Source: Alternaria dauci (Eukaryota > Ascomycota > Dothideomycetes > Pleosporales > Pleosporaceae). Taken from it: DNA of 64,000 bases. Where the stretch lies: positions 6,944,001-7,008,000 of the forward strand of contig NC_091272.1 in the NCBI RefSeq assembly GCF_042100115.1, in the 5' to 3' direction. The position numbers and the translations under genes are program-made. This document shows, piece after piece, positions 1 through 64,000 of this stretch (position 1 is its first letter; every line of letters starts with the position of its first letter). Under the pieces are notes generated by a model. That model was not told where the DNA came from and did no database searches. It worked only from the letters and a program-made list of their open reading frames with translations.

Positions 1-97
1 ATAATTCTTACTAGTCTTCCTATATATAAAGCGTAGGTTAAGAGTAAGTTCCTTATCTATAAAGATAATAAGAGAAGTAATTATATTAGGACCTTAG

Positions 98-341
98 TGT
101 TACACGGGGTTAGGCTATACTTCTCTAGGCTCGATCCGTACTAAGGCGAGGTAGACTAAAGCGGTAGTCCGTAAGGTATCGTATAGAATAATCAGGTGGA
201 AAAGAGTTATCGTTGTAACTAAAGGATAAACAATACTAATTCTATAAACGATAGAATAACTAGTTGATAATCTGTGTAAGAGATGAACTATTTGAGTTGA
301 CTACAACGAGAGTAATAATAAAACCTTTCCATCCTTATATC
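98..341 (-). repeat. Extra partial LTR (244 bp) abutting the 3' LTR
   Basis: This segment matches the first 244 bp of the LTR, starts with the canonical TGTTAC and joins directly to the full LTR at 342. It lies inside the CTTAG target duplication. It keeps many CA and TG dinucleotides that are TA in the adjoining full LTR, so it is less RIP-mutated than its neighbour. A tandem partial LTR duplication or unequal recombination would explain it. Confidence 0.75.
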
Positions 342-829
342 TATTACACGGGGTTAGGCTATACTTCTCTAGGCTCAGTCCGTACTAAGGCGAGGTAGAC
401 TAAAGCGGTAGTCTGTGAGGTAATATAGGGAACAATTAGGTAGAAAAGAGTTATTATTATAACTAAAGGATAAATAATACTAATTCTATAAATAATAGAA
501 TAACTAGTTAATAATCTATATAAGAGATAAACTATTTAAGTTAACTATAACAAGAGTAATAATAAAACCTTTCTATCCTTATATCCTCGTTACCTTATCT
601 ATTGCTATTACTACTATCCTATTAGTTGTAGCCTTCTAAGGGATAGTTGTAATAGTTAACATCCTGTATCAACCTACTATCCTATCCTTAGCGGGATAGC
701 TCTTCTTAGCAGGATGTCTATCACGTAATTAGCGCCCCACACTAGTTATTACCTTCTAACGTAGTTGCCTAATAGTCTCTTACTATGTGACCTGCATTAA
801 GGAGAGATCCTTCTTGTTACCTTGTAATA
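342..829 (-). repeat. 3' LTR (minus-strand element), heavily RIP-mutated
   Basis: This 488-bp LTR is the same length as the one at 7,072-7,559. Its ends are degraded to TATTAC and GTAATA. Compared with the other LTR it has many extra G-to-A and C-to-T changes at TpG and CpA. The polypurine tract lies immediately to its right at 834-844. Confidence 0.88.
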
Positions 830-969
830 TTATCCCCCCCTTTTAGGCGTATTATCTTAATACCCTAGATTTTCGTTTTCCCGTGCCTAGCGTAGTAGTG
901 GAGGCGGAGGTATAGGTATTCCTGTGGTGTCGTAACCTCTCCTCCTTCCTTTCCTTACTTCTCCTAACT

Positions 970-1575
970 ATGCCTAAGGTTCAATCGTCCCGTCGCAACT
1001 GTCTACAGAGTTTAACCGCTAAGCGTCGTGCCCGCGCGACTTAAGTGTAAGAGTAGGGTCTTAAGATAACGTTTTATTATAAGCGCTGTAAGGAGAAGAA
1101 CCTTTGTTGCTTTGTAGATACTGTAACTAGTTGTTGTGCCGGCTGTATTTCTGTAAAGGCTGAGTGTAGCCTGTTTGTTTCTAAGGAAGAGTAGGAGAAG
1201 GTTTAGGCTAAGAAGCGTAAGAAGAAACTTAAGATTACGTGTGCGGAAGAGCGTTAGGCCCTCGCAATAATGGAGACTGCCTGTCTCCGTCGTAAGCTCC
1301 TAGAGGTTAAGGCGCAAGAGCACTTATACGCTGATTGAGATCTTGCTATCCTAAATCTATAGGATTGGGCGAAAGAGTAAGCTGAGGGGAACCCTACCCC
1401 TAGTACGGACTTTTTACTAACCGAACTATCGCTACCCAGACTGTTAACTGACTTAGGCTAGTTACAGGTTAACGCCTCCTTTAATCCTTTTTCTGACTTC
1501 TTTTCTTCCCTTAAGGACCTAGTCCTCTCTTCTCTAGGTGTTTCTAATAGTACTTACGTACCTATAACTTACAGT
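970..1575 (+). pseudogene. Decayed antisense Cys-rich accessory ORF of the Gypsy element
   Basis: On the plus strand, opposite to gag-pol, one frame from the ATG at 970 reads as a recognisable protein interrupted by in-frame stops. It has a basic N-terminus, then a Cys-rich stretch including KRCKEKNLCCFVD and CCAGCISVKAECSLF (about 1,080-1,185), then a charged, helix-prone region rich in Lys, Arg and Glu (about 1,190-1,400). The stops are TAG or TAA where Trp or Gln would fit, consistent with RIP. It lies between the chromodomain end of pol and the 3' LTR and converges with pol. From memory, similar extra ORFs occur in ascomycete Gypsy elements. The function is unknown. Confidence 0.55.
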
Positions 1576-2900
1576 TCGTTAAATTTTCCTTTAGTTCCTA
1601 AGTGTTCTAGCTCTCTAGCTATCCTAGCTACTTAACTAAGTATTTCTACTAACAACTAATTTTCTATAGGTCCCTAATTTCCTTAACCTTGTACTCGTCA
1701 TCTTTAAGCTCTATATTAGTAGCTAGCTTAGCATCTAGAGGTGCTCTTTCTAGGAGTTTCTTATAAAAGACAGGGTAGATACGTATGCCTAGTAGGAGTT
1801 AGAGTTTATAATTTACATTACCTATTTCTTCTAGAACTTTGAATAGTCCTACTTAGAGGTTATCTAGTTTCTTGCTTAGTCGCTTAGTTTTCAAGTTCTA
1901 TCGTAACAGGAAAACTTTGTCCCCCTTCTTAAAGGTTAGTCCCTTAATCCTTTACTTATTAGCCGCTTTAGCTGTTGTAAGGTTCCTGTAAGCTATATTC
2001 TTACTTAATTTGTCGTGCAGTTCTCGCATCAAGCGGGCTTTATTATCTGCACCTACTGCGATACTCTCTATATCTTTTAGATCTTAATAAGTAATCGGCT
2101 TATATCCGTAGTTCGTATAGTATAGCGAGTACTTAGTCGTCACAGACCTAGTACTATTGTAGGCTAATTATGCTATTAGTAAGAGTTTAACCTAATTATC
2201 TTACAGCTTATTAGCGTACATCCTTAGATACTATTCTAGTGTCTAGTTCGTTTGTTCCGTCTAGCCATCTATTTTAGGGTAGAAGCTAGTCGATAGCTTC
2301 TTCTTCACACCTAACTTTACTAGGAATATGTTCTAATACTTAGACGTAAACAGTTTATTACAATTAGTAATAAACTCTTTAGGTATCCTATACTCTAACA
2401 TTAGTGCCTTACTAACCTTATACGCGTATTCTTCTACCGTAATAGTTTCTTCTATAGGCACAAACTTTACTCCTTTCGTGTAACGACACACAATAACTAG
2501 GACTATATCGCATAATCTTCTGGATCCTAGTTCTAACGACTTCAGGAGCTTTACTATAAAGTCTATTATTACGCTGCTCTATAGTCTTATTAGTGGTAGT
2601 AAGGGTTGTAACAGGCTATAGGGCTTATATCTTTTAGGTTTATTCTAGTAATAAGCTAAACAGTTACCTAAGACGTCCTATACCTTCACTTATAAGCGTA
2701 GTATTGTAAACACCTTTAATAGTCGCCTAACCATTTCTTCTAGTAATGTATATCTATACTCTAGGGACTCATACAGTTCCTTAATAAGACTTAATCTTAT
2801 GTATAGGGGTACATATATTCAATCGCTTCGAATTATATCTTAGTACTCTCACTCGTCTTATAACAGTTCGTTAGAGCCGTTCTCGTCAGGCTTAAACTGC
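1575..2900 (-). pseudogene. Decayed integrase and C-terminal chromodomain of Gypsy pol
   Basis: The minus-strand frame carries an integrase core. A segment reads IIDFIVKL near the first catalytic Asp. ITNCNKLFTSKY sits where the family has a form like ISDRDKLFTSKF, so the second catalytic Asp has become Asn. Then comes STSFYPKIDG-stop-TEQTN-stop-TLE, which fits the family's STxFHPQTDGQTERxNQTLE. At about 1,575-1,702 a chromodomain is visible: DEYKVKEIRDL, then KYLVK-stop-LG, then NT-stop-ELKENLTNC, with conserved Trp codons converted to TAG. The chromodomain places the element in the chromoviruses, whose integrases target heterochromatin marks. The upstream zinc-binding HHCC part is too decayed to outline, so the right boundary is approximate. 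Confidence 0.8.
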
Positions 2901-2999
2901 CAGCTGGCCGCTCTCTGCTACTACTGCTGCTGAAGTGTTTCTACCCGCTCGGCCACCTTAGCTATCTTAGCTAGTTCCGGCTAGTTATAACGTAGTGTG

Positions 3000-4990
3000 C
3001 TATTAGGCATCTTCTTAAACATAGCGTTATATAGTTCCTTATGATTTTCCTCGCGTAAGTTGGATCTCCTGCTTAAAGCATCTGCAGCTCTGTTAAGCGT
3101 TCTAGCGCGGTGAGTTATCTTAAAGTTAAACTAAGCTAGCATCTTAGCCTATTAGACTTGTCGTCAGTTAAGTTTCTTCGTTGTCATGAAACCTGCCAAG
3201 TTCTGGTAATTAGTAAAAACCTCGATCTAGTGTGGTAGTCCTAGCAAATAGACTTCCCACTGTTTAAAGGCATTAACTACTCCTAGTAGCTCCTTATCGT
3301 GAACGTCGTAGTTTAGTTCTGCTCTAGAGAACTTTCTTAAGTAGTAGAACACTGGTCTCCACTTTTTGTCTGGGCACTGCTGCGACAATACAGCTCCGAG
3401 TGCATAATCTGACGTGTTGGTCTCAACTCGCGTCTCTCGCTTTGGGTCGTACATCTCTAGTACTAGTGCCTTGAGGAATATCTGCTTAATTCGATTAAAA
3501 GCCTCCTGATGTTCCTCGTTCTATTTGAAACCAACTTCCTTCTTCGTGATCTTAGAGAGAGGTGTTGTAATCTTTGAGTAATCCTTAATAAACTTCTGGT
3601 AGTAGTTAGTAAATCCTAGGAAGGATTGTACGTCCTTAACTGTTTTAGGCGTTGGCCACTCCTGTACAGCCGCTGTCTTCTTTAGGTTTATCTTCACCCC
3701 CTCTGTGGATATTATGAAGCCTAGGTATTCCGTTTCCTTCGTGTGGAATTCGCACTTCCCTGGCTGTAGGTACAGCTTGTATTCCTTAAGCTTCCTAAGC
3801 ACTTTCTTAACATGTTCTATATATTCTTCTAGCGTCCCGCTAGAGTATACTAGCATATCGTCGATGTACGCTGTGACGAAGATTCTAAGGTACTTGTGAA
3901 GAGCGTTGTTGATGACTAACTAAAACGTTGCTGGGGCATTCGTTAACCTAAAAGGCATTACTGTGTACTCGAATAGTCTATATTTCGTTTTGAACGCTGT
4001 TATCTATTCGTGTCCTTCCTTGATCCTGATTTAGTGAAATCCTTCCTGAACGTCGAACTTCGTAAACTACTTAGCTCCCTGGAGTCGATCTATGAGCTCG
4101 GTTATTAGTGGTAAGGGATATCGGTTCTTCTGAGTAACGCTGTTCAACCTTCAGAAGTTGATACATAGTCGCTACTTCCCGTTAGGCTTCTTTACGAACA
4201 AGATGGGTGAGGCTATTGGGCCTGATCCCGGTCGGATAAATCCCTTCTTCAGATTCTTCTGGATGTACTCCCTTAGCTTAGCATCGTGCTCGGGCGATAT
4301 GGGATACATAGGTCCTGGGCTTAACTTTACCCCTTTATCTAGGATGATCTCGTGATCCTAATCCTAATAGTCTGCTAAATCCGTGGCTTCGTTTTCCTCG
4401 AAGAGTTCTCTAAACTCGTCGGTCTGATACTCTCTTAGTATCTCTAGTGGTAAGGGTCCTTCCTTTGTAGTCGCGACTCGTCTTATCTATATGACTCCTA
4501 CTCTTTGAGGGTCCTTCTTATAGATTCTTATGATCTTATGAGGCGAGATCTTGCCGAACCTCCCGTCCTGGGTTAAGCTCTGGTCCTTCAGGCTCACTCT
4601 TTAGCGTACTCCAGTAACCTTGTGCACAGGTTCTCTTCTAAGTATCGTCTTCATTCGCCAGTCGATGGCGGGGTTATAGGCATCTAGCCAGTCATAACCA
4701 ATCAACATGTCTAGTCCTCCTAGTTCTATTATGTTGATATTTATTTAGCATTCTATGCTAGCTATCCGTAGCTTTATTAATTCGGTTTCCATCCGTATCA
4801 TGCCGTTTCTATATTCCATGGGTTTCTTGTCAGCTAACAGTACCGATACTAGGTTCTTCTTAACCTGGTAGGGTAGTTCGTGTTTCTCTACCACTCTAGG
4901 TGAGATTATCGTCTGTGCGGCCCCGCTATCCACGAGCGCCTCGATGTTTCGTCCCTATACAGATATAGTCGTAAGCAGCTGCTTCACCCG
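3000..4990 (-). pseudogene. Decayed protease, reverse transcriptase and RNase H of Gypsy pol
   Basis: Reading the minus strand, the aspartic protease appears first with the ALVDSGAAQTIIS active-site motif (near 4,900-4,950). The reverse transcriptase follows from about 4,340 to 3,520: [21 protein letters not shown], then the intact catalytic YIDDMLVYS at about 3,840-3,870, then LQPGKCEFH and YLGFIIS, and the connection region SFLGFTNYYQKFIKDYS. RNase H starts at 3,454 with ETNTSDYALGAVLSQ. The usual ETDASD has become ETNTSD, so the catalytic Asp is lost. Several in-frame stops separate these blocks. The family assignment is secure and the element is inactive. Domain edges are approximate. Confidence 0.88.
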
Positions 4991-5682
4991 ACTATCGGTA
5001 TCCTGCACCTTCCTAAGGGTCGTTTTAGGACTGCCTTCACTAGCGTAACCCTATCCCTAGCGGCATCTTAGTTTTTTAACTGCTTACCTTTCCTGTACTT
5101 AGGAAAGTAGCCTGTGTTATTCTTTAAGCTGTAGTGCGTCAAGCACCTGTCGTCGTAATAGAAGCTCTAATAAATGTTCTAGTAAGGTATCTCCTCCCTA
5201 GTGATCCTCTTCCTTAGTTAAGCCTTCTTAGCCTCGTAAATCTTACAATCTGCTACCTCGCAGATGTTTGATGATAGGGTGCGATAGTAATAGTCATCCA
5301 CCTTGTGTGCTTCCTTGAGCTGCTTGTGATGGAAGTCACACCTGTTCCTGCATTGCGTCTATAGAAGTCTGTAGTGGATCTCCACTTTCTCTGGTTTGTG
5401 TAGATGGCAGATGTCTGCTAGACATTCGTCTGCCCAGAGGTTCAGGTGGCAGCACTGGTCCTGGTCTGTCCTGCAATCCTCCTTATCTTGCTTATGGAAC
5501 TCGCAATTTATCTTGCAGTCATACTAACACAAATCCTTGTGATCCTTGGTATCTTCTACTTCGTGGGCTTCTTGGTCCTCGACCTCAGCTATTGGATTAT
5601 CGAAGTAGGGTTGTTGGTGTATCGCCTGATACCCAATTTCTTCGGCATTCGGGCTGGTAATCATGATTCGTTCGCGAACTGT

Positions 5683-6921
5683 GCATTCGTCGGCGTAGTG
5701 TGTCTTGTTACCACATACCTAACACTGGTTGTTAGCTAATCGTTCTATCACGATGGTGCCTTTGACCTTCTAGTTAGTCTTCTTTGGCTGGCCTATGGTG
5801 AGAACTTCGTTGTCTGGTTTAACTCTTGGGACGATTTCGTAGCCTTCCTTATCCTCTAAGCGTGCCTCCTTGTATAGGTCTAAGTCGCTTAGGTTGTTAT
5901 CCGGCTCTATCCCGGCCGGGTAAGGCGTGCCTTGTCTGATTATCCGGATCTTGATAGCTGCCTGTTTGACTTGTTCTTCTTCGCAATCCCTAGCGAAGTG
6001 TCCTGTCTTCCCGCATTGGAGATATGCTTTGTTGTCGTAACGCCGCTAGCGTTCTTCCTTAGAGAGACCGTCGTGTCTTTTACCTCCTCAGGTTTTCTTG
6101 TCTTTAGCCTTCTCTTGTACCTTGCCAGTCATAATAGCGTCGCTATCCCTGTCAAATCTACTACGCTGTTTCTTCATGTTGGGCAGGTTAGGTTGGAAGT
6201 ATTTCTTCTAATCGTTTTGTTCCCACAACCTGTTGTCAATACGCGTGGCTAGCTCGATTAGAGCGTGTAGTGTCCTAGGCTTATCGTAGTGTATAAGGCC
6301 GTCCTTAACATTCTCTTTAAGGCCTGCTTCGAATACTATTCAAAGTGCCGCATCATCCTAATCGATCCGTGCTTATAGTTGCTTAAATTCCGCCGTGTAT
6401 GCCGATACTAACAAGGTCTACCTTAGGCGAGTGATCTTCTTCTCTACCTAGTTCTAAGCGTCTACTTCTCTAAAGATGCGTCCTATCTCTTACTTAAACT
6501 CTATCCAACTTGCGAATAAGGTACGGGTTCCTTCTTTAGTACCTATGTGTTCTGCATCTAGTAGATAGTCGTCCACATAGGGTTGCATCTAATTAGAAGC
6601 CTTATCCTTCATGTATGTACTAGCCATAAGGATCTTTTCCTAGTCATTAGGTACCTTGTTGTACTCGCAGTACAGGTCGATATTAGTGAGAAATACTCGT
6701 AGCTTTTCTTGTTCTCCACTGTATTTCTCTAGTAACGCTATCTTAGGTTTCTTTGTAGCAACGGGTCGTTCGTTAGGGGTTATCATTAGTTACCCTGCAA
6801 GCTGATTAATTATTGCCTGTATCTTAGCAATCTGCTGAGCCTGCGTAGTTGTGTGTTGCCTAAGATTCCTAAGCTTAGTGACGTTAGGGTTCTCTCCCTC
6901 GTTATCGGATGCTTCTAGCAT
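5683..6921 (-). pseudogene. Decayed gag with two CCHC zinc knuckles
   Basis: From an ATG at 6,921 on the minus strand a gag-like protein can be followed through many stops. It has a helix-rich N-terminus, a capsid-like part including VFLTNIDLYCEYN, and a later NRLWEQND stretch. Two CCHC knuckles follow. The one at 5,983-6,024 reads YLQCGKTGHFARDC, with Tyr in place of the first Cys (TGT to TAT). The one at 5,683-5,724 has the form C-stop-V-C-GNKTHYADEC. Both defects are TpG to TpA changes. Gag would package the element RNA into virus-like particles; this copy cannot. Confidence 0.75.
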
Positions 6922-7071
6922 CTTATCATTTTCTAGGGTAGGGCGTGCTAGCGTTGAGGGTCCCTAACCCTAAGCCCTGTTGTTCTACGCGTTTCCCTAA
7001 TAAGCTATTGTTGAATCTTAATTGGGCTGTCCTGTTAGTTAAACGTCTACTGATATCTAAGGTAGTTAAAG

Positions 7072-7559
7072 TGTTACATAGGGTTAGGCTATACTTCTCT
7101 AAGCTCGGTCTGTACTAAGGCGAGATAGACTAAGGCGGTAGTCCGTAAGGTAATGTAGGGAATAATTAGGTGGAAAAGAGTTACTGTTGTAACTAAAGGA
7201 TAAATAATACTAATTCTATAAATAATAGAATAACTAGTTAATAATCTGTATAAGAGATAAACTATTTAAGTTAACTATAACGAGAGTAATAATAAAACCT
7301 TTCTATCCTTATATCCTTGTTGCCTTGTCTATTGCTATTACTGCTATCCTATCGGTTGTAGCCTTCCGAGGGATAGTTATAATAGTTAACATCCTGTATT
7401 GACCTGCTATCCTATCCTTAGCGGGATAGCTCTTCTTAGTAGGATGTCTATTACGTGATTAGCGCCCCGCACTAGTTATTACCTTCTAACGTGGTCGCCC
7501 GATAGTCTCTTACTATACGACCTGTATTAAGGAGAGATCCTTCTTGTTACCTTGTAACA
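7072..7559 (-). repeat. 5' LTR of the minus-strand Gypsy element
   Basis: This 488-bp LTR has intact TGTTAC and GTAACA ends that are perfect inverted repeats of each other. It is followed by CTTAG at 7,560-7,564, which matches CTTAG at 93-97. It is less RIP-mutated than the LTR at 342-829. Confidence 0.88.
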
Positions 7560-7564
7560 CTTAG

Positions 7565-8594
7565 TACCCTTCTAGCTAAGCTATATCCTATATATTAAAA
7601 ATAGTATACTATATAACTTAGTATACCTTATACCTTAGTCCTTAATTCCTTTATTATAACTCTCCCTTAGAGTCTAACCCTATCTTCCTTATATAAGGAG
7701 GATTTAACCTTTATTACTTATAATACTATAGCCTAAAGTTTAACTTATATTTAGTAAAGATACTAAAAATTTCTAGTATTAGTCTACTTTATCTTCTTAA
7801 AGGCTTCTAGTAGAGTTAGGTATTAGCTATACTAAGATAGTATTATTTTCTACTATTACTATAAGGGGTTTTTCCTTAAATAGCGCTATAATAGTTAGTA
7901 GATTAATATCTTATTTAAGCTACCTCCTCTTAATCTAAGCTAAAAGATTCTTAGCCTAGAGCTATTAGCTAAGATTAAGTAATCTACTTTATAAGTTTTC
8001 TTCTATACCCTACTAGAGTATAGATTACTTATTAAGGTATACCTAACCTTTATCTATAAATACTTATAGTATAAGGTAATTATTCTTATAGTAACTAGGT
8101 TTCTTATACACCTAGTAGTTTATAGCTATATTAAAGGACTATACTTAGTTTCTACCCTAACTATACTAAGAGTTATAGTTCTAGTAGCCTTAGGTATTAG
8201 TAGTATATAATTAATTATTATAAGTCTAATAACCCTTCTATTAATACCTACTATATTATTAGGATTAGTACTAACCCTATAGTTATAGCCTTTTAGGTTC
8301 TTAACTATTTATTAAAAGGTTCTAGTTTATTATATTATTAACTCTATATTCTACTTCTATATAAATACCTAAGTTACTTATAAGCTCTATTTCCTAAGAT
8401 ATTTATTATAGCTTCTAAGGTTTAAGTTCTAAGCTAGCTTAATTAATTCTTAGGTTTAGTATTTTATTAACTAACTTATCTACTTCTATACTAGTAGGGG
8501 CCTTTCTAGGGGGTAACTAAGTTAGTTAATAGTACTAATTATCTTCCCTAACTAGGATAGATAACTTTAGGGCTTAAAAAATTTATGTAAGGAT
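7565..8594. other. Unidentified AT-rich RIP-decayed DNA
   Basis: About 1 kb of AT-rich sequence with few CA or TG dinucleotides and no ORF of note on either strand. It is most likely an old transposon destroyed by RIP, but I could not match it to any family. It ends abruptly at 8,595, where the first copy of the large repeat unit begins. Confidence 0.6.
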
Positions 8595-8651
8595 ATACTA
8601 TAGAGGTAAACAGTATAACTAGCATAGGGTTAGAGGTAAGAGAGTAGCTAT

Positions 8652-9250
8652 AGAGGTCTACCCCTAGGGGTAAGATAGTATCTATAGAGTACTACCCTTA
8701 GGGGCGAGATAGTAGGCGTAGAGTGCTACCCCCAGGGGCGAGATAGTAGGCGCGGGTTGCTGCAAGTTACTGCAAGTTACTACCCCCGGGGGCGAGATAG
8801 TAGGCGTAGAGTGCTGCCCCCAGGGGCAAGATAGTAGCCGTAGAGTGCTGCCCCCGGGGGCGAGATAGTAGCCGTAGAGTGCTGCCCCCGGGGGCGAGAT
8901 AGTAGCCGTAGAGTGCTGCCCCCAGGGGCGAGATAGTAGCCGTAGAGTGCTGCCCCTAGGGGCGAGATAGTAGCCGTAGAGTGCTGCCCCTGGGGGCGAG
9001 ATAGTAGCCGTAGAGTGCTGCCCCCGGGGGCGAGATAGTAGCCGTAGAGTGCTGCCCCCAGGGGCGAGATAGTAGCCGTAGAGTGCTGCCCCCGGGGGCG
9101 AGATAGTAGCCGTAGAGTGCTGCCCCCGGGGGCGAGATAGTAGCCGTAGAGTGCTGCCCCCGGGGGCGAGATAGTAGGCGTAGAGTGCTGCCCCCAGGGG
9201 CGAGATAGTAGCCGCGGATTGCCGTAAGGTGCTGCCCTTGGGGGCGAGAG
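8652..9250. repeat. 34-bp GC-rich palindromic minisatellite, copy 1 (about 17 units)
   Basis: Units of 34 bp consist of GTAGAGTGCTG, a core CCCCCGGGGG or CCCCCAGGGG, then CGAGATAGTAGCC. Edge units are more diverged (CCCCTAGGGG, CCCTTAGGGG). The array is the same length as in copy 3 and exactly 14 units shorter than in copy 2. It lies about 160 bp upstream of gene A. Long minus-strand reading frames through it exist only because a 34-bp unit cycles through three frames without a stop. Confidence 0.92.
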
Positions 9251-9407
9251 TGACTAACACTCACCGCTAGACTTACAGCGGCCTATGCAAGAATAGACGG
9301 CTTCTCGCCTACTTATACCTTGTGTAGTACCTCTCTATTGCTTTCTTACCTTCTCTTATCTCTTTTCCACTTACCTTAGTTTCTGTGTTCTTTCTAACAA
9401 CGTTGCA

Positions 9408-11675
9408 ATGAAGCGCCCTCTAGCAAACGTTTTAACCAAAAACAGCAAACGGCAGCGTACGAATGATCCAGAGATTGAAGAGACAACTCCTATCCACGAA
9501 CAAGCTGCGCCATACCTACTCGCTATAGCGAAGTTTCCAATCGATGCGCTTAGCGCAGAATGGAGTTTTGGTGTCAATAGGTCTATTGACACAGCACACC
9601 AGCGCCGCCTCTGCGAGATCTTTAACGAAACTGGTATTCTTCGACGAGACCCTAGCCACCAACTGCAGATTGCCTGTTCTAAGGAACACGTAGAGCAGAT
9701 GCTTCATCATCTGAAGGTGGAATTGCCAGCTCAGAGCACAGTTACTTCTGCCACGTTTGCGGATAAGGAAGGATTGGAATGGCCGTCGTTCAAGAGCTGG
9801 AAAAGCGTGACTGGAGGGACAGCGGAACTTATTACGGGTCACCATCGTGTAGAGGCATTCAAAGAGTATCTTCGCCTTCGGCAGTTAGGAGAAGAGGAGA
9901 GGTGGTGGGTGTGCCGCATCTACGATAAAGGCGGGTGCCCCTTAACGCGCGTACTGTGAACAACAGCCCCTAACCTTTTTAGACACGCTACCACCAGACA
10001 CTCGTGTTAAACTTCGGGCGAATCGGGCCGATATTACGCTCCCTGACAATCATGGCCAGATATGGTCCAAGTTAACCAGCCTGTTCTGCACAAACGCCAA
10101 TCTCTTTCAAGGCTCAAGCAAGTCAGTTAAGAAAGAGATGAGAGAGCATCTTCAGCTTAGTAGCCGCGTCAAGTTCCCAATACGGCGGCTAGTTACCCTG
10201 TGGAGAAATCAAAACTGGCAGCCCCTGCTTACGCGTTGGTGTTCTACCGCAATTGGGCAGGCAACGTTTAATCTCTCCACTTTTGAGTGGATGGCTAGTT
10301 GTCGGATAGATGACGTATGTGTAACCCGCCGCCGAAATACTCTGACCTGTCTTGCTAATCTACTATCTAGCATTAGTTCGCTGCGTTTGAGAACGTACTT
10401 CGCATCTCTACATCTATTCGAAAGCAGTATGGGGTTGACGCCAGTTTAGCAGACTGGAACACGCTAGCTAGCCTGCCCCAGGCACGAAGTCCCCATGACG
10501 TACAAGACCTGTTCTACCCTGGCGAGGAGTTAGACAAGGATCCTGGCCCTTCCCATACGCGCCGGCAGGGCTTCTTCCCAACTCTAAGCAATGAGGCCTA
10601 CCATGCGCTATACTCCACTGTACTTTCAAAGCCCACACACACGTACACAAACATCCTCGCTCTCTTAAAAACCCCGAAGAAAGAGGGGAAGCTTATGAGG
10701 AGTATTATGACCCACGTCAGCCAATGGGTAAACAGCGGATCCGCCAAGGTGTCTGACAGCGACAACAACAAACCCGCACTGCGGAAGTATCTAGTGCCCG
10801 TGCTGCAGAGCAGGCATGCCGGCCAGGCTGATCAAAAATCTCTTGACCTCCAACAAGAAGTACTGCAACACGTACAGCAAAATGCGGAAGCATTCACAAG
10901 CTCTATACTAGACCGCTATATTGACGAGTACCCAAGTGCAGAGATCAAGAACTACGGCGCACGCTTCCAGCATAAGGTGTGGAGAGAACTGCTGTCAATT
11001 GTGACCAGTTTCACAGGGCCAACCTTGCACAACAAGCACTTGGCGTGCCTAATTTAAAGCGATACCTACATAGCGCGAACGCCTACAATCGCACAAATCG
11101 CGTGTGATGCTATCTGTTAGGTCCCTAAAGTCATTAACGAACCTGCGCTCCAGTCTACTAGGGCAGTAAACGACTTGCTAGAGACAATTCAGGTCGCAAT
11201 CACTGAATGGATGTCTAGACACACTCTAGAAGACTCTGATAATACAAGTCAAGAGGTTCCGCTGCCCGCAAGGCACTCTAACGCCGAGTCTAGCAGAGAG
11301 AGAGAGCTCAATCTGACAGTCTCTAAAGCGGCACGTAGCGTTTCAGCACGGTCGAGTTCGGACCAGCTTACCCCAGAGCTAATTTCTCACCCCTCAACTG
11401 AGCCGCGCATACCCAAGGCATCCCAGCAGACCAAAGTTCAAAACAGGGGGATTGAGGACTTGAGTCTAAGCGACCTTGCTGCAGCCCGAGAGAAACACCG
11501 TCAGAAACGCACCCTTAGCGACCAGGTAGCTGTAAAGGGCAGTGCTTCTCTAAGCGAAAAGACCCGAAAGAAACACCGTAAGAAACACACCCTTAGCGAC
11601 CAGGTAGCTGTAGAGGGCAGTGCTTCTCCAAGCGAAAAGACTCGACAGAAACAACGAGGGGCTTAGAGGAAGTAA
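9408..11675 (+). pseudogene. Gene A copy 1: ParB/Srx-like domain protein, broken by RIP
   Basis: Same gene as at 34,062-36,329, with exons at about 9,408-9,908, 9,967-10,314 and 10,371-11,675. The ParB-like domain in exon 1 is unchanged. Exon 3 carries three in-frame stops absent from copy 2: CAA to TAA at 11,055, CAG to TAG at 11,118 and TGG to TAG at 11,664. There are also several missense changes, such as Glu to Lys. Nearly all differences from copy 2 are CA to TA or TG to TA, so RIP is the likely cause. A truncated protein of about 510 residues that keeps the N-terminal domain could still be made if the gene is expressed. Confidence 0.75.
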
Positions 11676-11833
11676 TCCGTATCTGACCCTAGCCCTAACC
11701 CAATAGACACTGTTCCTCTCCTCTTTCCTCTGCACTGGATATTGTGATTCTCGATCATCATCTATCGATCTACCCTACAAGATCCTCAGCCCTTAGCCAA
11801 CGTACTATTTTATATAATACTGTTCTTATCATC

Positions 11834-14800
11834 ATGTCTTTAGATCTTGCACAACAAAACGATAGCGATTACGATAACAGCAGTGCTGGAGAGGAGGACG
11901 GCCTATACTAAGATGTGCAACCTGATGAGCACGATAGAGAACCTGACGAGCATGATGGAGAAGAATACCACGAGAGCAGCCTTGGGGACGAAGACGCAAT
12001 AGCGAATAATCAACTTACCTGGGCTATTGACCACAGCGGAGGTGACCACCGACTACCTGGTGAGTTTAAGAGCATCCTACTTGTACGCATATAGTAACTA
12101 CGTAGTAGTGAAGGGATTTATCAAGATGATAGACAGCCCCGAATTTAACGGCAGTAAGGCTATTGGAATGCTGCAGAAGCGATACACGATAGACTACGGA
12201 TCGAGGCGCGTTGGGTCCCGACCAGCCAAGCCTGAGGACAAATTTATCCCTGAGTTCCACCTCGACCTTATCATTATCATCGGCCGGCCGCTCCAACCCA
12301 TTGTGAAGTTCTCTACGTTCTTCGACCACGTAACAATCAGCTTTAAACACTGGCGAGCTCCATACAGCGCTAAACACAGCCACGGACTGTCGTTTGATAT
12401 GGAGCATCGTACCTTCCGTCTTGCAAAGGGTGGAACGCGCGAATCTTGGTTTATTGTTATGCACCCTGTCGATAGCACAGTAGACCCTCTTCTGTCAGGC
12501 AGCGAACGTCGCAAACGCCGCGAGAAGGCGTCTAAGCACAGCGCTCTCAAACCCTCCCATGCCCTATTCCTTACGTCGTACATTAAGAAAGTCTTCCTTA
12601 CAGGCGTATTACTTGGAGAGGGTGTTGAGGCTTCTTAGAAATTGGATGGACCCCAGTCGCAATCGATCTCAATCGTCAAGTAGGAAACGTTCCAGGAGCA
12701 GTTCATAGAAGGGTGGCCAGAGTACGTGCGCAAGAACACGCAGGATCCGTTCTGGACTAAGAACCTGCCAGCGTTCCATGCGTATGACTACGGGCAGAAC
12801 CTTCTAATTGAGTTATCTACTGAGCAACTCAATAGTCTGCCTAAGGAAACCCGGTTGCGCCCTGATGACGAGACGTCTGACTCTGATGACGAGACGTCTG
12901 ACTCTGATGACGAGACGTCTGACTCTGATAGCGAGACGTCTGATTCTGGGAATGATTTGTTAAACTCTGGGAATGATTTACCAAACTCTCAGAATGATTT
13001 ATCTAACTCTGAAGACGCGGCGGCTAGGTCCGAAGGCGGCGCAGAGGGGGCTACGCCCCCACAGAGCGGTACACAAACAGGCGATCCAATTCCCCCGCCG
13101 CACGACCATCAACAGCCGTTTGATAACTACACACAGGATCTTCTACGCGCACTAGAGGACAAGTATAGACTGGAGAGCATTAAGACGGTCTCCTACGCGC
13201 TAGCGGTCGACATCCACTCAATAGCATCTTCCAACCTCCCTAACGCCTCTAATGACGTCGGTGTCATTCTCGCACCTGCGCGCTGCCTCCTTGCCAATCG
13301 CAACAACGTTGTTCGCCAATACCAACACCCGCGCGACTTTACCTTCTACCCTCTTGCCTTCCATCCATCGTACGGCAACTTCTCCTCCGCGCAGCCCCCA
13401 GCATTCCTACGCGACAACGTGCTCGCTGTAATGGAGGACAACATGAGCTATCAGAACAACGGTGCGAGCGTGTTGACTAGTGGTTATTTTCAGGCGTACT
13501 CCAACATTAAGCGAACTATACGCCATAGCCCCGGCAACTTACTTGCTACCAAGGGCATTGCCACGGCTGCCCTGACGCTGCCAGATCAGGATGGCAACCT
13601 AAACCCTCGGGTAGCGGCGAAGCGGCAGCGTTTACTGCGGAAATTGCGAGGCGAACAGACTCCTGATAACCCTACGTCTTCCCAACCGTTCGCTCGCGAG
13701 CAACAGCGGATTAAAGCCGCTATAAAGGAAGAACTGTACGCGTTTAGGATGGAGCAAGTTCTGTCTGTGCAGGTGTCGCAGTTAGCTGACGGTCAACGGA
13801 ATTTTGCGACAGTGCTTCAACCTATCCTCCAGCTAATCCGGTACTTCTCGCTGGAACAACCTACCTACATTGATGTCCTCTTCGCGTTCAAAGAACGCAT
13901 CTTTCCAAAGGTTCTCTCCTCCTTTGCTAGTCTGTTCGCGCACGCATCAGACGAGTTTTATCGTCGCTTCAAGGCTGCTGGCTCTAAAGGGCTGCCTTTT
14001 GCCCTAGCGGAAGGTGTGGCCGCATTCGATCGCCTTGGCAGCTACTGCTTTACTGGGTTCCCCCGGTCTTTAGTGGGCTCAGTGCTCGGGCCTCTCTGCA
14101 CCATAGAAAGCATTGAGCAGGGTGGGTGGCCGTTTATCGACCCCAACATGCTCAATCTGCAAGGCAGTGGCCATGCTAACCTAGTGCGTTGGCCGCGCAT
14201 GGACAATGGACGACCTATTATGATGCACGTTGCTTCCATTCGCCACCACTATGGGCCCCAGGTTGCCGCTTATTGTCACAGCGAGGTATGGTTCCGTGAG
14301 CTTGGTGGGCTCACAGGTAAAGGGCCTCGTGGCGCAGAAGAGTTCCTAGTAGAGGTGCTCGAAGAGATGTGGAAGCCGCAGACAATCGCTTTCGTAACAC
14401 ACCAATTCTATCGCGCTCTGAACAAGGGCGGACGGGGCAATGCTCAAAGCGTAAGCCTAACAACACTGCAGGCACGACAGGAGGCGCAAGAGCAGGTGAC
14501 GCGTTGGGCTGAAAGCGAGCACCCCTTCTCTGCAGGGTTCGTGCAATTAGCGTTTCAAATATCAGCCGCTAACACAGTACAGGGAGTACGAGTCGATCTT
14601 TCCTGTCTTTTATCCAGAAGCGACTTCGGGTTTGAGAAGCCAGACGCGACGCGACTTTGCGCAAGAGCTCTACTGGGAGTGTGTTAACAGCCATGGCCAA
14701 TCTAGTAGCTACCTCTTTTCAAAGAACGCGAGCTGGTTCACTGTGTTACGCGCTGCCGTGCAACACGCCAGGGCCAAGGCGATGAAGGAGGAATACTGGA

Positions 14801-15709
14801 TCAGCGCCATAATGTCAGCTCTAGCGGCGTGCCGCATTGACTGTGTGCCTGGTTCATACCATGGCCGATTGAGCTACCGGAGAATGACGCGGCTAGTCGG
14901 TAACGTTCCGGCCCCATCCGCTATAGCGGCGAGACCGGGCAGCCTCAAGCGGGCAGCGATTGAGGCAGTACACCAAGCAAAGCGGCGCTCGCAAACAAAG
15001 AGTACTATCGACTTTGGTTGCCAAATCCCTTTTAACGCCATCCCGCCGCTAGTTGAAAAAGGTTTTCAGCAGTTGGACGGCCAGTTCTCAAAGTCCGGCA
15101 TGAATCAGAAGGTTCGTGAACACTACCACAGAGCACGTCAGTGCCTCATCGAGTGCTTAGGTCAGCCAAAATGCGATCTAATGCTCATGTTGGTGTTAAC
15201 CCTTGCATCCTCTTCAGCTACCCCTACTGTAGCGGTGAATGCGACTGAGTTTTCCAAAGGACCAACCAAGAACTCTGAAATGTTTGCGGCCGCCTTGGTA
15301 ACAAGAATGCTCTGGTCTCTTCGACCAGATTACTTCCCGTCGGAGGAAGACGATGGTTGGGTGCTTTCGGTACGGGAGATGACGAAGAAGATTGGTAAGA
15401 CTTCCCTAAGAGAGGCCCTTTTCCCAAGTAAGAAGCATTGCTAACATAGTACTATCTGGGGTAGAGCACAAAGGTTGCAACAACCGCTTCCTTCGACAAC
15501 TGCAATGGATTCGGGTTACTAGTGGGCGTCGAGACTCCCCAAGGAACAGCGACATAGCGATCAACTATGATTCCGTTCTTGAGAAGAGACGTACAGAGTT
15601 AATGCGACTACGGAGCGATGCTAAAGGTTTTATTCAATGCGTGTTTGGTAGTTCTGATTATGCATGGGTTGACCGATGTCATACTATTATACAGGAGTCC
15701 CCAGTGTAG
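11834..15709 (+). pseudogene. Gene B copy 1: large unknown protein, broken by RIP
   Basis: Same gene as at 36,488-40,363, with exons at about 11,834-12,059, 12,109-14,576, 14,644-15,427 and 15,474-15,709. Stops not present in copy 2 are CAA to TAA at codon 26 (11,909), TGG to TAG at 12,636 and TGG to TAG at 12,681. Further RIP-type changes occur up to 13,181 (for example TCA to TTA near 12,961). From about 13,200 to the end of the gene I found no difference from copy 2. The early stop in exon 1 should abolish the full protein. Confidence 0.75.
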
Positions 15710-16477
15710 AGTAAGCTATTATAGCTTCCACTATAATTTTACATCTTCTCTCCTATAAAACACGTATATACTATATACATCTTCTATCCTATACAGCTTT
15801 TGAAGAGATTAATACACGTTACGTAGTGTTATGATTTTTTAAAATATTTCGTATTAACTGTAAATTCAGAAAAACACCAACCCCAATATTAACCGTACTA
15901 TCGTTGTCGCATGTAATCCGTTTCTTAATCTTAACTGTGTCTCTTCTCTACTATTTACATAATTAACGTAATAGTAAAAAGACGCAGGCACTAGAGAATA
16001 GAGCCTGCGAAGTCTACATTGCATTAGTGGCTGAAGTAGCACAGTGTAGAGGCATCCTGTTACTATTCTCCGCAGGCAAAGGTAATAGCACCTTGCGCGG
16101 CAACCTTTAAGGAAAAGAGAGGAAGCCGCTATGTGTTTCGCTCTTCTTTGTAGTTATTTGTAGATTTGTAGCCTGCGGTGTTGTTGACTTATCTGTATCG
16201 CAATACGACAGCAGCTTCCTAGCAGGCTGTAATCGTCGAGAGCCACGGTACAGCCGGTGACTTAGACGACAGACCTAGCCTAACACTAAATTGGCAAGCT
16301 TCCGCAACACGGACGCATACACCCCACCTGCTAATAAGCACCGCTATGACTAGCAACTCTCGTCTACCTCACTACTTCCGTAGAGTGTCGCTAGAAGCTC
16401 AGCATTGTGCTCTTCGAGCCCATCACTCTTTTTCCGCAGCGCATAGTTCAGGGTCGTCAGGTAACCCGGTTTATTGT
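15710..16477. other. Convergent intergenic region B/C, copy 1
   Basis: About 770 bp between the 3' ends of genes B and C. It starts AT-rich and contains a motif at 15,959-15,991 (AAAAAGACGCAGGCAC core) that recurs downstream of gene E. The motif overlaps a short dyad formed by GCAGGC and GCCTGC. No coding region was seen. Confidence 0.6.
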
Positions 16478-18340
16478 TCAACCTATAGGGCTTACAGGAC
16501 AGAATAATTCAAGTACCGACATCTGTCGCAATGGCGCCGGCGATGCCGGGATACTTTCCGATGCGTCAGAATCAGTGTCATCTTCGGCTTCGCTGTCTGG
16601 AATCTCTGTTAACCCCACCGCCGTAGCTAGCGCATTCGCTTCAATGCTAAGCCTCTCCTTTCCAGCAATCGGCGCACCAGTAATTCCATCCGGCCCTAGC
16701 CAGGCTTCGAGGGCCCTGCTTGCCGTGCAAATTTCCGGCCGTTCGCGCTTCACTAGCTCAAGAAAAACATCGCGCTGGTTCTTCCGCAGCACACGCTCGA
16801 GCCAATGGTTTGAGACCTCTTCGTGGGGTATGAGCAGCAGCGATCCCCAGCCTAGAGCTTGAACTATGTCGAACCATCGTGTCGCTCGCTTTAGGCGGTA
16901 ACGAAAGGCTGCGTGGTCAGATTTAGATGGTGATTGGCAAACCAGATGGACCAAATATGTGATAGCCTCTGTTCGTGCCTGGCCCTTCCCGTACCTGTTG
17001 CGAGTTCTGTCGTTACTGGCTAGACGATCAGCGACCTGGATTTCGTCGACCTTGCGAGCGTACGCCTTCCCTAGCAAAGCGAAAGCCCAGCGAGTGCCAA
17101 TGTTTACAGCTGCAAGCATCGTCTCGTACCGTGTGCACATGTCCCAGGCAAAGCAGAATGCATTGTCGGCATCAGTATGAAGTGTTGCGCTACTATCCAC
17201 TGACTGCGACATTTGCGTCTGGGTAAGAACATAACGATCTACTGGTTTTACCAAGAACGGCGTGCCCTGTTTCCGCCAATTATGCAGGAACTGCGCAGCG
17301 CTGTACTGCGAGGTTGCATTTCCAAAAGCACGCGCTTTTGCTAGCATGCTGCAGGCAGTATAGTAGGGTGTTGGCGAGGCTGTATAGAAATCAGCATCTT
17401 CCGCGACTTTTTGCTTGAAGATCCAAGAGATCGTCGGCTCATCGTCTGGCGCAATGCTGCCGTACGCCATACGTTCCTGCGCAGGCATCTTCTCAGGCGG
17501 TTCCTTTAAGCCTATCGCCTCGAGCTTTATTACACGCGATCTTTCTAGCTTTCTTGTACGCCGTAGCTCTGCAAGACGATTCTTGTTTGTAACTGTTGCG
17601 GACCTCTTTACGGATAGAGGCGTCGTCGCACTCTGGTTTTCGCTGTCCTCGTCGCTTGTTCCGCGCTCGTGTCCCCCCTCCGCTCTAGCTGTGTCTTTGC
17701 CAGCGTGTACTGTCATAGTGTTGACTTCGCTAGCCCTAGCCGTCGATTCGTCCGCGCTGTCCTCCTGTATTGCTAGGCGGTTTAAGCTGTTGGCACGGAT
17801 CTCGCTGCGAATAGGCGATGAGGAGGCTGGACGTTTACGGTACGGCACAAGGTCGCCTGTAGCCCTCTGTGCTGATGGCGGTATGCTATCGTCCTTGTCT
17901 GAGTCTATAGCCATGCGGTCCTCCGCGATGCCTTCCGTTGGCGTCATTAGCCGCGCTGTAGTTAAGTTTCTAGGCTCTAGAGACTTACTACTAGCAAAGT
18001 CCATAGCAGCGCTTGTGAGACGCCCCCAATTTTCTGCGTCAAGTGTGCTGGCACCCAGCGTCTCTTTCAGCAGCCATATCGCATCTAGTGTCGAGTGGGC
18101 TATGAAAACCGGCTTGCACGCTTCGTCGTCGCCTACTTCTGGAACGATCCATCCCGCGTATCGTACATCGCCTGGTACACGGCATGGTTCTGCGAGACGA
18201 CGCGCAAGAAATCTGCTGTAGGACGGGTTAGGTGGGCTGTATGCTAAGTTGTTAGCGACTGTAGCGTCCCACTGTGCAGGAAAGCCTCTTCCGCTGTGTT
18301 TATCCTGACAATGGTCACTATCGAGCTGTAACTGATCCAT
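16478..18340 (-). CDS. Gene C copy 1: 620-aa protein of unknown function
   Basis: A single open frame of 620 codons, with no difference that I found from the copy at 41,132-42,994, where it is described. It is convergent to gene B. It lies outside the RIP-mutated left end of this unit, which may explain why it is still open while genes A and B are not. I do not recognise the family. Confidence 0.8.
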   Translation of the reverse strand: MDQLQLDSDHCQDKHSGRGFPAQWDATVANNLAYSPPNPSYSRFLARRLAEPCRVPGDVRYAGWIVPEVGDDEACKPVFIAHSTLDAIWLLKETLGASTLDAENWGRLTSAAMDFASSKSLEPRNLTTARLMTPTEGIAEDRMAIDSDKDDSIPPSAQRATGDLVPYRKRPASSSPIRSEIRANSLNRLAIQEDSADESTARASEVNTMTVHAGKDTARAEGGHERGTSDEDSENQSATTPLSVKRSATVTNKNRLAELRRTRKLERSRVIKLEAIGLKEPPEKMPAQERMAYGSIAPDDEPTISWIFKQKVAEDADFYTASPTPYYTACSMLAKARAFGNATSQYSAAQFLHNWRKQGTPFLVKPVDRYVLTQTQMSQSVDSSATLHTDADNAFCFAWDMCTRYETMLAAVNIGTRWAFALLGKAYARKVDEIQVADRLASNDRTRNRYGKGQARTEAITYLVHLVCQSPSKSDHAAFRYRLKRATRWFDIVQALGWGSLLLIPHEEVSNHWLERVLRKNQRDVFLELVKRERPEICTASRALEAWLGPDGITGAPIAGKERLSIEANALATAVGLTEIPDSEAEDDTDSDASESIPASPAPLRQMSVLELFCPVSPIG

Positions 18341-18930
18341 TTTAGAACCAAGGCTGACGCTCTAAGCCAGCGATTAGTGTGTGGGTAGAAAAGTAGTAAG
18401 AATAACAGCAGAGAAAAGAAGACGTGGCATGGAAAGCAGGGGGCCAGGGCGTGCCGGCAAGGTGCGGCATATAGTCGCACCGACTAACAAGGTAGAGTAC
18501 GGTCCCTAATCCCAGAAGAGGTCGCGTCCTTGAGTGTAGAATACATGTTATTTCTCTTTTTAGAGTGCTATTCTTATATAATATTGAATACTAAAGTTTA
18601 GTTGTTGAAGACACGAAAGATCTCAAAGAGGTAGTCCTAGATAGGGAGGGTCGCTCTGCCTCGTACATCTAAGAGCGCAGTTCCAAATAATATAACACTA
18701 GTATTTGCCTTTAGAGGTGCAGCGTGAAGAAGGTTGGAGCGCCAGCCCTAAGGTAGTTAAAGCGTCCGAATGTTCCAGCTGCAAGGTTGCGATATGGCTT
18801 GGGACGCAAGTTGCCGCAACGGTTGGTTGCCAGCGAGGGCAAGTTACGCAGAGACCACGGTATGGCTTCATACACCTACTAACACCTTTTGGGCAACTCT
18901 CTGGACTGTCCAAGGTACTGCATGACAGAG

Positions 18931-19343
18931 TTGTCAACAATCAAGCCAATCAAGCTGGGTGCCCCAGCTTAGCTTGATTAGTGGGTACCTCTACCTCAGC
19001 TTAGCTTGATTGGCTTGATGGTTAAAATTAATAAGCTTGGCTTGTTTAGCTTGATTAGCTTAACAAAATTAATCCCCCTTTCAAGAAGCTTAAAAGGGGA
19101 TAGTGTAGGGGTATCCTTATATAATCTTATCACCACGTGATCTTATCACCACGTGACCTTACTTACTTACTTTAACCTTCTTTATAGAGTATTAATTCTA
19201 TCAAGCCAATCAAGCCAAACAATCAAGCTAGCTTATAGTAGCTTGGCTTAATTGATTTATACCTCTACTCTAGCTTGGCTTGATTGATACGCCAGCTTGA
19301 TGCCCCAGCTTGATAGCGATCAAGCTGGCTTGATTGTTGACAA
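18931..19343. mobile_element. 413-bp MITE-like element with 18-bp inverted ends, copy 1
   Basis: The left end TTGTCAACAATCAAGCCA is repeated exactly, in inverted form, at the right end (19,326-19,343). The interior is rich in further TCAAGC/GCTTGA dyads and has no coding capacity. The same element is at 43,585-43,997 in copy 2, where context is given. Confidence 0.65.
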
Positions 19344-19763
19344 GTCTGCTGCATGAACAGACGGTTGTTGAACCAATGAACAAACTGATTCCTAATGGTT
19401 GTCGCTGTAGAGAAAACGTCGAGGTAGGCAGTATACTCAGTCCTGGACGGCACGCTGGGACTCTGCCTTGGCCACTGGTTCCTCAGATCTTCCACGAACG
19501 AGTCGATCGCCCTAGTTTGATTCTCCTGAAATGCGGCGTGCAATCCTGTCGTGATGCTGCTGTTCAGTCTCCGATTCTCGCTTTGGTAGATTCGCTTCAT
19601 TGGAATCTGCAAACGCCTTGGTGTTGCACAGCACCGTGTTCCGAATCGCATTCTTGTTGAAGTCCTGTCCCTGGTCTAGCTCGTATTTCAGTGCAGTAGG
19701 TGGCTGTACCGCCGAGAGCTTATATACCCTATAGGCTGCAGCTAGAGCCTGTATCGCATCCAT
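19344..19763 (-). pseudogene. Broken ORF next to the MITE, copy 1
   Basis: Same sequence as 43,998-44,417. Two overlapping minus-strand frames make up what looks like one frameshifted coding region ending at the MITE. The product is unknown; details are given with copy 2. Confidence 0.35.
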
Positions 19764-19812
19764 GTCTGACTTTTCGGCGTAAGCCGTCGTACAAAACTAT
19801 GTCATTAGATCA

Positions 19813-20152
19813 CGATATGGCTTGGGAAGCAAGTTGCCGCAACGGTTGGTTGCTAGCGAGGGCACGTTGCGAAGCGGTTGCGATATGGCTTGGGACGCAA
19901 GTTGCCGCAACGGTTGGTTGCTAGCGAGGGCACGTTGCGAAGCGGTTGCGATATGGCTTGGGACGCAAGTTGCCGCAACGGTTGGTTGCTAGCGAGGGCA
20001 CGTTGCGAAGCGGTTGCGATATGGCTTGGGACGCAAGTTGCCGCAACGGTTGGTTGCTAGCGAGGGCACGTTGCGAAGCGGTTGCGATATGGCTTGGGAC
20101 GCAAGTTGCCGCAACGGTTGGTTGCTAGCGAGGGCACATTGCGAAGCGGTTG
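19813..20152. repeat. 68-bp tandem repeat, copy 1 (5 units)
   Basis: Five units of 68 bp begin at CGATATGGCTTGGGACGCAA and include the inverted pair TTGC-C-GCAA. The copy-2 array has six units. A single stray unit lies about 1 kb to the left at 18,790-18,850, on the other side of the MITE. Confidence 0.9.
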
Positions 20153-20470
20153 CGAAGCATGGAGTAGTATTTAGTGTGGTAGGTTGCATTCGGCCTGACT
20201 CGGAAGACCACGCGCCCGCAAGTCAGGCTGACAGCAGCGCTTCCACTCACAACGTTACCTAGGTACAGCAGTAACTTGCTATTGCTAACAGAGGCAACTT
20301 TCTAGGCTTCCTACAGTGGCAGCAGTAGGCAATACGTACAGCGTTACTCTATGTTAGTCTGGTGCGCCTATATCGGTATTGAGTCATGGGATCGATTTTG
20401 TACTACAGACTACTTGAGAAAGTTACAGTATGTCTCCGCGATTTCCGGGCAGTCATTCCTTCAAAGTATC

Positions 20471-23400
20471 TCAGTCTTGCGCCTTTATCGTGCTCTGAAA
20501 ATAGCCTTTAGCTTGGAGGTTCTTGACTATCCTCATGTCAATGGTGTCTCGGCATCCTTGAGGGGCAGTAGTTGTCAGCCATTCAACGAAGACTTCGGCG
20601 AACCTCGTATTAATGCGATGTTGGCGTTTCGCAGCCTGTTCAGCAATATGCGCGTTACTCTGAGGCTCAAGACCATGCAAGATGTTGCCCTCTGTAAGCG
20701 ATATTGACTGACACATCGCGCCCGTTGCACCCACGAGAATATAGACGCCATCGTCGACCTTGCCGCCCCCCTCATCCCAGACCTTCTTCCACTTGGGTAC
20801 TTCCTTGTCCCGTGTCACGGCGTTGTAGGCATGAACAACGTGTTTCTCTCCAAACGTTTGGCAGATGTAAGCGTAGATCAGAGCACGTGACAATGTCGAG
20901 CTCGCGAGTACGACGTACTTGGCTCTGTACTCTAGGGTTTCTCCTTGGTGTGCGCGAGGACGGGGATGGGGAATGGTCGTCTTCTTGTTGCGTAGCTCTT
21001 CCAACGTCTTGTGAATGTATGCGACCTTGGCTGAGCCCTTGCAAGCCTCCAATGCAATGTCCCAGATGAATGAGTGTCGAATTGTGTCGCTGTTCACAAG
21101 AGCTGTGCGGAGGTTTTCGTTGTTATTACTGAGACTGCGGTGAGGGTCGAGGATCCGATCTCCGATAAGCTGGTCGGCATCCCAATTGTTGATTGCGGCC
21201 ATAAGGTTAGGAAAGATGCTGACATGTCGCGCAATGCGGTAGGCCTCGGAGTCTGCGACTGCGCCTGGGGGCATGGTGGGCTTGGACTTCTTGCTGCTCT
21301 CTCCCCCTTGGTCTTCCCAGGCCTCCACTTCCTTCTCGTAATGCTGTTTGACCGCGGCTAGCACGCGAGACTCTTCTTGTTCCACGTTAGCGAAGTAACA
21401 CGCATCGTGCTGCAGATACGTGAAGTTGACAGTAAGCTTTGCTGTGACAACGTTGAGGGGTTTGCGCCAGGGATCCAGACTGTCGGTGTCGCGCATTATG
21501 AAACACCACCGAACCATGTCCCGAAAATTGTTCAGCATGTCCTTGATCTCGCCGGACTGGAGTTGCTTGTCGAGCGCGGACTGTACTTTGTTCTTTTCCT
21601 TCTCGGTTTTACAACGCTGCATCCCGTCGTGATACTTCTTGTAGCTATTGAGGAGCTTTCTCCACACTGCAGTACAATCTACCCCTTTCAAATTGGCTAA
21701 AGCTTTGGCGCCTGGATCGGTGGACTGCTTTTGTACTAACCGCTGGATCACGTGGTCGGCGAATCCTAACACCAGGTCGACCCCGTTCGTGAGAGCTGTG
21801 CCCGTCTGACCTACTATACCAGTACGATGATCATTGGGCCTGTAGTCCAAAATGGGGTCGATGATGTGGGTGTAGGTTTGAGTTTTTGTACCCGGGGCGG
21901 TATGCAGCTCGTCGACCATGATTATTGCAGCGCAACCAACGAATGTGACCAACCACACCTCGACCCTCACACCTTTGTCGTCTGTCCATATTTGCATGCG
22001 ACGAGCCTGCCAAGGGCCGAGACCATCAAGCGCAGGCAATCGTGAAGTGTCCATATGCGTCTTGGCGCACAGGCTCAGCTGTGCTCTCAACGCCGCCCTC
22101 TTCTTAGTATGCCTCTTGTCGGTCTTTTCTAACTGTTGTTTTAGCCTCTTGTACTGAGGGGGCGCAGAGGTATCGACAAGCGTGCCAAAGATCTTCGTCT
22201 TCCAAGACTCGCGAGTTGAGACTATCAAGAACCTAACGCTCGTCTTTTGAGGTCTGAAGTCCGATGTCTCAGGGACGCTGTTTGCCCATTCCTTAGTCGG
22301 GTTGTTCAACTTCCACACCTTGTTGTACTCCCCATAGGCCAATCGTGATTTCAACCAGTTAGGGCGACGGTTGACTTCATCCCACTCTTTTGGTGTCATG
22401 CTAGAGTAGATGCTGTTCTTCGCACCGCCATAACGCTGTACAATCTCTTCGCCCGTACCGTGCAAGACTATCAGCTTCGGTGGCTTGTACTCTGATCCTT
22501 GAGCCAAGTGGGCGCTGCCACCCATGATCATACGCCATGCTTGTACCAATGTTTCAAGGCCTGCTGCACTCGCAACAAAGTAGGTGCATCCAAACAGATT
22601 CGGCGTCTCTATCTCGTCTCCGTTCGATTTGAGAGCAGTGTAGGGGAAGTCTGGCGTCGCGCTGATGCCGAGGCGCTGGTACGATCTAGCAAAATTGAGA
22701 TACCATATGAGGACATCGGTGATCGTCTTGCCCATGCCCATGTCGTCGGCGATGACAAGTGCTCCTCGGTCGCCGGCGAGGACATCCAAGCCATCCTTGG
22801 CGCCGACCAACTGATGGGGTAGCGGGTGGAAATCTGGGTTTAAGCCGACCCCAGTTCCGAGGTTGATCTGGTCGCCTTTGAGGTCGTCGAGCGCAAGGCC
22901 GAAGGTTTGCGCGGCTAAGTCCCACAAGTCTATGTTCGACTTTTGCGCGTGCGCAAAAGCAGACATACCATCCATCTTCACCTTCATAGTGCTCGAGAAA
23001 TGCGCGTTTGCCTGGGTCTTAGCTTGTTCGTTCAATGGGGGTTGTTCCGGTTCGCCTTCGTCTAACATGCATTCTTCTAGCACCTCTTCATCGTCTACGA
23101 GAATGTCCATGTTGTTACTAGACTCGCTGTCACTAGAATCGCTGCTACCACTATCGTCGCTGATATGTATTGGGTCGTCTAGTCCGCTACCGTGGTAGCT
23201 ATTAGAAGGGAAGGTCTCGACAAACTTGAGAAAGGACTTAGGTGCGCTGGACGGTGGTTTGGCAGGTCTGGCGAGCGGTAGCAGATTCACGGGTGTGAAC
23301 GACGAGGGTTGAAGTGTGCGGGGGAAGGCGATGCTGTTATTCCTGGACATGTATGACGAGAACGGACCTACAGGATGCTGCTTGTGTGCGCTGTTGCTAG

Positions 23401-24688
23401 GTGTGGATTCTTCCCTCGACCAGGATAATGGATGTATGTTGGCCGCCAAATCTAGTATCTCCTTGAGTGTCTTGGGTGTAAGCTCCTTACTTTCCGGTGG
23501 GACGGCTTCGGAGGAGGCAACTTGCATGTGGGTGGCATCTTGTTGCTGGTCACCTTGCACCTCTGCTGGCGGGGCGGGCTCGGAGGAGGCAACTTGCATG
23601 TGGGTGGCATCTTGTTGCTGACCATCTTGCACCTCTGCTGGCGGGGCGGGCTCGGAGGAGGCAACTTGCATGTGGGTGGCATCTTGTTGCTGGTCACCTT
23701 GCACCTCTGCTGGCGGGGCGGGCTCGGAGGAGGCAACTTGCATGTGGGTGGCATCTTGTTGCTGACCATCTTGCACCTCTGCTGGCGGGACGACTTTGGA
23801 GGAGGCAACTTGCGTGTCGGTTACGTTCAATCTAACCGTCGTGACAAACACTACGGCTGTGCCAGCTGGGATTTCTCGCATAGCAAAGTTGAATCCACCT
23901 TGGCTTCCAATTCCGATATGCTGATTTGCTCTTGGAGCGATAAACAAGCGGCCCTTGAAGTCGAATCCATCGAGTCCTAGGCCTTGCGCAGTTTCGTAGC
24001 ATTGCTCAGCTTCGTCGCGTAGTTTTTCCCAGTTGGGGATGCCCTCCTAACATATGTCACTGAATTCGACCATGCTGACTACTTCGCTGATCTCTCCATC
24101 CTTTACGGCGCATATATGTACCTGTGTGTCGAGATTTGAAGCGGTTGGCATGGGAGGATTAGCAGGCTTGTCGTTGTTCGGAGTAGGCGTGAATCCTGTA
24201 GGAACGGTTCTGGATCGAGAGCGCTTAGGTGGGTGGTCTTTGGAGTTGTGCGTTGATTCTGGCGATAACTCGCGCTTTTGGAGTGTAGAGGTTGCCGTCA
24301 AGGGGTTGGGGGTTGGGGCTTTAGCATGGTCGCCTTCCGCTTTACGCTTCCTCAGGCGATTGAGAGAATGTGTGATCAACTTGCTAATCGCCATTGTCCT
24401 CCACGCCTTGGGTTCGTTGCGGAAGTCGGGTACGGACTTCCAGACCAGGGCGTGTAGGTTCTTGTTCAGGTCTTCATTGGCAGTGTCGCTGAGCTTTGCT
24501 GCACCTCGATTGCGTGCATCGGGGTAGTTGTCCACAAGAATCTTGTCAATCGTCCTGGCTATCTCCTTTTGTCTGGTGGCGTCGTCGATGCCGAAGCCGC
24601 GGAAGATCTCTGTTTGGTTCCCCGAGTAGCTAAGGGAGCTGGGGTCGCCTGCCGGTGGATGGGCGGGTGACTGCGTGTTATCGTCCAT
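20471..24688 (-). pseudogene. Gene D copy 1: SNF2-like ATPase, split by a Trp-to-stop change
   Basis: Same gene as at 45,193-49,698 but with four fewer 72-bp coding repeats (23,520-23,807) and one nonsense change. Codon 214 is TAG (24,047-24,049) where copy 2 has TGG; on the plus strand this is CpA to TpA, a single RIP-type event. All helicase motifs lie downstream of the stop in an otherwise intact frame. An internal ATG at 23,947 could start a 1,158-residue product that still holds the complete ATPase region, so this allele is not necessarily inactive. Confidence 0.8.
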
Positions 24689-25798
24689 CCTAGTCACCCG
24701 TGGTAGAAGGTGTATGCAGGTTGACGATGCTGCGGTACGTGGTGGGTGGGTGGTGTTGCGGCGAGCGTCGCAACGTTCGTGTTGTGGCAACATGCGCGAG
24801 GAAACAGCCGGAGAGCGGTGAAAAGTGAAAGGGGAAGCTCCCAGTAATTTTAGCCTCGTCGCCCGTACTGAGCCTAGTAGAACGATGACCAGGAGTAGGG
24901 CATAGTATAGCCACCCGGTTCTGGCGTGAGCGCTCACTGTTGAGCATTGCGGGTACAGCGCACAAGACTCTGACGCGGGCTCACGTTGCGTACGCGCGAA
25001 ACAGAGAAAGTTGATAAAAGATATGGGGATCACCCGAGTGTATAGAAAGCGAGCAGAGGGAGAAGAGAGACAAGGAGCAGGGAAAGTAGGGAGAGACATG
25101 GGGATCACCCAAACGCAGTTCTGGCCGTCATCGTGAACTGAATCGAGCATAGAAGTTGATAGAACCAAACAAAAGAAAGCGAAAAGAGATATGGGGATCA
25201 CCCAGCCGTAGGACTAACTGTAGTCGCGAAGGAGAGAGCCAAGACGTAGCCGGCTACACGCTGCGCATTGCTGTGGCCTTGACGCTCGCTAGATCTCCCA
25301 TTCACCTTGGCATGTCCTCGCTTATTTGTATGGCCGGTCCGATAGTTATCTTCCTATTGCCCAAAGGTCGACTGGCTGTCCACTTCTGTCTCTTGGTACC
25401 AACTTGTAGAACTCGGGTGATCCCCATATCCTCTTCGCGTCCCTATCGTTCTCCATCCAATCCTTCTTTTCACGTGTCTTTATCTTGCTCCTCGCTTCCT
25501 CACGCACAACCCAAGGTGAGCAACGCAAAATTTGCTTGGCGTTAGCGTCTCTCGCGCTCGCGCTACCTAGTCCTGCACAAATAACACTTTCCTCCACACC
25601 AACTACTTGACACCTTCCCCGAATTGCTTCTCTTGAAAGCAAACCACTCTCAACGTCGATATCTCTACCTACCCATTGACCCTTGTCGGTAAGTTGTTGT
25701 GGCCTCCTGTTCCGCTGATCGATTGCTAACGATGTGCTGTCCGTATAGAAACAAAGTCTCACCTACCGTTGAAACTCTGTTTTTGCATATCGTCCAGC
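24689..25798. promoter_or_regulatory. Divergent D/E promoter region, copy 1
   Basis: 1.1 kb between the divergent start codons of genes D and E. The 16-bp motif ATATGGGGATCACCCR occurs at 25,021-25,036, 25,096-25,111 (ACATGGGG form), 25,189-25,204 and inverted at 25,414-25,429. A 5'-UTR intron of gene E is predicted at 25,689-25,748 (GTAAGT, GCTAAC, TAG). See copy 2. Confidence 0.6.
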
Positions 25799-28700
25799 AT
25801 GGCCGACCAGTCTGTCATGCACTACATGGTCAATGACCGGCCGACGTCGGCGCCGCATGATACAGAAGTCTACGACCAGGGCATTGCTGTCTTGGAGGCA
25901 CCCGGCAAAGACTCTGTCCAGCTCGGAGGCCTTCCCGACGCCCCTGACCGAGAGAAGCACGCCTGCTTCACCTGCAAAGAACCAGGCCACAGGGCCAAAG
26001 ATTGCCCCAAGAAGCTCGAACAGCAAGCGTGTTCCAACTGCGGCGAGGTTGGCCATGTCTACCGCGACTGTCCCACGAACGAGTGCTTCAACTGCGGTGG
26101 TCACGGGCACCTCTCCAAGCAATGCCCTAGTGAGCCAGCAGCAGACCAGGGCCCTAGGTGCAACGGCTGTAACCGTCTCGGCCACGTTGCCTCGGATTGC
26201 TTCTATCCCCAGCCGATCAAAACCCGCAAGTTTCGTGCTCCTAAGGAGGACGCCTCCAAGGAGGACGTCTCCAAGGAGGACGTCTCCAAGGATGGCAAAG
26301 ACGAGCTTCCTCCTGCCCAAACCATGGCCCCACCACTGGATAAACCTAGCTTCACAACAAAGTTATTCACTCGGAAGATCCCTCACTATGTCTCCTCCGT
26401 TAGTGTAGAGATGGATATTTCCTATCCGAGCGACGACGCTAGTATCACCCTCCGTGGCCACGCTCATCGGGCAGCCTCCATTACCCTGACAGCCCACAAC
26501 ATCGTCAACTGCACTGTACTTCCCATGAAGATCACCGATGAGTTCTTCACCTCAAGGGTTTCCCAAGAAGATGTTAAGCGAGCTGCTAGTAAGCTTGCAC
26601 TCAGCGAACTAGGGATGCTCCTACACTTCCGCTTCGACCTCCAAACCGAACAACCTGACGGACAACCTCTGAACTCCCGCCCCCTCTACGGATTGGGGTT
26701 CTTCTCCCACCAGAACTTTGGGATCTTCGATGAAGTCATCCATCGTGCTCGCGATATCCTCGAGAATGGCGGCGAGGGCACCGTGCTGCACTTCTTCACG
26801 GTCGCCACAGAGTCAGCACAAGAGCGCATGGATACCGTGTACAAAGAGATGCAAGCTCAATACAAGAACGACCCGATTCTGCTCTACTGGAAGGACTGTC
26901 GTGTCAACCCTCAGACTGGCATGGAGATCTCTGTCGACAAGCAGCCGAAAGGATTCAAGGTCCCTCCCCAGTGGGCATTCCAGAACAACACACAGTACGT
27001 CACCGTGCACTACCAGAACCTTGTCCACGAACTGCGCAAGGCCGCCAAGCAGAAGGGTTTCGAGATCACCGACACCAAGATTATGAAGGTTCGCGGCGGC
27101 GGTGACCGGTTATACTACGCCGAGCTCAGGGTACCAGAGGGCGCCAGCTACCGCGAGGGCGCCTTCGTGGACATCCAGTTCAGTCCCTACCAGGAGCAAG
27201 CGGACACCTGGCGATTTGAGATCAAACCGTCCGCAGGCATCACGCCCGCTAGCTACATAGGCGGCTTTCTCTACCGCCCTCGCTTGGGTGCATCCTTCGC
27301 CGAGCAGCCCCTGTTCAAGGAGGGCGTTCACTACAGCTGTGCATTTAACTATCGTACTTTGCCTGAAGCTGAAGAGGCATTGCGTAAGCTTCGCGGCATC
27401 TACGTCTTTGCTCGCTTGAACCCTGCCACCGTGGGAATCAAGCGCCAGATCAACGCCCTTAACCATTACTTCCGAGGCGGCGATGCCTTTAGCGATGTCA
27501 CTCAAATCCTCCACAACTCCTACCTTCGCTTCCCAGACGACAAGATCGTGGACTACTTCGCCGGCATGTTCGCGTATTTGGGAGACAACGGTGCTAAGGA
27601 CAGCATCATGGAGCGTCTGAACCGCTCACTCCAACCCGACGTTTTGCAGAAGCTTCGCGCCCTTGCCGGTGGTGTAGCGCTCATCCAAGGTCCTGGTGGC
27701 GTTGGCAAGACACGCATCATCGAGGCTCTGGCTGTTGCGCACTACGAGGCTCAACAAACTGGCGTTATCCATGGCCTTGGTCGCCTTGCTGCTTTCTGGG
27801 TCACGTCGCCGTTGAACAAGCAGCTCGACGACGCTATGCTCAGGATCTACACGGCCTGCCTAGAGCGACGGAAGGAGCTCAAGGCCGCTGGCATCCAGGC
27901 ACGTTTCCCTATCGTAATCCGACGCCATATGAAAGAGACGGAGACAGCGGTTGTTCGCAAGGAGTCCGAAGCTGCTCGCAACGTCCTGCTAAAGAACGAG
28001 AAGCCGCCCTACTTTGAATACATCGAAGAAGAGCACTTCACCAAGGACCAGCTGAAAGAGCAGGCAGCGGCTTACCAGGAGAAGTCCAGTGAAGACAGGC
28101 GGACCATGGCGTTCCTTGACGCACTGACAGTGGACTCGCAATTCCGCATCCTTCTTGAGACGTCCGAGACAAAGTCGTCTTTCACCGACAAGCGACTTCA
28201 GTTGGAAATGCTGTCGGAGGGTGCGTGGGTTCTGCGCCTCGCCGGAGTGCCGGAGCGTAATGCCGATACGAACGAGTTAGTGGTACACGAAATCGCCCAA
28301 CCAAAAAAGTACCGCGATTTCCGTTTTCAGCTCGACCTCTATGCTTCAGGCCAAGAATTCGACGCCGATGACATGCGCCGACTGACTGCTCTCACCAACG
28401 AGATCATTAGGGACCTCGCTCAACTGGCCGTAGCCATTGGCATGACCTCCGACGTAATCTCGCAGCCGCGTACTCATACGCTCGAGCAGCCGTATGCCGT
28501 TCATCACGACGAGGCTGGCAAGTCAAGCGAGTCAAGCACGCTCGCTCCTCTCGTGTACACGCACGCCTATAATAACGAGGGCCCGCTGATGGTCGAGCGC
28601 AAGGCCATAACACCCCACCTGTTCTTCGGCGATATCCATCAGCCAAAGCCTTCTGCTGCCGGTGGTTCGGAGGAACGTCACGTCTTCAGTGATCAGCAGG

Positions 28701-30118
28701 ACCTACCTTTCTTCCATCGTGCGATGCTAGGCGGCTGTACCACTATTTACCTGCACACACAGTACCGCTTCAATTCCGACATCAACGCTCTCACCAACCA
28801 CATCCTTCCTCGTGGCCGTATGGAAGTGGCCCCCGGGGTAGATGACCGGGAAGAAAACATTCGCGCCATGGAGATCGCGATGGAGCAGTTCAACATTTCC
28901 TCCGGCCATCGCGTCATCTTCGTCAGCGTCAAAGGTAGCCACGACATCGTCGGTGCCACCAAGTCTCGCTACAACAAGGACTTCATTCCCTATACCCTCC
29001 GGGCCGTCTGCAAGATGATCGCTGGCGGGTTTTCTGGTAAGCAGGTCGCTATCATCACCCCGTATGTAGCGCAAGTTGCCGCTATCCGCTTCGTATTGGC
29101 TAGATTCATGGAGCACTTAGCCAATCAGGTTGACGAGGAGGAGCTGTTCAAACTTAGCGTCCAGCTGCGAGACGTCGAAGTCTTCACAGTCGACAAAATG
29201 CAGGGCGCCGAGAAGGAAGGTATTGTATTCGACACCACCAACGCTGGCGACCTCGGTTTCGTCAAGCATACCACACGAATGCTCCTAGCCGTTGGACGCG
29301 CGCGTTCCCTCCTCGTTATCGTTGGTAATCCTGTGAGCGTCCTCGCCGAATACACTGGTGCGACCGACAAGGACAAGCGGTACGTCAAGCTCGCCTACTA
29401 CAAGGTTTGGAAATGGTGCCTAGACCGAAAATCCGCCATCCAATTGCACGTTGATCCAGAATTGGCTCAAGGTTGGTGCGAGTTCAACCCCCCGTTCAAT
29501 GTCGCCGAGCATATAGAGGCCTTCGCTGCGGGCTCTCAGGCCACTGAAGAGCCCATAAAGATGTTTCCCGATGCCAACTACGGACCTCTCCCCACATTTT
29601 CCACAGCCTCCCCCGTCGACGGTGATGGAATTGATTTCTATTCCGGTGGAGATGACTGGAATCGGGATGACGCCAAGGACAAGCCAAATGATGATGGGAT
29701 TCCTTTCTATTCCGGTGGAGATGACTGGAATCGGGATGACGCCAAGGACAAGCCAGAGGGTGAGGATCACGCCGACGATGGTGGAGACGAAGCCAAGGAC
29801 AAGCCAGAGGGTGAGGATCACGCCGACGATGGTGGAGACGAAGCCAAGGACAAGCCAGAGGGTGAGGATCACGCCGACGATGGTGGAGACGAAGCCAAGG
29901 ACAAGCCAGAGGGTGAGGATCATGCCGACGATGGTGGAGACGAAGCCAAGGACAAGCCAGAGGGTGAGGATCACGCCGACGATGGTGGAGACGAAGCCAA
30001 GGACAAGCCAGAGGGTGAGGATCACGCTGACGATGATGAGGATCACGCCGGCAATGATGAGGGTCACGGTGGAGATCAGTGCAGCAACGTAGCACACGAC
30101 TGGAACCAGTACGATTGA
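25799..30118 (+). CDS. Gene E copy 1: zinc-knuckle SF1 (UPF1-like) helicase, 1,439 aa
   Basis: This copy is open from the ATG at 25,799, chosen because it is the first ATG after the predicted 5'-UTR intron; in-frame codons further upstream include no ATG. It has the same domain order as the copy-2 protein: four CCHC knuckles (residues about 56-134), an SF1 helicase core with GPGGVGKT, DEAGK, GDIHQ, QYRF and QGAEKEG motifs, and an acidic repeat tail. The tail has two 23-residue FYSGGDDWNRDDAKDKP-type units where copy 2 has five, giving 69 fewer residues. One residue at the start of the tail is Gly (GGA) here and Arg (AGA) in copy 2. It is likely nuclear or nucleic-acid associated. It appears intact. 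Confidence 0.88.
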   Translation: MADQSVMHYMVNDRPTSAPHDTEVYDQGIAVLEAPGKDSVQLGGLPDAPDREKHACFTCKEPGHRAKDCPKKLEQQACSNCGEVGHVYRDCPTNECFNCGGHGHLSKQCPSEPAADQGPRCNGCNRLGHVASDCFYPQPIKTRKFRAPKEDASKEDVSKEDVSKDGKDELPPAQTMAPPLDKPSFTTKLFTRKIPHYVSSVSVEMDISYPSDDASITLRGHAHRAASITLTAHNIVNCTVLPMKITDEFFTSRVSQEDVKRAASKLALSELGMLLHFRFDLQTEQPDGQPLNSRPLYGLGFFSHQNFGIFDEVIHRARDILENGGEGTVLHFFTVATESAQERMDTVYKEMQAQYKNDPILLYWKDCRVNPQTGMEISVDKQPKGFKVPPQWAFQNNTQYVTVHYQNLVHELRKAAKQKGFEITDTKIMKVRGGGDRLYYAELRVPEGASYREGAFVDIQFSPYQEQADTWRFEIKPSAGITPASYIGGFLYRPRLGASFAEQPLFKEGVHYSCAFNYRTLPEAEEALRKLRGIYVFARLNPATVGIKRQINALNHYFRGGDAFSDVTQILHNSYLRFPDDKIVDYFAGMFAYLGDNGAKDSIMERLNRSLQPDVLQKLRALAGGVALIQGPGGVGKTRIIEALAVAHYEAQQTGVIHGLGRLAAFWVTSPLNKQLDDAMLRIYTACLERRKELKAAGIQARFPIVIRRHMKETETAVVRKESEAARNVLLKNEKPPYFEYIEEEHFTKDQLKEQAAAYQEKSSEDRRTMAFLDALTVDSQFRILLETSETKSSFTDKRLQLEMLSEGAWVLRLAGVPERNADTNELVVHEIAQPKKYRDFRFQLDLYASGQEFDADDMRRLTALTNEIIRDLAQLAVAIGMTSDVISQPRTHTLEQPYAVHHDEAGKSSESSTLAPLVYTHAYNNEGPLMVERKAITPHLFFGDIHQPKPSAAGGSEERHVFSDQQDLPFFHRAMLGGCTTIYLHTQYRFNSDINALTNHILPRGRMEVAPGVDDREENIRAMEIAMEQFNISSGHRVIFVSVKGSHDIVGATKSRYNKDFIPYTLRAVCKMIAGGFSGKQVAIITPYVAQVAAIRFVLARFMEHLANQVDEEELFKLSVQLRDVEVFTVDKMQGAEKEGIVFDTTNAGDLGFVKHTTRMLLAVGRARSLLVIVGNPVSVLAEYTGATDKDKRYVKLAYYKVWKWCLDRKSAIQLHVDPELAQGWCEFNPPFNVAEHIEAFAAGSQATEEPIKMFPDANYGPLPTFSTASPVDGDGIDFYSGGDDWNRDDAKDKPNDDGIPFYSGGDDWNRDDAKDKPEGEDHADDGGDEAKDKPEGEDHADDGGDEAKDKPEGEDHADDGGDEAKDKPEGEDHADDGGDEAKDKPEGEDHADDGGDEAKDKPEGEDHADDDEDHAGNDEGHGGDQCSNVAHDWNQYD

Positions 30119-30673
30119 AAAGGTTCTAGAGACGCTGGAGGTGATTTGGAGATCAAGGAAGACAAGCCTCCCAGTAGGATAGTGTGGGACTAGGCTAATA
30201 TCGATCTCTTCTTGTTCTTTGAAAGCCAGTACGTAGTAATGAAGAGAAGTAGTAGAGTAAGAGTTTATGCGCTTACTCTATTCCTCTTAAAGTGATAATA
30301 CACTGTATCAAAATAATAAACGTGCTGGTAAAAGACGCAAGCACAACACTGTTGAAAGACACTGTAATAAATCGCGGTAAAGGTGTGTTTCCTAAACACC
30401 TTGAGTTCACCGTATGCAGCTGTATATGTTTGACAATAGATGGGTTGGAAGTAAAGCCCTGAACTTCAAGCGGTTCTGGAGAGTTGCGGCTACGTTGGGG
30501 AGAAGAGGAGTTAAGGCAGAAGAGGATTTTGGAGGAGAAGTAATAATATACTGTATGTAGAACTTATACGGGTGTATAAAGCTGTAATATGTAGTATAGT
30601 AAGGTACAATAGGTGGTACAATAGTTGGTAATATGTACTATAGTATGTTGTATTATACATTACGATATATCAC
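30119..30673. other. Gene E 3' flank, copy 1
   Basis: About 550 bp without an ORF. It contains the motif shared with the gene B 3' flank (30,313-30,344, core AAAAGACGCAAGCAC) and a short dyad, AAGGTGTGTTTCCTAAACACCTT, given here as stem AAGGTGT and ACACCTT. It becomes AT-rich to the right and leads into the 22-bp array. Confidence 0.5.
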
Positions 30674-30936
30674 GGTTGATGTTGCAGCAAGTTGAGGTTC
30701 ATGTTGCAGCAAGTTGCGGTTGATGTTGCAGTAAGTTGCGGTTCATGTTATAGTAAGTTGCGGTTAATATTGCAGTAAGTTGCGGTTGATGTTGCCGTAA
30801 GTTAAGGTTGATGTTATAGTAAGTTAAGGTTTATGTTACAGTAAGTTACAGTTTATATTATAGTAAGTTAAGGTTTATATTATAGTAAGTTAAGGTTTAT
30901 ATTATAGTAAGTTAAGGTTTATATTATAGTAACTTT
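30674..30936. repeat. 22-bp minisatellite, copy 1 (about 12 units)
   Basis: Units follow GTTGCAGCAAGTTGAGGTTCAT. From left to right they decay toward TTATAGTAAGTTAAGGTTTA, which is the same unit with CA and TG turned to TA. The array has 21 fewer units than in copy 2. Confidence 0.88.
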
Positions 30937-32370
30937 TAATAAATATTAAAGTTAGTATTACCTAATCTTTTAAAAATTTATATATCTATTAGTATAAATA
31001 GTTAGTAATCCTTTTACTATATCTTTAAAAAATATACTTTCTACTAAATATATTTATAATAATTAATTTTTTTCTTTCTTATTTATTATTTAATAATATT
31101 ACTATAGAAGTAATAAAACTAGACTACTTTTACTTTATAATAATAAAGTAATAAATAAAGAAAAAGTATAAAATAAAGCTAGTTAAATTAAATTTTATTT
31201 AAATAAGTAGAATAATAAATACTAAAGTAAGAATAAAGTTATTAAGTATTTAATTAAGTAATAAGTAAAGATAGTTTAAAGCTATATTAACTAAATACTA
31301 GTTACTACTAAGTAAGACTTTCTTATATTATCTTTATAAAAGAAATTTATACTACTATATATAAAACTTAAATAAAGATTAAGAATTTATAAAGTTTTAC
31401 TATAATTAAGAAACCTTTTAAAAAAAGTTATTTATTTTACTTAACTAAGGGTAAGTATATAGTATATAGTAATATATTAAATAAGATTTTTTTACTTTTT
31501 TATTTATCTATATTCTTATATAAAGGTTTACTTAGATTTAATAACTTTTAACTACTTTATAAAAAGAAGAAAAGAGTATAACTTATATTTAAGATAAAGA
31601 TATTTATAAAGTAAAAGAATAAAATATTTAATACTTTAAAATAAAAAATATTTTATAAAAATTTAGTATTTTTTCTTTAAGAAAAAAAAGTATAATAAAG
31701 TATTAGTAACTACTAAGTATAGTTATTTAAAAAATAAGAAGTAGTTTTTTATAATTTATTATTTTATAATAACTAGTTACTTCTAATTAACTTACTATAT
31801 AATAAGCTAAAGCTTATTTAGTTTATTCCTTAATAGTATCCTAGATATATATATAAAGTATACTACTTATAGAATCTAAGTAGTAAGTAGTTTACTTAGA
31901 TTCTATACTAGTAAACTAAATAAATAATACTCTAAGCTACTACTTCCTAAATAACTTTTAAACTATAGCTTTCCTTAACTTCTTTTCTTATTTAATAAAA
32001 TAATAGTATACTTATATAATAGCTCCTTAAGTATAGCCTTTTATATACTACTTCTAACTATATAGCTATTTTTAATTAAGTAAACTAGTAGAAAGAAATA
32101 ATTTTAAAAGTAGTATTTATTAAAAGTTAATAAAAGATTTAAGGTAAAAATAAATTTTTTTTTATTTTATTTAAAAAAAGAGTTTTTAAGTATTTTAAGT
32201 AATAGTTAGTATAGTTTTTTAAATCCTTTATTACTAATAGTAAGATTTATTTCTAAAGTATATAGTTTTATTATTTATATTACTATATAGCTAATAATAT
32301 TATAAGAATAAAATAAATATAAACTTTACTACTATTTTACTTTAACTTTAATATAAATTAATCTTAAAAG
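30937..32370. other. AT-rich RIP-saturated block, copy 1
   Basis: About 1.4 kb, almost entirely A and T, with no ORF. The length and nearly all bases are the same in copy 2 (56,616-58,049), with only a few scattered differences. It is probably an ancient RIP-destroyed sequence that was copied along with the unit. Confidence 0.75.
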
Positions 32371-32772
32371 CCTTAAGTAACTAAGAAGCCCTAAATAACT
32401 AAGAAGCCTTAAGTAACTAAGAAGCCCTAAGTAACTAAGAAGCCCTAAGTAACTAAGAAGCCCTAAGTAACTAAGAAGCCCTAAATAACTAAGAAGCCCT
32501 AAATAACTAAGAAGCCCTAAGTAACTAAGAAGCCCTAAGTAACTAAGAAGCCCTAAATAACTAAGAAGCCCTAAATAACTAAGAAGCCCTAAGTAACTAA
32601 GAAGCCCTAAATAACTAAGAAGCCCTAAATAACTAAGAAGCCCTAAATAACTAAGAAGCCCTAAATAACTAAGAAGCCCTAAATAACTAAGAAGCCCTAA
32701 ATAACTAAGAAGCCCTAAATAACTAAGAAGCCCTAAATAACTAAGAAGCCCTAAATAACTAAGAAGCCCTAA
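32371..32772. repeat. 18-bp array containing CCCTAA, end of unit 1 (about 22 units)
   Basis: Tandem units of AGCCCTAARTAACTAAGA. Each contains CCCTAA, the C-rich strand of the usual fungal telomere repeat TTAGGG, but the rest of the unit is not telomeric. It forms the junction between unit 1 and unit 2. The array at the unit 2/unit 3 junction has four more units. Confidence 0.92.
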
Positions 32773-32829
32773 ATACTATAGAGGTAAACAGTATAACTAG
32801 CATAGGGTTAGAGGTAAGAGAGTAGCTAT

Positions 32830-33904
32830 AGAGGTCTACCCCTAGGGGTAAGATAGTATCTATAGAGTACTACCCTTAGGGGCGAGATAGTAGGCGTAGA
32901 GTGCTGCCCCCAGGGGCGAGATAGTAGGCGCGGGTTGCTGCAAGTTACTGCAAGTTGCTACCCCCGGGGGCGAGATAGTAGGCGTAGAGTGCTGCCCCCA
33001 GGGGCAAGATAGTAGCCGTAGAGTGCTGCCCCCGGGGGCGAGATAGTAGCCGTAGAGTGCTGCCCCCAGGGGCGAGATAGTAGCCGTAGAGTGCTGCCCC
33101 CAGGGGCGAGATAGTAGCCGTAGAGTGCTGCCCCCGGGGGCGAGATAGTAGCCGTAGAGTGCTGCCCCCAGGGGCGAGATAGTAGCCGTAGAGTGCTGCC
33201 CCCAGGGGCGAGATAGTAGCCGTAGAGTGCTACCCCCGGGGGCGAGATAGTAGCCGTAGAGTGCTGCCCCCGGGGGCGAGATAGTAGCCGTAGAGTGCTA
33301 CCCCCAGGGGCGAGATAGTAGCCGTAGAGTGCTGCCCCCAGGGGCGAGATAGTAGCCGTAGAGTGCTGCCCCCGGGGGCGAGATAGTAGCCGTAGAGTGC
33401 TGCCCCCAGGGGCGAGATAGTAGCCGTAGAGTGCTGCCCCCGGGGGCGAGATAGTAGCCGTAGAGTGCTGCCCCCAGGGGCGAGATAGTAGCCGTAGAGT
33501 GCTGCCCCCAGGGGCGAGATAGTAGCCGTAGAGTGCTACCCCCGGGGGCGAGATAGTAGCCGTAGAGTGCTGCCCCCGGGGGCGAGATAGTAGCCGTAGA
33601 GTGCTACCCCCAGGGGCGAGATAGTAGCCGTAGAGTGCTGCCCCCAGGGGCGAGATAGTAGCCGTAGAGTGCTGCCCCCGGGGGCGAGATAGTAGCCGTA
33701 GAGTGCTGCCCCCAGGGGCGAGATAGTAGCCGTAGAGTGCTGCCCCCAGGGGCGAGATAGTAGCCGTAGAGTGCTGCCCCCGGGGGCGAGATAGTAGCCG
33801 TAGAGTGCTGCCCCCGGGGGCGAGATAGTAGGCGTAGAGTGCTGCCCCCAGGGGCGAGATAGTAGCCGCGGATTGCCGTAAGGTGCTGCCCTTGGGGGCG
33901 AGAG
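32830..33904. repeat. 34-bp GC-rich palindromic minisatellite, copy 2 (about 31 units)
   Basis: Same unit as in copy 1. The core GCCCCCGGGGGC is a perfect 12-bp palindrome in about half the units; the others have a CCCCCAGGGG core. A variant with CTACCCCC instead of CTGCCCCC recurs 306 bp apart (33,231 and 33,537), i.e. nine units, with the same variant order around it, so part of the array grew by duplication of a nine-unit block. Confidence 0.92.
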
Positions 33905-34061
33905 TGACTAACACTCACCGCTAGACTTACAGCGGCCTATGCAAGAATAGACGGCTTCTCGCCTACTTATACCTTGTGTAGTACCTCTCTATTGCTTTCT
34001 TACCTTCTCTTATCTCTTTTCCACTTACCTTAGTTTCTGTGTTCTTTCTAACAACGTTGCA

Positions 34062-36329
34062 ATGAAGCGCCCTCTAGCAAACGTTTTAACCAAAAACAGC
34101 AAACGGCAGCGTACGAATGATCCAGAGATTGAAGAGACAACTCCTATCCACGAACAAGCTGCGCCATACCTACTCGCTATAGCGAAGTTTCCAATCGATG
34201 CGCTTAGCGCAGAATGGAGTTTTGGTGTCAATAGGTCTATTGACACAGCACACCAGCGCCGCCTCTGCGAGATCTTTAACGAAACTGGTATTCTTCGACG
34301 AGACCCTAGCCACCAACTGCAGATTGCCTGTTCTAAGGAACACGTAGAGCAGATGCTTCATCATCTGAAGGTGGAATTGCCAGCTCAGAGCACAGTTACT
34401 TCTGCCACGTTTGCGGATAAGGAAGGATTGGAATGGCCGTCGTTCAAGAGCTGGAAAAGCGTGACTGGAGGGACAGCGGAACTTATTACGGGTCACCATC
34501 GTGTAGAGGCATTCAAAGAGTATCTTCGCCTTCGGCAGTTAGGAGAAGAGGAGAGGTGGTGGGTGTGCCGCATCTACGATAAAGGCGGGTGCCCCTTAAC
34601 GCGCGTACTGTGAACAACAGCCCCTAACCTTTTTAGACACGCTACCACCAGACACTCGTGTTAAACTTCGGGCGAATCGGGCCGATATTACGCTCCCTGA
34701 CAATCATGGCCAGATATGGTCCGAGTTAACCAGCCTGTTCTGCACAAACGCCAATCTCTTTCAAGGCTCAAGCAAGTCAGTTGAGAAAGAGATGAGAGAG
34801 CATCTTCAGCTTAGTAGCCGCGTCAAGTTCCCAATACGGCGGCTAGTTACCCTGTGGAGAAATCAAAACTGGCAGCCCCTGCTTACGCGTTGGTGTTCTA
34901 CCGCAATTGGGCAGGCAACGTTTAATCTCTCCACTTTTGAGTGGATGGCTAGTTGTCGGATAGATGACGTATGTGTAACCCGCCGCCGAAATACTCTGAC
35001 CTGTCTTGCTAATCTACTGTCTAGCATTGGTTCGCTGCGTTTGAGAACGTACTTCGCATCTCTACATCTATTCGAAAGCAGTATGGGGTTGACGCCAGTT
35101 TAGCAGACTGGAACACGCTAGCTAGCCTGCCCCAGGCACGAAGTCCCCATGACGTACAAGACCTGTTCTACCCTGGCGAGGAGTTAGACAAGGATCCTGG
35201 CCCTTCCCATACGCGCCGGCAGGGCTTCTTCCCAACTCTAAGCAATGAGGCCTACCATGCGCTATACTCCACTGTACTTTCAAAGCCCACACACACGTAC
35301 ACAAACATCCTCGCTCTCTTAAAAACCCCGAAGAAAGAGGGGAAGCTTATGAGGAGTATTATGACCCACGTCAGCCAATGGGTAAACAGCGGATCCGCCA
35401 AGGTGTCTGACAGCGACAACAACAAACCCGCACTGCGGAAGTATCTAGTGCCCGTGCTGCAGAGCAGGCATGCCGGCCAGGCTGATCAAAAATCTCTTGA
35501 CCTCCAACAAGAAGTACTGCAACACGTACAGCAAAATGCGGAAGCATTCACAAGCTCTATACTAGACCGCTATATTGACGAGTACCCAAGTGCAGAGATC
35601 AAGAACTACGGCGCACGCTTCCAGCATAAGGTGTGGAGAGAACTGCTGTCAATTGTGACCAGTTTCACAGGGCCAACCTTGCACAACAAGCACTTGGCGT
35701 GCCTAATTCAAAGCGATACCTACATAGCGCGAACGCCTACAATCGCACAAATCGCGTGTGATGCTATCTGTCAGGTCCCTGAAGTCGTCAACGAACCTGC
35801 GCTCCAGTCTACTAGGGCAGCAAACGACTTGCTAGAGACAATTCAGGTCGCAATCACTGAATGGATGTCTAGACACACTCTAGAAGACTCTGATAATACA
35901 AGTCAAGAGGTTCCGCTGCCCGCAAGGCACTCTAACGCCGAGTCTAGCAGAGAGAGAGAGCTCAATCTGACAGTCTCTGAAGCGGCACGTAGCGTTTCAG
36001 CACGGTCGAGTTCGGACCAGCTTACCCCAGAGCTAATTTCTCACCCCTCAACTGAGCCGCGCATACCCAAGGCATCCCAGCAGACCAAAGTTCAAAACAG
36101 GGGGATTGAGGACTTGAGTCTAAGCGACCTTGCTGCAGCCCGAGAGAAACACCGTCAGAAACGCACCCTTAGCGACCAGGTAGCTGTAAAGGGCAGTGCT
36201 TCTCTAAGCGAAAAGACCCGAAAGAAACACCGTAAGAAACACACCCTTGGCGACCAGGTAGCTGTAGAGGGCAGTGCTTCTCCAAGCGAAAAGACTCGAC
36301 AGAAACAACGAGGGGCTTGGAGGAAGTAA
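34062..36329 (+). CDS. Gene A copy 2: ParB/sulfiredoxin-like domain protein, spliced, intact
   Basis: The first ATG is at 34,062. Exon 1 encodes a basic, NLS-like start (KNSKRQR, residues 11-17) and a ParB/Srx-type domain: FPIDALSAEWSFGVNRSID, HQRRLCEIF, and ITGHHRVEAFKEYL at about residues 142-155, which matches the GxHR box of that superfamily. A second intron at 34,969-35,024 has a GTATGT donor, a CTAAT-like branch and TAG; it joins RIDD to HWFAAFENVL in phase. Exon 3 (35,025-36,329) runs open to the stop and ends in a Ser/Thr-, Lys- and Arg-rich tail with a degenerate repeat (SDQVAV-type). Between exons 1 and 2 the frame changes. A 58-nt intron at 34,563-34,620 would restore it (about 717 aa in total), or there is a one-base shift near 34,605. 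ParB-like domains bind CTP or DNA, or act as nucleases, in other proteins; the role here is unknown. Confidence 0.75.
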
Positions 36330-36487
36330 TCCGTATCTGACCCTAGCCCTAACCCAATAGACACTGTTCCTCTCCTCTTTCCTCTGCACTGGATATTGTG
36401 ATTCTCGATCATCATCTATCGATCTACCCTACAAGATCCTCAGCCCTTAGCCAACGTACTATTTTATATAATACTGTTCTTATCATC

Positions 36488-39400
36488 ATGTCTTTAGATC
36501 TTGCACAACAAAACGATAGCGATTACGATAACAGCAGTGCTGGAGAGGAGGACGGCCTGTACCAAGATGTGCAACCTGATGAGCACGATAGAGAACCTGA
36601 CGAGCATGATGGAGAAGAATACCACGAGAGCAGCCTTGGGGACGAAGACGCAATAGCGAATAATCAACTTACCTGGGCTATTGACCACAGCGGAGGTGAC
36701 CACCGACTACCTGGTGAGTTTAAGAGCATCCTACTTGTACGCATATAGTAACTACGTAGTAGTGAAGGGATTTATCAAGATGATAGACAGCCCCGAATTT
36801 AACGGCAGTAAGGCTATTGGAATGCTGCAGAAGCGATACACGATAGACTACGGATCGAGGCGCGTTGGGTCCCGACCAGCCAAGCCTGAGGACAAATTTA
36901 TCCCTGAGTTCCACCTCGACCTTATCATTATCATCGGCCGGCCGCTCCAACCCATTGTGAAGTTCTCTACGTTCTTCGACCACGTAACAATCAGCTTTAA
37001 ACACTGGCGAGCTCCATACAGCGCTAAACACAGCCACGGACTGTCGTTTGATATGGAGCATCGTACCTTCCGTCTTGCAAAGGGTGGAACGCGCGAATCT
37101 TGGTTTATTGTTATGCACCCTGTCGATAGCACAGTAGACCCTCTTCTGTCAGGCAGCGAACGTCGCAAACGCCGCGAGAAGGCGTCTGAGCACAGCGCTC
37201 TCAAACCCTCCCATGCCCTGTTCCTTACGTCGTACATTAAGAAAGTCTTCCTTACAGGCGTATTACTTGGAGAGGGTGTTGAGGCTTCTTGGAAATTGGA
37301 TGGACCCCAGTCGCAATCGATCTCAATCGTCAAGTGGGAAACGTTCCAGGAGCAGTTCATGGAAGGGTGGCCAGAGTACGTGCGCAAGAACACGCAGGAT
37401 CCGTTCTGGACTGAGAACCTGCCAGCGTTCCATGCGTATGACTACGGGCAGAACCTTCCAATTGAGTTGTCTACTGAGCAACTCAATAGTCTGCCTAAGG
37501 AAACCCGGTTGCGCCCTGATGACGAGACGTCTGACTCTGATGACGAGACGTCTGACTCTGATGACGAGACGTCTGACTCTGATAGCGAGACGTCTGATTC
37601 TGGGAATGATTTGTCAAACTCTGGGAATGATTTACCAAACTCTCAGAATGATTTATCTAACTCTGAAGACGCGGCGGCTAGGTCCGAAGGCGGCGCAGAG
37701 GGGGCTACGCCCCCACAGAGCGGTACACAAACAGGCGATCCAATTCCCCCGCCGCACGACCATCAACAGCCGTTTGATAACTACACACAGGATCTTCTAC
37801 GCGCACTAGAGGACAAGTATAGACTGGAGAGCATTGAGACGGTCTCCTACGCGCTAGCGGTCGACATCCACTCAATAGCATCTTCCAACCTCCCTAACGC
37901 CTCTAATGACGTCGGTGTCATTCTCGCACCTGCGCGCTGCCTCCTTGCCAATCGCAACAACGTTGTTCGCCAATACCAACACCCGCGCGACTTTACCTTC
38001 TACCCTCTTGCCTTCCATCCATCGTACGGCAACTTCTCCTCCGCGCAGCCCCCAGCATTCCTACGCGACAACGTGCTCGCTGTAATGGAGGACAACATGA
38101 GCTATCAGAACAACGGTGCGAGCGTGTTGACTAGTGGTTATTTTCAGGCGTACTCCAACATTAAGCGAACTATACGCCATAGCCCCGGCAACTTACTTGC
38201 TACCAAGGGCATTGCCACGGCTGCCCTGACGCTGCCAGATCAGGATGGCAACCTAAACCCTCGGGTAGCGGCGAAGCGGCAGCGTTTACTGCGGAAATTG
38301 CGAGGCGAACAGACTCCTGATAACCCTACGTCTTCCCAACCGTTCGCTCGCGAGCAACAGCGGATTAAAGCCGCTATAAAGGAAGAACTGTACGCGTTTA
38401 GGATGGAGCAAGTTCTGTCTGTGCAGGTGTCGCAGTTAGCTGACGGTCAACGGAATTTTGCGACAGTGCTTCAACCTATCCTCCAGCTAATCCGGTACTT
38501 CTCGCTGGAACAACCTACCTACATTGATGTCCTCTTCGCGTTCAAAGAACGCATCTTTCCAAAGGTTCTCTCCTCCTTTGCTAGTCTGTTCGCGCACGCA
38601 TCAGACGAGTTTTATCGTCGCTTCAAGGCTGCTGGCTCTAAAGGGCTGCCTTTTGCCCTAGCGGAAGGTGTGGCCGCATTCGATCGCCTTGGCAGCTACT
38701 GCTTTACTGGGTTCCCCCGGTCTTTAGTGGGCTCAGTGCTCGGGCCTCTCTGCACCATAGAAAGCATTGAGCAGGGTGGGTGGCCGTTTATCGACCCCAA
38801 CATGCTCAATCTGCAAGGCAGTGGCCATGCTAACCTAGTGCGTTGGCCGCGCATGGACAATGGACGACCTATTATGATGCACGTTGCTTCCATTCGCCAC
38901 CACTATGGGCCCCAGGTTGCCGCTTATTGTCACAGCGAGGTATGGTTCCGTGAGCTTGGTGGGCTCACAGGTAAAGGGCCTCGTGGCGCAGAAGAGTTCC
39001 TAGTAGAGGTGCTCGAAGAGATGTGGAAGCCGCAGACAATCGCTTTCGTAACACACCAATTCTATCGCGCTCTGAACAAGGGCGGACGGGGCAATGCTCA
39101 AAGCGTAAGCCTAACAACACTGCAGGCACGACAGGAGGCGCAAGAGCAGGTGACGCGTTGGGCTGAAAGCGAGCACCCCTTCTCTGCAGGGTTCGTGCAA
39201 TTAGCGTTTCAAATATCAGCCGCTAACACAGTACAGGGAGTACGAGTCGATCTTTCCTGTCTTTTATCCAGAAGCGACTTCGGGTTTGAGAAGCCAGACG
39301 CGACGCGACTTTGCGCAAGAGCTCTACTGGGAGTGTGTTAACAGCCATGGCCAATCTAGTAGCTACCTCTTTTCAAAGAACGCGAGCTGGTTCACTGTGT

Positions 39401-40363
39401 TACGCGCTGCCGTGCAACACGCCAGGGCCAAGGCGATGAAGGAGGAATACTGGATCAGCGCCATAATGTCAGCTCTAGCGGCGTGCCGCATTGACTGTGT
39501 GCCTGGTTCATACCATGGCCGATTGAGCTACCGGAGAATGACGCGGCTAGTCGGTAACGTTCCGGCCCCATCCGCTATAGCGGCGAGACCGGGCAGCCTC
39601 AAGCGGGCAGCGATTGAGGCAGTACACCAAGCAAAGCGGCGCTCGCAAACAAAGAGTACTATCGACTTTGGTTGCCAAATCCCTTTTAACGCCATCCCGC
39701 CGCTAGTTGAAAAAGGTTTTCAGCAGTTGGACGGCCAGTTCTCAAAGTCCGGCATGAATCAGAAGGTTCGTGAACACTACCACAGAGCACGTCAGTGCCT
39801 CATCGAGTGCTTAGGTCAGCCAAAATGCGATCTAATGCTCATGTTGGTGTTAACCCTTGCATCCTCTTCAGCTACCCCTACTGTAGCGGTGAATGCGACT
39901 GAGTTTTCCAAAGGACCAACCAAGAACTCTGAAATGTTTGCGGCCGCCTTGGTAACAAGAATGCTCTGGTCTCTTCGACCAGATTACTTCCCGTCGGAGG
40001 AAGACGATGGTTGGGTGCTTTCGGTACGGGAGATGACGAAGAAGATTGGTAAGACTTCCCTAAGAGAGGCCCTTTTCCCAAGTAAGAAGCATTGCTAACA
40101 TAGTACTATCTGGGGTAGAGCACAAAGGTTGCAACAACCGCTTCCTTCGACAACTGCAATGGATTCGGGTTACTAGTGGGCGTCGAGACTCCCCAAGGAA
40201 CAGCGACATAGCGATCAACTATGATTCCGTTCTTGAGAAGAGACGTACAGAGTTAATGCGACTACGGAGCGATGCTAAAGGTTTTATTCAATGCGTGTTT
40301 GGTAGTTCTGATTATGCATGGGTTGACCGATGTCATACTATTATACAGGAGTCCCCAGTGTAG
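36488..40363 (+). CDS. Gene B copy 2: about 1,237-aa protein of unknown function, four exons
   Basis: The start is the ATG at 36,488 (MSLDLAQQND), 158 bp after gene A. Predicted introns are 36,714-36,762 (GTGAGT donor, two TAG acceptors 3 nt apart), 39,231 or 39,240-39,297, and 40,082-40,127 (GTAAGA, GCTAAC; an alternative acceptor is at 40,118). With these the frame is continuous to the TAG at 40,361-40,363. The protein has an acidic N-terminus, then a conserved-looking region with VKGFIKMIDSPEFNG and GRPLQPIVKFSTFFDH. An acidic low-complexity segment follows, built from 21-nt repeats (DDETSDS and GNDLSNS types, about 37,517-37,668), then a long helical region. No catalytic motif or known domain was recognised. 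It could be a structural or DNA-associated partner of gene A, given position and strand; that is inference. Confidence 0.7.
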
Positions 40364-41131
40364 AGTAAGCTATTATAGCTTCCACTATAATTTTACATCT
40401 TCTCTCCTATAAAACACGTATATACTATATACATCTTCTATCCTATACAGCTTTTGAAGAGATTAATACACGTTACGTAGTGTTATGATTTTTTAAAATA
40501 TTTCGTATTAACTGTAAATTCAGAAAAACACCAACCCCAATATTAACCGTACTATCGTTGTCGCATGTAATCCGTTTCTTAATCTTAACTGTGTCTCTTC
40601 TCTACTATTTACATAATTAACGTAATAGTAAAAAGACGCAGGCACTAGAGAATAGAGCCTGCGAAGTCTACATTGCATTAGTGGCTGAAGTAGCACAGTG
40701 TAGAGGCATCCTGTTACTATTCTCCGCAGGCAAAGGTAATAGCACCTTGCGCGGCAACCTTTAAGGAAAAGAGAGGAAGCCGCTATGTGTTTCGCTCTTC
40801 TTTGTAGTTATTTGTAGATTTGTAGCCTGCGGTGTTGTTGACTTATCTGTATCGCAATACGACAGCAGCTTCCTAGCAGGCTGTAATCGTCGAGAGCCAC
40901 GGTACAGCCGGTGACTTAGACGACAGACCTAGCCTAACACTAAATTGGCAAGCTTCCGCAACACGGACGCATACACCCCACCTGCTAATAAGCACCGCTA
41001 TGACTAGCAACTCTCGTCTACCTCACTACTTCCGTAGAGTGTCGCTAGAAGCTCAGCATTGTGCTCTTCGAGCCCATCACTCTTTTTCCGCAGCGCATAG
41101 TTCAGGGTCGTCAGGTAACCCGGTTTATTGT
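40364..41131. other. Convergent intergenic region B/C, copy 2
   Basis: Non-coding, 768 bp. The first 200 bp are AT-rich. At 40,613-40,645 there is a 33-nt motif (ATAATTAACGT, then GTAAAAAGACGCAGGCAC) closely similar to one downstream of gene E at 55,530-55,561. It overlaps a dyad of GCAGGC and GCCTGC (40,639-40,663), and further GCAGGC/GCCTGC copies follow within 250 bp. A role in 3'-end formation or replication is possible but not shown. Confidence 0.55.
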
Positions 41132-42994
41132 TCAACCTATAGGGCTTACAGGACAGAATAATTCAAGTACCGACATCTGTCGCAATGGCGCCGGCGATGC
41201 CGGGATACTTTCCGATGCGTCAGAATCAGTGTCATCTTCGGCTTCGCTGTCTGGAATCTCTGTTAACCCCACCGCCGTAGCTAGCGCATTCGCTTCAATG
41301 CTAAGCCTCTCCTTTCCAGCAATCGGCGCACCAGTAATTCCATCCGGCCCTAGCCAGGCTTCGAGGGCCCTGCTTGCCGTGCAAATTTCCGGCCGTTCGC
41401 GCTTCACTAGCTCAAGAAAAACATCGCGCTGGTTCTTCCGCAGCACACGCTCGAGCCAATGGTTTGAGACCTCTTCGTGGGGTATGAGCAGCAGCGATCC
41501 CCAGCCTAGAGCTTGAACTATGTCGAACCATCGTGTCGCTCGCTTTAGGCGGTAACGAAAGGCTGCGTGGTCAGATTTAGATGGTGATTGGCAAACCAGA
41601 TGGACCAAATATGTGATAGCCTCTGTTCGTGCCTGGCCCTTCCCGTACCTGTTGCGAGTTCTGTCGTTACTGGCTAGACGATCAGCGACCTGGATTTCGT
41701 CGACCTTGCGAGCGTACGCCTTCCCTAGCAAAGCGAAAGCCCAGCGAGTGCCAATGTTTACAGCTGCAAGCATCGTCTCGTACCGTGTGCACATGTCCCA
41801 GGCAAAGCAGAATGCATTGTCGGCATCAGTATGAAGTGTTGCGCTACTATCCACTGACTGCGACATTTGCGTCTGGGTAAGAACATAACGATCTACTGGT
41901 TTTACCAAGAACGGCGTGCCCTGTTTCCGCCAATTATGCAGGAACTGCGCAGCGCTGTACTGCGAGGTTGCATTTCCAAAAGCACGCGCTTTTGCTAGCA
42001 TGCTGCAGGCAGTATAGTAGGGTGTTGGCGAGGCTGTATAGAAATCAGCATCTTCCGCGACTTTTTGCTTGAAGATCCAAGAGATCGTCGGCTCATCGTC
42101 TGGCGCAATGCTGCCGTACGCCATACGTTCCTGCGCAGGCATCTTCTCAGGCGGTTCCTTTAAGCCTATCGCCTCGAGCTTTATTACACGCGATCTTTCT
42201 AGCTTTCTTGTACGCCGTAGCTCTGCAAGACGATTCTTGTTTGTAACTGTTGCGGACCTCTTTACGGATAGAGGCGTCGTCGCACTCTGGTTTTCGCTGT
42301 CCTCGTCGCTTGTTCCGCGCTCGTGTCCCCCCTCCGCTCTAGCTGTGTCTTTGCCAGCGTGTACTGTCATAGTGTTGACTTCGCTAGCCCTAGCCGTCGA
42401 TTCGTCCGCGCTGTCCTCCTGTATTGCTAGGCGGTTTAAGCTGTTGGCACGGATCTCGCTGCGAATAGGCGATGAGGAGGCTGGACGTTTACGGTACGGC
42501 ACAAGGTCGCCTGTAGCCCTCTGTGCTGATGGCGGTATGCTATCGTCCTTGTCTGAGTCTATAGCCATGCGGTCCTCCGCGATGCCTTCCGTTGGCGTCA
42601 TTAGCCGCGCTGTAGTTAAGTTTCTAGGCTCTAGAGACTTACTACTAGCAAAGTCCATAGCAGCGCTTGTGAGACGCCCCCAATTTTCTGCGTCAAGTGT
42701 GCTGGCACCCAGCGTCTCTTTCAGCAGCCATATCGCATCTAGTGTCGAGTGGGCTATGAAAACCGGCTTGCACGCTTCGTCGTCGCCTACTTCTGGAACG
42801 ATCCATCCCGCGTATCGTACATCGCCTGGTACACGGCATGGTTCTGCGAGACGACGCGCAAGAAATCTGCTGTAGGACGGGTTAGGTGGGCTGTATGCTA
42901 AGTTGTTAGCGACTGTAGCGTCCCACTGTGCAGGAAAGCCTCTTCCGCTGTGTTTATCCTGACAATGGTCACTATCGAGCTGTAACTGATCCAT
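41132..42994 (-). CDS. Gene C copy 2: 620-aa protein of unknown function
   Basis: One uninterrupted frame from the ATG at 42,994, with no intron needed. The N-terminal third contains RFLARRLAEPCRVPGDVRYA and an AIWLLKETLG helix. Residues about 140-290 are polar, rich in Ser, Arg and Glu, and look disordered and basic (RRTRKLERSRVIKLEAIGLK). The C-terminal half looks globular: FYTASPTPYYTACSMLAKA, YSAAQFLHNWRKQGTPFLV, TEAITYLVHLVCQ, and a Leu- and Trp-rich stretch. The last 30 residues are acidic and end QMSVLELF, loosely like a PCNA-interacting PIP box at residues 606-613. It converges with gene B and lies in the same orientation as gene D, 2.2 kb away. I recognise no family; a DNA-associated role is only suggested by context. 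Confidence 0.8.
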   Translation of the reverse strand: MDQLQLDSDHCQDKHSGRGFPAQWDATVANNLAYSPPNPSYSRFLARRLAEPCRVPGDVRYAGWIVPEVGDDEACKPVFIAHSTLDAIWLLKETLGASTLDAENWGRLTSAAMDFASSKSLEPRNLTTARLMTPTEGIAEDRMAIDSDKDDSIPPSAQRATGDLVPYRKRPASSSPIRSEIRANSLNRLAIQEDSADESTARASEVNTMTVHAGKDTARAEGGHERGTSDEDSENQSATTPLSVKRSATVTNKNRLAELRRTRKLERSRVIKLEAIGLKEPPEKMPAQERMAYGSIAPDDEPTISWIFKQKVAEDADFYTASPTPYYTACSMLAKARAFGNATSQYSAAQFLHNWRKQGTPFLVKPVDRYVLTQTQMSQSVDSSATLHTDADNAFCFAWDMCTRYETMLAAVNIGTRWAFALLGKAYARKVDEIQVADRLASNDRTRNRYGKGQARTEAITYLVHLVCQSPSKSDHAAFRYRLKRATRWFDIVQALGWGSLLLIPHEEVSNHWLERVLRKNQRDVFLELVKRERPEICTASRALEAWLGPDGITGAPIAGKERLSIEANALATAVGLTEIPDSEAEDDTDSDASESIPASPAPLRQMSVLELFCPVSPIG

Positions 42995-43584
42995 TTTAGA
43001 ACCAAGGCTGACGCTCTAAGCCAGCGATTAGTGTGTGGGTAGAAAAGTAGTAAGAATAACAGCAGAGAAAAGAAGACGTGGCATGGAAAGCAGGGGGCCA
43101 GGGCGTGCCGGCAAGGTGCGGCATATAGTCGCACCGACTAACAAGGTAGAGTACGGTCCCTAATCCCAGAAGAGGTCGCGTCCTTGAGTGTAGAATACAT
43201 GTTATTTCTCTTTTTAGAGTGCTATTCTTATATAATATTGAATACTAAAGTTTAGTTGTTGAAGACACGAAAGATCTCAAAGAGGTAGTCCTAGATAGGG
43301 AGGGTCGCTCTGCCTCGTACATCTAAGAGCGCAGTTCCAAATAATATAACACTAGTATTTGCCTTTAGAGGTGCAGCGTGAAGAAGGTTGGAGCGCCAGC
43401 CCTAAGGTAGTTAAAGCGTCCGAATGTTCCAGCTGCAAGGTTGCGATATGGCTTGGGACGCAAGTTGCCGCAACGGTTGGTTGCCAGCGAGGGCAAGTTA
43501 CGCAGAGACCACGGTATGGCTTCATACACCTACTAACACCTTTTGGGCAACTCTCTGGACTGTCCAAGGTACTGCATGACAGAG
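42995..43584. other. Upstream region of gene C with a stray 68-bp unit, copy 2
   Basis: About 590 bp with no convincing gene. The first 350 bp precede the gene C start codon and probably hold its promoter. At 43,444-43,504 there is one isolated unit of the 68-bp repeat whose main array is at 44,467. The MITE-like element begins at 43,585. Confidence 0.5.
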
Positions 43585-43997
43585 TTGTCAACAATCAAGC
43601 CAATCAAGCTGGGTGCCCCAGCTTAGCTTGATTAGTGGGTACCTCTACCTCAGCTTAGCTTGATTGGCTTGATGGTTAAAATTAATAAGCTTGGCTTGTT
43701 TAGCTTGATTAGCTTAACAAAATTAATCCCCCTTTCAAGAAGCTTAAAAGGGGATAGTGTAGGGGTATCCTTATATAATCTTATCACCACGTGATCTTAT
43801 CACCACGTGACCTTACTTACTTACTTTAACCTTCTTTATAGAGTATTAATTCTATCAAGCCAATCAAGCCAAACAATCAAGCTAGCTTATAGTAGCTTGG
43901 CTTAATTGATTTATACCTCTACTCTAGCTTGGCTTGATTGATACGCCAGCTTGATGCCCCAGCTTGATAGCGATCAAGCTGGCTTGATTGTTGACAA
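43585..43997. mobile_element. 413-bp MITE-like element with 18-bp inverted ends, copy 2
   Basis: TTGTCAACAATCAAGCCA at 43,585-43,602 is exactly inverted at 43,980-43,997. The interior is made of many TCAAGC and GCTTGA dyads plus two CACCACGTGA motifs near 43,790-43,809, and it has no ORF of its own. The flanks carry similar 12-13-bp direct repeats (CTGCATGACAGA on the left, CTGCATGAACAGA on the right) rather than a simple target duplication. The size, perfect inverted ends and lack of coding capacity fit a non-autonomous DNA transposon. The superfamily cannot be set from this. Confidence 0.65.
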
Positions 43998-44417
43998 GTC
44001 TGCTGCATGAACAGACGGTTGTTGAACCAATGAACAAACTGATTCCTAATGGTTGTCGCTGTAGAGAAAACGTCGAGGTAGGCAGTATACTCAGTCCTGG
44101 ACGGCACGCTGGGACTCTGCCTTGGCCACTGGTTCCTCAGATCTTCCACGAACGAGTCGATCGCCCTAGTTTGATTCTCCTGAAATGCGGCGTGCAATCC
44201 TGTCGTGATGCTGCTGTTCAGTCTCCGATTCTCGCTTTGGTAGATTCGCTTCATTGGAATCTGCAAACGCCTTGGTGTTGCACAGCACCGTGTTCCGAAT
44301 CGCATTCTTGTTGAAGTCCTGTCCCTGGTCTAGCTCGTATTTCAGTGCAGTAGGTGGCTGTACCGCCGAGAGCTTATATACCCTATAGGCTGCAGCTAGA
44401 GCCTGTATCGCATCCAT
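43998..44417 (-). pseudogene. Broken ORF ending at the MITE, copy 2
   Basis: The minus strand from the ATG at 44,417 reads MDAIQALAAAYRVYKLSAVQ and onward to HHDRIARRISGESN and a stop. The overlapping frame continues AAFQENQTRAIDSFVEDLRN through VFSTATTIRNQFVHWFNNRL, then runs into the MITE at 43,997. The composition is protein-like in both parts, so a frameshifted gene fragment is likely. To the left of the MITE a possible continuation (QYLGQSRELPKRC) soon hits stops. The same breaks occur in copy 1, so they predate the duplication. I do not recognise the product, and chance open frames cannot be excluded. Confidence 0.35.
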
Positions 44418-44466
44418 GTCTGACTTTTCGGCGTAAGCCGTCGTACAAAACTATGTCATTAGATCA

Positions 44467-44874
44467 CGATATGGCTTGGGAAGCAAGTTGCCGCAACGGT
44501 TGGTTGCTAGCGAGGGCACGTTGCGAAGCGGTTGCGATATGGCTTGGGACGCAAGTTGCCGCAACGGTTGGTTGCTAGCGAGGGCACGTTGCGAAGCGGT
44601 TGCGATATGGCTTGGGACGCAAGTTGCCGCAACGGTTGGTTGCTAGCGAGGGCACGTTGCGAAGCGGTTGCGATATGGCTTGGGACGCAAGTTGCCGCAA
44701 CGGTTGGTTGCTAGCGAGGGCACGTTGCGAAGCGGTTGCGATATGGCTTGGGACGCAAGTTGCCGCAACGGTTGGTTGCTAGCGAGGGCACGTTGCGAAG
44801 CGGTTGCGATATGGCTTGGGACGCAAGTTGCCGCAACGGTTGGTTGCTAGCGAGGGCACATTGCGAAGCGGTTG
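44467..44874. repeat. 68-bp tandem repeat, copy 2 (6 units)
   Basis: Six 68-bp units starting CGATATGGCTTGGG. Each has GCAAGTTGCCGCAACGG and GGTTGCTAGCGAGGGC blocks and internal TTGC/GCAA inversions. It lies 320 bp from the 3' end of gene D. Short plus-strand ORFs through it are repeat artefacts. Confidence 0.9.
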
Positions 44875-45192
44875 CGAAGCATGGAGTAGTATTTAGTGTG
44901 GTAGGTTGCATTCGGCCTGACTCGGAAGACCACGCGCCCGCAAGTCAGGCTGACAGCAGCGCTTCCACTCACAACGTTACCTAGGTACAGCAGTAACTTG
45001 CTATTGCTAACAGAGGCAACTTTCTAGGCTTCCTACAGTGGCAGCAGTAGGCAATACGTACAGCGTTACTCTATGTTAGTCTGGTGCGCCTATATCGGTA
45101 CTGAGTCATGGGATCGATTTTGTACTACAGACTACTTGAGAAAGTTACAGTATGTCTCCGCGATTTCCGGGCAGTCATTCCTTCAAAGTATC
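44875..45192. other. Spacer between the 68-bp array and the gene D 3' end, copy 2
   Basis: About 320 bp with no feature I can name. It probably includes the gene D 3'-UTR. One base differs from copy 1 (45,108 C versus 20,386 T). Confidence 0.4.
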
Positions 45193-48100
45193 TCAGTCTT
45201 GCGCCTTTATCGTGCTCTGAAAATAGCCTTTAGCTTGGAGGTTCTTGACTATCCTCATGTCAATGGTGTCTCGGCATCCTTGAGGGGCAGTAGTTGTCAG
45301 CCATTCAACGAAGACTTCGGCGAACCTCGTATTAATGCGATGTTGGCGTTTCGCAGCCTGTTCAGCAATATGCGCGTTACTCTGAGGCTCAAGACCATGC
45401 AAGATGTTGCCCTCTGTAAGCGATATTGACTGACACATCGCGCCCGTTGCACCCACGAGAATATAGACGCCATCGTCGACCTTGCCGCCCCCCTCATCCC
45501 AGACCTTCTTCCACTTGGGTACTTCCTTGTCCCGTGTCACGGCGTTGTAGGCATGAACAACGTGTTTCTCTCCAAACGTTTGGCAGATGTAAGCGTAGAT
45601 CAGAGCACGTGACAATGTCGAGCTCGCGAGTACGACGTACTTGGCTCTGTACTCTAGGGTTTCTCCTTGGTGTGCGCGAGGACGGGGATGGGGAATGGTC
45701 GTCTTCTTGTTGCGTAGCTCTTCCAACGTCTTGTGAATGTATGCGACCTTGGCTGAGCCCTTGCAAGCCTCCAATGCAATGTCCCAGATGAATGAGTGTC
45801 GAATTGTGTCGCTGTTCACAAGAGCTGTGCGGAGGTTTTCGTTGTTATTACTGAGACTGCGGTGAGGGTCGAGGATCCGATCTCCGATAAGCTGGTCGGC
45901 ATCCCAATTGTTGATTGCGGCCATAAGGTTAGGAAAGATGCTGACATGTCGCGCAATGCGGTAGGCCTCGGAGTCTGCGACTGCGCCTGGGGGCATGGTG
46001 GGCTTGGACTTCTTGCTGCTCTCTCCCCCTTGGTCTTCCCAGGCCTCCACTTCCTTCTCGTAATGCTGTTTGACCGCGGCTAGCACGCGAGACTCTTCTT
46101 GTTCCACGTTAGCGAAGTAACACGCATCGTGCTGCAGATACGTGAAGTTGACAGTAAGCTTTGCTGTGACAACGTTGAGGGGTTTGCGCCAGGGATCCAG
46201 ACTGTCGGTGTCGCGCATTATGAAACACCACCGAACCATGTCCCGAAAATTGTTCAGCATGTCCTTGATCTCGCCGGACTGGAGTTGCTTGTCGAGCGCG
46301 GACTGTACTTTGTTCTTTTCCTTCTCGGTTTTACAACGCTGCATCCCGTCGTGATACTTCTTGTAGCTATTGAGGAGCTTTCTCCACACTGCAGTACAAT
46401 CTACCCCTTTCAAATTGGCTAAAGCTTTGGCGCCTGGATCGGTGGACTGCTTTTGTACTAACCGCTGGATCACGTGGTCGGCGAATCCTAACACCAGGTC
46501 GACCCCGTTCGTGAGAGCTGTGCCCGTCTGACCTACTATACCAGTACGATGATCATTGGGCCTGTAGTCCAAAATGGGGTCGATGATGTGGGTGTAGGTT
46601 TGAGTTTTTGTACCCGGGGCGGTATGCAGCTCGTCGACCATGATTATTGCAGCGCAACCAACGAATGTGACCAACCACACCTCGACCCTCACACCTTTGT
46701 CGTCTGTCCATATTTGCATGCGACGAGCCTGCCAAGGGCCGAGACCATCAAGCGCAGGCAATCGTGAAGTGTCCATATGCGTCTTGGCGCACAGGCTCAG
46801 CTGTGCTCTCAACGCCGCCCTCTTCTTAGTATGCCTCTTGTCGGTCTTTTCTAACTGTTGTTTTAGCCTCTTGTACTGAGGGGGCGCAGAGGTATCGACA
46901 AGCGTGCCAAAGATCTTCGTCTTCCAAGACTCGCGAGTTGAGACTATCAAGAACCTAACGCTCGTCTTTTGAGGTCTGAAGTCCGATGTCTCAGGGACGC
47001 TGTTTGCCCATTCCTTAGTCGGGTTGTTCAACTTCCACACCTTGTTGTACTCCCCATAGGCCAATCGTGATTTCAACCAGTTAGGGCGACGGTTGACTTC
47101 ATCCCACTCTTTTGGTGTCATGCTAGAGTAGATGCTGTTCTTCGCACCGCCATAACGCTGTACAATCTCTTCGCCCGTACCGTGCAAGACTATCAGCTTC
47201 GGTGGCTTGTACTCTGATCCTTGAGCCAAGTGGGCGCTGCCACCCATGATCATACGCCATGCTTGTACCAATGTTTCAAGGCCTGCTGCACTCGCAACAA
47301 AGTAGGTGCATCCAAACAGATTCGGCGTCTCTATCTCGTCTCCGTTCGATTTGAGAGCAGTGTAGGGGAAGTCTGGCGTCGCGCTGATGCCGAGGCGCTG
47401 GTACGATCTAGCAAAATTGAGATACCATATGAGGACATCGGTGATCGTCTTGCCCATGCCCATGTCGTCGGCGATGACAAGTGCTCCTCGGTCGCCGGCG
47501 AGGACATCCAAGCCATCCTTGGCGCCGACCAACTGATGGGGTAGCGGGTGGAAATCTGGGTTTAAGCCGACCCCAGTTCCGAGGTTGATCTGGTCGCCTT
47601 TGAGGTCGTCGAGCGCAAGGCCGAAGGTTTGCGCGGCTAAGTCCCACAAGTCTATGTTCGACTTTTGCGCGTGCGCAAAAGCAGACATACCATCCATCTT
47701 CACCTTCATAGTGCTCGAGAAATGCGCGTTTGCCTGGGTCTTAGCTTGTTCGTTCAATGGGGGTTGTTCCGGTTCGCCTTCGTCTAACATGCATTCTTCT
47801 AGCACCTCTTCATCGTCTACGAGAATGTCCATGTTGTTACTAGACTCGCTGTCACTAGAATCGCTGCTACCACTATCGTCGCTGATATGTATTGGGTCGT
47901 CTAGTCCGCTACCGTGGTAGCTATTAGAAGGGAAGGTCTCGACAAACTTGAGAAAGGACTTAGGTGCGCTGGACGGTGGTTTGGCAGGTCTGGCGAGCGG
48001 TAGCAGATTCACGGGTGTGAACGACGAGGGTTGAAGTGTGCGGGGGAAGGCGATGCTGTTATTCCTGGACATGTATGACGAGAACGGACCTACAGGATGC

Positions 48101-49698
48101 TGCTTGTGTGCGCTGTTGCTAGGTGTGGATTCTTCCCTCGACCAGGATAATGGATGTATGTTGGCCGCCAAATCTAGTATCTCCTTGAGTGTCTTGGGTG
48201 TAAGCTCCTTACTTTCCGGTGGGACGGCTTCGGAGGAGGCAACTTGCATGTGGGTGGCATCTTGTTGCTGGTCACCTTGCACCTCTGCTGGCGGGGCGGG
48301 CTCGGAGGAGGCAACTTGCATGTGGGTGGCATCTTGTTGCTGACCATCTTGCACCTCTGCTGGCGGGGCGGGCTCGGAGGAGGCAACTTGCATGTGGGTG
48401 GCATCTTGTTGCTGGTCACCTTGCACCTCTGCTGGCGGGGCGGGCTCGGAGGAGGCAACTTGCATGTGGGTGGCATCTTGTTGCTGACCATCTTGCACCT
48501 CTGCTGGCGGGGCGGGCTCGGAGGAGGCAACTTGCATGTGGGTGGCATCTTGTTGCTGGTCACCTTGCACCTCTGCTGGCGGGGCGGGCTCGGAGGAGGC
48601 AACTTGCATGTGGGTGGCATCTTGTTGCTGACCATCTTGCACCTCTGCTGGCGGGGCGGGCTCGGAGGAGGCAACTTGCATGTGGGTGGCATCTTGTTGC
48701 TGGTCACCTTGCACCTCTGCTGGCGGGGCGGGCTCGGAGGAGGCAACTTGCATGTGGGTGGCATCTTGTTGCTGACCATCTTGCACCTCTGCTGGCGGGA
48801 CGACTTTGGAGGAGGCAACTTGCGTGTCGGTTACGTTCAATCTAACCGTCGTGACAAACACTACGGCTGTGCCAGCTGGGATTTCTCGCATAGCAAAGTT
48901 GAATCCACCTTGGCTTCCAATTCCGATATGCTGATTTGCTCTTGGAGCGATAAACAAGCGGCCCTTGAAGTCGAATCCATCGAGTCCTAGGCCTTGCGCA
49001 GTTTCGTAGCATTGCTCAGCTTCGTCGCGTAGTTTTTCCCAGTTGGGGATGCCCTCCCAACATATGTCACTGAATTCGACCATGCTGACTACTTCGCTGA
49101 TCTCTCCATCCTTTACGGCGCATATATGTACCTGTGTGTCGAGATTTGAAGCGGTTGGCATGGGAGGATTAGCAGGCTTGTCGTTGTTCGGAGTAGGCGT
49201 GAATCCTGTAGGAACGGTTCTGGATCGAGAGCGCTTAGGTGGGTGGTCTTTGGAGTTGTGCGTTGATTCTGGCGATAACTCGCGCTTTTGGAGTGTAGAG
49301 GTTGCCGTCAAGGGGTTGGGGGTTGGGGCTTTAGCATGGTCGCCTTCCGCTTTACGCTTCCTCAGGCGATTGAGAGAATGTGTGATCAACTTGCTAATCG
49401 CCATTGTCCTCCACGCCTTGGGTTCGTTGCGGAAGTCGGGTACGGACTTCCAGACCAGGGCGTGTAGGTTCTTGTTCAGGTCTTCATTGGCAGTGTCGCT
49501 GAGCTTTGCTGCACCTCGATTGCGTGCATCGGGGTAGTTGTCCACAAGAATCTTGTCAATCGTCCTGGCTATCTCCTTTTGTCTGGTGGCGTCGTCGATG
49601 CCGAAGCCGCGGAAGATCTCTGTTTGGTTCCCCGAGTAGCTAAGGGAGCTGGGGTCGCCTGCCGGTGGATGGGCGGGTGACTGCGTGTTATCGTCCAT
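45193..49698 (-). CDS. Gene D copy 2: divergent SNF2-like helicase/ATPase, 1,501 aa
   Basis: The start is taken at the ATG at 49,698 (MDDNTQSPAHPP). The frame stays open further upstream but with low-complexity, non-protein-like reading. The N-terminal half is disordered and holds eight 24-residue repeats (THMQVASSEPAPPAEVQ core; DNA 48,242-48,817) and an acidic Ser-rich stretch. The ATPase follows: LPHQLVGAKDG, ADDMGMGKT (Walker A, residues 744-751), VDELH (motif II, 1,022-1,025), GQTGTALTNG (motif III), then the second lobe with KYVVLASSTLSRAL, VGATGAMCQSISLT and QAAKRQHRIN (motif VI, 1,447-1,456). This order is that of SNF2/SF2 translocases, with DELH in place of the common DEAH or DEGH. 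It is probably nuclear. It is transcribed divergently from gene E. Confidence 0.85.
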   Translation of the reverse strand: MDDNTQSPAHPPAGDPSSLSYSGNQTEIFRGFGIDDATRQKEIARTIDKILVDNYPDARNRGAAKLSDTANEDLNKNLHALVWKSVPDFRNEPKAWRTMAISKLITHSLNRLRKRKAEGDHAKAPTPNPLTATSTLQKRELSPESTHNSKDHPPKRSRSRTVPTGFTPTPNNDKPANPPMPTASNLDTQVHICAVKDGEISEVVSMVEFSDICWEGIPNWEKLRDEAEQCYETAQGLGLDGFDFKGRLFIAPRANQHIGIGSQGGFNFAMREIPAGTAVVFVTTVRLNVTDTQVASSKVVPPAEVQDGQQQDATHMQVASSEPAPPAEVQGDQQQDATHMQVASSEPAPPAEVQDGQQQDATHMQVASSEPAPPAEVQGDQQQDATHMQVASSEPAPPAEVQDGQQQDATHMQVASSEPAPPAEVQGDQQQDATHMQVASSEPAPPAEVQDGQQQDATHMQVASSEPAPPAEVQGDQQQDATHMQVASSEAVPPESKELTPKTLKEILDLAANIHPLSWSREESTPSNSAHKQHPVGPFSSYMSRNNSIAFPRTLQPSSFTPVNLLPLARPAKPPSSAPKSFLKFVETFPSNSYHGSGLDDPIHISDDSGSSDSSDSESSNNMDILVDDEEVLEECMLDEGEPEQPPLNEQAKTQANAHFSSTMKVKMDGMSAFAHAQKSNIDLWDLAAQTFGLALDDLKGDQINLGTGVGLNPDFHPLPHQLVGAKDGLDVLAGDRGALVIADDMGMGKTITDVLIWYLNFARSYQRLGISATPDFPYTALKSNGDEIETPNLFGCTYFVASAAGLETLVQAWRMIMGGSAHLAQGSEYKPPKLIVLHGTGEEIVQRYGGAKNSIYSSMTPKEWDEVNRRPNWLKSRLAYGEYNKVWKLNNPTKEWANSVPETSDFRPQKTSVRFLIVSTRESWKTKIFGTLVDTSAPPQYKRLKQQLEKTDKRHTKKRAALRAQLSLCAKTHMDTSRLPALDGLGPWQARRMQIWTDDKGVRVEVWLVTFVGCAAIIMVDELHTAPGTKTQTYTHIIDPILDYRPNDHRTGIVGQTGTALTNGVDLVLGFADHVIQRLVQKQSTDPGAKALANLKGVDCTAVWRKLLNSYKKYHDGMQRCKTEKEKNKVQSALDKQLQSGEIKDMLNNFRDMVRWCFIMRDTDSLDPWRKPLNVVTAKLTVNFTYLQHDACYFANVEQEESRVLAAVKQHYEKEVEAWEDQGGESSKKSKPTMPPGAVADSEAYRIARHVSIFPNLMAAINNWDADQLIGDRILDPHRSLSNNNENLRTALVNSDTIRHSFIWDIALEACKGSAKVAYIHKTLEELRNKKTTIPHPRPRAHQGETLEYRAKYVVLASSTLSRALIYAYICQTFGEKHVVHAYNAVTRDKEVPKWKKVWDEGGGKVDDGVYILVGATGAMCQSISLTEGNILHGLEPQSNAHIAEQAAKRQHRINTRFAEVFVEWLTTTAPQGCRDTIDMRIVKNLQAKGYFQSTIKAQD
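48242..48817 (-). repeat. 72-bp in-frame coding repeat inside gene D (8 units; 4 in copy 1)
   Basis: Units encode 24 residues alternating between QDG and QGD variants, so the true period may be 144 bp. Copy 1 holds four units at 23,520-23,807. The change in number keeps the reading frame. Confidence 0.9.
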
Positions 49699-50808
49699 CC
49701 TAGTCACCCGTGGTAGAAGGTGTATGCAGGTTGACGATGCTGCGGTACGTGGTGGGTGGGTGGTGTTGCGGCGAGCGTCGCAACGTTCGTGTTGTGGCAA
49801 CATGCGCGAGGAAACAGCCGGAGAGCGGTGAAAAGTGAAAGGGGAAGCTCCCAGTAATTTTAGCCTCGTCGCCCGTACTGAGCCTAGTAGAACGATGACC
49901 AGGAGTAGGGCATAGTATAGCCACCCGGTTCTGGCGTGAGCGCTCACTGTTGAGCATTGCGGGTACAGCGCACAAGACTCTGACGCGGGCTCACGTTGCG
50001 TACGCGCGAAACAGAGAAAGTTGATAAAAGATATGGGGATCACCCGAGTGTATAGAAAGCGAGCAGAGGGAGAAGAGAGACAAGGAGCAGGGAAAGTAGG
50101 GAGAGACATGGGGATCACCCAAACGCAGTTCTGGCCGTCATCGTGAACTGAATCGAGCATAGAAGTTGATAGAACCAAACAAAAGAAAGCGAAAAGAGAT
50201 ATGGGGATCACCCAGCCGTAGGACTAACTGTAGTCGCGAAGGAGAGAGCCAAGACGTAGCCGGCTACACGCTGCGCATTGCTGTGGCCTTGACGCTCGCT
50301 AGATCTCCCATTCACCTTGGCATGTCCTCGCTTATTTGTATGGCCGGTCCGATAGTTATCTTCCTATTGCCCAAAGGTCGACTGGCTGTCCACTTCTGTC
50401 TCTTGGTACCAACTTGTAGAACTCGGGTGATCCCCATATCCTCTTCGCGTCCCTATCGTTCTCCATCCAATCCTTCTTTTCACGTGTCTTTATCTTGCTC
50501 CTCGCTTCCTCACGCACAACCCAAGGTGAGCAACGCAAAATTTGCTTGGCGTTAGCGTCTCTCGCGCTCGCGCTACCTAGTCCTGCACAAATAACACTTT
50601 CCTCCACACCAACTACTTGACACCTTCCCCGAATTGCTTCTCTTGAAAGCAAACCACTCTCAACGTCGATATCTCTACCTACCCATTGACCCTTGTCGGT
50701 AAGTTGTTGTGGCCTCCTGTTCCGCTGATCGATTGCTAACGATGTGCTGTCCGTATAGAAACAAAGTCTCACCTACCGTTGAAACTCTGTTTTTGCATAT
50801 CGTCCAGC
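49699..50808. promoter_or_regulatory. Divergent D/E promoter with four 16-bp motifs, copy 2
   Basis: 1.1 kb between divergent start codons. ATATGGGGATCACCCG or its close forms occur at 50,031-50,046, 50,106-50,121 (ACATGGGG) and 50,199-50,214 on the plus strand, and at 50,424-50,439 on the minus strand. The core GGGGATCACCC is a near-palindrome around GATC. Four copies in 400 bp between two genes suggest a shared binding site for a regulator. The 5'-UTR of gene E has a good intron at 50,699-50,758 (GTAAGT, TTGCTAAC, TATAG). Direct evidence of promoter activity is absent. Confidence 0.6.
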
Positions 50809-53800
50809 ATGGCCGACCAGTCTGTCATGCACTACATGGTCAATGACCGGCCGACGTCGGCGCCGCATGATACAGAAGTCTACGACCAGGGCATTGCTGT
50901 CTTGGAGGCACCCGGCAAAGACTCTGTCCAGCTCGGAGGCCTTCCCGACGCCCCTGACCGAGAGAAGCACGCCTGCTTCACCTGCAAAGAACCAGGCCAC
51001 AGGGCCAAAGATTGCCCCAAGAAGCTCGAACAGCAAGCGTGTTCCAACTGCGGCGAGGTTGGCCATGTCTACCGCGACTGTCCCACGAACGAGTGCTTCA
51101 ACTGCGGTGGTCACGGGCACCTCTCCAAGCAATGCCCTAGTGAGCCAGCAGCAGACCAGGGCCCTAGGTGCAACGGCTGTAACCGTCTCGGCCACGTTGC
51201 CTCGGATTGCTTCTATCCCCAGCCGATCAAAACCCGCAAGTTTCGTGCTCCTAAGGAGGACGCCTCCAAGGAGGACGTCTCCAAGGAGGACGTCTCCAAG
51301 GATGGCAAAGACGAGCTTCCTCCTGCCCAAACCATGGCCCCACCACTGGATAAACCTAGCTTCACAACAAAGTTATTCACTCGGAAGATCCCTCACTATG
51401 TCTCCTCCGTTAGTGTAGAGATGGATATTTCCTATCCGAGCGACGACGCTAGTATCACCCTCCGTGGCCACGCTCATCGGGCAGCCTCCATTACCCTGAC
51501 AGCCCACAACATCGTCAACTGCACTGTACTTCCCATGAAGATCACCGATGAGTTCTTCACCTCAAGGGTTTCCCAAGAAGATGTTAAGCGAGCTGCTAGT
51601 AAGCTTGCACTCAGCGAACTAGGGATGCTCCTACACTTCCGCTTCGACCTCCAAACCGAACAACCTGACGGACAACCTCTGAACTCCCGCCCCCTCTACG
51701 GATTGGGGTTCTTCTCCCACCAGAACTTTGGGATCTTCGATGAAGTCATCCATCGTGCTCGCGATATCCTCGAGAATGGCGGCGAGGGCACCGTGCTGCA
51801 CTTCTTCACGGTCGCCACAGAGTCAGCACAAGAGCGCATGGATACCGTGTACAAAGAGATGCAAGCTCAATACAAGAACGACCCGATTCTGCTCTACTGG
51901 AAGGACTGTCGTGTCAACCCTCAGACTGGCATGGAGATCTCTGTCGACAAGCAGCCGAAAGGATTCAAGGTCCCTCCCCAGTGGGCATTCCAGAACAACA
52001 CACAGTACGTCACCGTGCACTACCAGAACCTTGTCCACGAACTGCGCAAGGCCGCCAAGCAGAAGGGTTTCGAGATCACCGACACCAAGATTATGAAGGT
52101 TCGCGGCGGCGGTGACCGGTTATACTACGCCGAGCTCAGGGTACCAGAGGGCGCCAGCTACCGCGAGGGCGCCTTCGTGGACATCCAGTTCAGTCCCTAC
52201 CAGGAGCAAGCGGACACCTGGCGATTTGAGATCAAACCGTCCGCAGGCATCACGCCCGCTAGCTACATAGGCGGCTTTCTCTACCGCCCTCGCTTGGGTG
52301 CATCCTTCGCCGAGCAGCCCCTGTTCAAGGAGGGCGTTCACTACAGCTGTGCATTTAACTATCGTACTTTGCCTGAAGCTGAAGAGGCATTGCGTAAGCT
52401 TCGCGGCATCTACGTCTTTGCTCGCTTGAACCCTGCCACCGTGGGAATCAAGCGCCAGATCAACGCCCTTAACCATTACTTCCGAGGCGGCGATGCCTTT
52501 AGCGATGTCACTCAAATCCTCCACAACTCCTACCTTCGCTTCCCAGACGACAAGATCGTGGACTACTTCGCCGGCATGTTCGCGTATTTGGGAGACAACG
52601 GTGCTAAGGACAGCATCATGGAGCGTCTGAACCGCTCACTCCAACCCGACGTTTTGCAGAAGCTTCGCGCCCTTGCCGGTGGTGTAGCGCTCATCCAAGG
52701 TCCTGGTGGCGTTGGCAAGACACGCATCATCGAGGCTCTGGCTGTTGCGCACTACGAGGCTCAACAAACTGGCGTTATCCATGGCCTTGGTCGCCTTGCT
52801 GCTTTCTGGGTCACGTCGCCGTTGAACAAGCAGCTCGACGACGCTATGCTCAGGATCTACACGGCCTGCCTAGAGCGACGGAAGGAGCTCAAGGCCGCTG
52901 GCATCCAGGCACGTTTCCCTATCGTAATCCGACGCCATATGAAAGAGACGGAGACAGCGGTTGTTCGCAAGGAGTCCGAAGCTGCTCGCAACGTCCTGCT
53001 AAAGAACGAGAAGCCGCCCTACTTTGAATACATCGAAGAAGAGCACTTCACCAAGGACCAGCTGAAAGAGCAGGCAGCGGCTTACCAGGAGAAGTCCAGT
53101 GAAGACAGGCGGACCATGGCGTTCCTTGACGCACTGACAGTGGACTCGCAATTCCGCATCCTTCTTGAGACGTCCGAGACAAAGTCGTCTTTCACCGACA
53201 AGCGACTTCAGTTGGAAATGCTGTCGGAGGGTGCGTGGGTTCTGCGCCTCGCCGGAGTGCCGGAGCGTAATGCCGATACGAACGAGTTAGTGGTACACGA
53301 AATCGCCCAACCAAAAAAGTACCGCGATTTCCGTTTTCAGCTCGACCTCTATGCTTCAGGCCAAGAATTCGACGCCGATGACATGCGCCGACTGACTGCT
53401 CTCACCAACGAGATCATTAGGGACCTCGCTCAACTGGCCGTAGCCATTGGCATGACCTCCGACGTAATCTCGCAGCCGCGTACTCATACGCTCGAGCAGC
53501 CGTATGCCGTTCATCACGACGAGGCTGGCAAGTCAAGCGAGTCAAGCACGCTCGCTCCTCTCGTGTACACGCACGCCTATAATAACGAGGGCCCGCTGAT
53601 GGTCGAGCGCAAGGCCATAACACCCCACCTGTTCTTCGGCGATATCCATCAGCCAAAGCCTTCTGCTGCCGGTGGTTCGGAGGAACGTCACGTCTTCAGT
53701 GATCAGCAGGACCTACCTTTCTTCCATCGTGCGATGCTAGGCGGCTGTACCACTATTTACCTGCACACACAGTACCGCTTCAATTCCGACATCAACGCTC

Positions 53801-55335
53801 TCACCAACCACATCCTTCCTCGTGGCCGTATGGAAGTGGCCCCCGGGGTAGATGACCGGGAAGAAAACATTCGCGCCATGGAGATCGCGATGGAGCAGTT
53901 CAACATTTCCTCCGGCCATCGCGTCATCTTCGTCAGCGTCAAAGGTAGCCACGACATCGTCGGTGCCACCAAGTCTCGCTACAACAAGGACTTCATTCCC
54001 TATACCCTCCGGGCCGTCTGCAAGATGATCGCTGGCGGGTTTTCTGGTAAGCAGGTCGCTATCATCACCCCGTATGTAGCGCAAGTTGCCGCTATCCGCT
54101 TCGTATTGGCTAGATTCATGGAGCACTTAGCCAATCAGGTTGACGAGGAGGAGCTGTTCAAACTTAGCGTCCAGCTGCGAGACGTCGAAGTCTTCACAGT
54201 CGACAAAATGCAGGGCGCCGAGAAGGAAGGTATTGTATTCGACACCACCAACGCTGGCGACCTCGGTTTCGTCAAGCATACCACACGAATGCTCCTAGCC
54301 GTTGGACGCGCGCGTTCCCTCCTCGTTATCGTTGGTAATCCTGTGAGCGTCCTCGCCGAATACACTGGTGCGACCGACAAGGACAAGCGGTACGTCAAGC
54401 TCGCCTACTACAAGGTTTGGAAATGGTGCCTAGACCGAAAATCCGCCATCCAATTGCACGTTGATCCAGAATTAGCTCAAGGTTGGTGCGAGTTCAACCC
54501 CCCGTTCAATGTCGCCGAGCATATAGAGGCCTTCGCTGCGGGCTCTCAGGCCACTGAAGAGCCCATAAAGATGTTTCCCGATGCCAACTACGGACCTCTC
54601 CCCACATTTTCCACAGCCTCCCCCGTCGACGGTGATAGAATTGATTTCTATTCCGGTGGAGATGACTGGAATCGGGATGACGCCAAGGACAAGCCAAATG
54701 ATGATGGGGTTCCTTTCTATTCCGGTGGAGATGACTGGAATCGGGATGACGCCAAGGACAAGCCAAATGATGATGGGGTTCCTTTCTATTCCGGTGGAGA
54801 TGACTGGAATCGGGATGACGCCAAGGACAAGCCAAATGATGATGGGGTTCCTTTCTATTCCGGTGGAGATGACTGGAATCGGGATGACGCCAAGGACAAG
54901 CCAAATGATGATGGGATTCCTTTCTATTCCGGTGGAGATGACTGGAATCGGGATGACGCCAAGGACAAGCCAGAGGGTGAGGATCACGCCGACGATGGTG
55001 GAGACGAAGCCAAGGACAAGCCAGAGGGTGAGGATCACGCCGACGATGGTGGAGACGAAGCCAAGGACAAGCCAGAGGGTGAGGATCATGCCGACGATGG
55101 TGGAGACGAAGCCAAGGACAAGCCAGAGGGTGAGGATCATGCCGACGATGGTGGAGACGAAGCCAAGGACAAGCCAGAGGGTGAGGATCACGCCGACGAT
55201 GGTGGAGACGAAGCCAAGGACAAGCCAGAGGGTGAGGATCACGCTGACGATGATGAGGATCACGCCGGCAATGATGAGGGTCACGGTGGAGATCAGTGCA
55301 GCAACGTAGCACACGACTGGAACCAGTACGATTGA
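50809..55335 (+). CDS. Gene E copy 2: zinc-knuckle SF1 (UPF1-like) helicase, 1,508 aa
   Basis: The start is the ATG at 50,809, the first after the 5'-UTR intron. Four CCHC knuckles lie at about residues 56-69, 78-91, 96-109 and 121-134 (CFTCKEPGHRAKDC, CSNCGEVGHVYRDC, CFNCGGHGHLSKQC, CNGCNRLGHVASDC), suited to single-stranded RNA or DNA. A KEDVSK-type linker and a long unknown region follow. The SF1 core has GPGGVGKT (631-638), DEAGK (904-908), FFGDIHQ (to 948), QYRF (988-991), DKMQGAEKEG (Q1135) and VGRARS (1165-1170), the pattern of UPF1-like SF1B helicases. The tail from about 1,280 is acidic, with five 23-residue and about six 17-residue (EGEDHADDGGDEAKDKP) repeats. A long insertion lies between motifs I and II. 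Whether RNA or DNA is the substrate is not known. Confidence 0.88.
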   Translation: MADQSVMHYMVNDRPTSAPHDTEVYDQGIAVLEAPGKDSVQLGGLPDAPDREKHACFTCKEPGHRAKDCPKKLEQQACSNCGEVGHVYRDCPTNECFNCGGHGHLSKQCPSEPAADQGPRCNGCNRLGHVASDCFYPQPIKTRKFRAPKEDASKEDVSKEDVSKDGKDELPPAQTMAPPLDKPSFTTKLFTRKIPHYVSSVSVEMDISYPSDDASITLRGHAHRAASITLTAHNIVNCTVLPMKITDEFFTSRVSQEDVKRAASKLALSELGMLLHFRFDLQTEQPDGQPLNSRPLYGLGFFSHQNFGIFDEVIHRARDILENGGEGTVLHFFTVATESAQERMDTVYKEMQAQYKNDPILLYWKDCRVNPQTGMEISVDKQPKGFKVPPQWAFQNNTQYVTVHYQNLVHELRKAAKQKGFEITDTKIMKVRGGGDRLYYAELRVPEGASYREGAFVDIQFSPYQEQADTWRFEIKPSAGITPASYIGGFLYRPRLGASFAEQPLFKEGVHYSCAFNYRTLPEAEEALRKLRGIYVFARLNPATVGIKRQINALNHYFRGGDAFSDVTQILHNSYLRFPDDKIVDYFAGMFAYLGDNGAKDSIMERLNRSLQPDVLQKLRALAGGVALIQGPGGVGKTRIIEALAVAHYEAQQTGVIHGLGRLAAFWVTSPLNKQLDDAMLRIYTACLERRKELKAAGIQARFPIVIRRHMKETETAVVRKESEAARNVLLKNEKPPYFEYIEEEHFTKDQLKEQAAAYQEKSSEDRRTMAFLDALTVDSQFRILLETSETKSSFTDKRLQLEMLSEGAWVLRLAGVPERNADTNELVVHEIAQPKKYRDFRFQLDLYASGQEFDADDMRRLTALTNEIIRDLAQLAVAIGMTSDVISQPRTHTLEQPYAVHHDEAGKSSESSTLAPLVYTHAYNNEGPLMVERKAITPHLFFGDIHQPKPSAAGGSEERHVFSDQQDLPFFHRAMLGGCTTIYLHTQYRFNSDINALTNHILPRGRMEVAPGVDDREENIRAMEIAMEQFNISSGHRVIFVSVKGSHDIVGATKSRYNKDFIPYTLRAVCKMIAGGFSGKQVAIITPYVAQVAAIRFVLARFMEHLANQVDEEELFKLSVQLRDVEVFTVDKMQGAEKEGIVFDTTNAGDLGFVKHTTRMLLAVGRARSLLVIVGNPVSVLAEYTGATDKDKRYVKLAYYKVWKWCLDRKSAIQLHVDPELAQGWCEFNPPFNVAEHIEAFAAGSQATEEPIKMFPDANYGPLPTFSTASPVDGDRIDFYSGGDDWNRDDAKDKPNDDGVPFYSGGDDWNRDDAKDKPNDDGVPFYSGGDDWNRDDAKDKPNDDGVPFYSGGDDWNRDDAKDKPNDDGIPFYSGGDDWNRDDAKDKPEGEDHADDGGDEAKDKPEGEDHADDGGDEAKDKPEGEDHADDGGDEAKDKPEGEDHADDGGDEAKDKPEGEDHADDGGDEAKDKPEGEDHADDDEDHAGNDEGHGGDQCSNVAHDWNQYD
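54646..55240 (+). repeat. 69-bp and 51-bp in-frame repeats in the gene E tail
   Basis: Five 69-bp units encode FYSGGDDWNRDDAKDKPNDDG plus two residues. They are followed by about six 51-bp units encoding EGEDHADDGGDEAKDKP. Copy 1 has two of the 69-bp units. The tail is strongly acidic, and the copy number changes in whole codons. Confidence 0.9.
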
Positions 55336-55890
55336 AAAGGTTCTAGAGACGCTGGAGGTGATTTGGAGATCAAGGAAGACAAGCCTCCCAGTAGGATAGT
55401 GTGGGACTAGGCTAATATCGATCTCTTCTTGTTCTTTGAAAGCCAGTACGTAGTAATGAAGAGAAGTAGTAGAGTAAGAGTTTATGCGCTTACTCTATTC
55501 CTCTTAAAGTGATAATACACTGTATCAAAATAATAAACGTGCTGGTAAAAGACGCAAGCACAACACTGTTGAAAGACACTGTAATAAATCGCGGTAAAGG
55601 TGTGTTTCCTAAACACCTTGAGTTCACCGTATGCAGCTGTATATGTTTGACAATAGATGGGTTGGAAGTAAAGCCCTGAACTTCAAGCGGTTCTGGAGAG
55701 TTGCGGCTACGTTGGGGAGAAGAGGAGTTAAGGCAGAAGAGGATTTTGGAGGAGAAGTAATAATATACTGTATGTAGAACTTATACGGGTGTATAAAGCT
55801 GTAATATGTAGTATAGTAAGGTACAATAGGTGGTACAATAGTTGGTAATATGTACTATAGTATGTTGTATTATACATTACGATATATCAC
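55336..55890. other. Gene E 3' flank, copy 2
   Basis: Non-coding. It holds the 32-nt motif at 55,530-55,561 shared with the gene B 3' flank. No gene seen; it leads into the 22-bp array. Confidence 0.5.
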
Positions 55891-56615
55891 GGTTGATGTT
55901 GCAGCAAGTTGAGGTTCATGTTGCAGCAAGTTGCGGTTGATGTTGCAGTAAGTTGCGGTTAATGTTGCAGCAAGTTGAGGTTCATGTTGCAGCAAGTTGC
56001 GGTTAATGTTGCAGCAAGTTGCGGTTGATGTTGCCGCAAGTTGAGGTTCATATTACAGCAAGTTGCGGTTAATGTTACAGCAAGTTGCAGTTAATGTTGC
56101 AGCAAGTTGAGGTTCATGTTGCAGCAAGTTGCGGTTGATGTTGCAGCAAGTTGAGGTTCATGTTGCAGCAAGTTGAGGTTCATGTTGCAGCAAGTTGCGG
56201 TTGATGTTGCCGCAAGTTGAGGTTCATGTTGCAGCAAGTTGCGGTTGATGTTGCAGCAAGTTGCGGTTGATGTTGCCGCAAGTTGAGGTTCATGTTGCAG
56301 CAAGTTGAGGTTTATGTTGCAGCAAGTTGAGGTTCATGTTGCAGCAAGTTGAGGTTTATGTTGCAGCAAGTTGCGGTTGATGTTGCAGCAAGTTGAGGTT
56401 TATGTTGCAGCAAGTTGAGGTTCATGTTACAGTAAGTTGCGGTTAATATTGCAGTAAGTTGCGGTTGATGTTGCCGTAAGTTAAGGTTGATGTTACAGTA
56501 AGTTAAGGTTCATGTTACAGCAAGTTACGGTTTATATTATAGTAAGTTAAGGTTTATATTATAGTAAGTTAAGGTTTATATTATAGTAAGTTAAGGTTTA
56601 TATTATAGTAACTTT
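55891..56615. repeat. 22-bp minisatellite, copy 2 (about 33 units)
   Basis: Units of the type GTTGCAGCAAGTTGMGGTTSAT. The first roughly 25 units keep CA and TG; the last ones next to the AT-rich block have become TTATAGTAAGTTAAGGTTTA. A minus-strand frame rich in Leu, Gln and His is a repeat artefact. Confidence 0.9.
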
Positions 56616-58049
56616 TAATAAATATTAAAGTTAGTATTACCTAATCTTTTAAAAATTTATATATCTATTAGTATAAATAGTTAGTAATCCTTTTACTATA
56701 TCTTTAAAAAATATACTTTCTACTAAATATATTTATAATAATTAATTTTTTTCTTTCTTATTTATTATTTAATAATATTACTATAGAAGTAATAAAACTA
56801 GACTACTTTTACTTTATAATAATAAAGTAATAAATAAAGAAAAAGTATAAAATAAAGCTAGTTAAATTAAATTTTATTTAAATAAGTAGAATAATAAATA
56901 CTAAAGTAAGAATAAAGTTATTAAGTATTTAATTAAGTAATAAGTAAAGATAGTTTAAAGCTATATTAACTAAATACTAGTTACTACTAAGTAAGACTTT
57001 CTTATATTATCTTTATAAAAGAAATTTATACTACTATATATAAAACTTAAATAAAGATTAAGAATTTATAAAGTTTTACTATAATTAAGAAACCTTTTAA
57101 AAAAAGTTATTTATTTTACTTAACTAAGGGTAAGTATATAGTATATATTAATATATTAAATAAGATTTTTTTACTTTTTTATTTATCTATATTCTTATAT
57201 AAAGGTTTACTTAGATTTAATAACTTTTAACTACTTTATAAAAAGAAGAAAAGAGTATAACTTATATTTAAGATAAAGATATTTATAAAGTAAAAGAATA
57301 AAATATTTAATACTTTAAAATAAAAAATATTTTATAAAAATTTAGTATTTTTTCTTTAAGAAAAAAAAGTATAATAAAGTATTAGTAACTACTAAGTATA
57401 GTTATTTAAAAAATAAGAAGTAGTTTTTTATAATTTATTATTTTATAATAACTAGTTACTTCTAATTAACTTACTATATAATAAGCTAAAGCCTAATTAG
57501 TTTATTCCTTAATAGGATCTTAGTTATATATATAAAGTATACTACTTATAGAATCTAAGTAGTAAGTAGTTTACTTAGATTCTATACTAGTAAACTAAAT
57601 AAATAATACTCTAAGCTACTACTTCCTAAATAACTTTTAAACTATAGCTTTCCTTAACTTCTTTTCTTATTTAATAAAATAATAGTATACTTATATAATA
57701 GCTCCTTAAGTATAGCCTTTTATATACTACTTCTAACTATATAGCTATTTTTAATTAAGTAAACTAGTAGAAAGAAATAATTTTAAAAGTAGTATTTATT
57801 AAAAGTTAATAAAAGATTTAAGGTAAAAATAAATTTTTTTTTATTTTATTTAAAAAAAGAGTTTTTAAGTATTTTAAGTAATAGTTAGTATAGTTTTTTA
57901 AATCCTTTATTACTAATAGTAAGATTTATTTCTAAAGTATATAGTTTTATTATTTATATTACTATATAGCTAATAATATTATAAGAATAAAATAAATATA
58001 AACTTTACTACTATTTTACTTTAACTTTAATATAAATTAATCTTAAAAG
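56616..58049. other. AT-rich RIP-saturated block, copy 2
   Basis: Same block as 30,937-32,370, the same length, with only a few base differences (for example near 57,147, 57,492 and 57,515-57,525). No ORF. Confidence 0.75.
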
Positions 58050-58523
58050 CCTTAAGTAACTAAGAAGCCCTAAGTAACTAAGAAGCCCTAAATAACTAAG
58101 AAGCCTTAAGTAACTAAGAAGCCCTAAGTAACTAAGAAGCCCTAAGTAACTAAGAAGCCCTAAGTAACTAAGAAGCCCTAAGTAACTAAGAAGCCCTAAA
58201 TAACTAAGAAGCCTTAAGTAACTAAGAAGCCCTAAGTAACTAAGAAGCCCTAAATAACTAAGAAGCCCTAAGTAACTAAGAAGCCCTAAATAACTAAGAA
58301 GCCTTAAGTAACTAAGAAGCCCTAAGTAACTAAGAAGCCCTAAATAACTAAGAAGCCCTAAATAACTAAGAAGCCCTAAGTAACTAAGAAGCCCTAAGTA
58401 ACTAAGAAGCCCTAAGTAACTAAGAAGCCCTAAATAACTAAGAAGCCCTAAATAACTAAGAAGCCCTAAGTAACTAAGAAGCCCTAAGTAACTAAGAAGC
58501 CCTAAATAACTAAGAAGCCCTAA
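58050..58523. repeat. 18-bp array containing CCCTAA, end of unit 2 (about 26 units)
   Basis: Same unit as at 32,371-32,772, with exactly four more repeats (72 bp). It mixes CCCTAAATAAC, CCCTAAGTAAC and CCTTAAGTAAC variants. It joins unit 2 to unit 3. Confidence 0.92.
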
Positions 58524-58580
58524 ATACTATAGAGGTAAACAGTATAACTAGCATAGGGTTAGAGGTAAGAGAGTAGCTAT

Positions 58581-59179
58581 AGAGGTCTACCCCTAGGGGT
58601 AAGATAGTATCTATAGAGTACTACCCTTAGGGGCGAGATAGTAGGCGTAGAGTGCTACCCCCAGGGGCGAGATAGTAGGCGCGGGTTGCTGCAAGTTACT
58701 GCAAGTTACTACCCCCGGGGGCGAGATAGTAGGCGTAGAGTGCTGCCCCCAGGGGCAAGATAGTAGCCGTAGAGTGCTGCCCCCGGGGGCGAGATAGTAG
58801 CCGTAGAGTGCTGCCCCCGGGGGCGAGATAGTAGCCGTAGAGTGCTGCCCCCAGGGGCGAGATAGTAGCCGTAGAGTGCTGCCCCTAGGGGCGAGATAGT
58901 AGCCGTAGAGTGCTGCCCCTGGGGGCGAGATAGTAGCCGTAGAGTGCTGCCCCCGGGGGCGAGATAGTAGCCGTAGAGTGCTGCCCCCAGGGGCGAGATA
59001 GTAGCCGTAGAGTGCTGCCCCCGGGGGCGAGATAGTAGCCGTAGAGTGCTGCCCCCGGGGGCGAGATAGTAGCCGTAGAGTGCTGCCCCCGGGGGCGAGA
59101 TAGTAGGCGTAGAGTGCTGCCCCCAGGGGCGAGATAGTAGCCGCGGATTGCCGTAAGGTGCTGCCCTTGGGGGCGAGAG
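58581..59179. repeat. 34-bp GC-rich palindromic minisatellite, copy 3 (about 17 units)
   Basis: Same length and apparently the same variant order as in copy 1. Confidence 0.92.
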
Positions 59180-59336
59180 TGACTAACACTCACCGCTAGA
59201 CTTACAGCGGCCTATGCAAGAATAGACGGCTTCTCGCCTACTTATACCTTGTGTAGTACCTCTCTATTGCTTTCTTACCTTCTCTTATCTCTTTTCCACT
59301 TACCTTAGTTTCTGTGTTCTTTCTAACAACGTTGCA

Positions 59337-61604
59337 ATGAAGCGCCCTCTAGCAAACGTTTTAACCAAAAACAGCAAACGGCAGCGTACGAATGATCCAG
59401 AGATTGAAGAGACAACTCCTATCCACGAACAAGCTGCGCCATACCTACTCGCTATAGCGAAGTTTCCAATCGATGCGCTTAGCGCAGAATGGAGTTTTGG
59501 TGTCAATAGGTCTATTGACACAGCACACCAGCGCCGCCTCTGCGAGATCTTTAACGAAACTGGTATTCTTCGACGAGACCCTAGCCACCAACTGCAGATT
59601 GCCTGTTCTAAGGAACACGTAGAGCAGATGCTTCATCATCTGAAGGTGGAATTGCCAGCTCAGAGCACAGTTACTTCTGCCACGTTTGCGGATAAGGAAG
59701 GATTGGAATGGCCGTCGTTCAAGAGCTGGAAAAGCGTGACTGGAGGGACAGCGGAACTTATTACGGGTCACCATCGTGTAGAGGCATTCAAAGAGTATCT
59801 TCGCCTTCGGCAGTTAGGAGAAGAGGAGAGGTGGTGGGTGTGCCGCATCTACGATAAAGGCGGGTGCCCCTTAACGCGCGTACTGTGAACAACAGCCCCT
59901 AACCTTTTTAGACACGCTACCACCAGACACTCGTGTTAAACTTCGGGCGAATCGGGCCGATATTACGCTCCCTGACAATCATGGCCAGATATGGTCCAAG
60001 TTAACCAGCCTGTTCTGCACAAACGCCAATCTCTTTCAAGGCTCAAGCAAGTCAGTTAAGAAAGAGATGAGAGAGCATCTTCAGCTTAGTAGCCGCGTCA
60101 AGTTCCCAATACGGCGGCTAGTTACCCTGTGGAGAAATCAAAACTGGCAGCCCCTGCTTACGCGTTGGTGTTCTACCGCAATTGGGCAGGCAACGTTTAA
60201 TCTCTCCACTTTTGAGTGGATGGCTAGTTGTCGGATAGATGACGTATGTGTAACCCGCCGCCGAAATACTCTGACCTGTCTTGCTAATCTACTATCTAGC
60301 ATTAGTTCGCTGCGTTTGAGAACGTACTTCGCATCTCTACATCTATTCGAAAGCAGTATGGGGTTGACGCCAGTTTAGCAGACTGGAACACGCTAGCTAG
60401 CCTGCCCCAGGCACGAAGTCCCCATGACGTACAAGACCTGTTCTACCCTGGCGAGGAGTTAGACAAGGATCCTGGCCCTTCCCATACGCGCCGGCAGGGC
60501 TTCTTCCCAACTCTAAGCAATGAGGCCTACCATGCGCTATACTCCACTGTACTTTCAAAGCCCACACACACGTACACAAACATCCTCGCTCTCTTAAAAA
60601 CCCCGAAGAAAGAGGGGAAGCTTATGAGGAGTATTATGACCCACGTCAGCCAATGGGTAAACAGCGGATCCGCCAAGGTGTCTGACAGCGACAACAACAA
60701 ACCCGCACTGCGGAAGTATCTAGTGCCCGTGCTGCAGAGCAGGCATGCCGGCCAGGCTGATCAAAAATCTCTTGACCTCCAACAAGAAGTACTGCAACAC
60801 GTACAGCAAAATGCGGAAGCATTCACAAGCTCTATACTAGACCGCTATATTGACGAGTACCCAAGTGCAGAGATCAAGAACTACGGCGCACGCTTCCAGC
60901 ATAAGGTGTGGAGAGAACTGCTGTCAATTGTGACCAGTTTCACAGGGCCAACCTTGCACAACAAGCACTTGGCGTGCCTAATTTAAAGCGATACCTACAT
61001 AGCGCGAACGCCTACAATCGCACAAATCGCGTGTGATGCTATCTGTTAGGTCCCTAAAGTCATTAACGAACCTGCGCTCCAGTCTACTAGGGCAGTAAAC
61101 GACTTGCTAGAGACAATTCAGGTCGCAATCACTGAATGGATGTCTAGACACACTCTAGAAGACTCTGATAATACAAGTCAAGAGGTTCCGCTGCCCGCAA
61201 GGCACTCTAACGCCGAGTCTAGCAGAGAGAGAGAGCTCAATCTGACAGTCTCTAAAGCGGCACGTAGCGTTTCAGCACGGTCGAGTTCGGACCAGCTTAC
61301 CCCAGAGCTAATTTCTCACCCCTCAACTGAGCCGCGCATACCCAAGGCATCCCAGCAGACCAAAGTTCAAAACAGGGGGATTGAGGACTTGAGTCTAAGC
61401 GACCTTGCTGCAGCCCGAGAGAAACACCGTCAGAAACGCACCCTTAGCGACCAGGTAGCTGTAAAGGGCAGTGCTTCTCTAAGCGAAAAGACCCGAAAGA
61501 AACACCGTAAGAAACACACCCTTAGCGACCAGGTAGCTGTAGAGGGCAGTGCTTCTCCAAGCGAAAAGACTCGACAGAAACAACGAGGGGCTTAGAGGAA
61601 GTAA
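59337..61604 (+). pseudogene. Gene A copy 3: ParB/Srx-like protein, broken by RIP
   Basis: Equivalent to 34,062-36,329, with exons at about 59,337-59,837, 59,896-60,243 and 60,300-61,604. It has the same three nonsense changes in exon 3 as copy 1 (TAA at 60,984, TAG at 61,047, TAG at 61,593) and the same missense changes. The two copies therefore share an ancestor that was already mutated. The ParB-like exon 1 is unaltered. Confidence 0.75.
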
Positions 61605-61762
61605 TCCGTATCTGACCCTAGCCCTAACCCAATAGACACTGTTCCTCTCCTCTTTCCTCTGCACTGGATATTGTGATTCTCGATCATCATCTATCGATCT
61701 ACCCTACAAGATCCTCAGCCCTTAGCCAACGTACTATTTTATATAATACTGTTCTTATCATC

Positions 61763-64000
61763 ATGTCTTTAGATCTTGCACAACAAAACGATAGCGATTA
61801 CGATAACAGCAGTGCTGGAGAGGAGGACGGCCTATACTAAGATGTGCAACCTGATGAGCACGATAGAGAACCTGACGAGCATGATGGAGAAGAATACCAC
61901 GAGAGCAGCCTTGGGGACGAAGACGCAATAGCGAATAATCAACTTACCTGGGCTATTGACCACAGCGGAGGTGACCACCGACTACCTGGTGAGTTTAAGA
62001 GCATCCTACTTGTACGCATATAGTAACTACGTAGTAGTGAAGGGATTTATCAAGATGATAGACAGCCCCGAATTTAACGGCAGTAAGGCTATTGGAATGC
62101 TGCAGAAGCGATACACGATAGACTACGGATCGAGGCGCGTTGGGTCCCGACCAGCCAAGCCTGAGGACAAATTTATCCCTGAGTTCCACCTCGACCTTAT
62201 CATTATCATCGGCCGGCCGCTCCAACCCATTGTGAAGTTCTCTACGTTCTTCGACCACGTAACAATCAGCTTTAAACACTGGCGAGCTCCATACAGCGCT
62301 AAACACAGCCACGGACTGTCGTTTGATATGGAGCATCGTACCTTCCGTCTTGCAAAGGGTGGAACGCGCGAATCTTGGTTTATTGTTATGCACCCTGTCG
62401 ATAGCACAGTAGACCCTCTTCTGTCAGGCAGCGAACGTCGCAAACGCCGCGAGAAGGCGTCTAAGCACAGCGCTCTCAAACCCTCCCATGCCCTATTCCT
62501 TACGTCGTACATTAAGAAAGTCTTCCTTACAGGCGTATTACTTGGAGAGGGTGTTGAGGCTTCTTAGAAATTGGATGGACCCCAGTCGCAATCGATCTCA
62601 ATCGTCAAGTAGGAAACGTTCCAGGAGCAGTTCATAGAAGGGTGGCCAGAGTACGTGCGCAAGAACACGCAGGATCCGTTCTGGACTAAGAACCTGCCAG
62701 CGTTCCATGCGTATGACTACGGGCAGAACCTTCTAATTGAGTTATCTACTGAGCAACTCAATAGTCTGCCTAAGGAAACCCGGTTGCGCCCTGATGACGA
62801 GACGTCTGACTCTGATGACGAGACGTCTGACTCTGATGACGAGACGTCTGACTCTGATAGCGAGACGTCTGATTCTGGGAATGATTTGTCAAACTCTGGG
62901 AATGATTTACCAAACTCTCAGAATGATTTATCTAACTCTGAAGACGCGGCGGCTAGGTCCGAAGGCGGCGCAGAGGGGGCTACGCCCCCACAGAGCGGTA
63001 CACAAACAGGCGATCCAATTCCCCCGCCGCACGACCATCAACAGCCGTTTGATAACTACACACAGGATCTTCTACGCGCACTAGAGGACAAGTATAGACT
63101 GGAGAGCATTGAGACGGTCTCCTACGCGCTAGCGGTCGACATCCACTCAATAGCATCTTCCAACCTCCCTAACGCCTCTAATGACGTCGGTGTCATTCTC
63201 GCACCTGCGCGCTGCCTCCTTGCCAATCGCAACAACGTTGTTCGCCAATACCAACACCCGCGCGACTTTACCTTCTACCCTCTTGCCTTCCATCCATCGT
63301 ACGGCAACTTCTCCTCCGCGCAGCCCCCAGCATTCCTACGCGACAACGTGCTCGCTGTAATGGAGGACAACATGAGCTATCAGAACAACGGTGCGAGCGT
63401 GTTGACTAGTGGTTATTTTCAGGCGTACTCCAACATTAAGCGAACTATACGCCATAGCCCCGGCAACTTACTTGCTACCAAGGGCATTGCCACGGCTGCC
63501 CTGACGCTGCCAGATCAGGATGGCAACCTAAACCCTCGGGTAGCGGCGAAGCGGCAGCGTTTACTGCGGAAATTGCGAGGCGAACAGACTCCTGATAACC
63601 CTACGTCTTCCCAACCGTTCGCTCGCGAGCAACAGCGGATTAAAGCCGCTATAAAGGAAGAACTGTACGCGTTTAGGATGGAGCAAGTTCTGTCTGTGCA
63701 GGTGTCGCAGTTAGCTGACGGTCAACGGAATTTTGCGACAGTGCTTCAACCTATCCTCCAGCTAATCCGGTACTTCTCGCTGGAACAACCTACCTACATT
63801 GATGTCCTCTTCGCGTTCAAAGAACGCATCTTTCCAAAGGTTCTCTCCTCCTTTGCTAGTCTGTTCGCGCACGCATCAGACGAGTTTTATCGTCGCTTCA
63901 AGGCTGCTGGCTCTAAAGGGCTGCCTTTTGCCCTAGCGGAAGGTGTGGCCGCATTCGATCGCCTTGGCAGCTACTGCTTTACTGGGTTCCCCCGGTCTTT
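61763..64000 (+). pseudogene. Gene B copy 3: 5' part, broken by RIP and cut by the window end
   Basis: Exon 1 is 61,763-61,988; exon 2 starts at about 62,038 and leaves the window. Stops shared with copy 1 are TAA at 61,838 (codon 26), TAG at 62,565 and TAG at 62,610. Two further changes seen in copy 1 (at 12,961 and 13,181) are absent here. The full protein cannot be made from this copy. Confidence 0.72.

Follow-up and report, generated by a model that had tools for sequence, protein, structure and literature searches.

The DNA analysed here, referred to as the window, is a 64,000-nucleotide stretch of the carrot-blight fungus Alternaria dauci (NC_091272.1, 6,944,001-7,008,000; assembly GCF_042100115.1, 10 contigs, 34.9 Mb) on a 7.05 Mb contig, 44 kb from its right end. 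Self-comparison of the window revealed two complete units and a partial third arranged head to tail, as the initial annotation had proposed, with the main aligned blocks being 96-100% identical and position 8595 being the exact first base of unit 1. The gene order A+, B+, C-, D-, E+ given in that annotation also holds, and the difference in unit length comes largely from the 34-, 68-, 72-, 69/51- and 22-bp arrays. tRNA and Rfam features were searched across the window, and none was found. The features are as follows.

8595..32772, + strand: unit 1 (innermost), 24,178 bp, from self-comparison; telomere on the right
32773..58523, + strand: unit 2, 25,751 bp, from self-comparison; has the longest frames
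58524..64000, + strand: left part of unit 3, which extends beyond the window until the following unit begins at C1:7027796
8595..8640, + strand: inner terminus of unit 1, ATACTATAGAGGTAAACAGTATAACTAGCATAGGG, joined to a RIP-degraded Gypsy-type flank
32773..32818, + strand: inner terminus of unit 2, joint within the 18-bp array of unit 1 (CCCTAAATA joined to CTATAGAGG)
58524..58569, + strand: inner terminus of unit 3, joint within the 18-bp array of unit 2
32956..33868: 34-bp array with CCCC(C/A)GGGG palindromes, immediately upstream of gene A (others at 8783-9214 and 58712-59143)
34062..36329, + strand: gene A (unit 2), exons 34062-34584, 34637-34968 and 35025-36329
36488..40363, + strand: gene B (unit 2), about 1.2 kaa, no known family, last exon provisional
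41132..42994, - strand: gene C (unit 2), one 620-aa frame, no known family
44467..44877, no strand: 68-bp array separating C and D, includes GCAAGTTG
45193..50223, - strand: gene D (unit 2), 1,676-codon stop-to-stop frame, start provisional, with an internal 72-bp array
50740..55335, + strand: gene E (unit 2), 1,531-codon stop-to-stop frame
55891..56635, no strand: 22-bp array of unit 2 containing GCAAGTTG (unit 1: 30673-30930)
56636..58040, no strand: RIP-saturated AT block of unit 2 (unit 1: 30931-32360)
58047..58523: 18-bp array AAGCCCTAA(A/G)TAACTAAG, outer end of unit 2 (unit 1: 32368-32775)

Ten frames of unit 2, including the exons of A and B as unspliced frames, were scanned with Pfam, and the only matches above cut-off were AAA_12, AAA_11 and a zinc knuckle, all located in gene E. 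This gene encodes four CCHC zinc knuckles, a UPF1-like SF1 helicase and C-terminal 69/51-bp repeats, and the solved structures closest to it are UPF1/NAM7, in agreement with its earlier description as a zinc-knuckle UPF1-like helicase. Gene D can be assigned only weakly as a divergent SNF2-like ATPase: Pfam gave no SNF2 domain match, no solved structure was returned near it, and the region near Walker A was matched weakly and locally by ZorD/DrmD (E 9e-4 and 4e-3) and by a phage DNA-helicase family (8.5e-8). Genes A and B both contain introns, of which intron 1 of gene A is of the GC-AG type and was positioned by fit to relatives. The previous assignment of A as ParB/Srx-like is not borne out, as its basis is a GHHR-type motif spotted by eye, and no ParB-family match was found for the A exons or ten relatives (Pfam), nor for relative P0169 (NCBIfam, PADLOC, PHROGs). 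Instead, DUF3723 matches were obtained for five of the ten gene A relatives scanned (15 found), with E values between 5e-4 and 0.04, none of which reaches the curated cut-off, and for gene A's own first exon (0.028, Pfam), suggesting that gene A is at best weakly DUF3723-related by profile.

Gene B has 183 relatives, 120 of them listed. Gene C is a single 620-aa frame, as annotated, and its relatives bear the precomputed Pfam label PF28402. A PIP-box-like motif, Q..[LIMV]..[LFYHM][FY], occurs within the last 60 residues in 33 of 35 aligned gene C rows, so that the conserved C-terminal motif of C appears PCNA-binding-like. Searches of B, C and their relatives against Pfam, PDB sequences, NCBIfam, PADLOC and PHROGs, with gene B represented by relatives in the last three, gave nothing consistent. 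A viral origin was rejected after viral contigs were profile-scanned with C and B and yielded no relative, and in the protein database three genera hold relatives of two of genes A, B and C. The locus-tag names seen for other species carry no information on adjacency of the five genes. In line with the earlier statement that no transposase or recombinase was recognised, Pfam identified neither DUF3435 nor a transposase catalytic domain in the ten frames, nor RecQ, DUF3505 or Helitron matches; DUF3435 was likewise not found in the Pfam scans of gene A and gene B relatives. The sole transposase-named match was a hAT dimerisation domain (E 0.042, far below cut-off) in a frame overlapping the E repeats. 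Reverse transcriptase domains were absent from the ten frames and from the aligned B and C relatives (Pfam), profile scans identified no recombinase, nuclease or polymerase among the unit's proteins, and the CTRR 3′ end that marks Helitrons was not seen by eye.

Across the genome, 36 copies of the 24-26 kb five-gene unit were found, occupying 19 of the 20 contig ends, and the only end without a unit carries rDNA-like sequence. All 36 share one orientation relative to the chromosome end, and (TTAGGG)n lies directly on the outer edge of the outermost unit wherever the contig extends that far. The telomere association suggested before was thus confirmed by mapping the copies in the assembly, where they are found under the telomere at nearly every chromosome end. 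Stacks of 2-6 units exist at seven contig ends; the one to which the window belongs has four units (C1:6952595 to 7052283), of which the window holds only part. Genes A-E are located at chromosome ends and elsewhere occur only as relic pieces, and none of the 36 units has a B or C copy with chromosomal DNA on both sides. At real chromosome ends, the 18-bp array is followed by CTGTAACCG(TTAGGG)n. Three contigs terminate within a unit, interstitial telomere tracts are present close to the left ends of C3 and C6, and the assembly includes chimeric ends, namely mitochondrial-like DNA beyond the C3 right telomere and an inverted piece at C9 left. A telomerase RNA-binding domain was detected in two pieces at C8:1169027-1169472, the second with one internal TAG; with this domain found, loss of telomerase was dropped as a candidate driver.

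The inner termini of the 36 units and five truncated or relic copies were read. The results showed that the inner edge falls at one and the same base in all of them, between ATAC and TATAGAGGTAAA. These 41 termini comprise 38 in L034-L068, two in the window and one in L070. A pattern search located 40 unit starts, with which 35 of the 36 units could be paired, and the start of the remaining unit was read directly. ATA was present in 41/41 and C at the same place in 40/41, the exception being L057 with ATAG. The upstream DNA, by contrast, is either chromosomal or a truncated part of an older unit, and it comprises 32 distinct 20-mers, or 27 groups at 15/20 identity. Among 20 flanks compared, homology extends over 286 bp in one pair, and three further pairs share 22-92 bp. 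Upstream of ATA, positions -5 and -6 lean towards A/T and the remaining bases are unconstrained. Neither (TTAGGG)2 nor (CCCTAA)2 was found within 120 bp upstream of the 41 joints, as far as read, and the units in the window follow one another without an intervening telomere repeat. The constancy of the inner terminus next to such varied upstream DNA strongly supports mobility of the unit, although a precise terminus does not distinguish movement by the element's own proteins from copying by host repair.

Comparison of the uninterrupted target with the element at 11 sites gave shared stretches of 3, 3, 3, 3, 3, 3, 4, 7, 3, 2 and 2 nt, usually ATA. Because the comparison sequence at L070 and C2 left yields only AT, a full ATA is not strictly needed at the target, and a strict ATA rule was dropped after L070; what is observed is a microhomology of 2-7 nt. 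The product of ATA frequencies for six array or AT-block sites with full ATA is about 2e-8, for sites chosen after they had been seen and without L070. Older units were cut in eight places: the 18-bp array, four sites in the AT block, the 34-bp array twice and a RIPped left end. The AT block, within which later units are joined at other chromosome ends, has a GC content of 0.147 and contains no CA or TG dinucleotide. Terminal inverted repeats are weak and are not claimed, since 1.6% of the window's 635 CTAA-starting 13-mers score equally.

Analysis of alleles showed that the gene B class differs in 11 of 17 neighbouring unit pairs and is the same in six; 10 of 17 differ if the two 901-codon B classes are merged. 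Alleles are common to units on different chromosomes, and 4,863 bp around gene C in L001-L008 are 99.98-100% identical to the window. Local unequal crossing-over as the sole amplifier was rejected because of the 11 neighbouring pairs with unlike B classes. Some units are damaged: the searched A exon has three TAG and one TAA, and the B exon two TAG, in both unit 1 and unit 3, the gene D frame of unit 1 is interrupted (1,191 versus 1,676 codons), and stop-bearing A and B units occur on several chromosome ends.

Several known systems resemble the unit in part. HeT-A and TART are added to receding chromosome ends, and telomeric retrotransposons in general (HeT-A/TART, MoTeR, FoTeR and Penelope-like terminal elements) sit at ends and can stack head to tail as the unit does, but they copy by reverse transcriptase, which was not found in the unit. 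Starship giant transposons are fungal multigene elements with a DUF3723-type gene and a precise terminus, whereas no DUF3435 captain was found in the unit, which is not set between two flanks. Y′ elements of Saccharomyces cerevisiae are described as being 5-7 kb long; they contain a helicase ORF and 36-mer arrays, and are single or tandem, with interstitial telomere repeats preceding about half of them (PMC13177704). Both are multi-kilobase, helicase-encoding, telomere-adjacent repeats with short arrays, single or in tandem at many ends. The unit differs in its size of 24-26 kb, its five genes and its fixed inner terminus in differing flanks; the lack of a telomere tract at its 41 joints is a weak contrast, as Y′ junctions, as described there, carry such repeats only in part. 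The TLH-type DHX_G198 of Colletotrichum higginsianum is reported to consist of single 11-18 kb copies with a RecQ-like helicase and DUF3505, and it resembles the unit as a long repeat at all 24 ends, in one orientation, between telomere and unique DNA (PMC5576322). In contrast, the helicase of the unit is UPF1-like, and RecQ and DUF3505 gave no match. X3X3R8 of Parastagonospora (Stagonospora) nodorum, compared by description only, is a pleosporalean multigene repeat of helicase (Rad5/SNF2-like) and unknown genes; it differs in its ubiquitin-conjugating enzyme, and its telomeric position is not stated in the part of the source consulted (PMC3017866). A conservative view would place the unit in the Y′/TLH kind. 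We rate it apart from the named families, because their tested defining domains were not found and its mode of joining differs; an undescribed telomere-associated multigene element, as initially proposed, is supported.

The fixed terminus, the varied upstream DNA and the sharing of 2-7 nt indicate that units were joined repeatedly to broken or receding chromosome ends. The end-joined anatomy is read directly from the assembly, and from it we infer a mechanism of joining. The unit is probably a mobile element that has specialised on chromosome ends and is joined to them repeatedly by its fixed inner end. It has a fixed inner terminus (beginning ATACTATAGAGG) and bears the telomere on its outer edge as 18-bp array, CTGTAACCG and (TTAGGG)n. 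A chromosome end that had receded or been cut, whether in unique sequence, in a dead transposon or in an earlier unit, would gain a new unit attached by the inner terminus at a match of 2-7 nt, usually ATA, with the DNA formerly distal to the joint lost or replaced, and repeated rounds would produce head-to-tail stacks and re-capped ends. The donor may offer an inner end that is free or has been cut specifically, to which the chromosome 3′ end could anneal and prime copying out to the donor telomere in a manner like break-induced replication; alternatively, microhomology end joining might connect the two ends. Copying may be driven through host PCNA by helicases E and D together with the PIP-box-like C, and A (or B) may recognise the inner end or the GCAAGTTG and 34-bp arrays. 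More tentatively, a DNA-only telomere transposon could be envisaged, whose own helicases and other proteins expose or cut the inner end, capture eroding ends by microhomology, and copy the element together with its telomere.

The unit could alternatively be an ordinary Y′/TLH-like subtelomeric repeat whose genes are passengers and which host homologous recombination (BIR, unequal exchange) spreads and homogenises, which we regard as a rather unlikely but serious contender. Near-identical copies, stacks, alleles common to several ends, the interstitial telomere repeats close to C3 left and C6 left and the six neighbour pairs of one B class fit this explanation, as does the described spread of Y′ elements by recombination and BIR (PMC13177704). 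However, it leaves unexplained why one fixed base stands behind 27 upstream groups that share only 2-7 nt with the unit where testable, and the window's units have no telomere repeat between them. Homologous recombination may well explain homogenisation after joining.

We find it improbable that the unit is a Starship-like cut-and-paste or tyrosine-recombinase transposon that favours AT-rich targets, survives only near ends and later lost its outer flank. The fixed left terminus, the slight inverted resemblance of the unit's ends to each other and the weak relation of gene A to DUF3723, described as a Starship accessory family (PMC12506042), would suit it. Against it, neither DUF3435 nor a transposase catalytic domain occurs among the ten frames, no two-flanked B or C copy exists among the 36, and every contig that extends to the outer edge shows telomere there. 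An assembler that pasted one or a few copies onto the ends would be expected to repeat a single unit, whereas flanks, truncation points and allele orders are all distinct and RIP-marked relics exist. Even though chimeric ends occur and three contigs end inside a unit, this origin is hardly credible, and the tandem itself is probably no artefact, because junctions and allele orders vary from one chromosome's stack to another's.

To our knowledge, the elements known to build or cap chromosome ends are either retrotransposons or helicase repeats moved by recombination. If our interpretation is true, an element of several genes that joins by a fixed end and has no reverse transcriptase would represent a third way of making chromosome ends. 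On the more tentative reading, a DNA-only element would form every chromosome end seen in Alternaria dauci except the rDNA one, in a role like that of HeT-A/TART in flies but without reverse transcription. The finding makes testable the repair of receding ends by mobile DNA, the recurrence of unrelated helicases under fungal telomeres, and the roles of DUF3723-like proteins and of two conserved proteins without known family, and it bears on gene loss and gain at Alternaria chromosome ends.

Self-comparison of the window together with a pattern search placed unit starts exactly at 8595, 32773 and 58524, confirming the two complete and one partial head-to-tail units proposed in the initial annotation. 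In the 34.9-Mb genome of the pleosporalean fungus Alternaria dauci (10 contigs, C1 to C10, with left and right ends L and R; the window is C1:6944001-7008000), gene C DNA was found at 36 places, two of them cut by a contig end. Twelve ends carried a single copy and seven were stacked (in units, C1R 4, C2R 2, C3R 4, C4L 6, C5R 3, C6R 2 and C8R 3), while C7 right, which terminates in rDNA-like sequence as identified by eye, was the sole contig end lacking gene C. Protein searches, whose genome-wide counts are lower bounds, gave at least 36 copies each of A (one exon), B (one exon) and C, at least 34 of D (half the protein; one copy cut by a contig end) and at least 31 of E scored among 45 candidates, in addition to a relic of A and a duplicated piece of it at C9 left, and one 39-residue fragment of B at C5:2795912.

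The outer end reads (CCCTAA)n-CGGTTACAGC-18-bp array. Its exact junction GAAGCTGTAACCGTTAGGG occurred at 17 places, representing 14 contig ends, and one place with two mismatches lay inside C4. C2L and C5L carried a slightly variant junction, and the C2R, C5R and C6R contigs stop within a unit before reaching it, so that all 19 unit-bearing ends are accounted for. The earlier suggestion of a telomere-associated element is thereby borne out, with units on 19 contig ends and telomere repeat at the outer edge. At C2 left (C2:1-160, stretch L010), the telomere follows GAAGCTG and TAACCG is missing, which would fit an end that lost a few bases and was then healed. Short interstitial telomere tracts at C3:122-387 and C6:102-822, less than 0.9 kb from the contig end, each terminate in the outer junction of the unit. 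Some contig ends were irregular. The ~120 kb beyond the right telomere of C3 (C3:3325000-3445196, L028 and L029), mitochondrial in appearance by eye at its end, is an assembly join, and the inverted left part of a unit ahead of the telomere at C9 left (C9:1-3355, L017) is probably a chimeric join; ~21 kb at C4 right and ~180 bp at C7 left also lie past the telomere.

A search for the first bases of the unit, with up to three mismatches allowed, returned 40 places. Starts were thus paired with 35 of the 36 units, and the five further starts were truncated or relic copies:
C1:55742, left-end relic with RIP-like changes
C4:155781, truncated or relic copy
C5:2870967, left-end relic with RIP-like changes
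C8:50934, truncated or relic copy
C9:2614212, truncated or relic copy
The unmatched unit (C4 left, gene C at 95146), read directly as L070, had the same terminus, but with more mismatches. All 41 termini carried ATA, followed by C in 40 and by G in L057. The sequences upstream of these joints comprised 32 distinct 20-mers, forming 27 groups at 15/20 identity, one of which (L037/L049) was perhaps paired by AT-rich chance. In L034-L068 (31 distinct 20-mers), the bases preceding ATA showed no constraint beyond a tendency towards A/T at -5 and -6, and no double telomere repeat was present within 120 bp upstream of the 41 joints, as far as read. When 20 flanks of ~300 bp were compared, L036 and L048 matched at 95% across 286 bp, and stretches of 22-92 bp were common to three further pairs; the L048 sequence recurs once more (90%) ahead of the C3R joint. 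GC content is normal in the C5 left flank, whose 97-codon open frame runs into the joint, where a gene may have been cut.

Composition distinguished the parts of the window. The left flank 1-8594 (TA/AT 1.78) looks like a RIP-degraded Gypsy-type element, the retroelement identity coming from reading and the repeat structure and composition from computation. The gene region of the unit (TA/AT 0.94-0.98) is not strongly RIPped. The relevant features are as follows:
344-827 and 7074-7557, LTR-like direct repeats of the Gypsy-type flank, 92%
30931-32360 (unit 1) and 56636-58040 (unit 2), AT block, GC 0.147, zero CA or TG dinucleotides
The AT block was apparently RIP-saturated once and afterwards copied along with the unit, the gene part having escaped. 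A 244-bp tandem also lies within the flank. The C6 right and C7 left units were joined inside other copies of the same Gypsy-type element.

Joints inside older units reveal the uninterrupted target sequence. They were located, in window-equivalent positions where given, as follows:
32299, 32005, 57514 and one more (L070), AT block
18-bp array of an older unit
8711 and 8833, 34-bp array
9317, RIPped left end of an older unit
Two joints in repeats could also be compared with another copy (C8R with C3R; L045 with the Gypsy flank); L046, of the same Gypsy family, was left out because its copies are too divergent. Taking ATAC as the element start, the shared runs were 3, 3, 3, 2 (L070), 3, 3, 3, 4, 7 and 3 nt, and comparison of C2 left with C3R gave 2, unless C2 left represents an older unit trimmed to CTATA and then re-capped. 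The element is thus attached by a fixed end where 2-7 nt match, and at that end whatever part of the target lay distally has been lost. All eight joints within older units lay outside the gene region, although this region holds 193 of unit 1's 386 ATA triplets, implying that the site is biased by receding from the end or by selection. At the level of sequence, these comparisons demonstrate joining by a fixed end, for which end capture with copying would be the best mechanistic reading.

The annotation of E as a zinc-knuckle UPF1-like helicase agreed with its zinc knuckles, AAA_12 (Pfam, 3.7e-27) and UPF1 as nearest solved structure. For D, the Pfam scan found no SNF2, and other profile scans gave weak SNF2/helicase matches around Walker A. 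The shortened A protein had 15 relatives, five of 10 scanned being weakly DUF3723. B had 183, with Fusarium and Metarhizium among the 120 listed, and no consistent domain was found in 49 aligned rows. The named ones among 46 relatives of C were Pleosporales (Alternaria, Pyrenophora, Ascochyta, Boeremia and Paraphaeosphaeria); C relatives bear the precomputed Pfam label PF28402, for which the local Pfam scan gave no hit. One relative-search match, P0001, is NCBI 'hypothetical protein ACET3X_000001' of A. dauci. The last 60 residues of C contained Q..[LIMV]..[LFYHM][FY], which we take to be PIP-box-like, in 33 of 35 aligned rows (0.3% of 3,500 shuffles; 0 of 49 B rows, many partial), and 23 rows also had a nearby [VIL].[DE]I.DS[ED], presumably SUMO-interaction-like; both patterns were chosen after inspection of the alignment. 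An 8-mer, GCAAGTTG, is common to four arrays (the 34-bp left region, 68, 72 and 22 bp), whereas words common to all reached a length of at most 6 in 2,000 shuffles. The array texts were hand-chosen and took in the variant segment from the left array. This 8-mer is a candidate binding site.

Among the matches listed, Pyrenochaeta and Fusarium had relatives of both A and B, and Paraphaeosphaeria of A and C; these were the genera represented for at least two of the three proteins. Under the terms tried, the accessible portions of the open-access literature, including PMC13177704, PMC5576322, PMC13068351, PMC8381367, PMC12857005, PMC3017866, PMC4522978, PMC7473861, PMC11893274, PMC10128009, PMC9594970 and PMC12506042, contained no description of these five genes together or of an element joined to chromosome ends in this way. 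The main text of a paper quoted alongside A. dauci has neither 'helicase' nor 'tandem', and its quoted passages do not mention such an element.

Gene B fell into an intact 894-codon frame, 901-codon frames (more than one score class), one-TAG and two-TAG classes. Neighbouring units differed in class in 11 of 17 pairs (10 of 17 with the 901-codon classes merged), and identical classes were found on different chromosomes, indicating that units arriving from other ends contribute at least in part to stack growth. Units 1 and 2 differ by 44 substitutions. In unit 1, 35 of these read as C-to-T or G-to-A, 30 within CpA/TpG, and the A-B stretch at 10-14 kb holds 25 of the 44. Units 3 and 4 of C1R show the same stop counts in gene A and in gene B, suggesting that a mildly RIPped A-B stretch is shared. 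In the C8 left arm, ~25 kb inside the inner edge of the present unit, an old, heavily RIPped unit remnant (C8:47944-50964) retains gene A at 55% identity with 35 stops. The RIP-marked relics and this degraded remnant show that the family is old, while its present copies are near identical.
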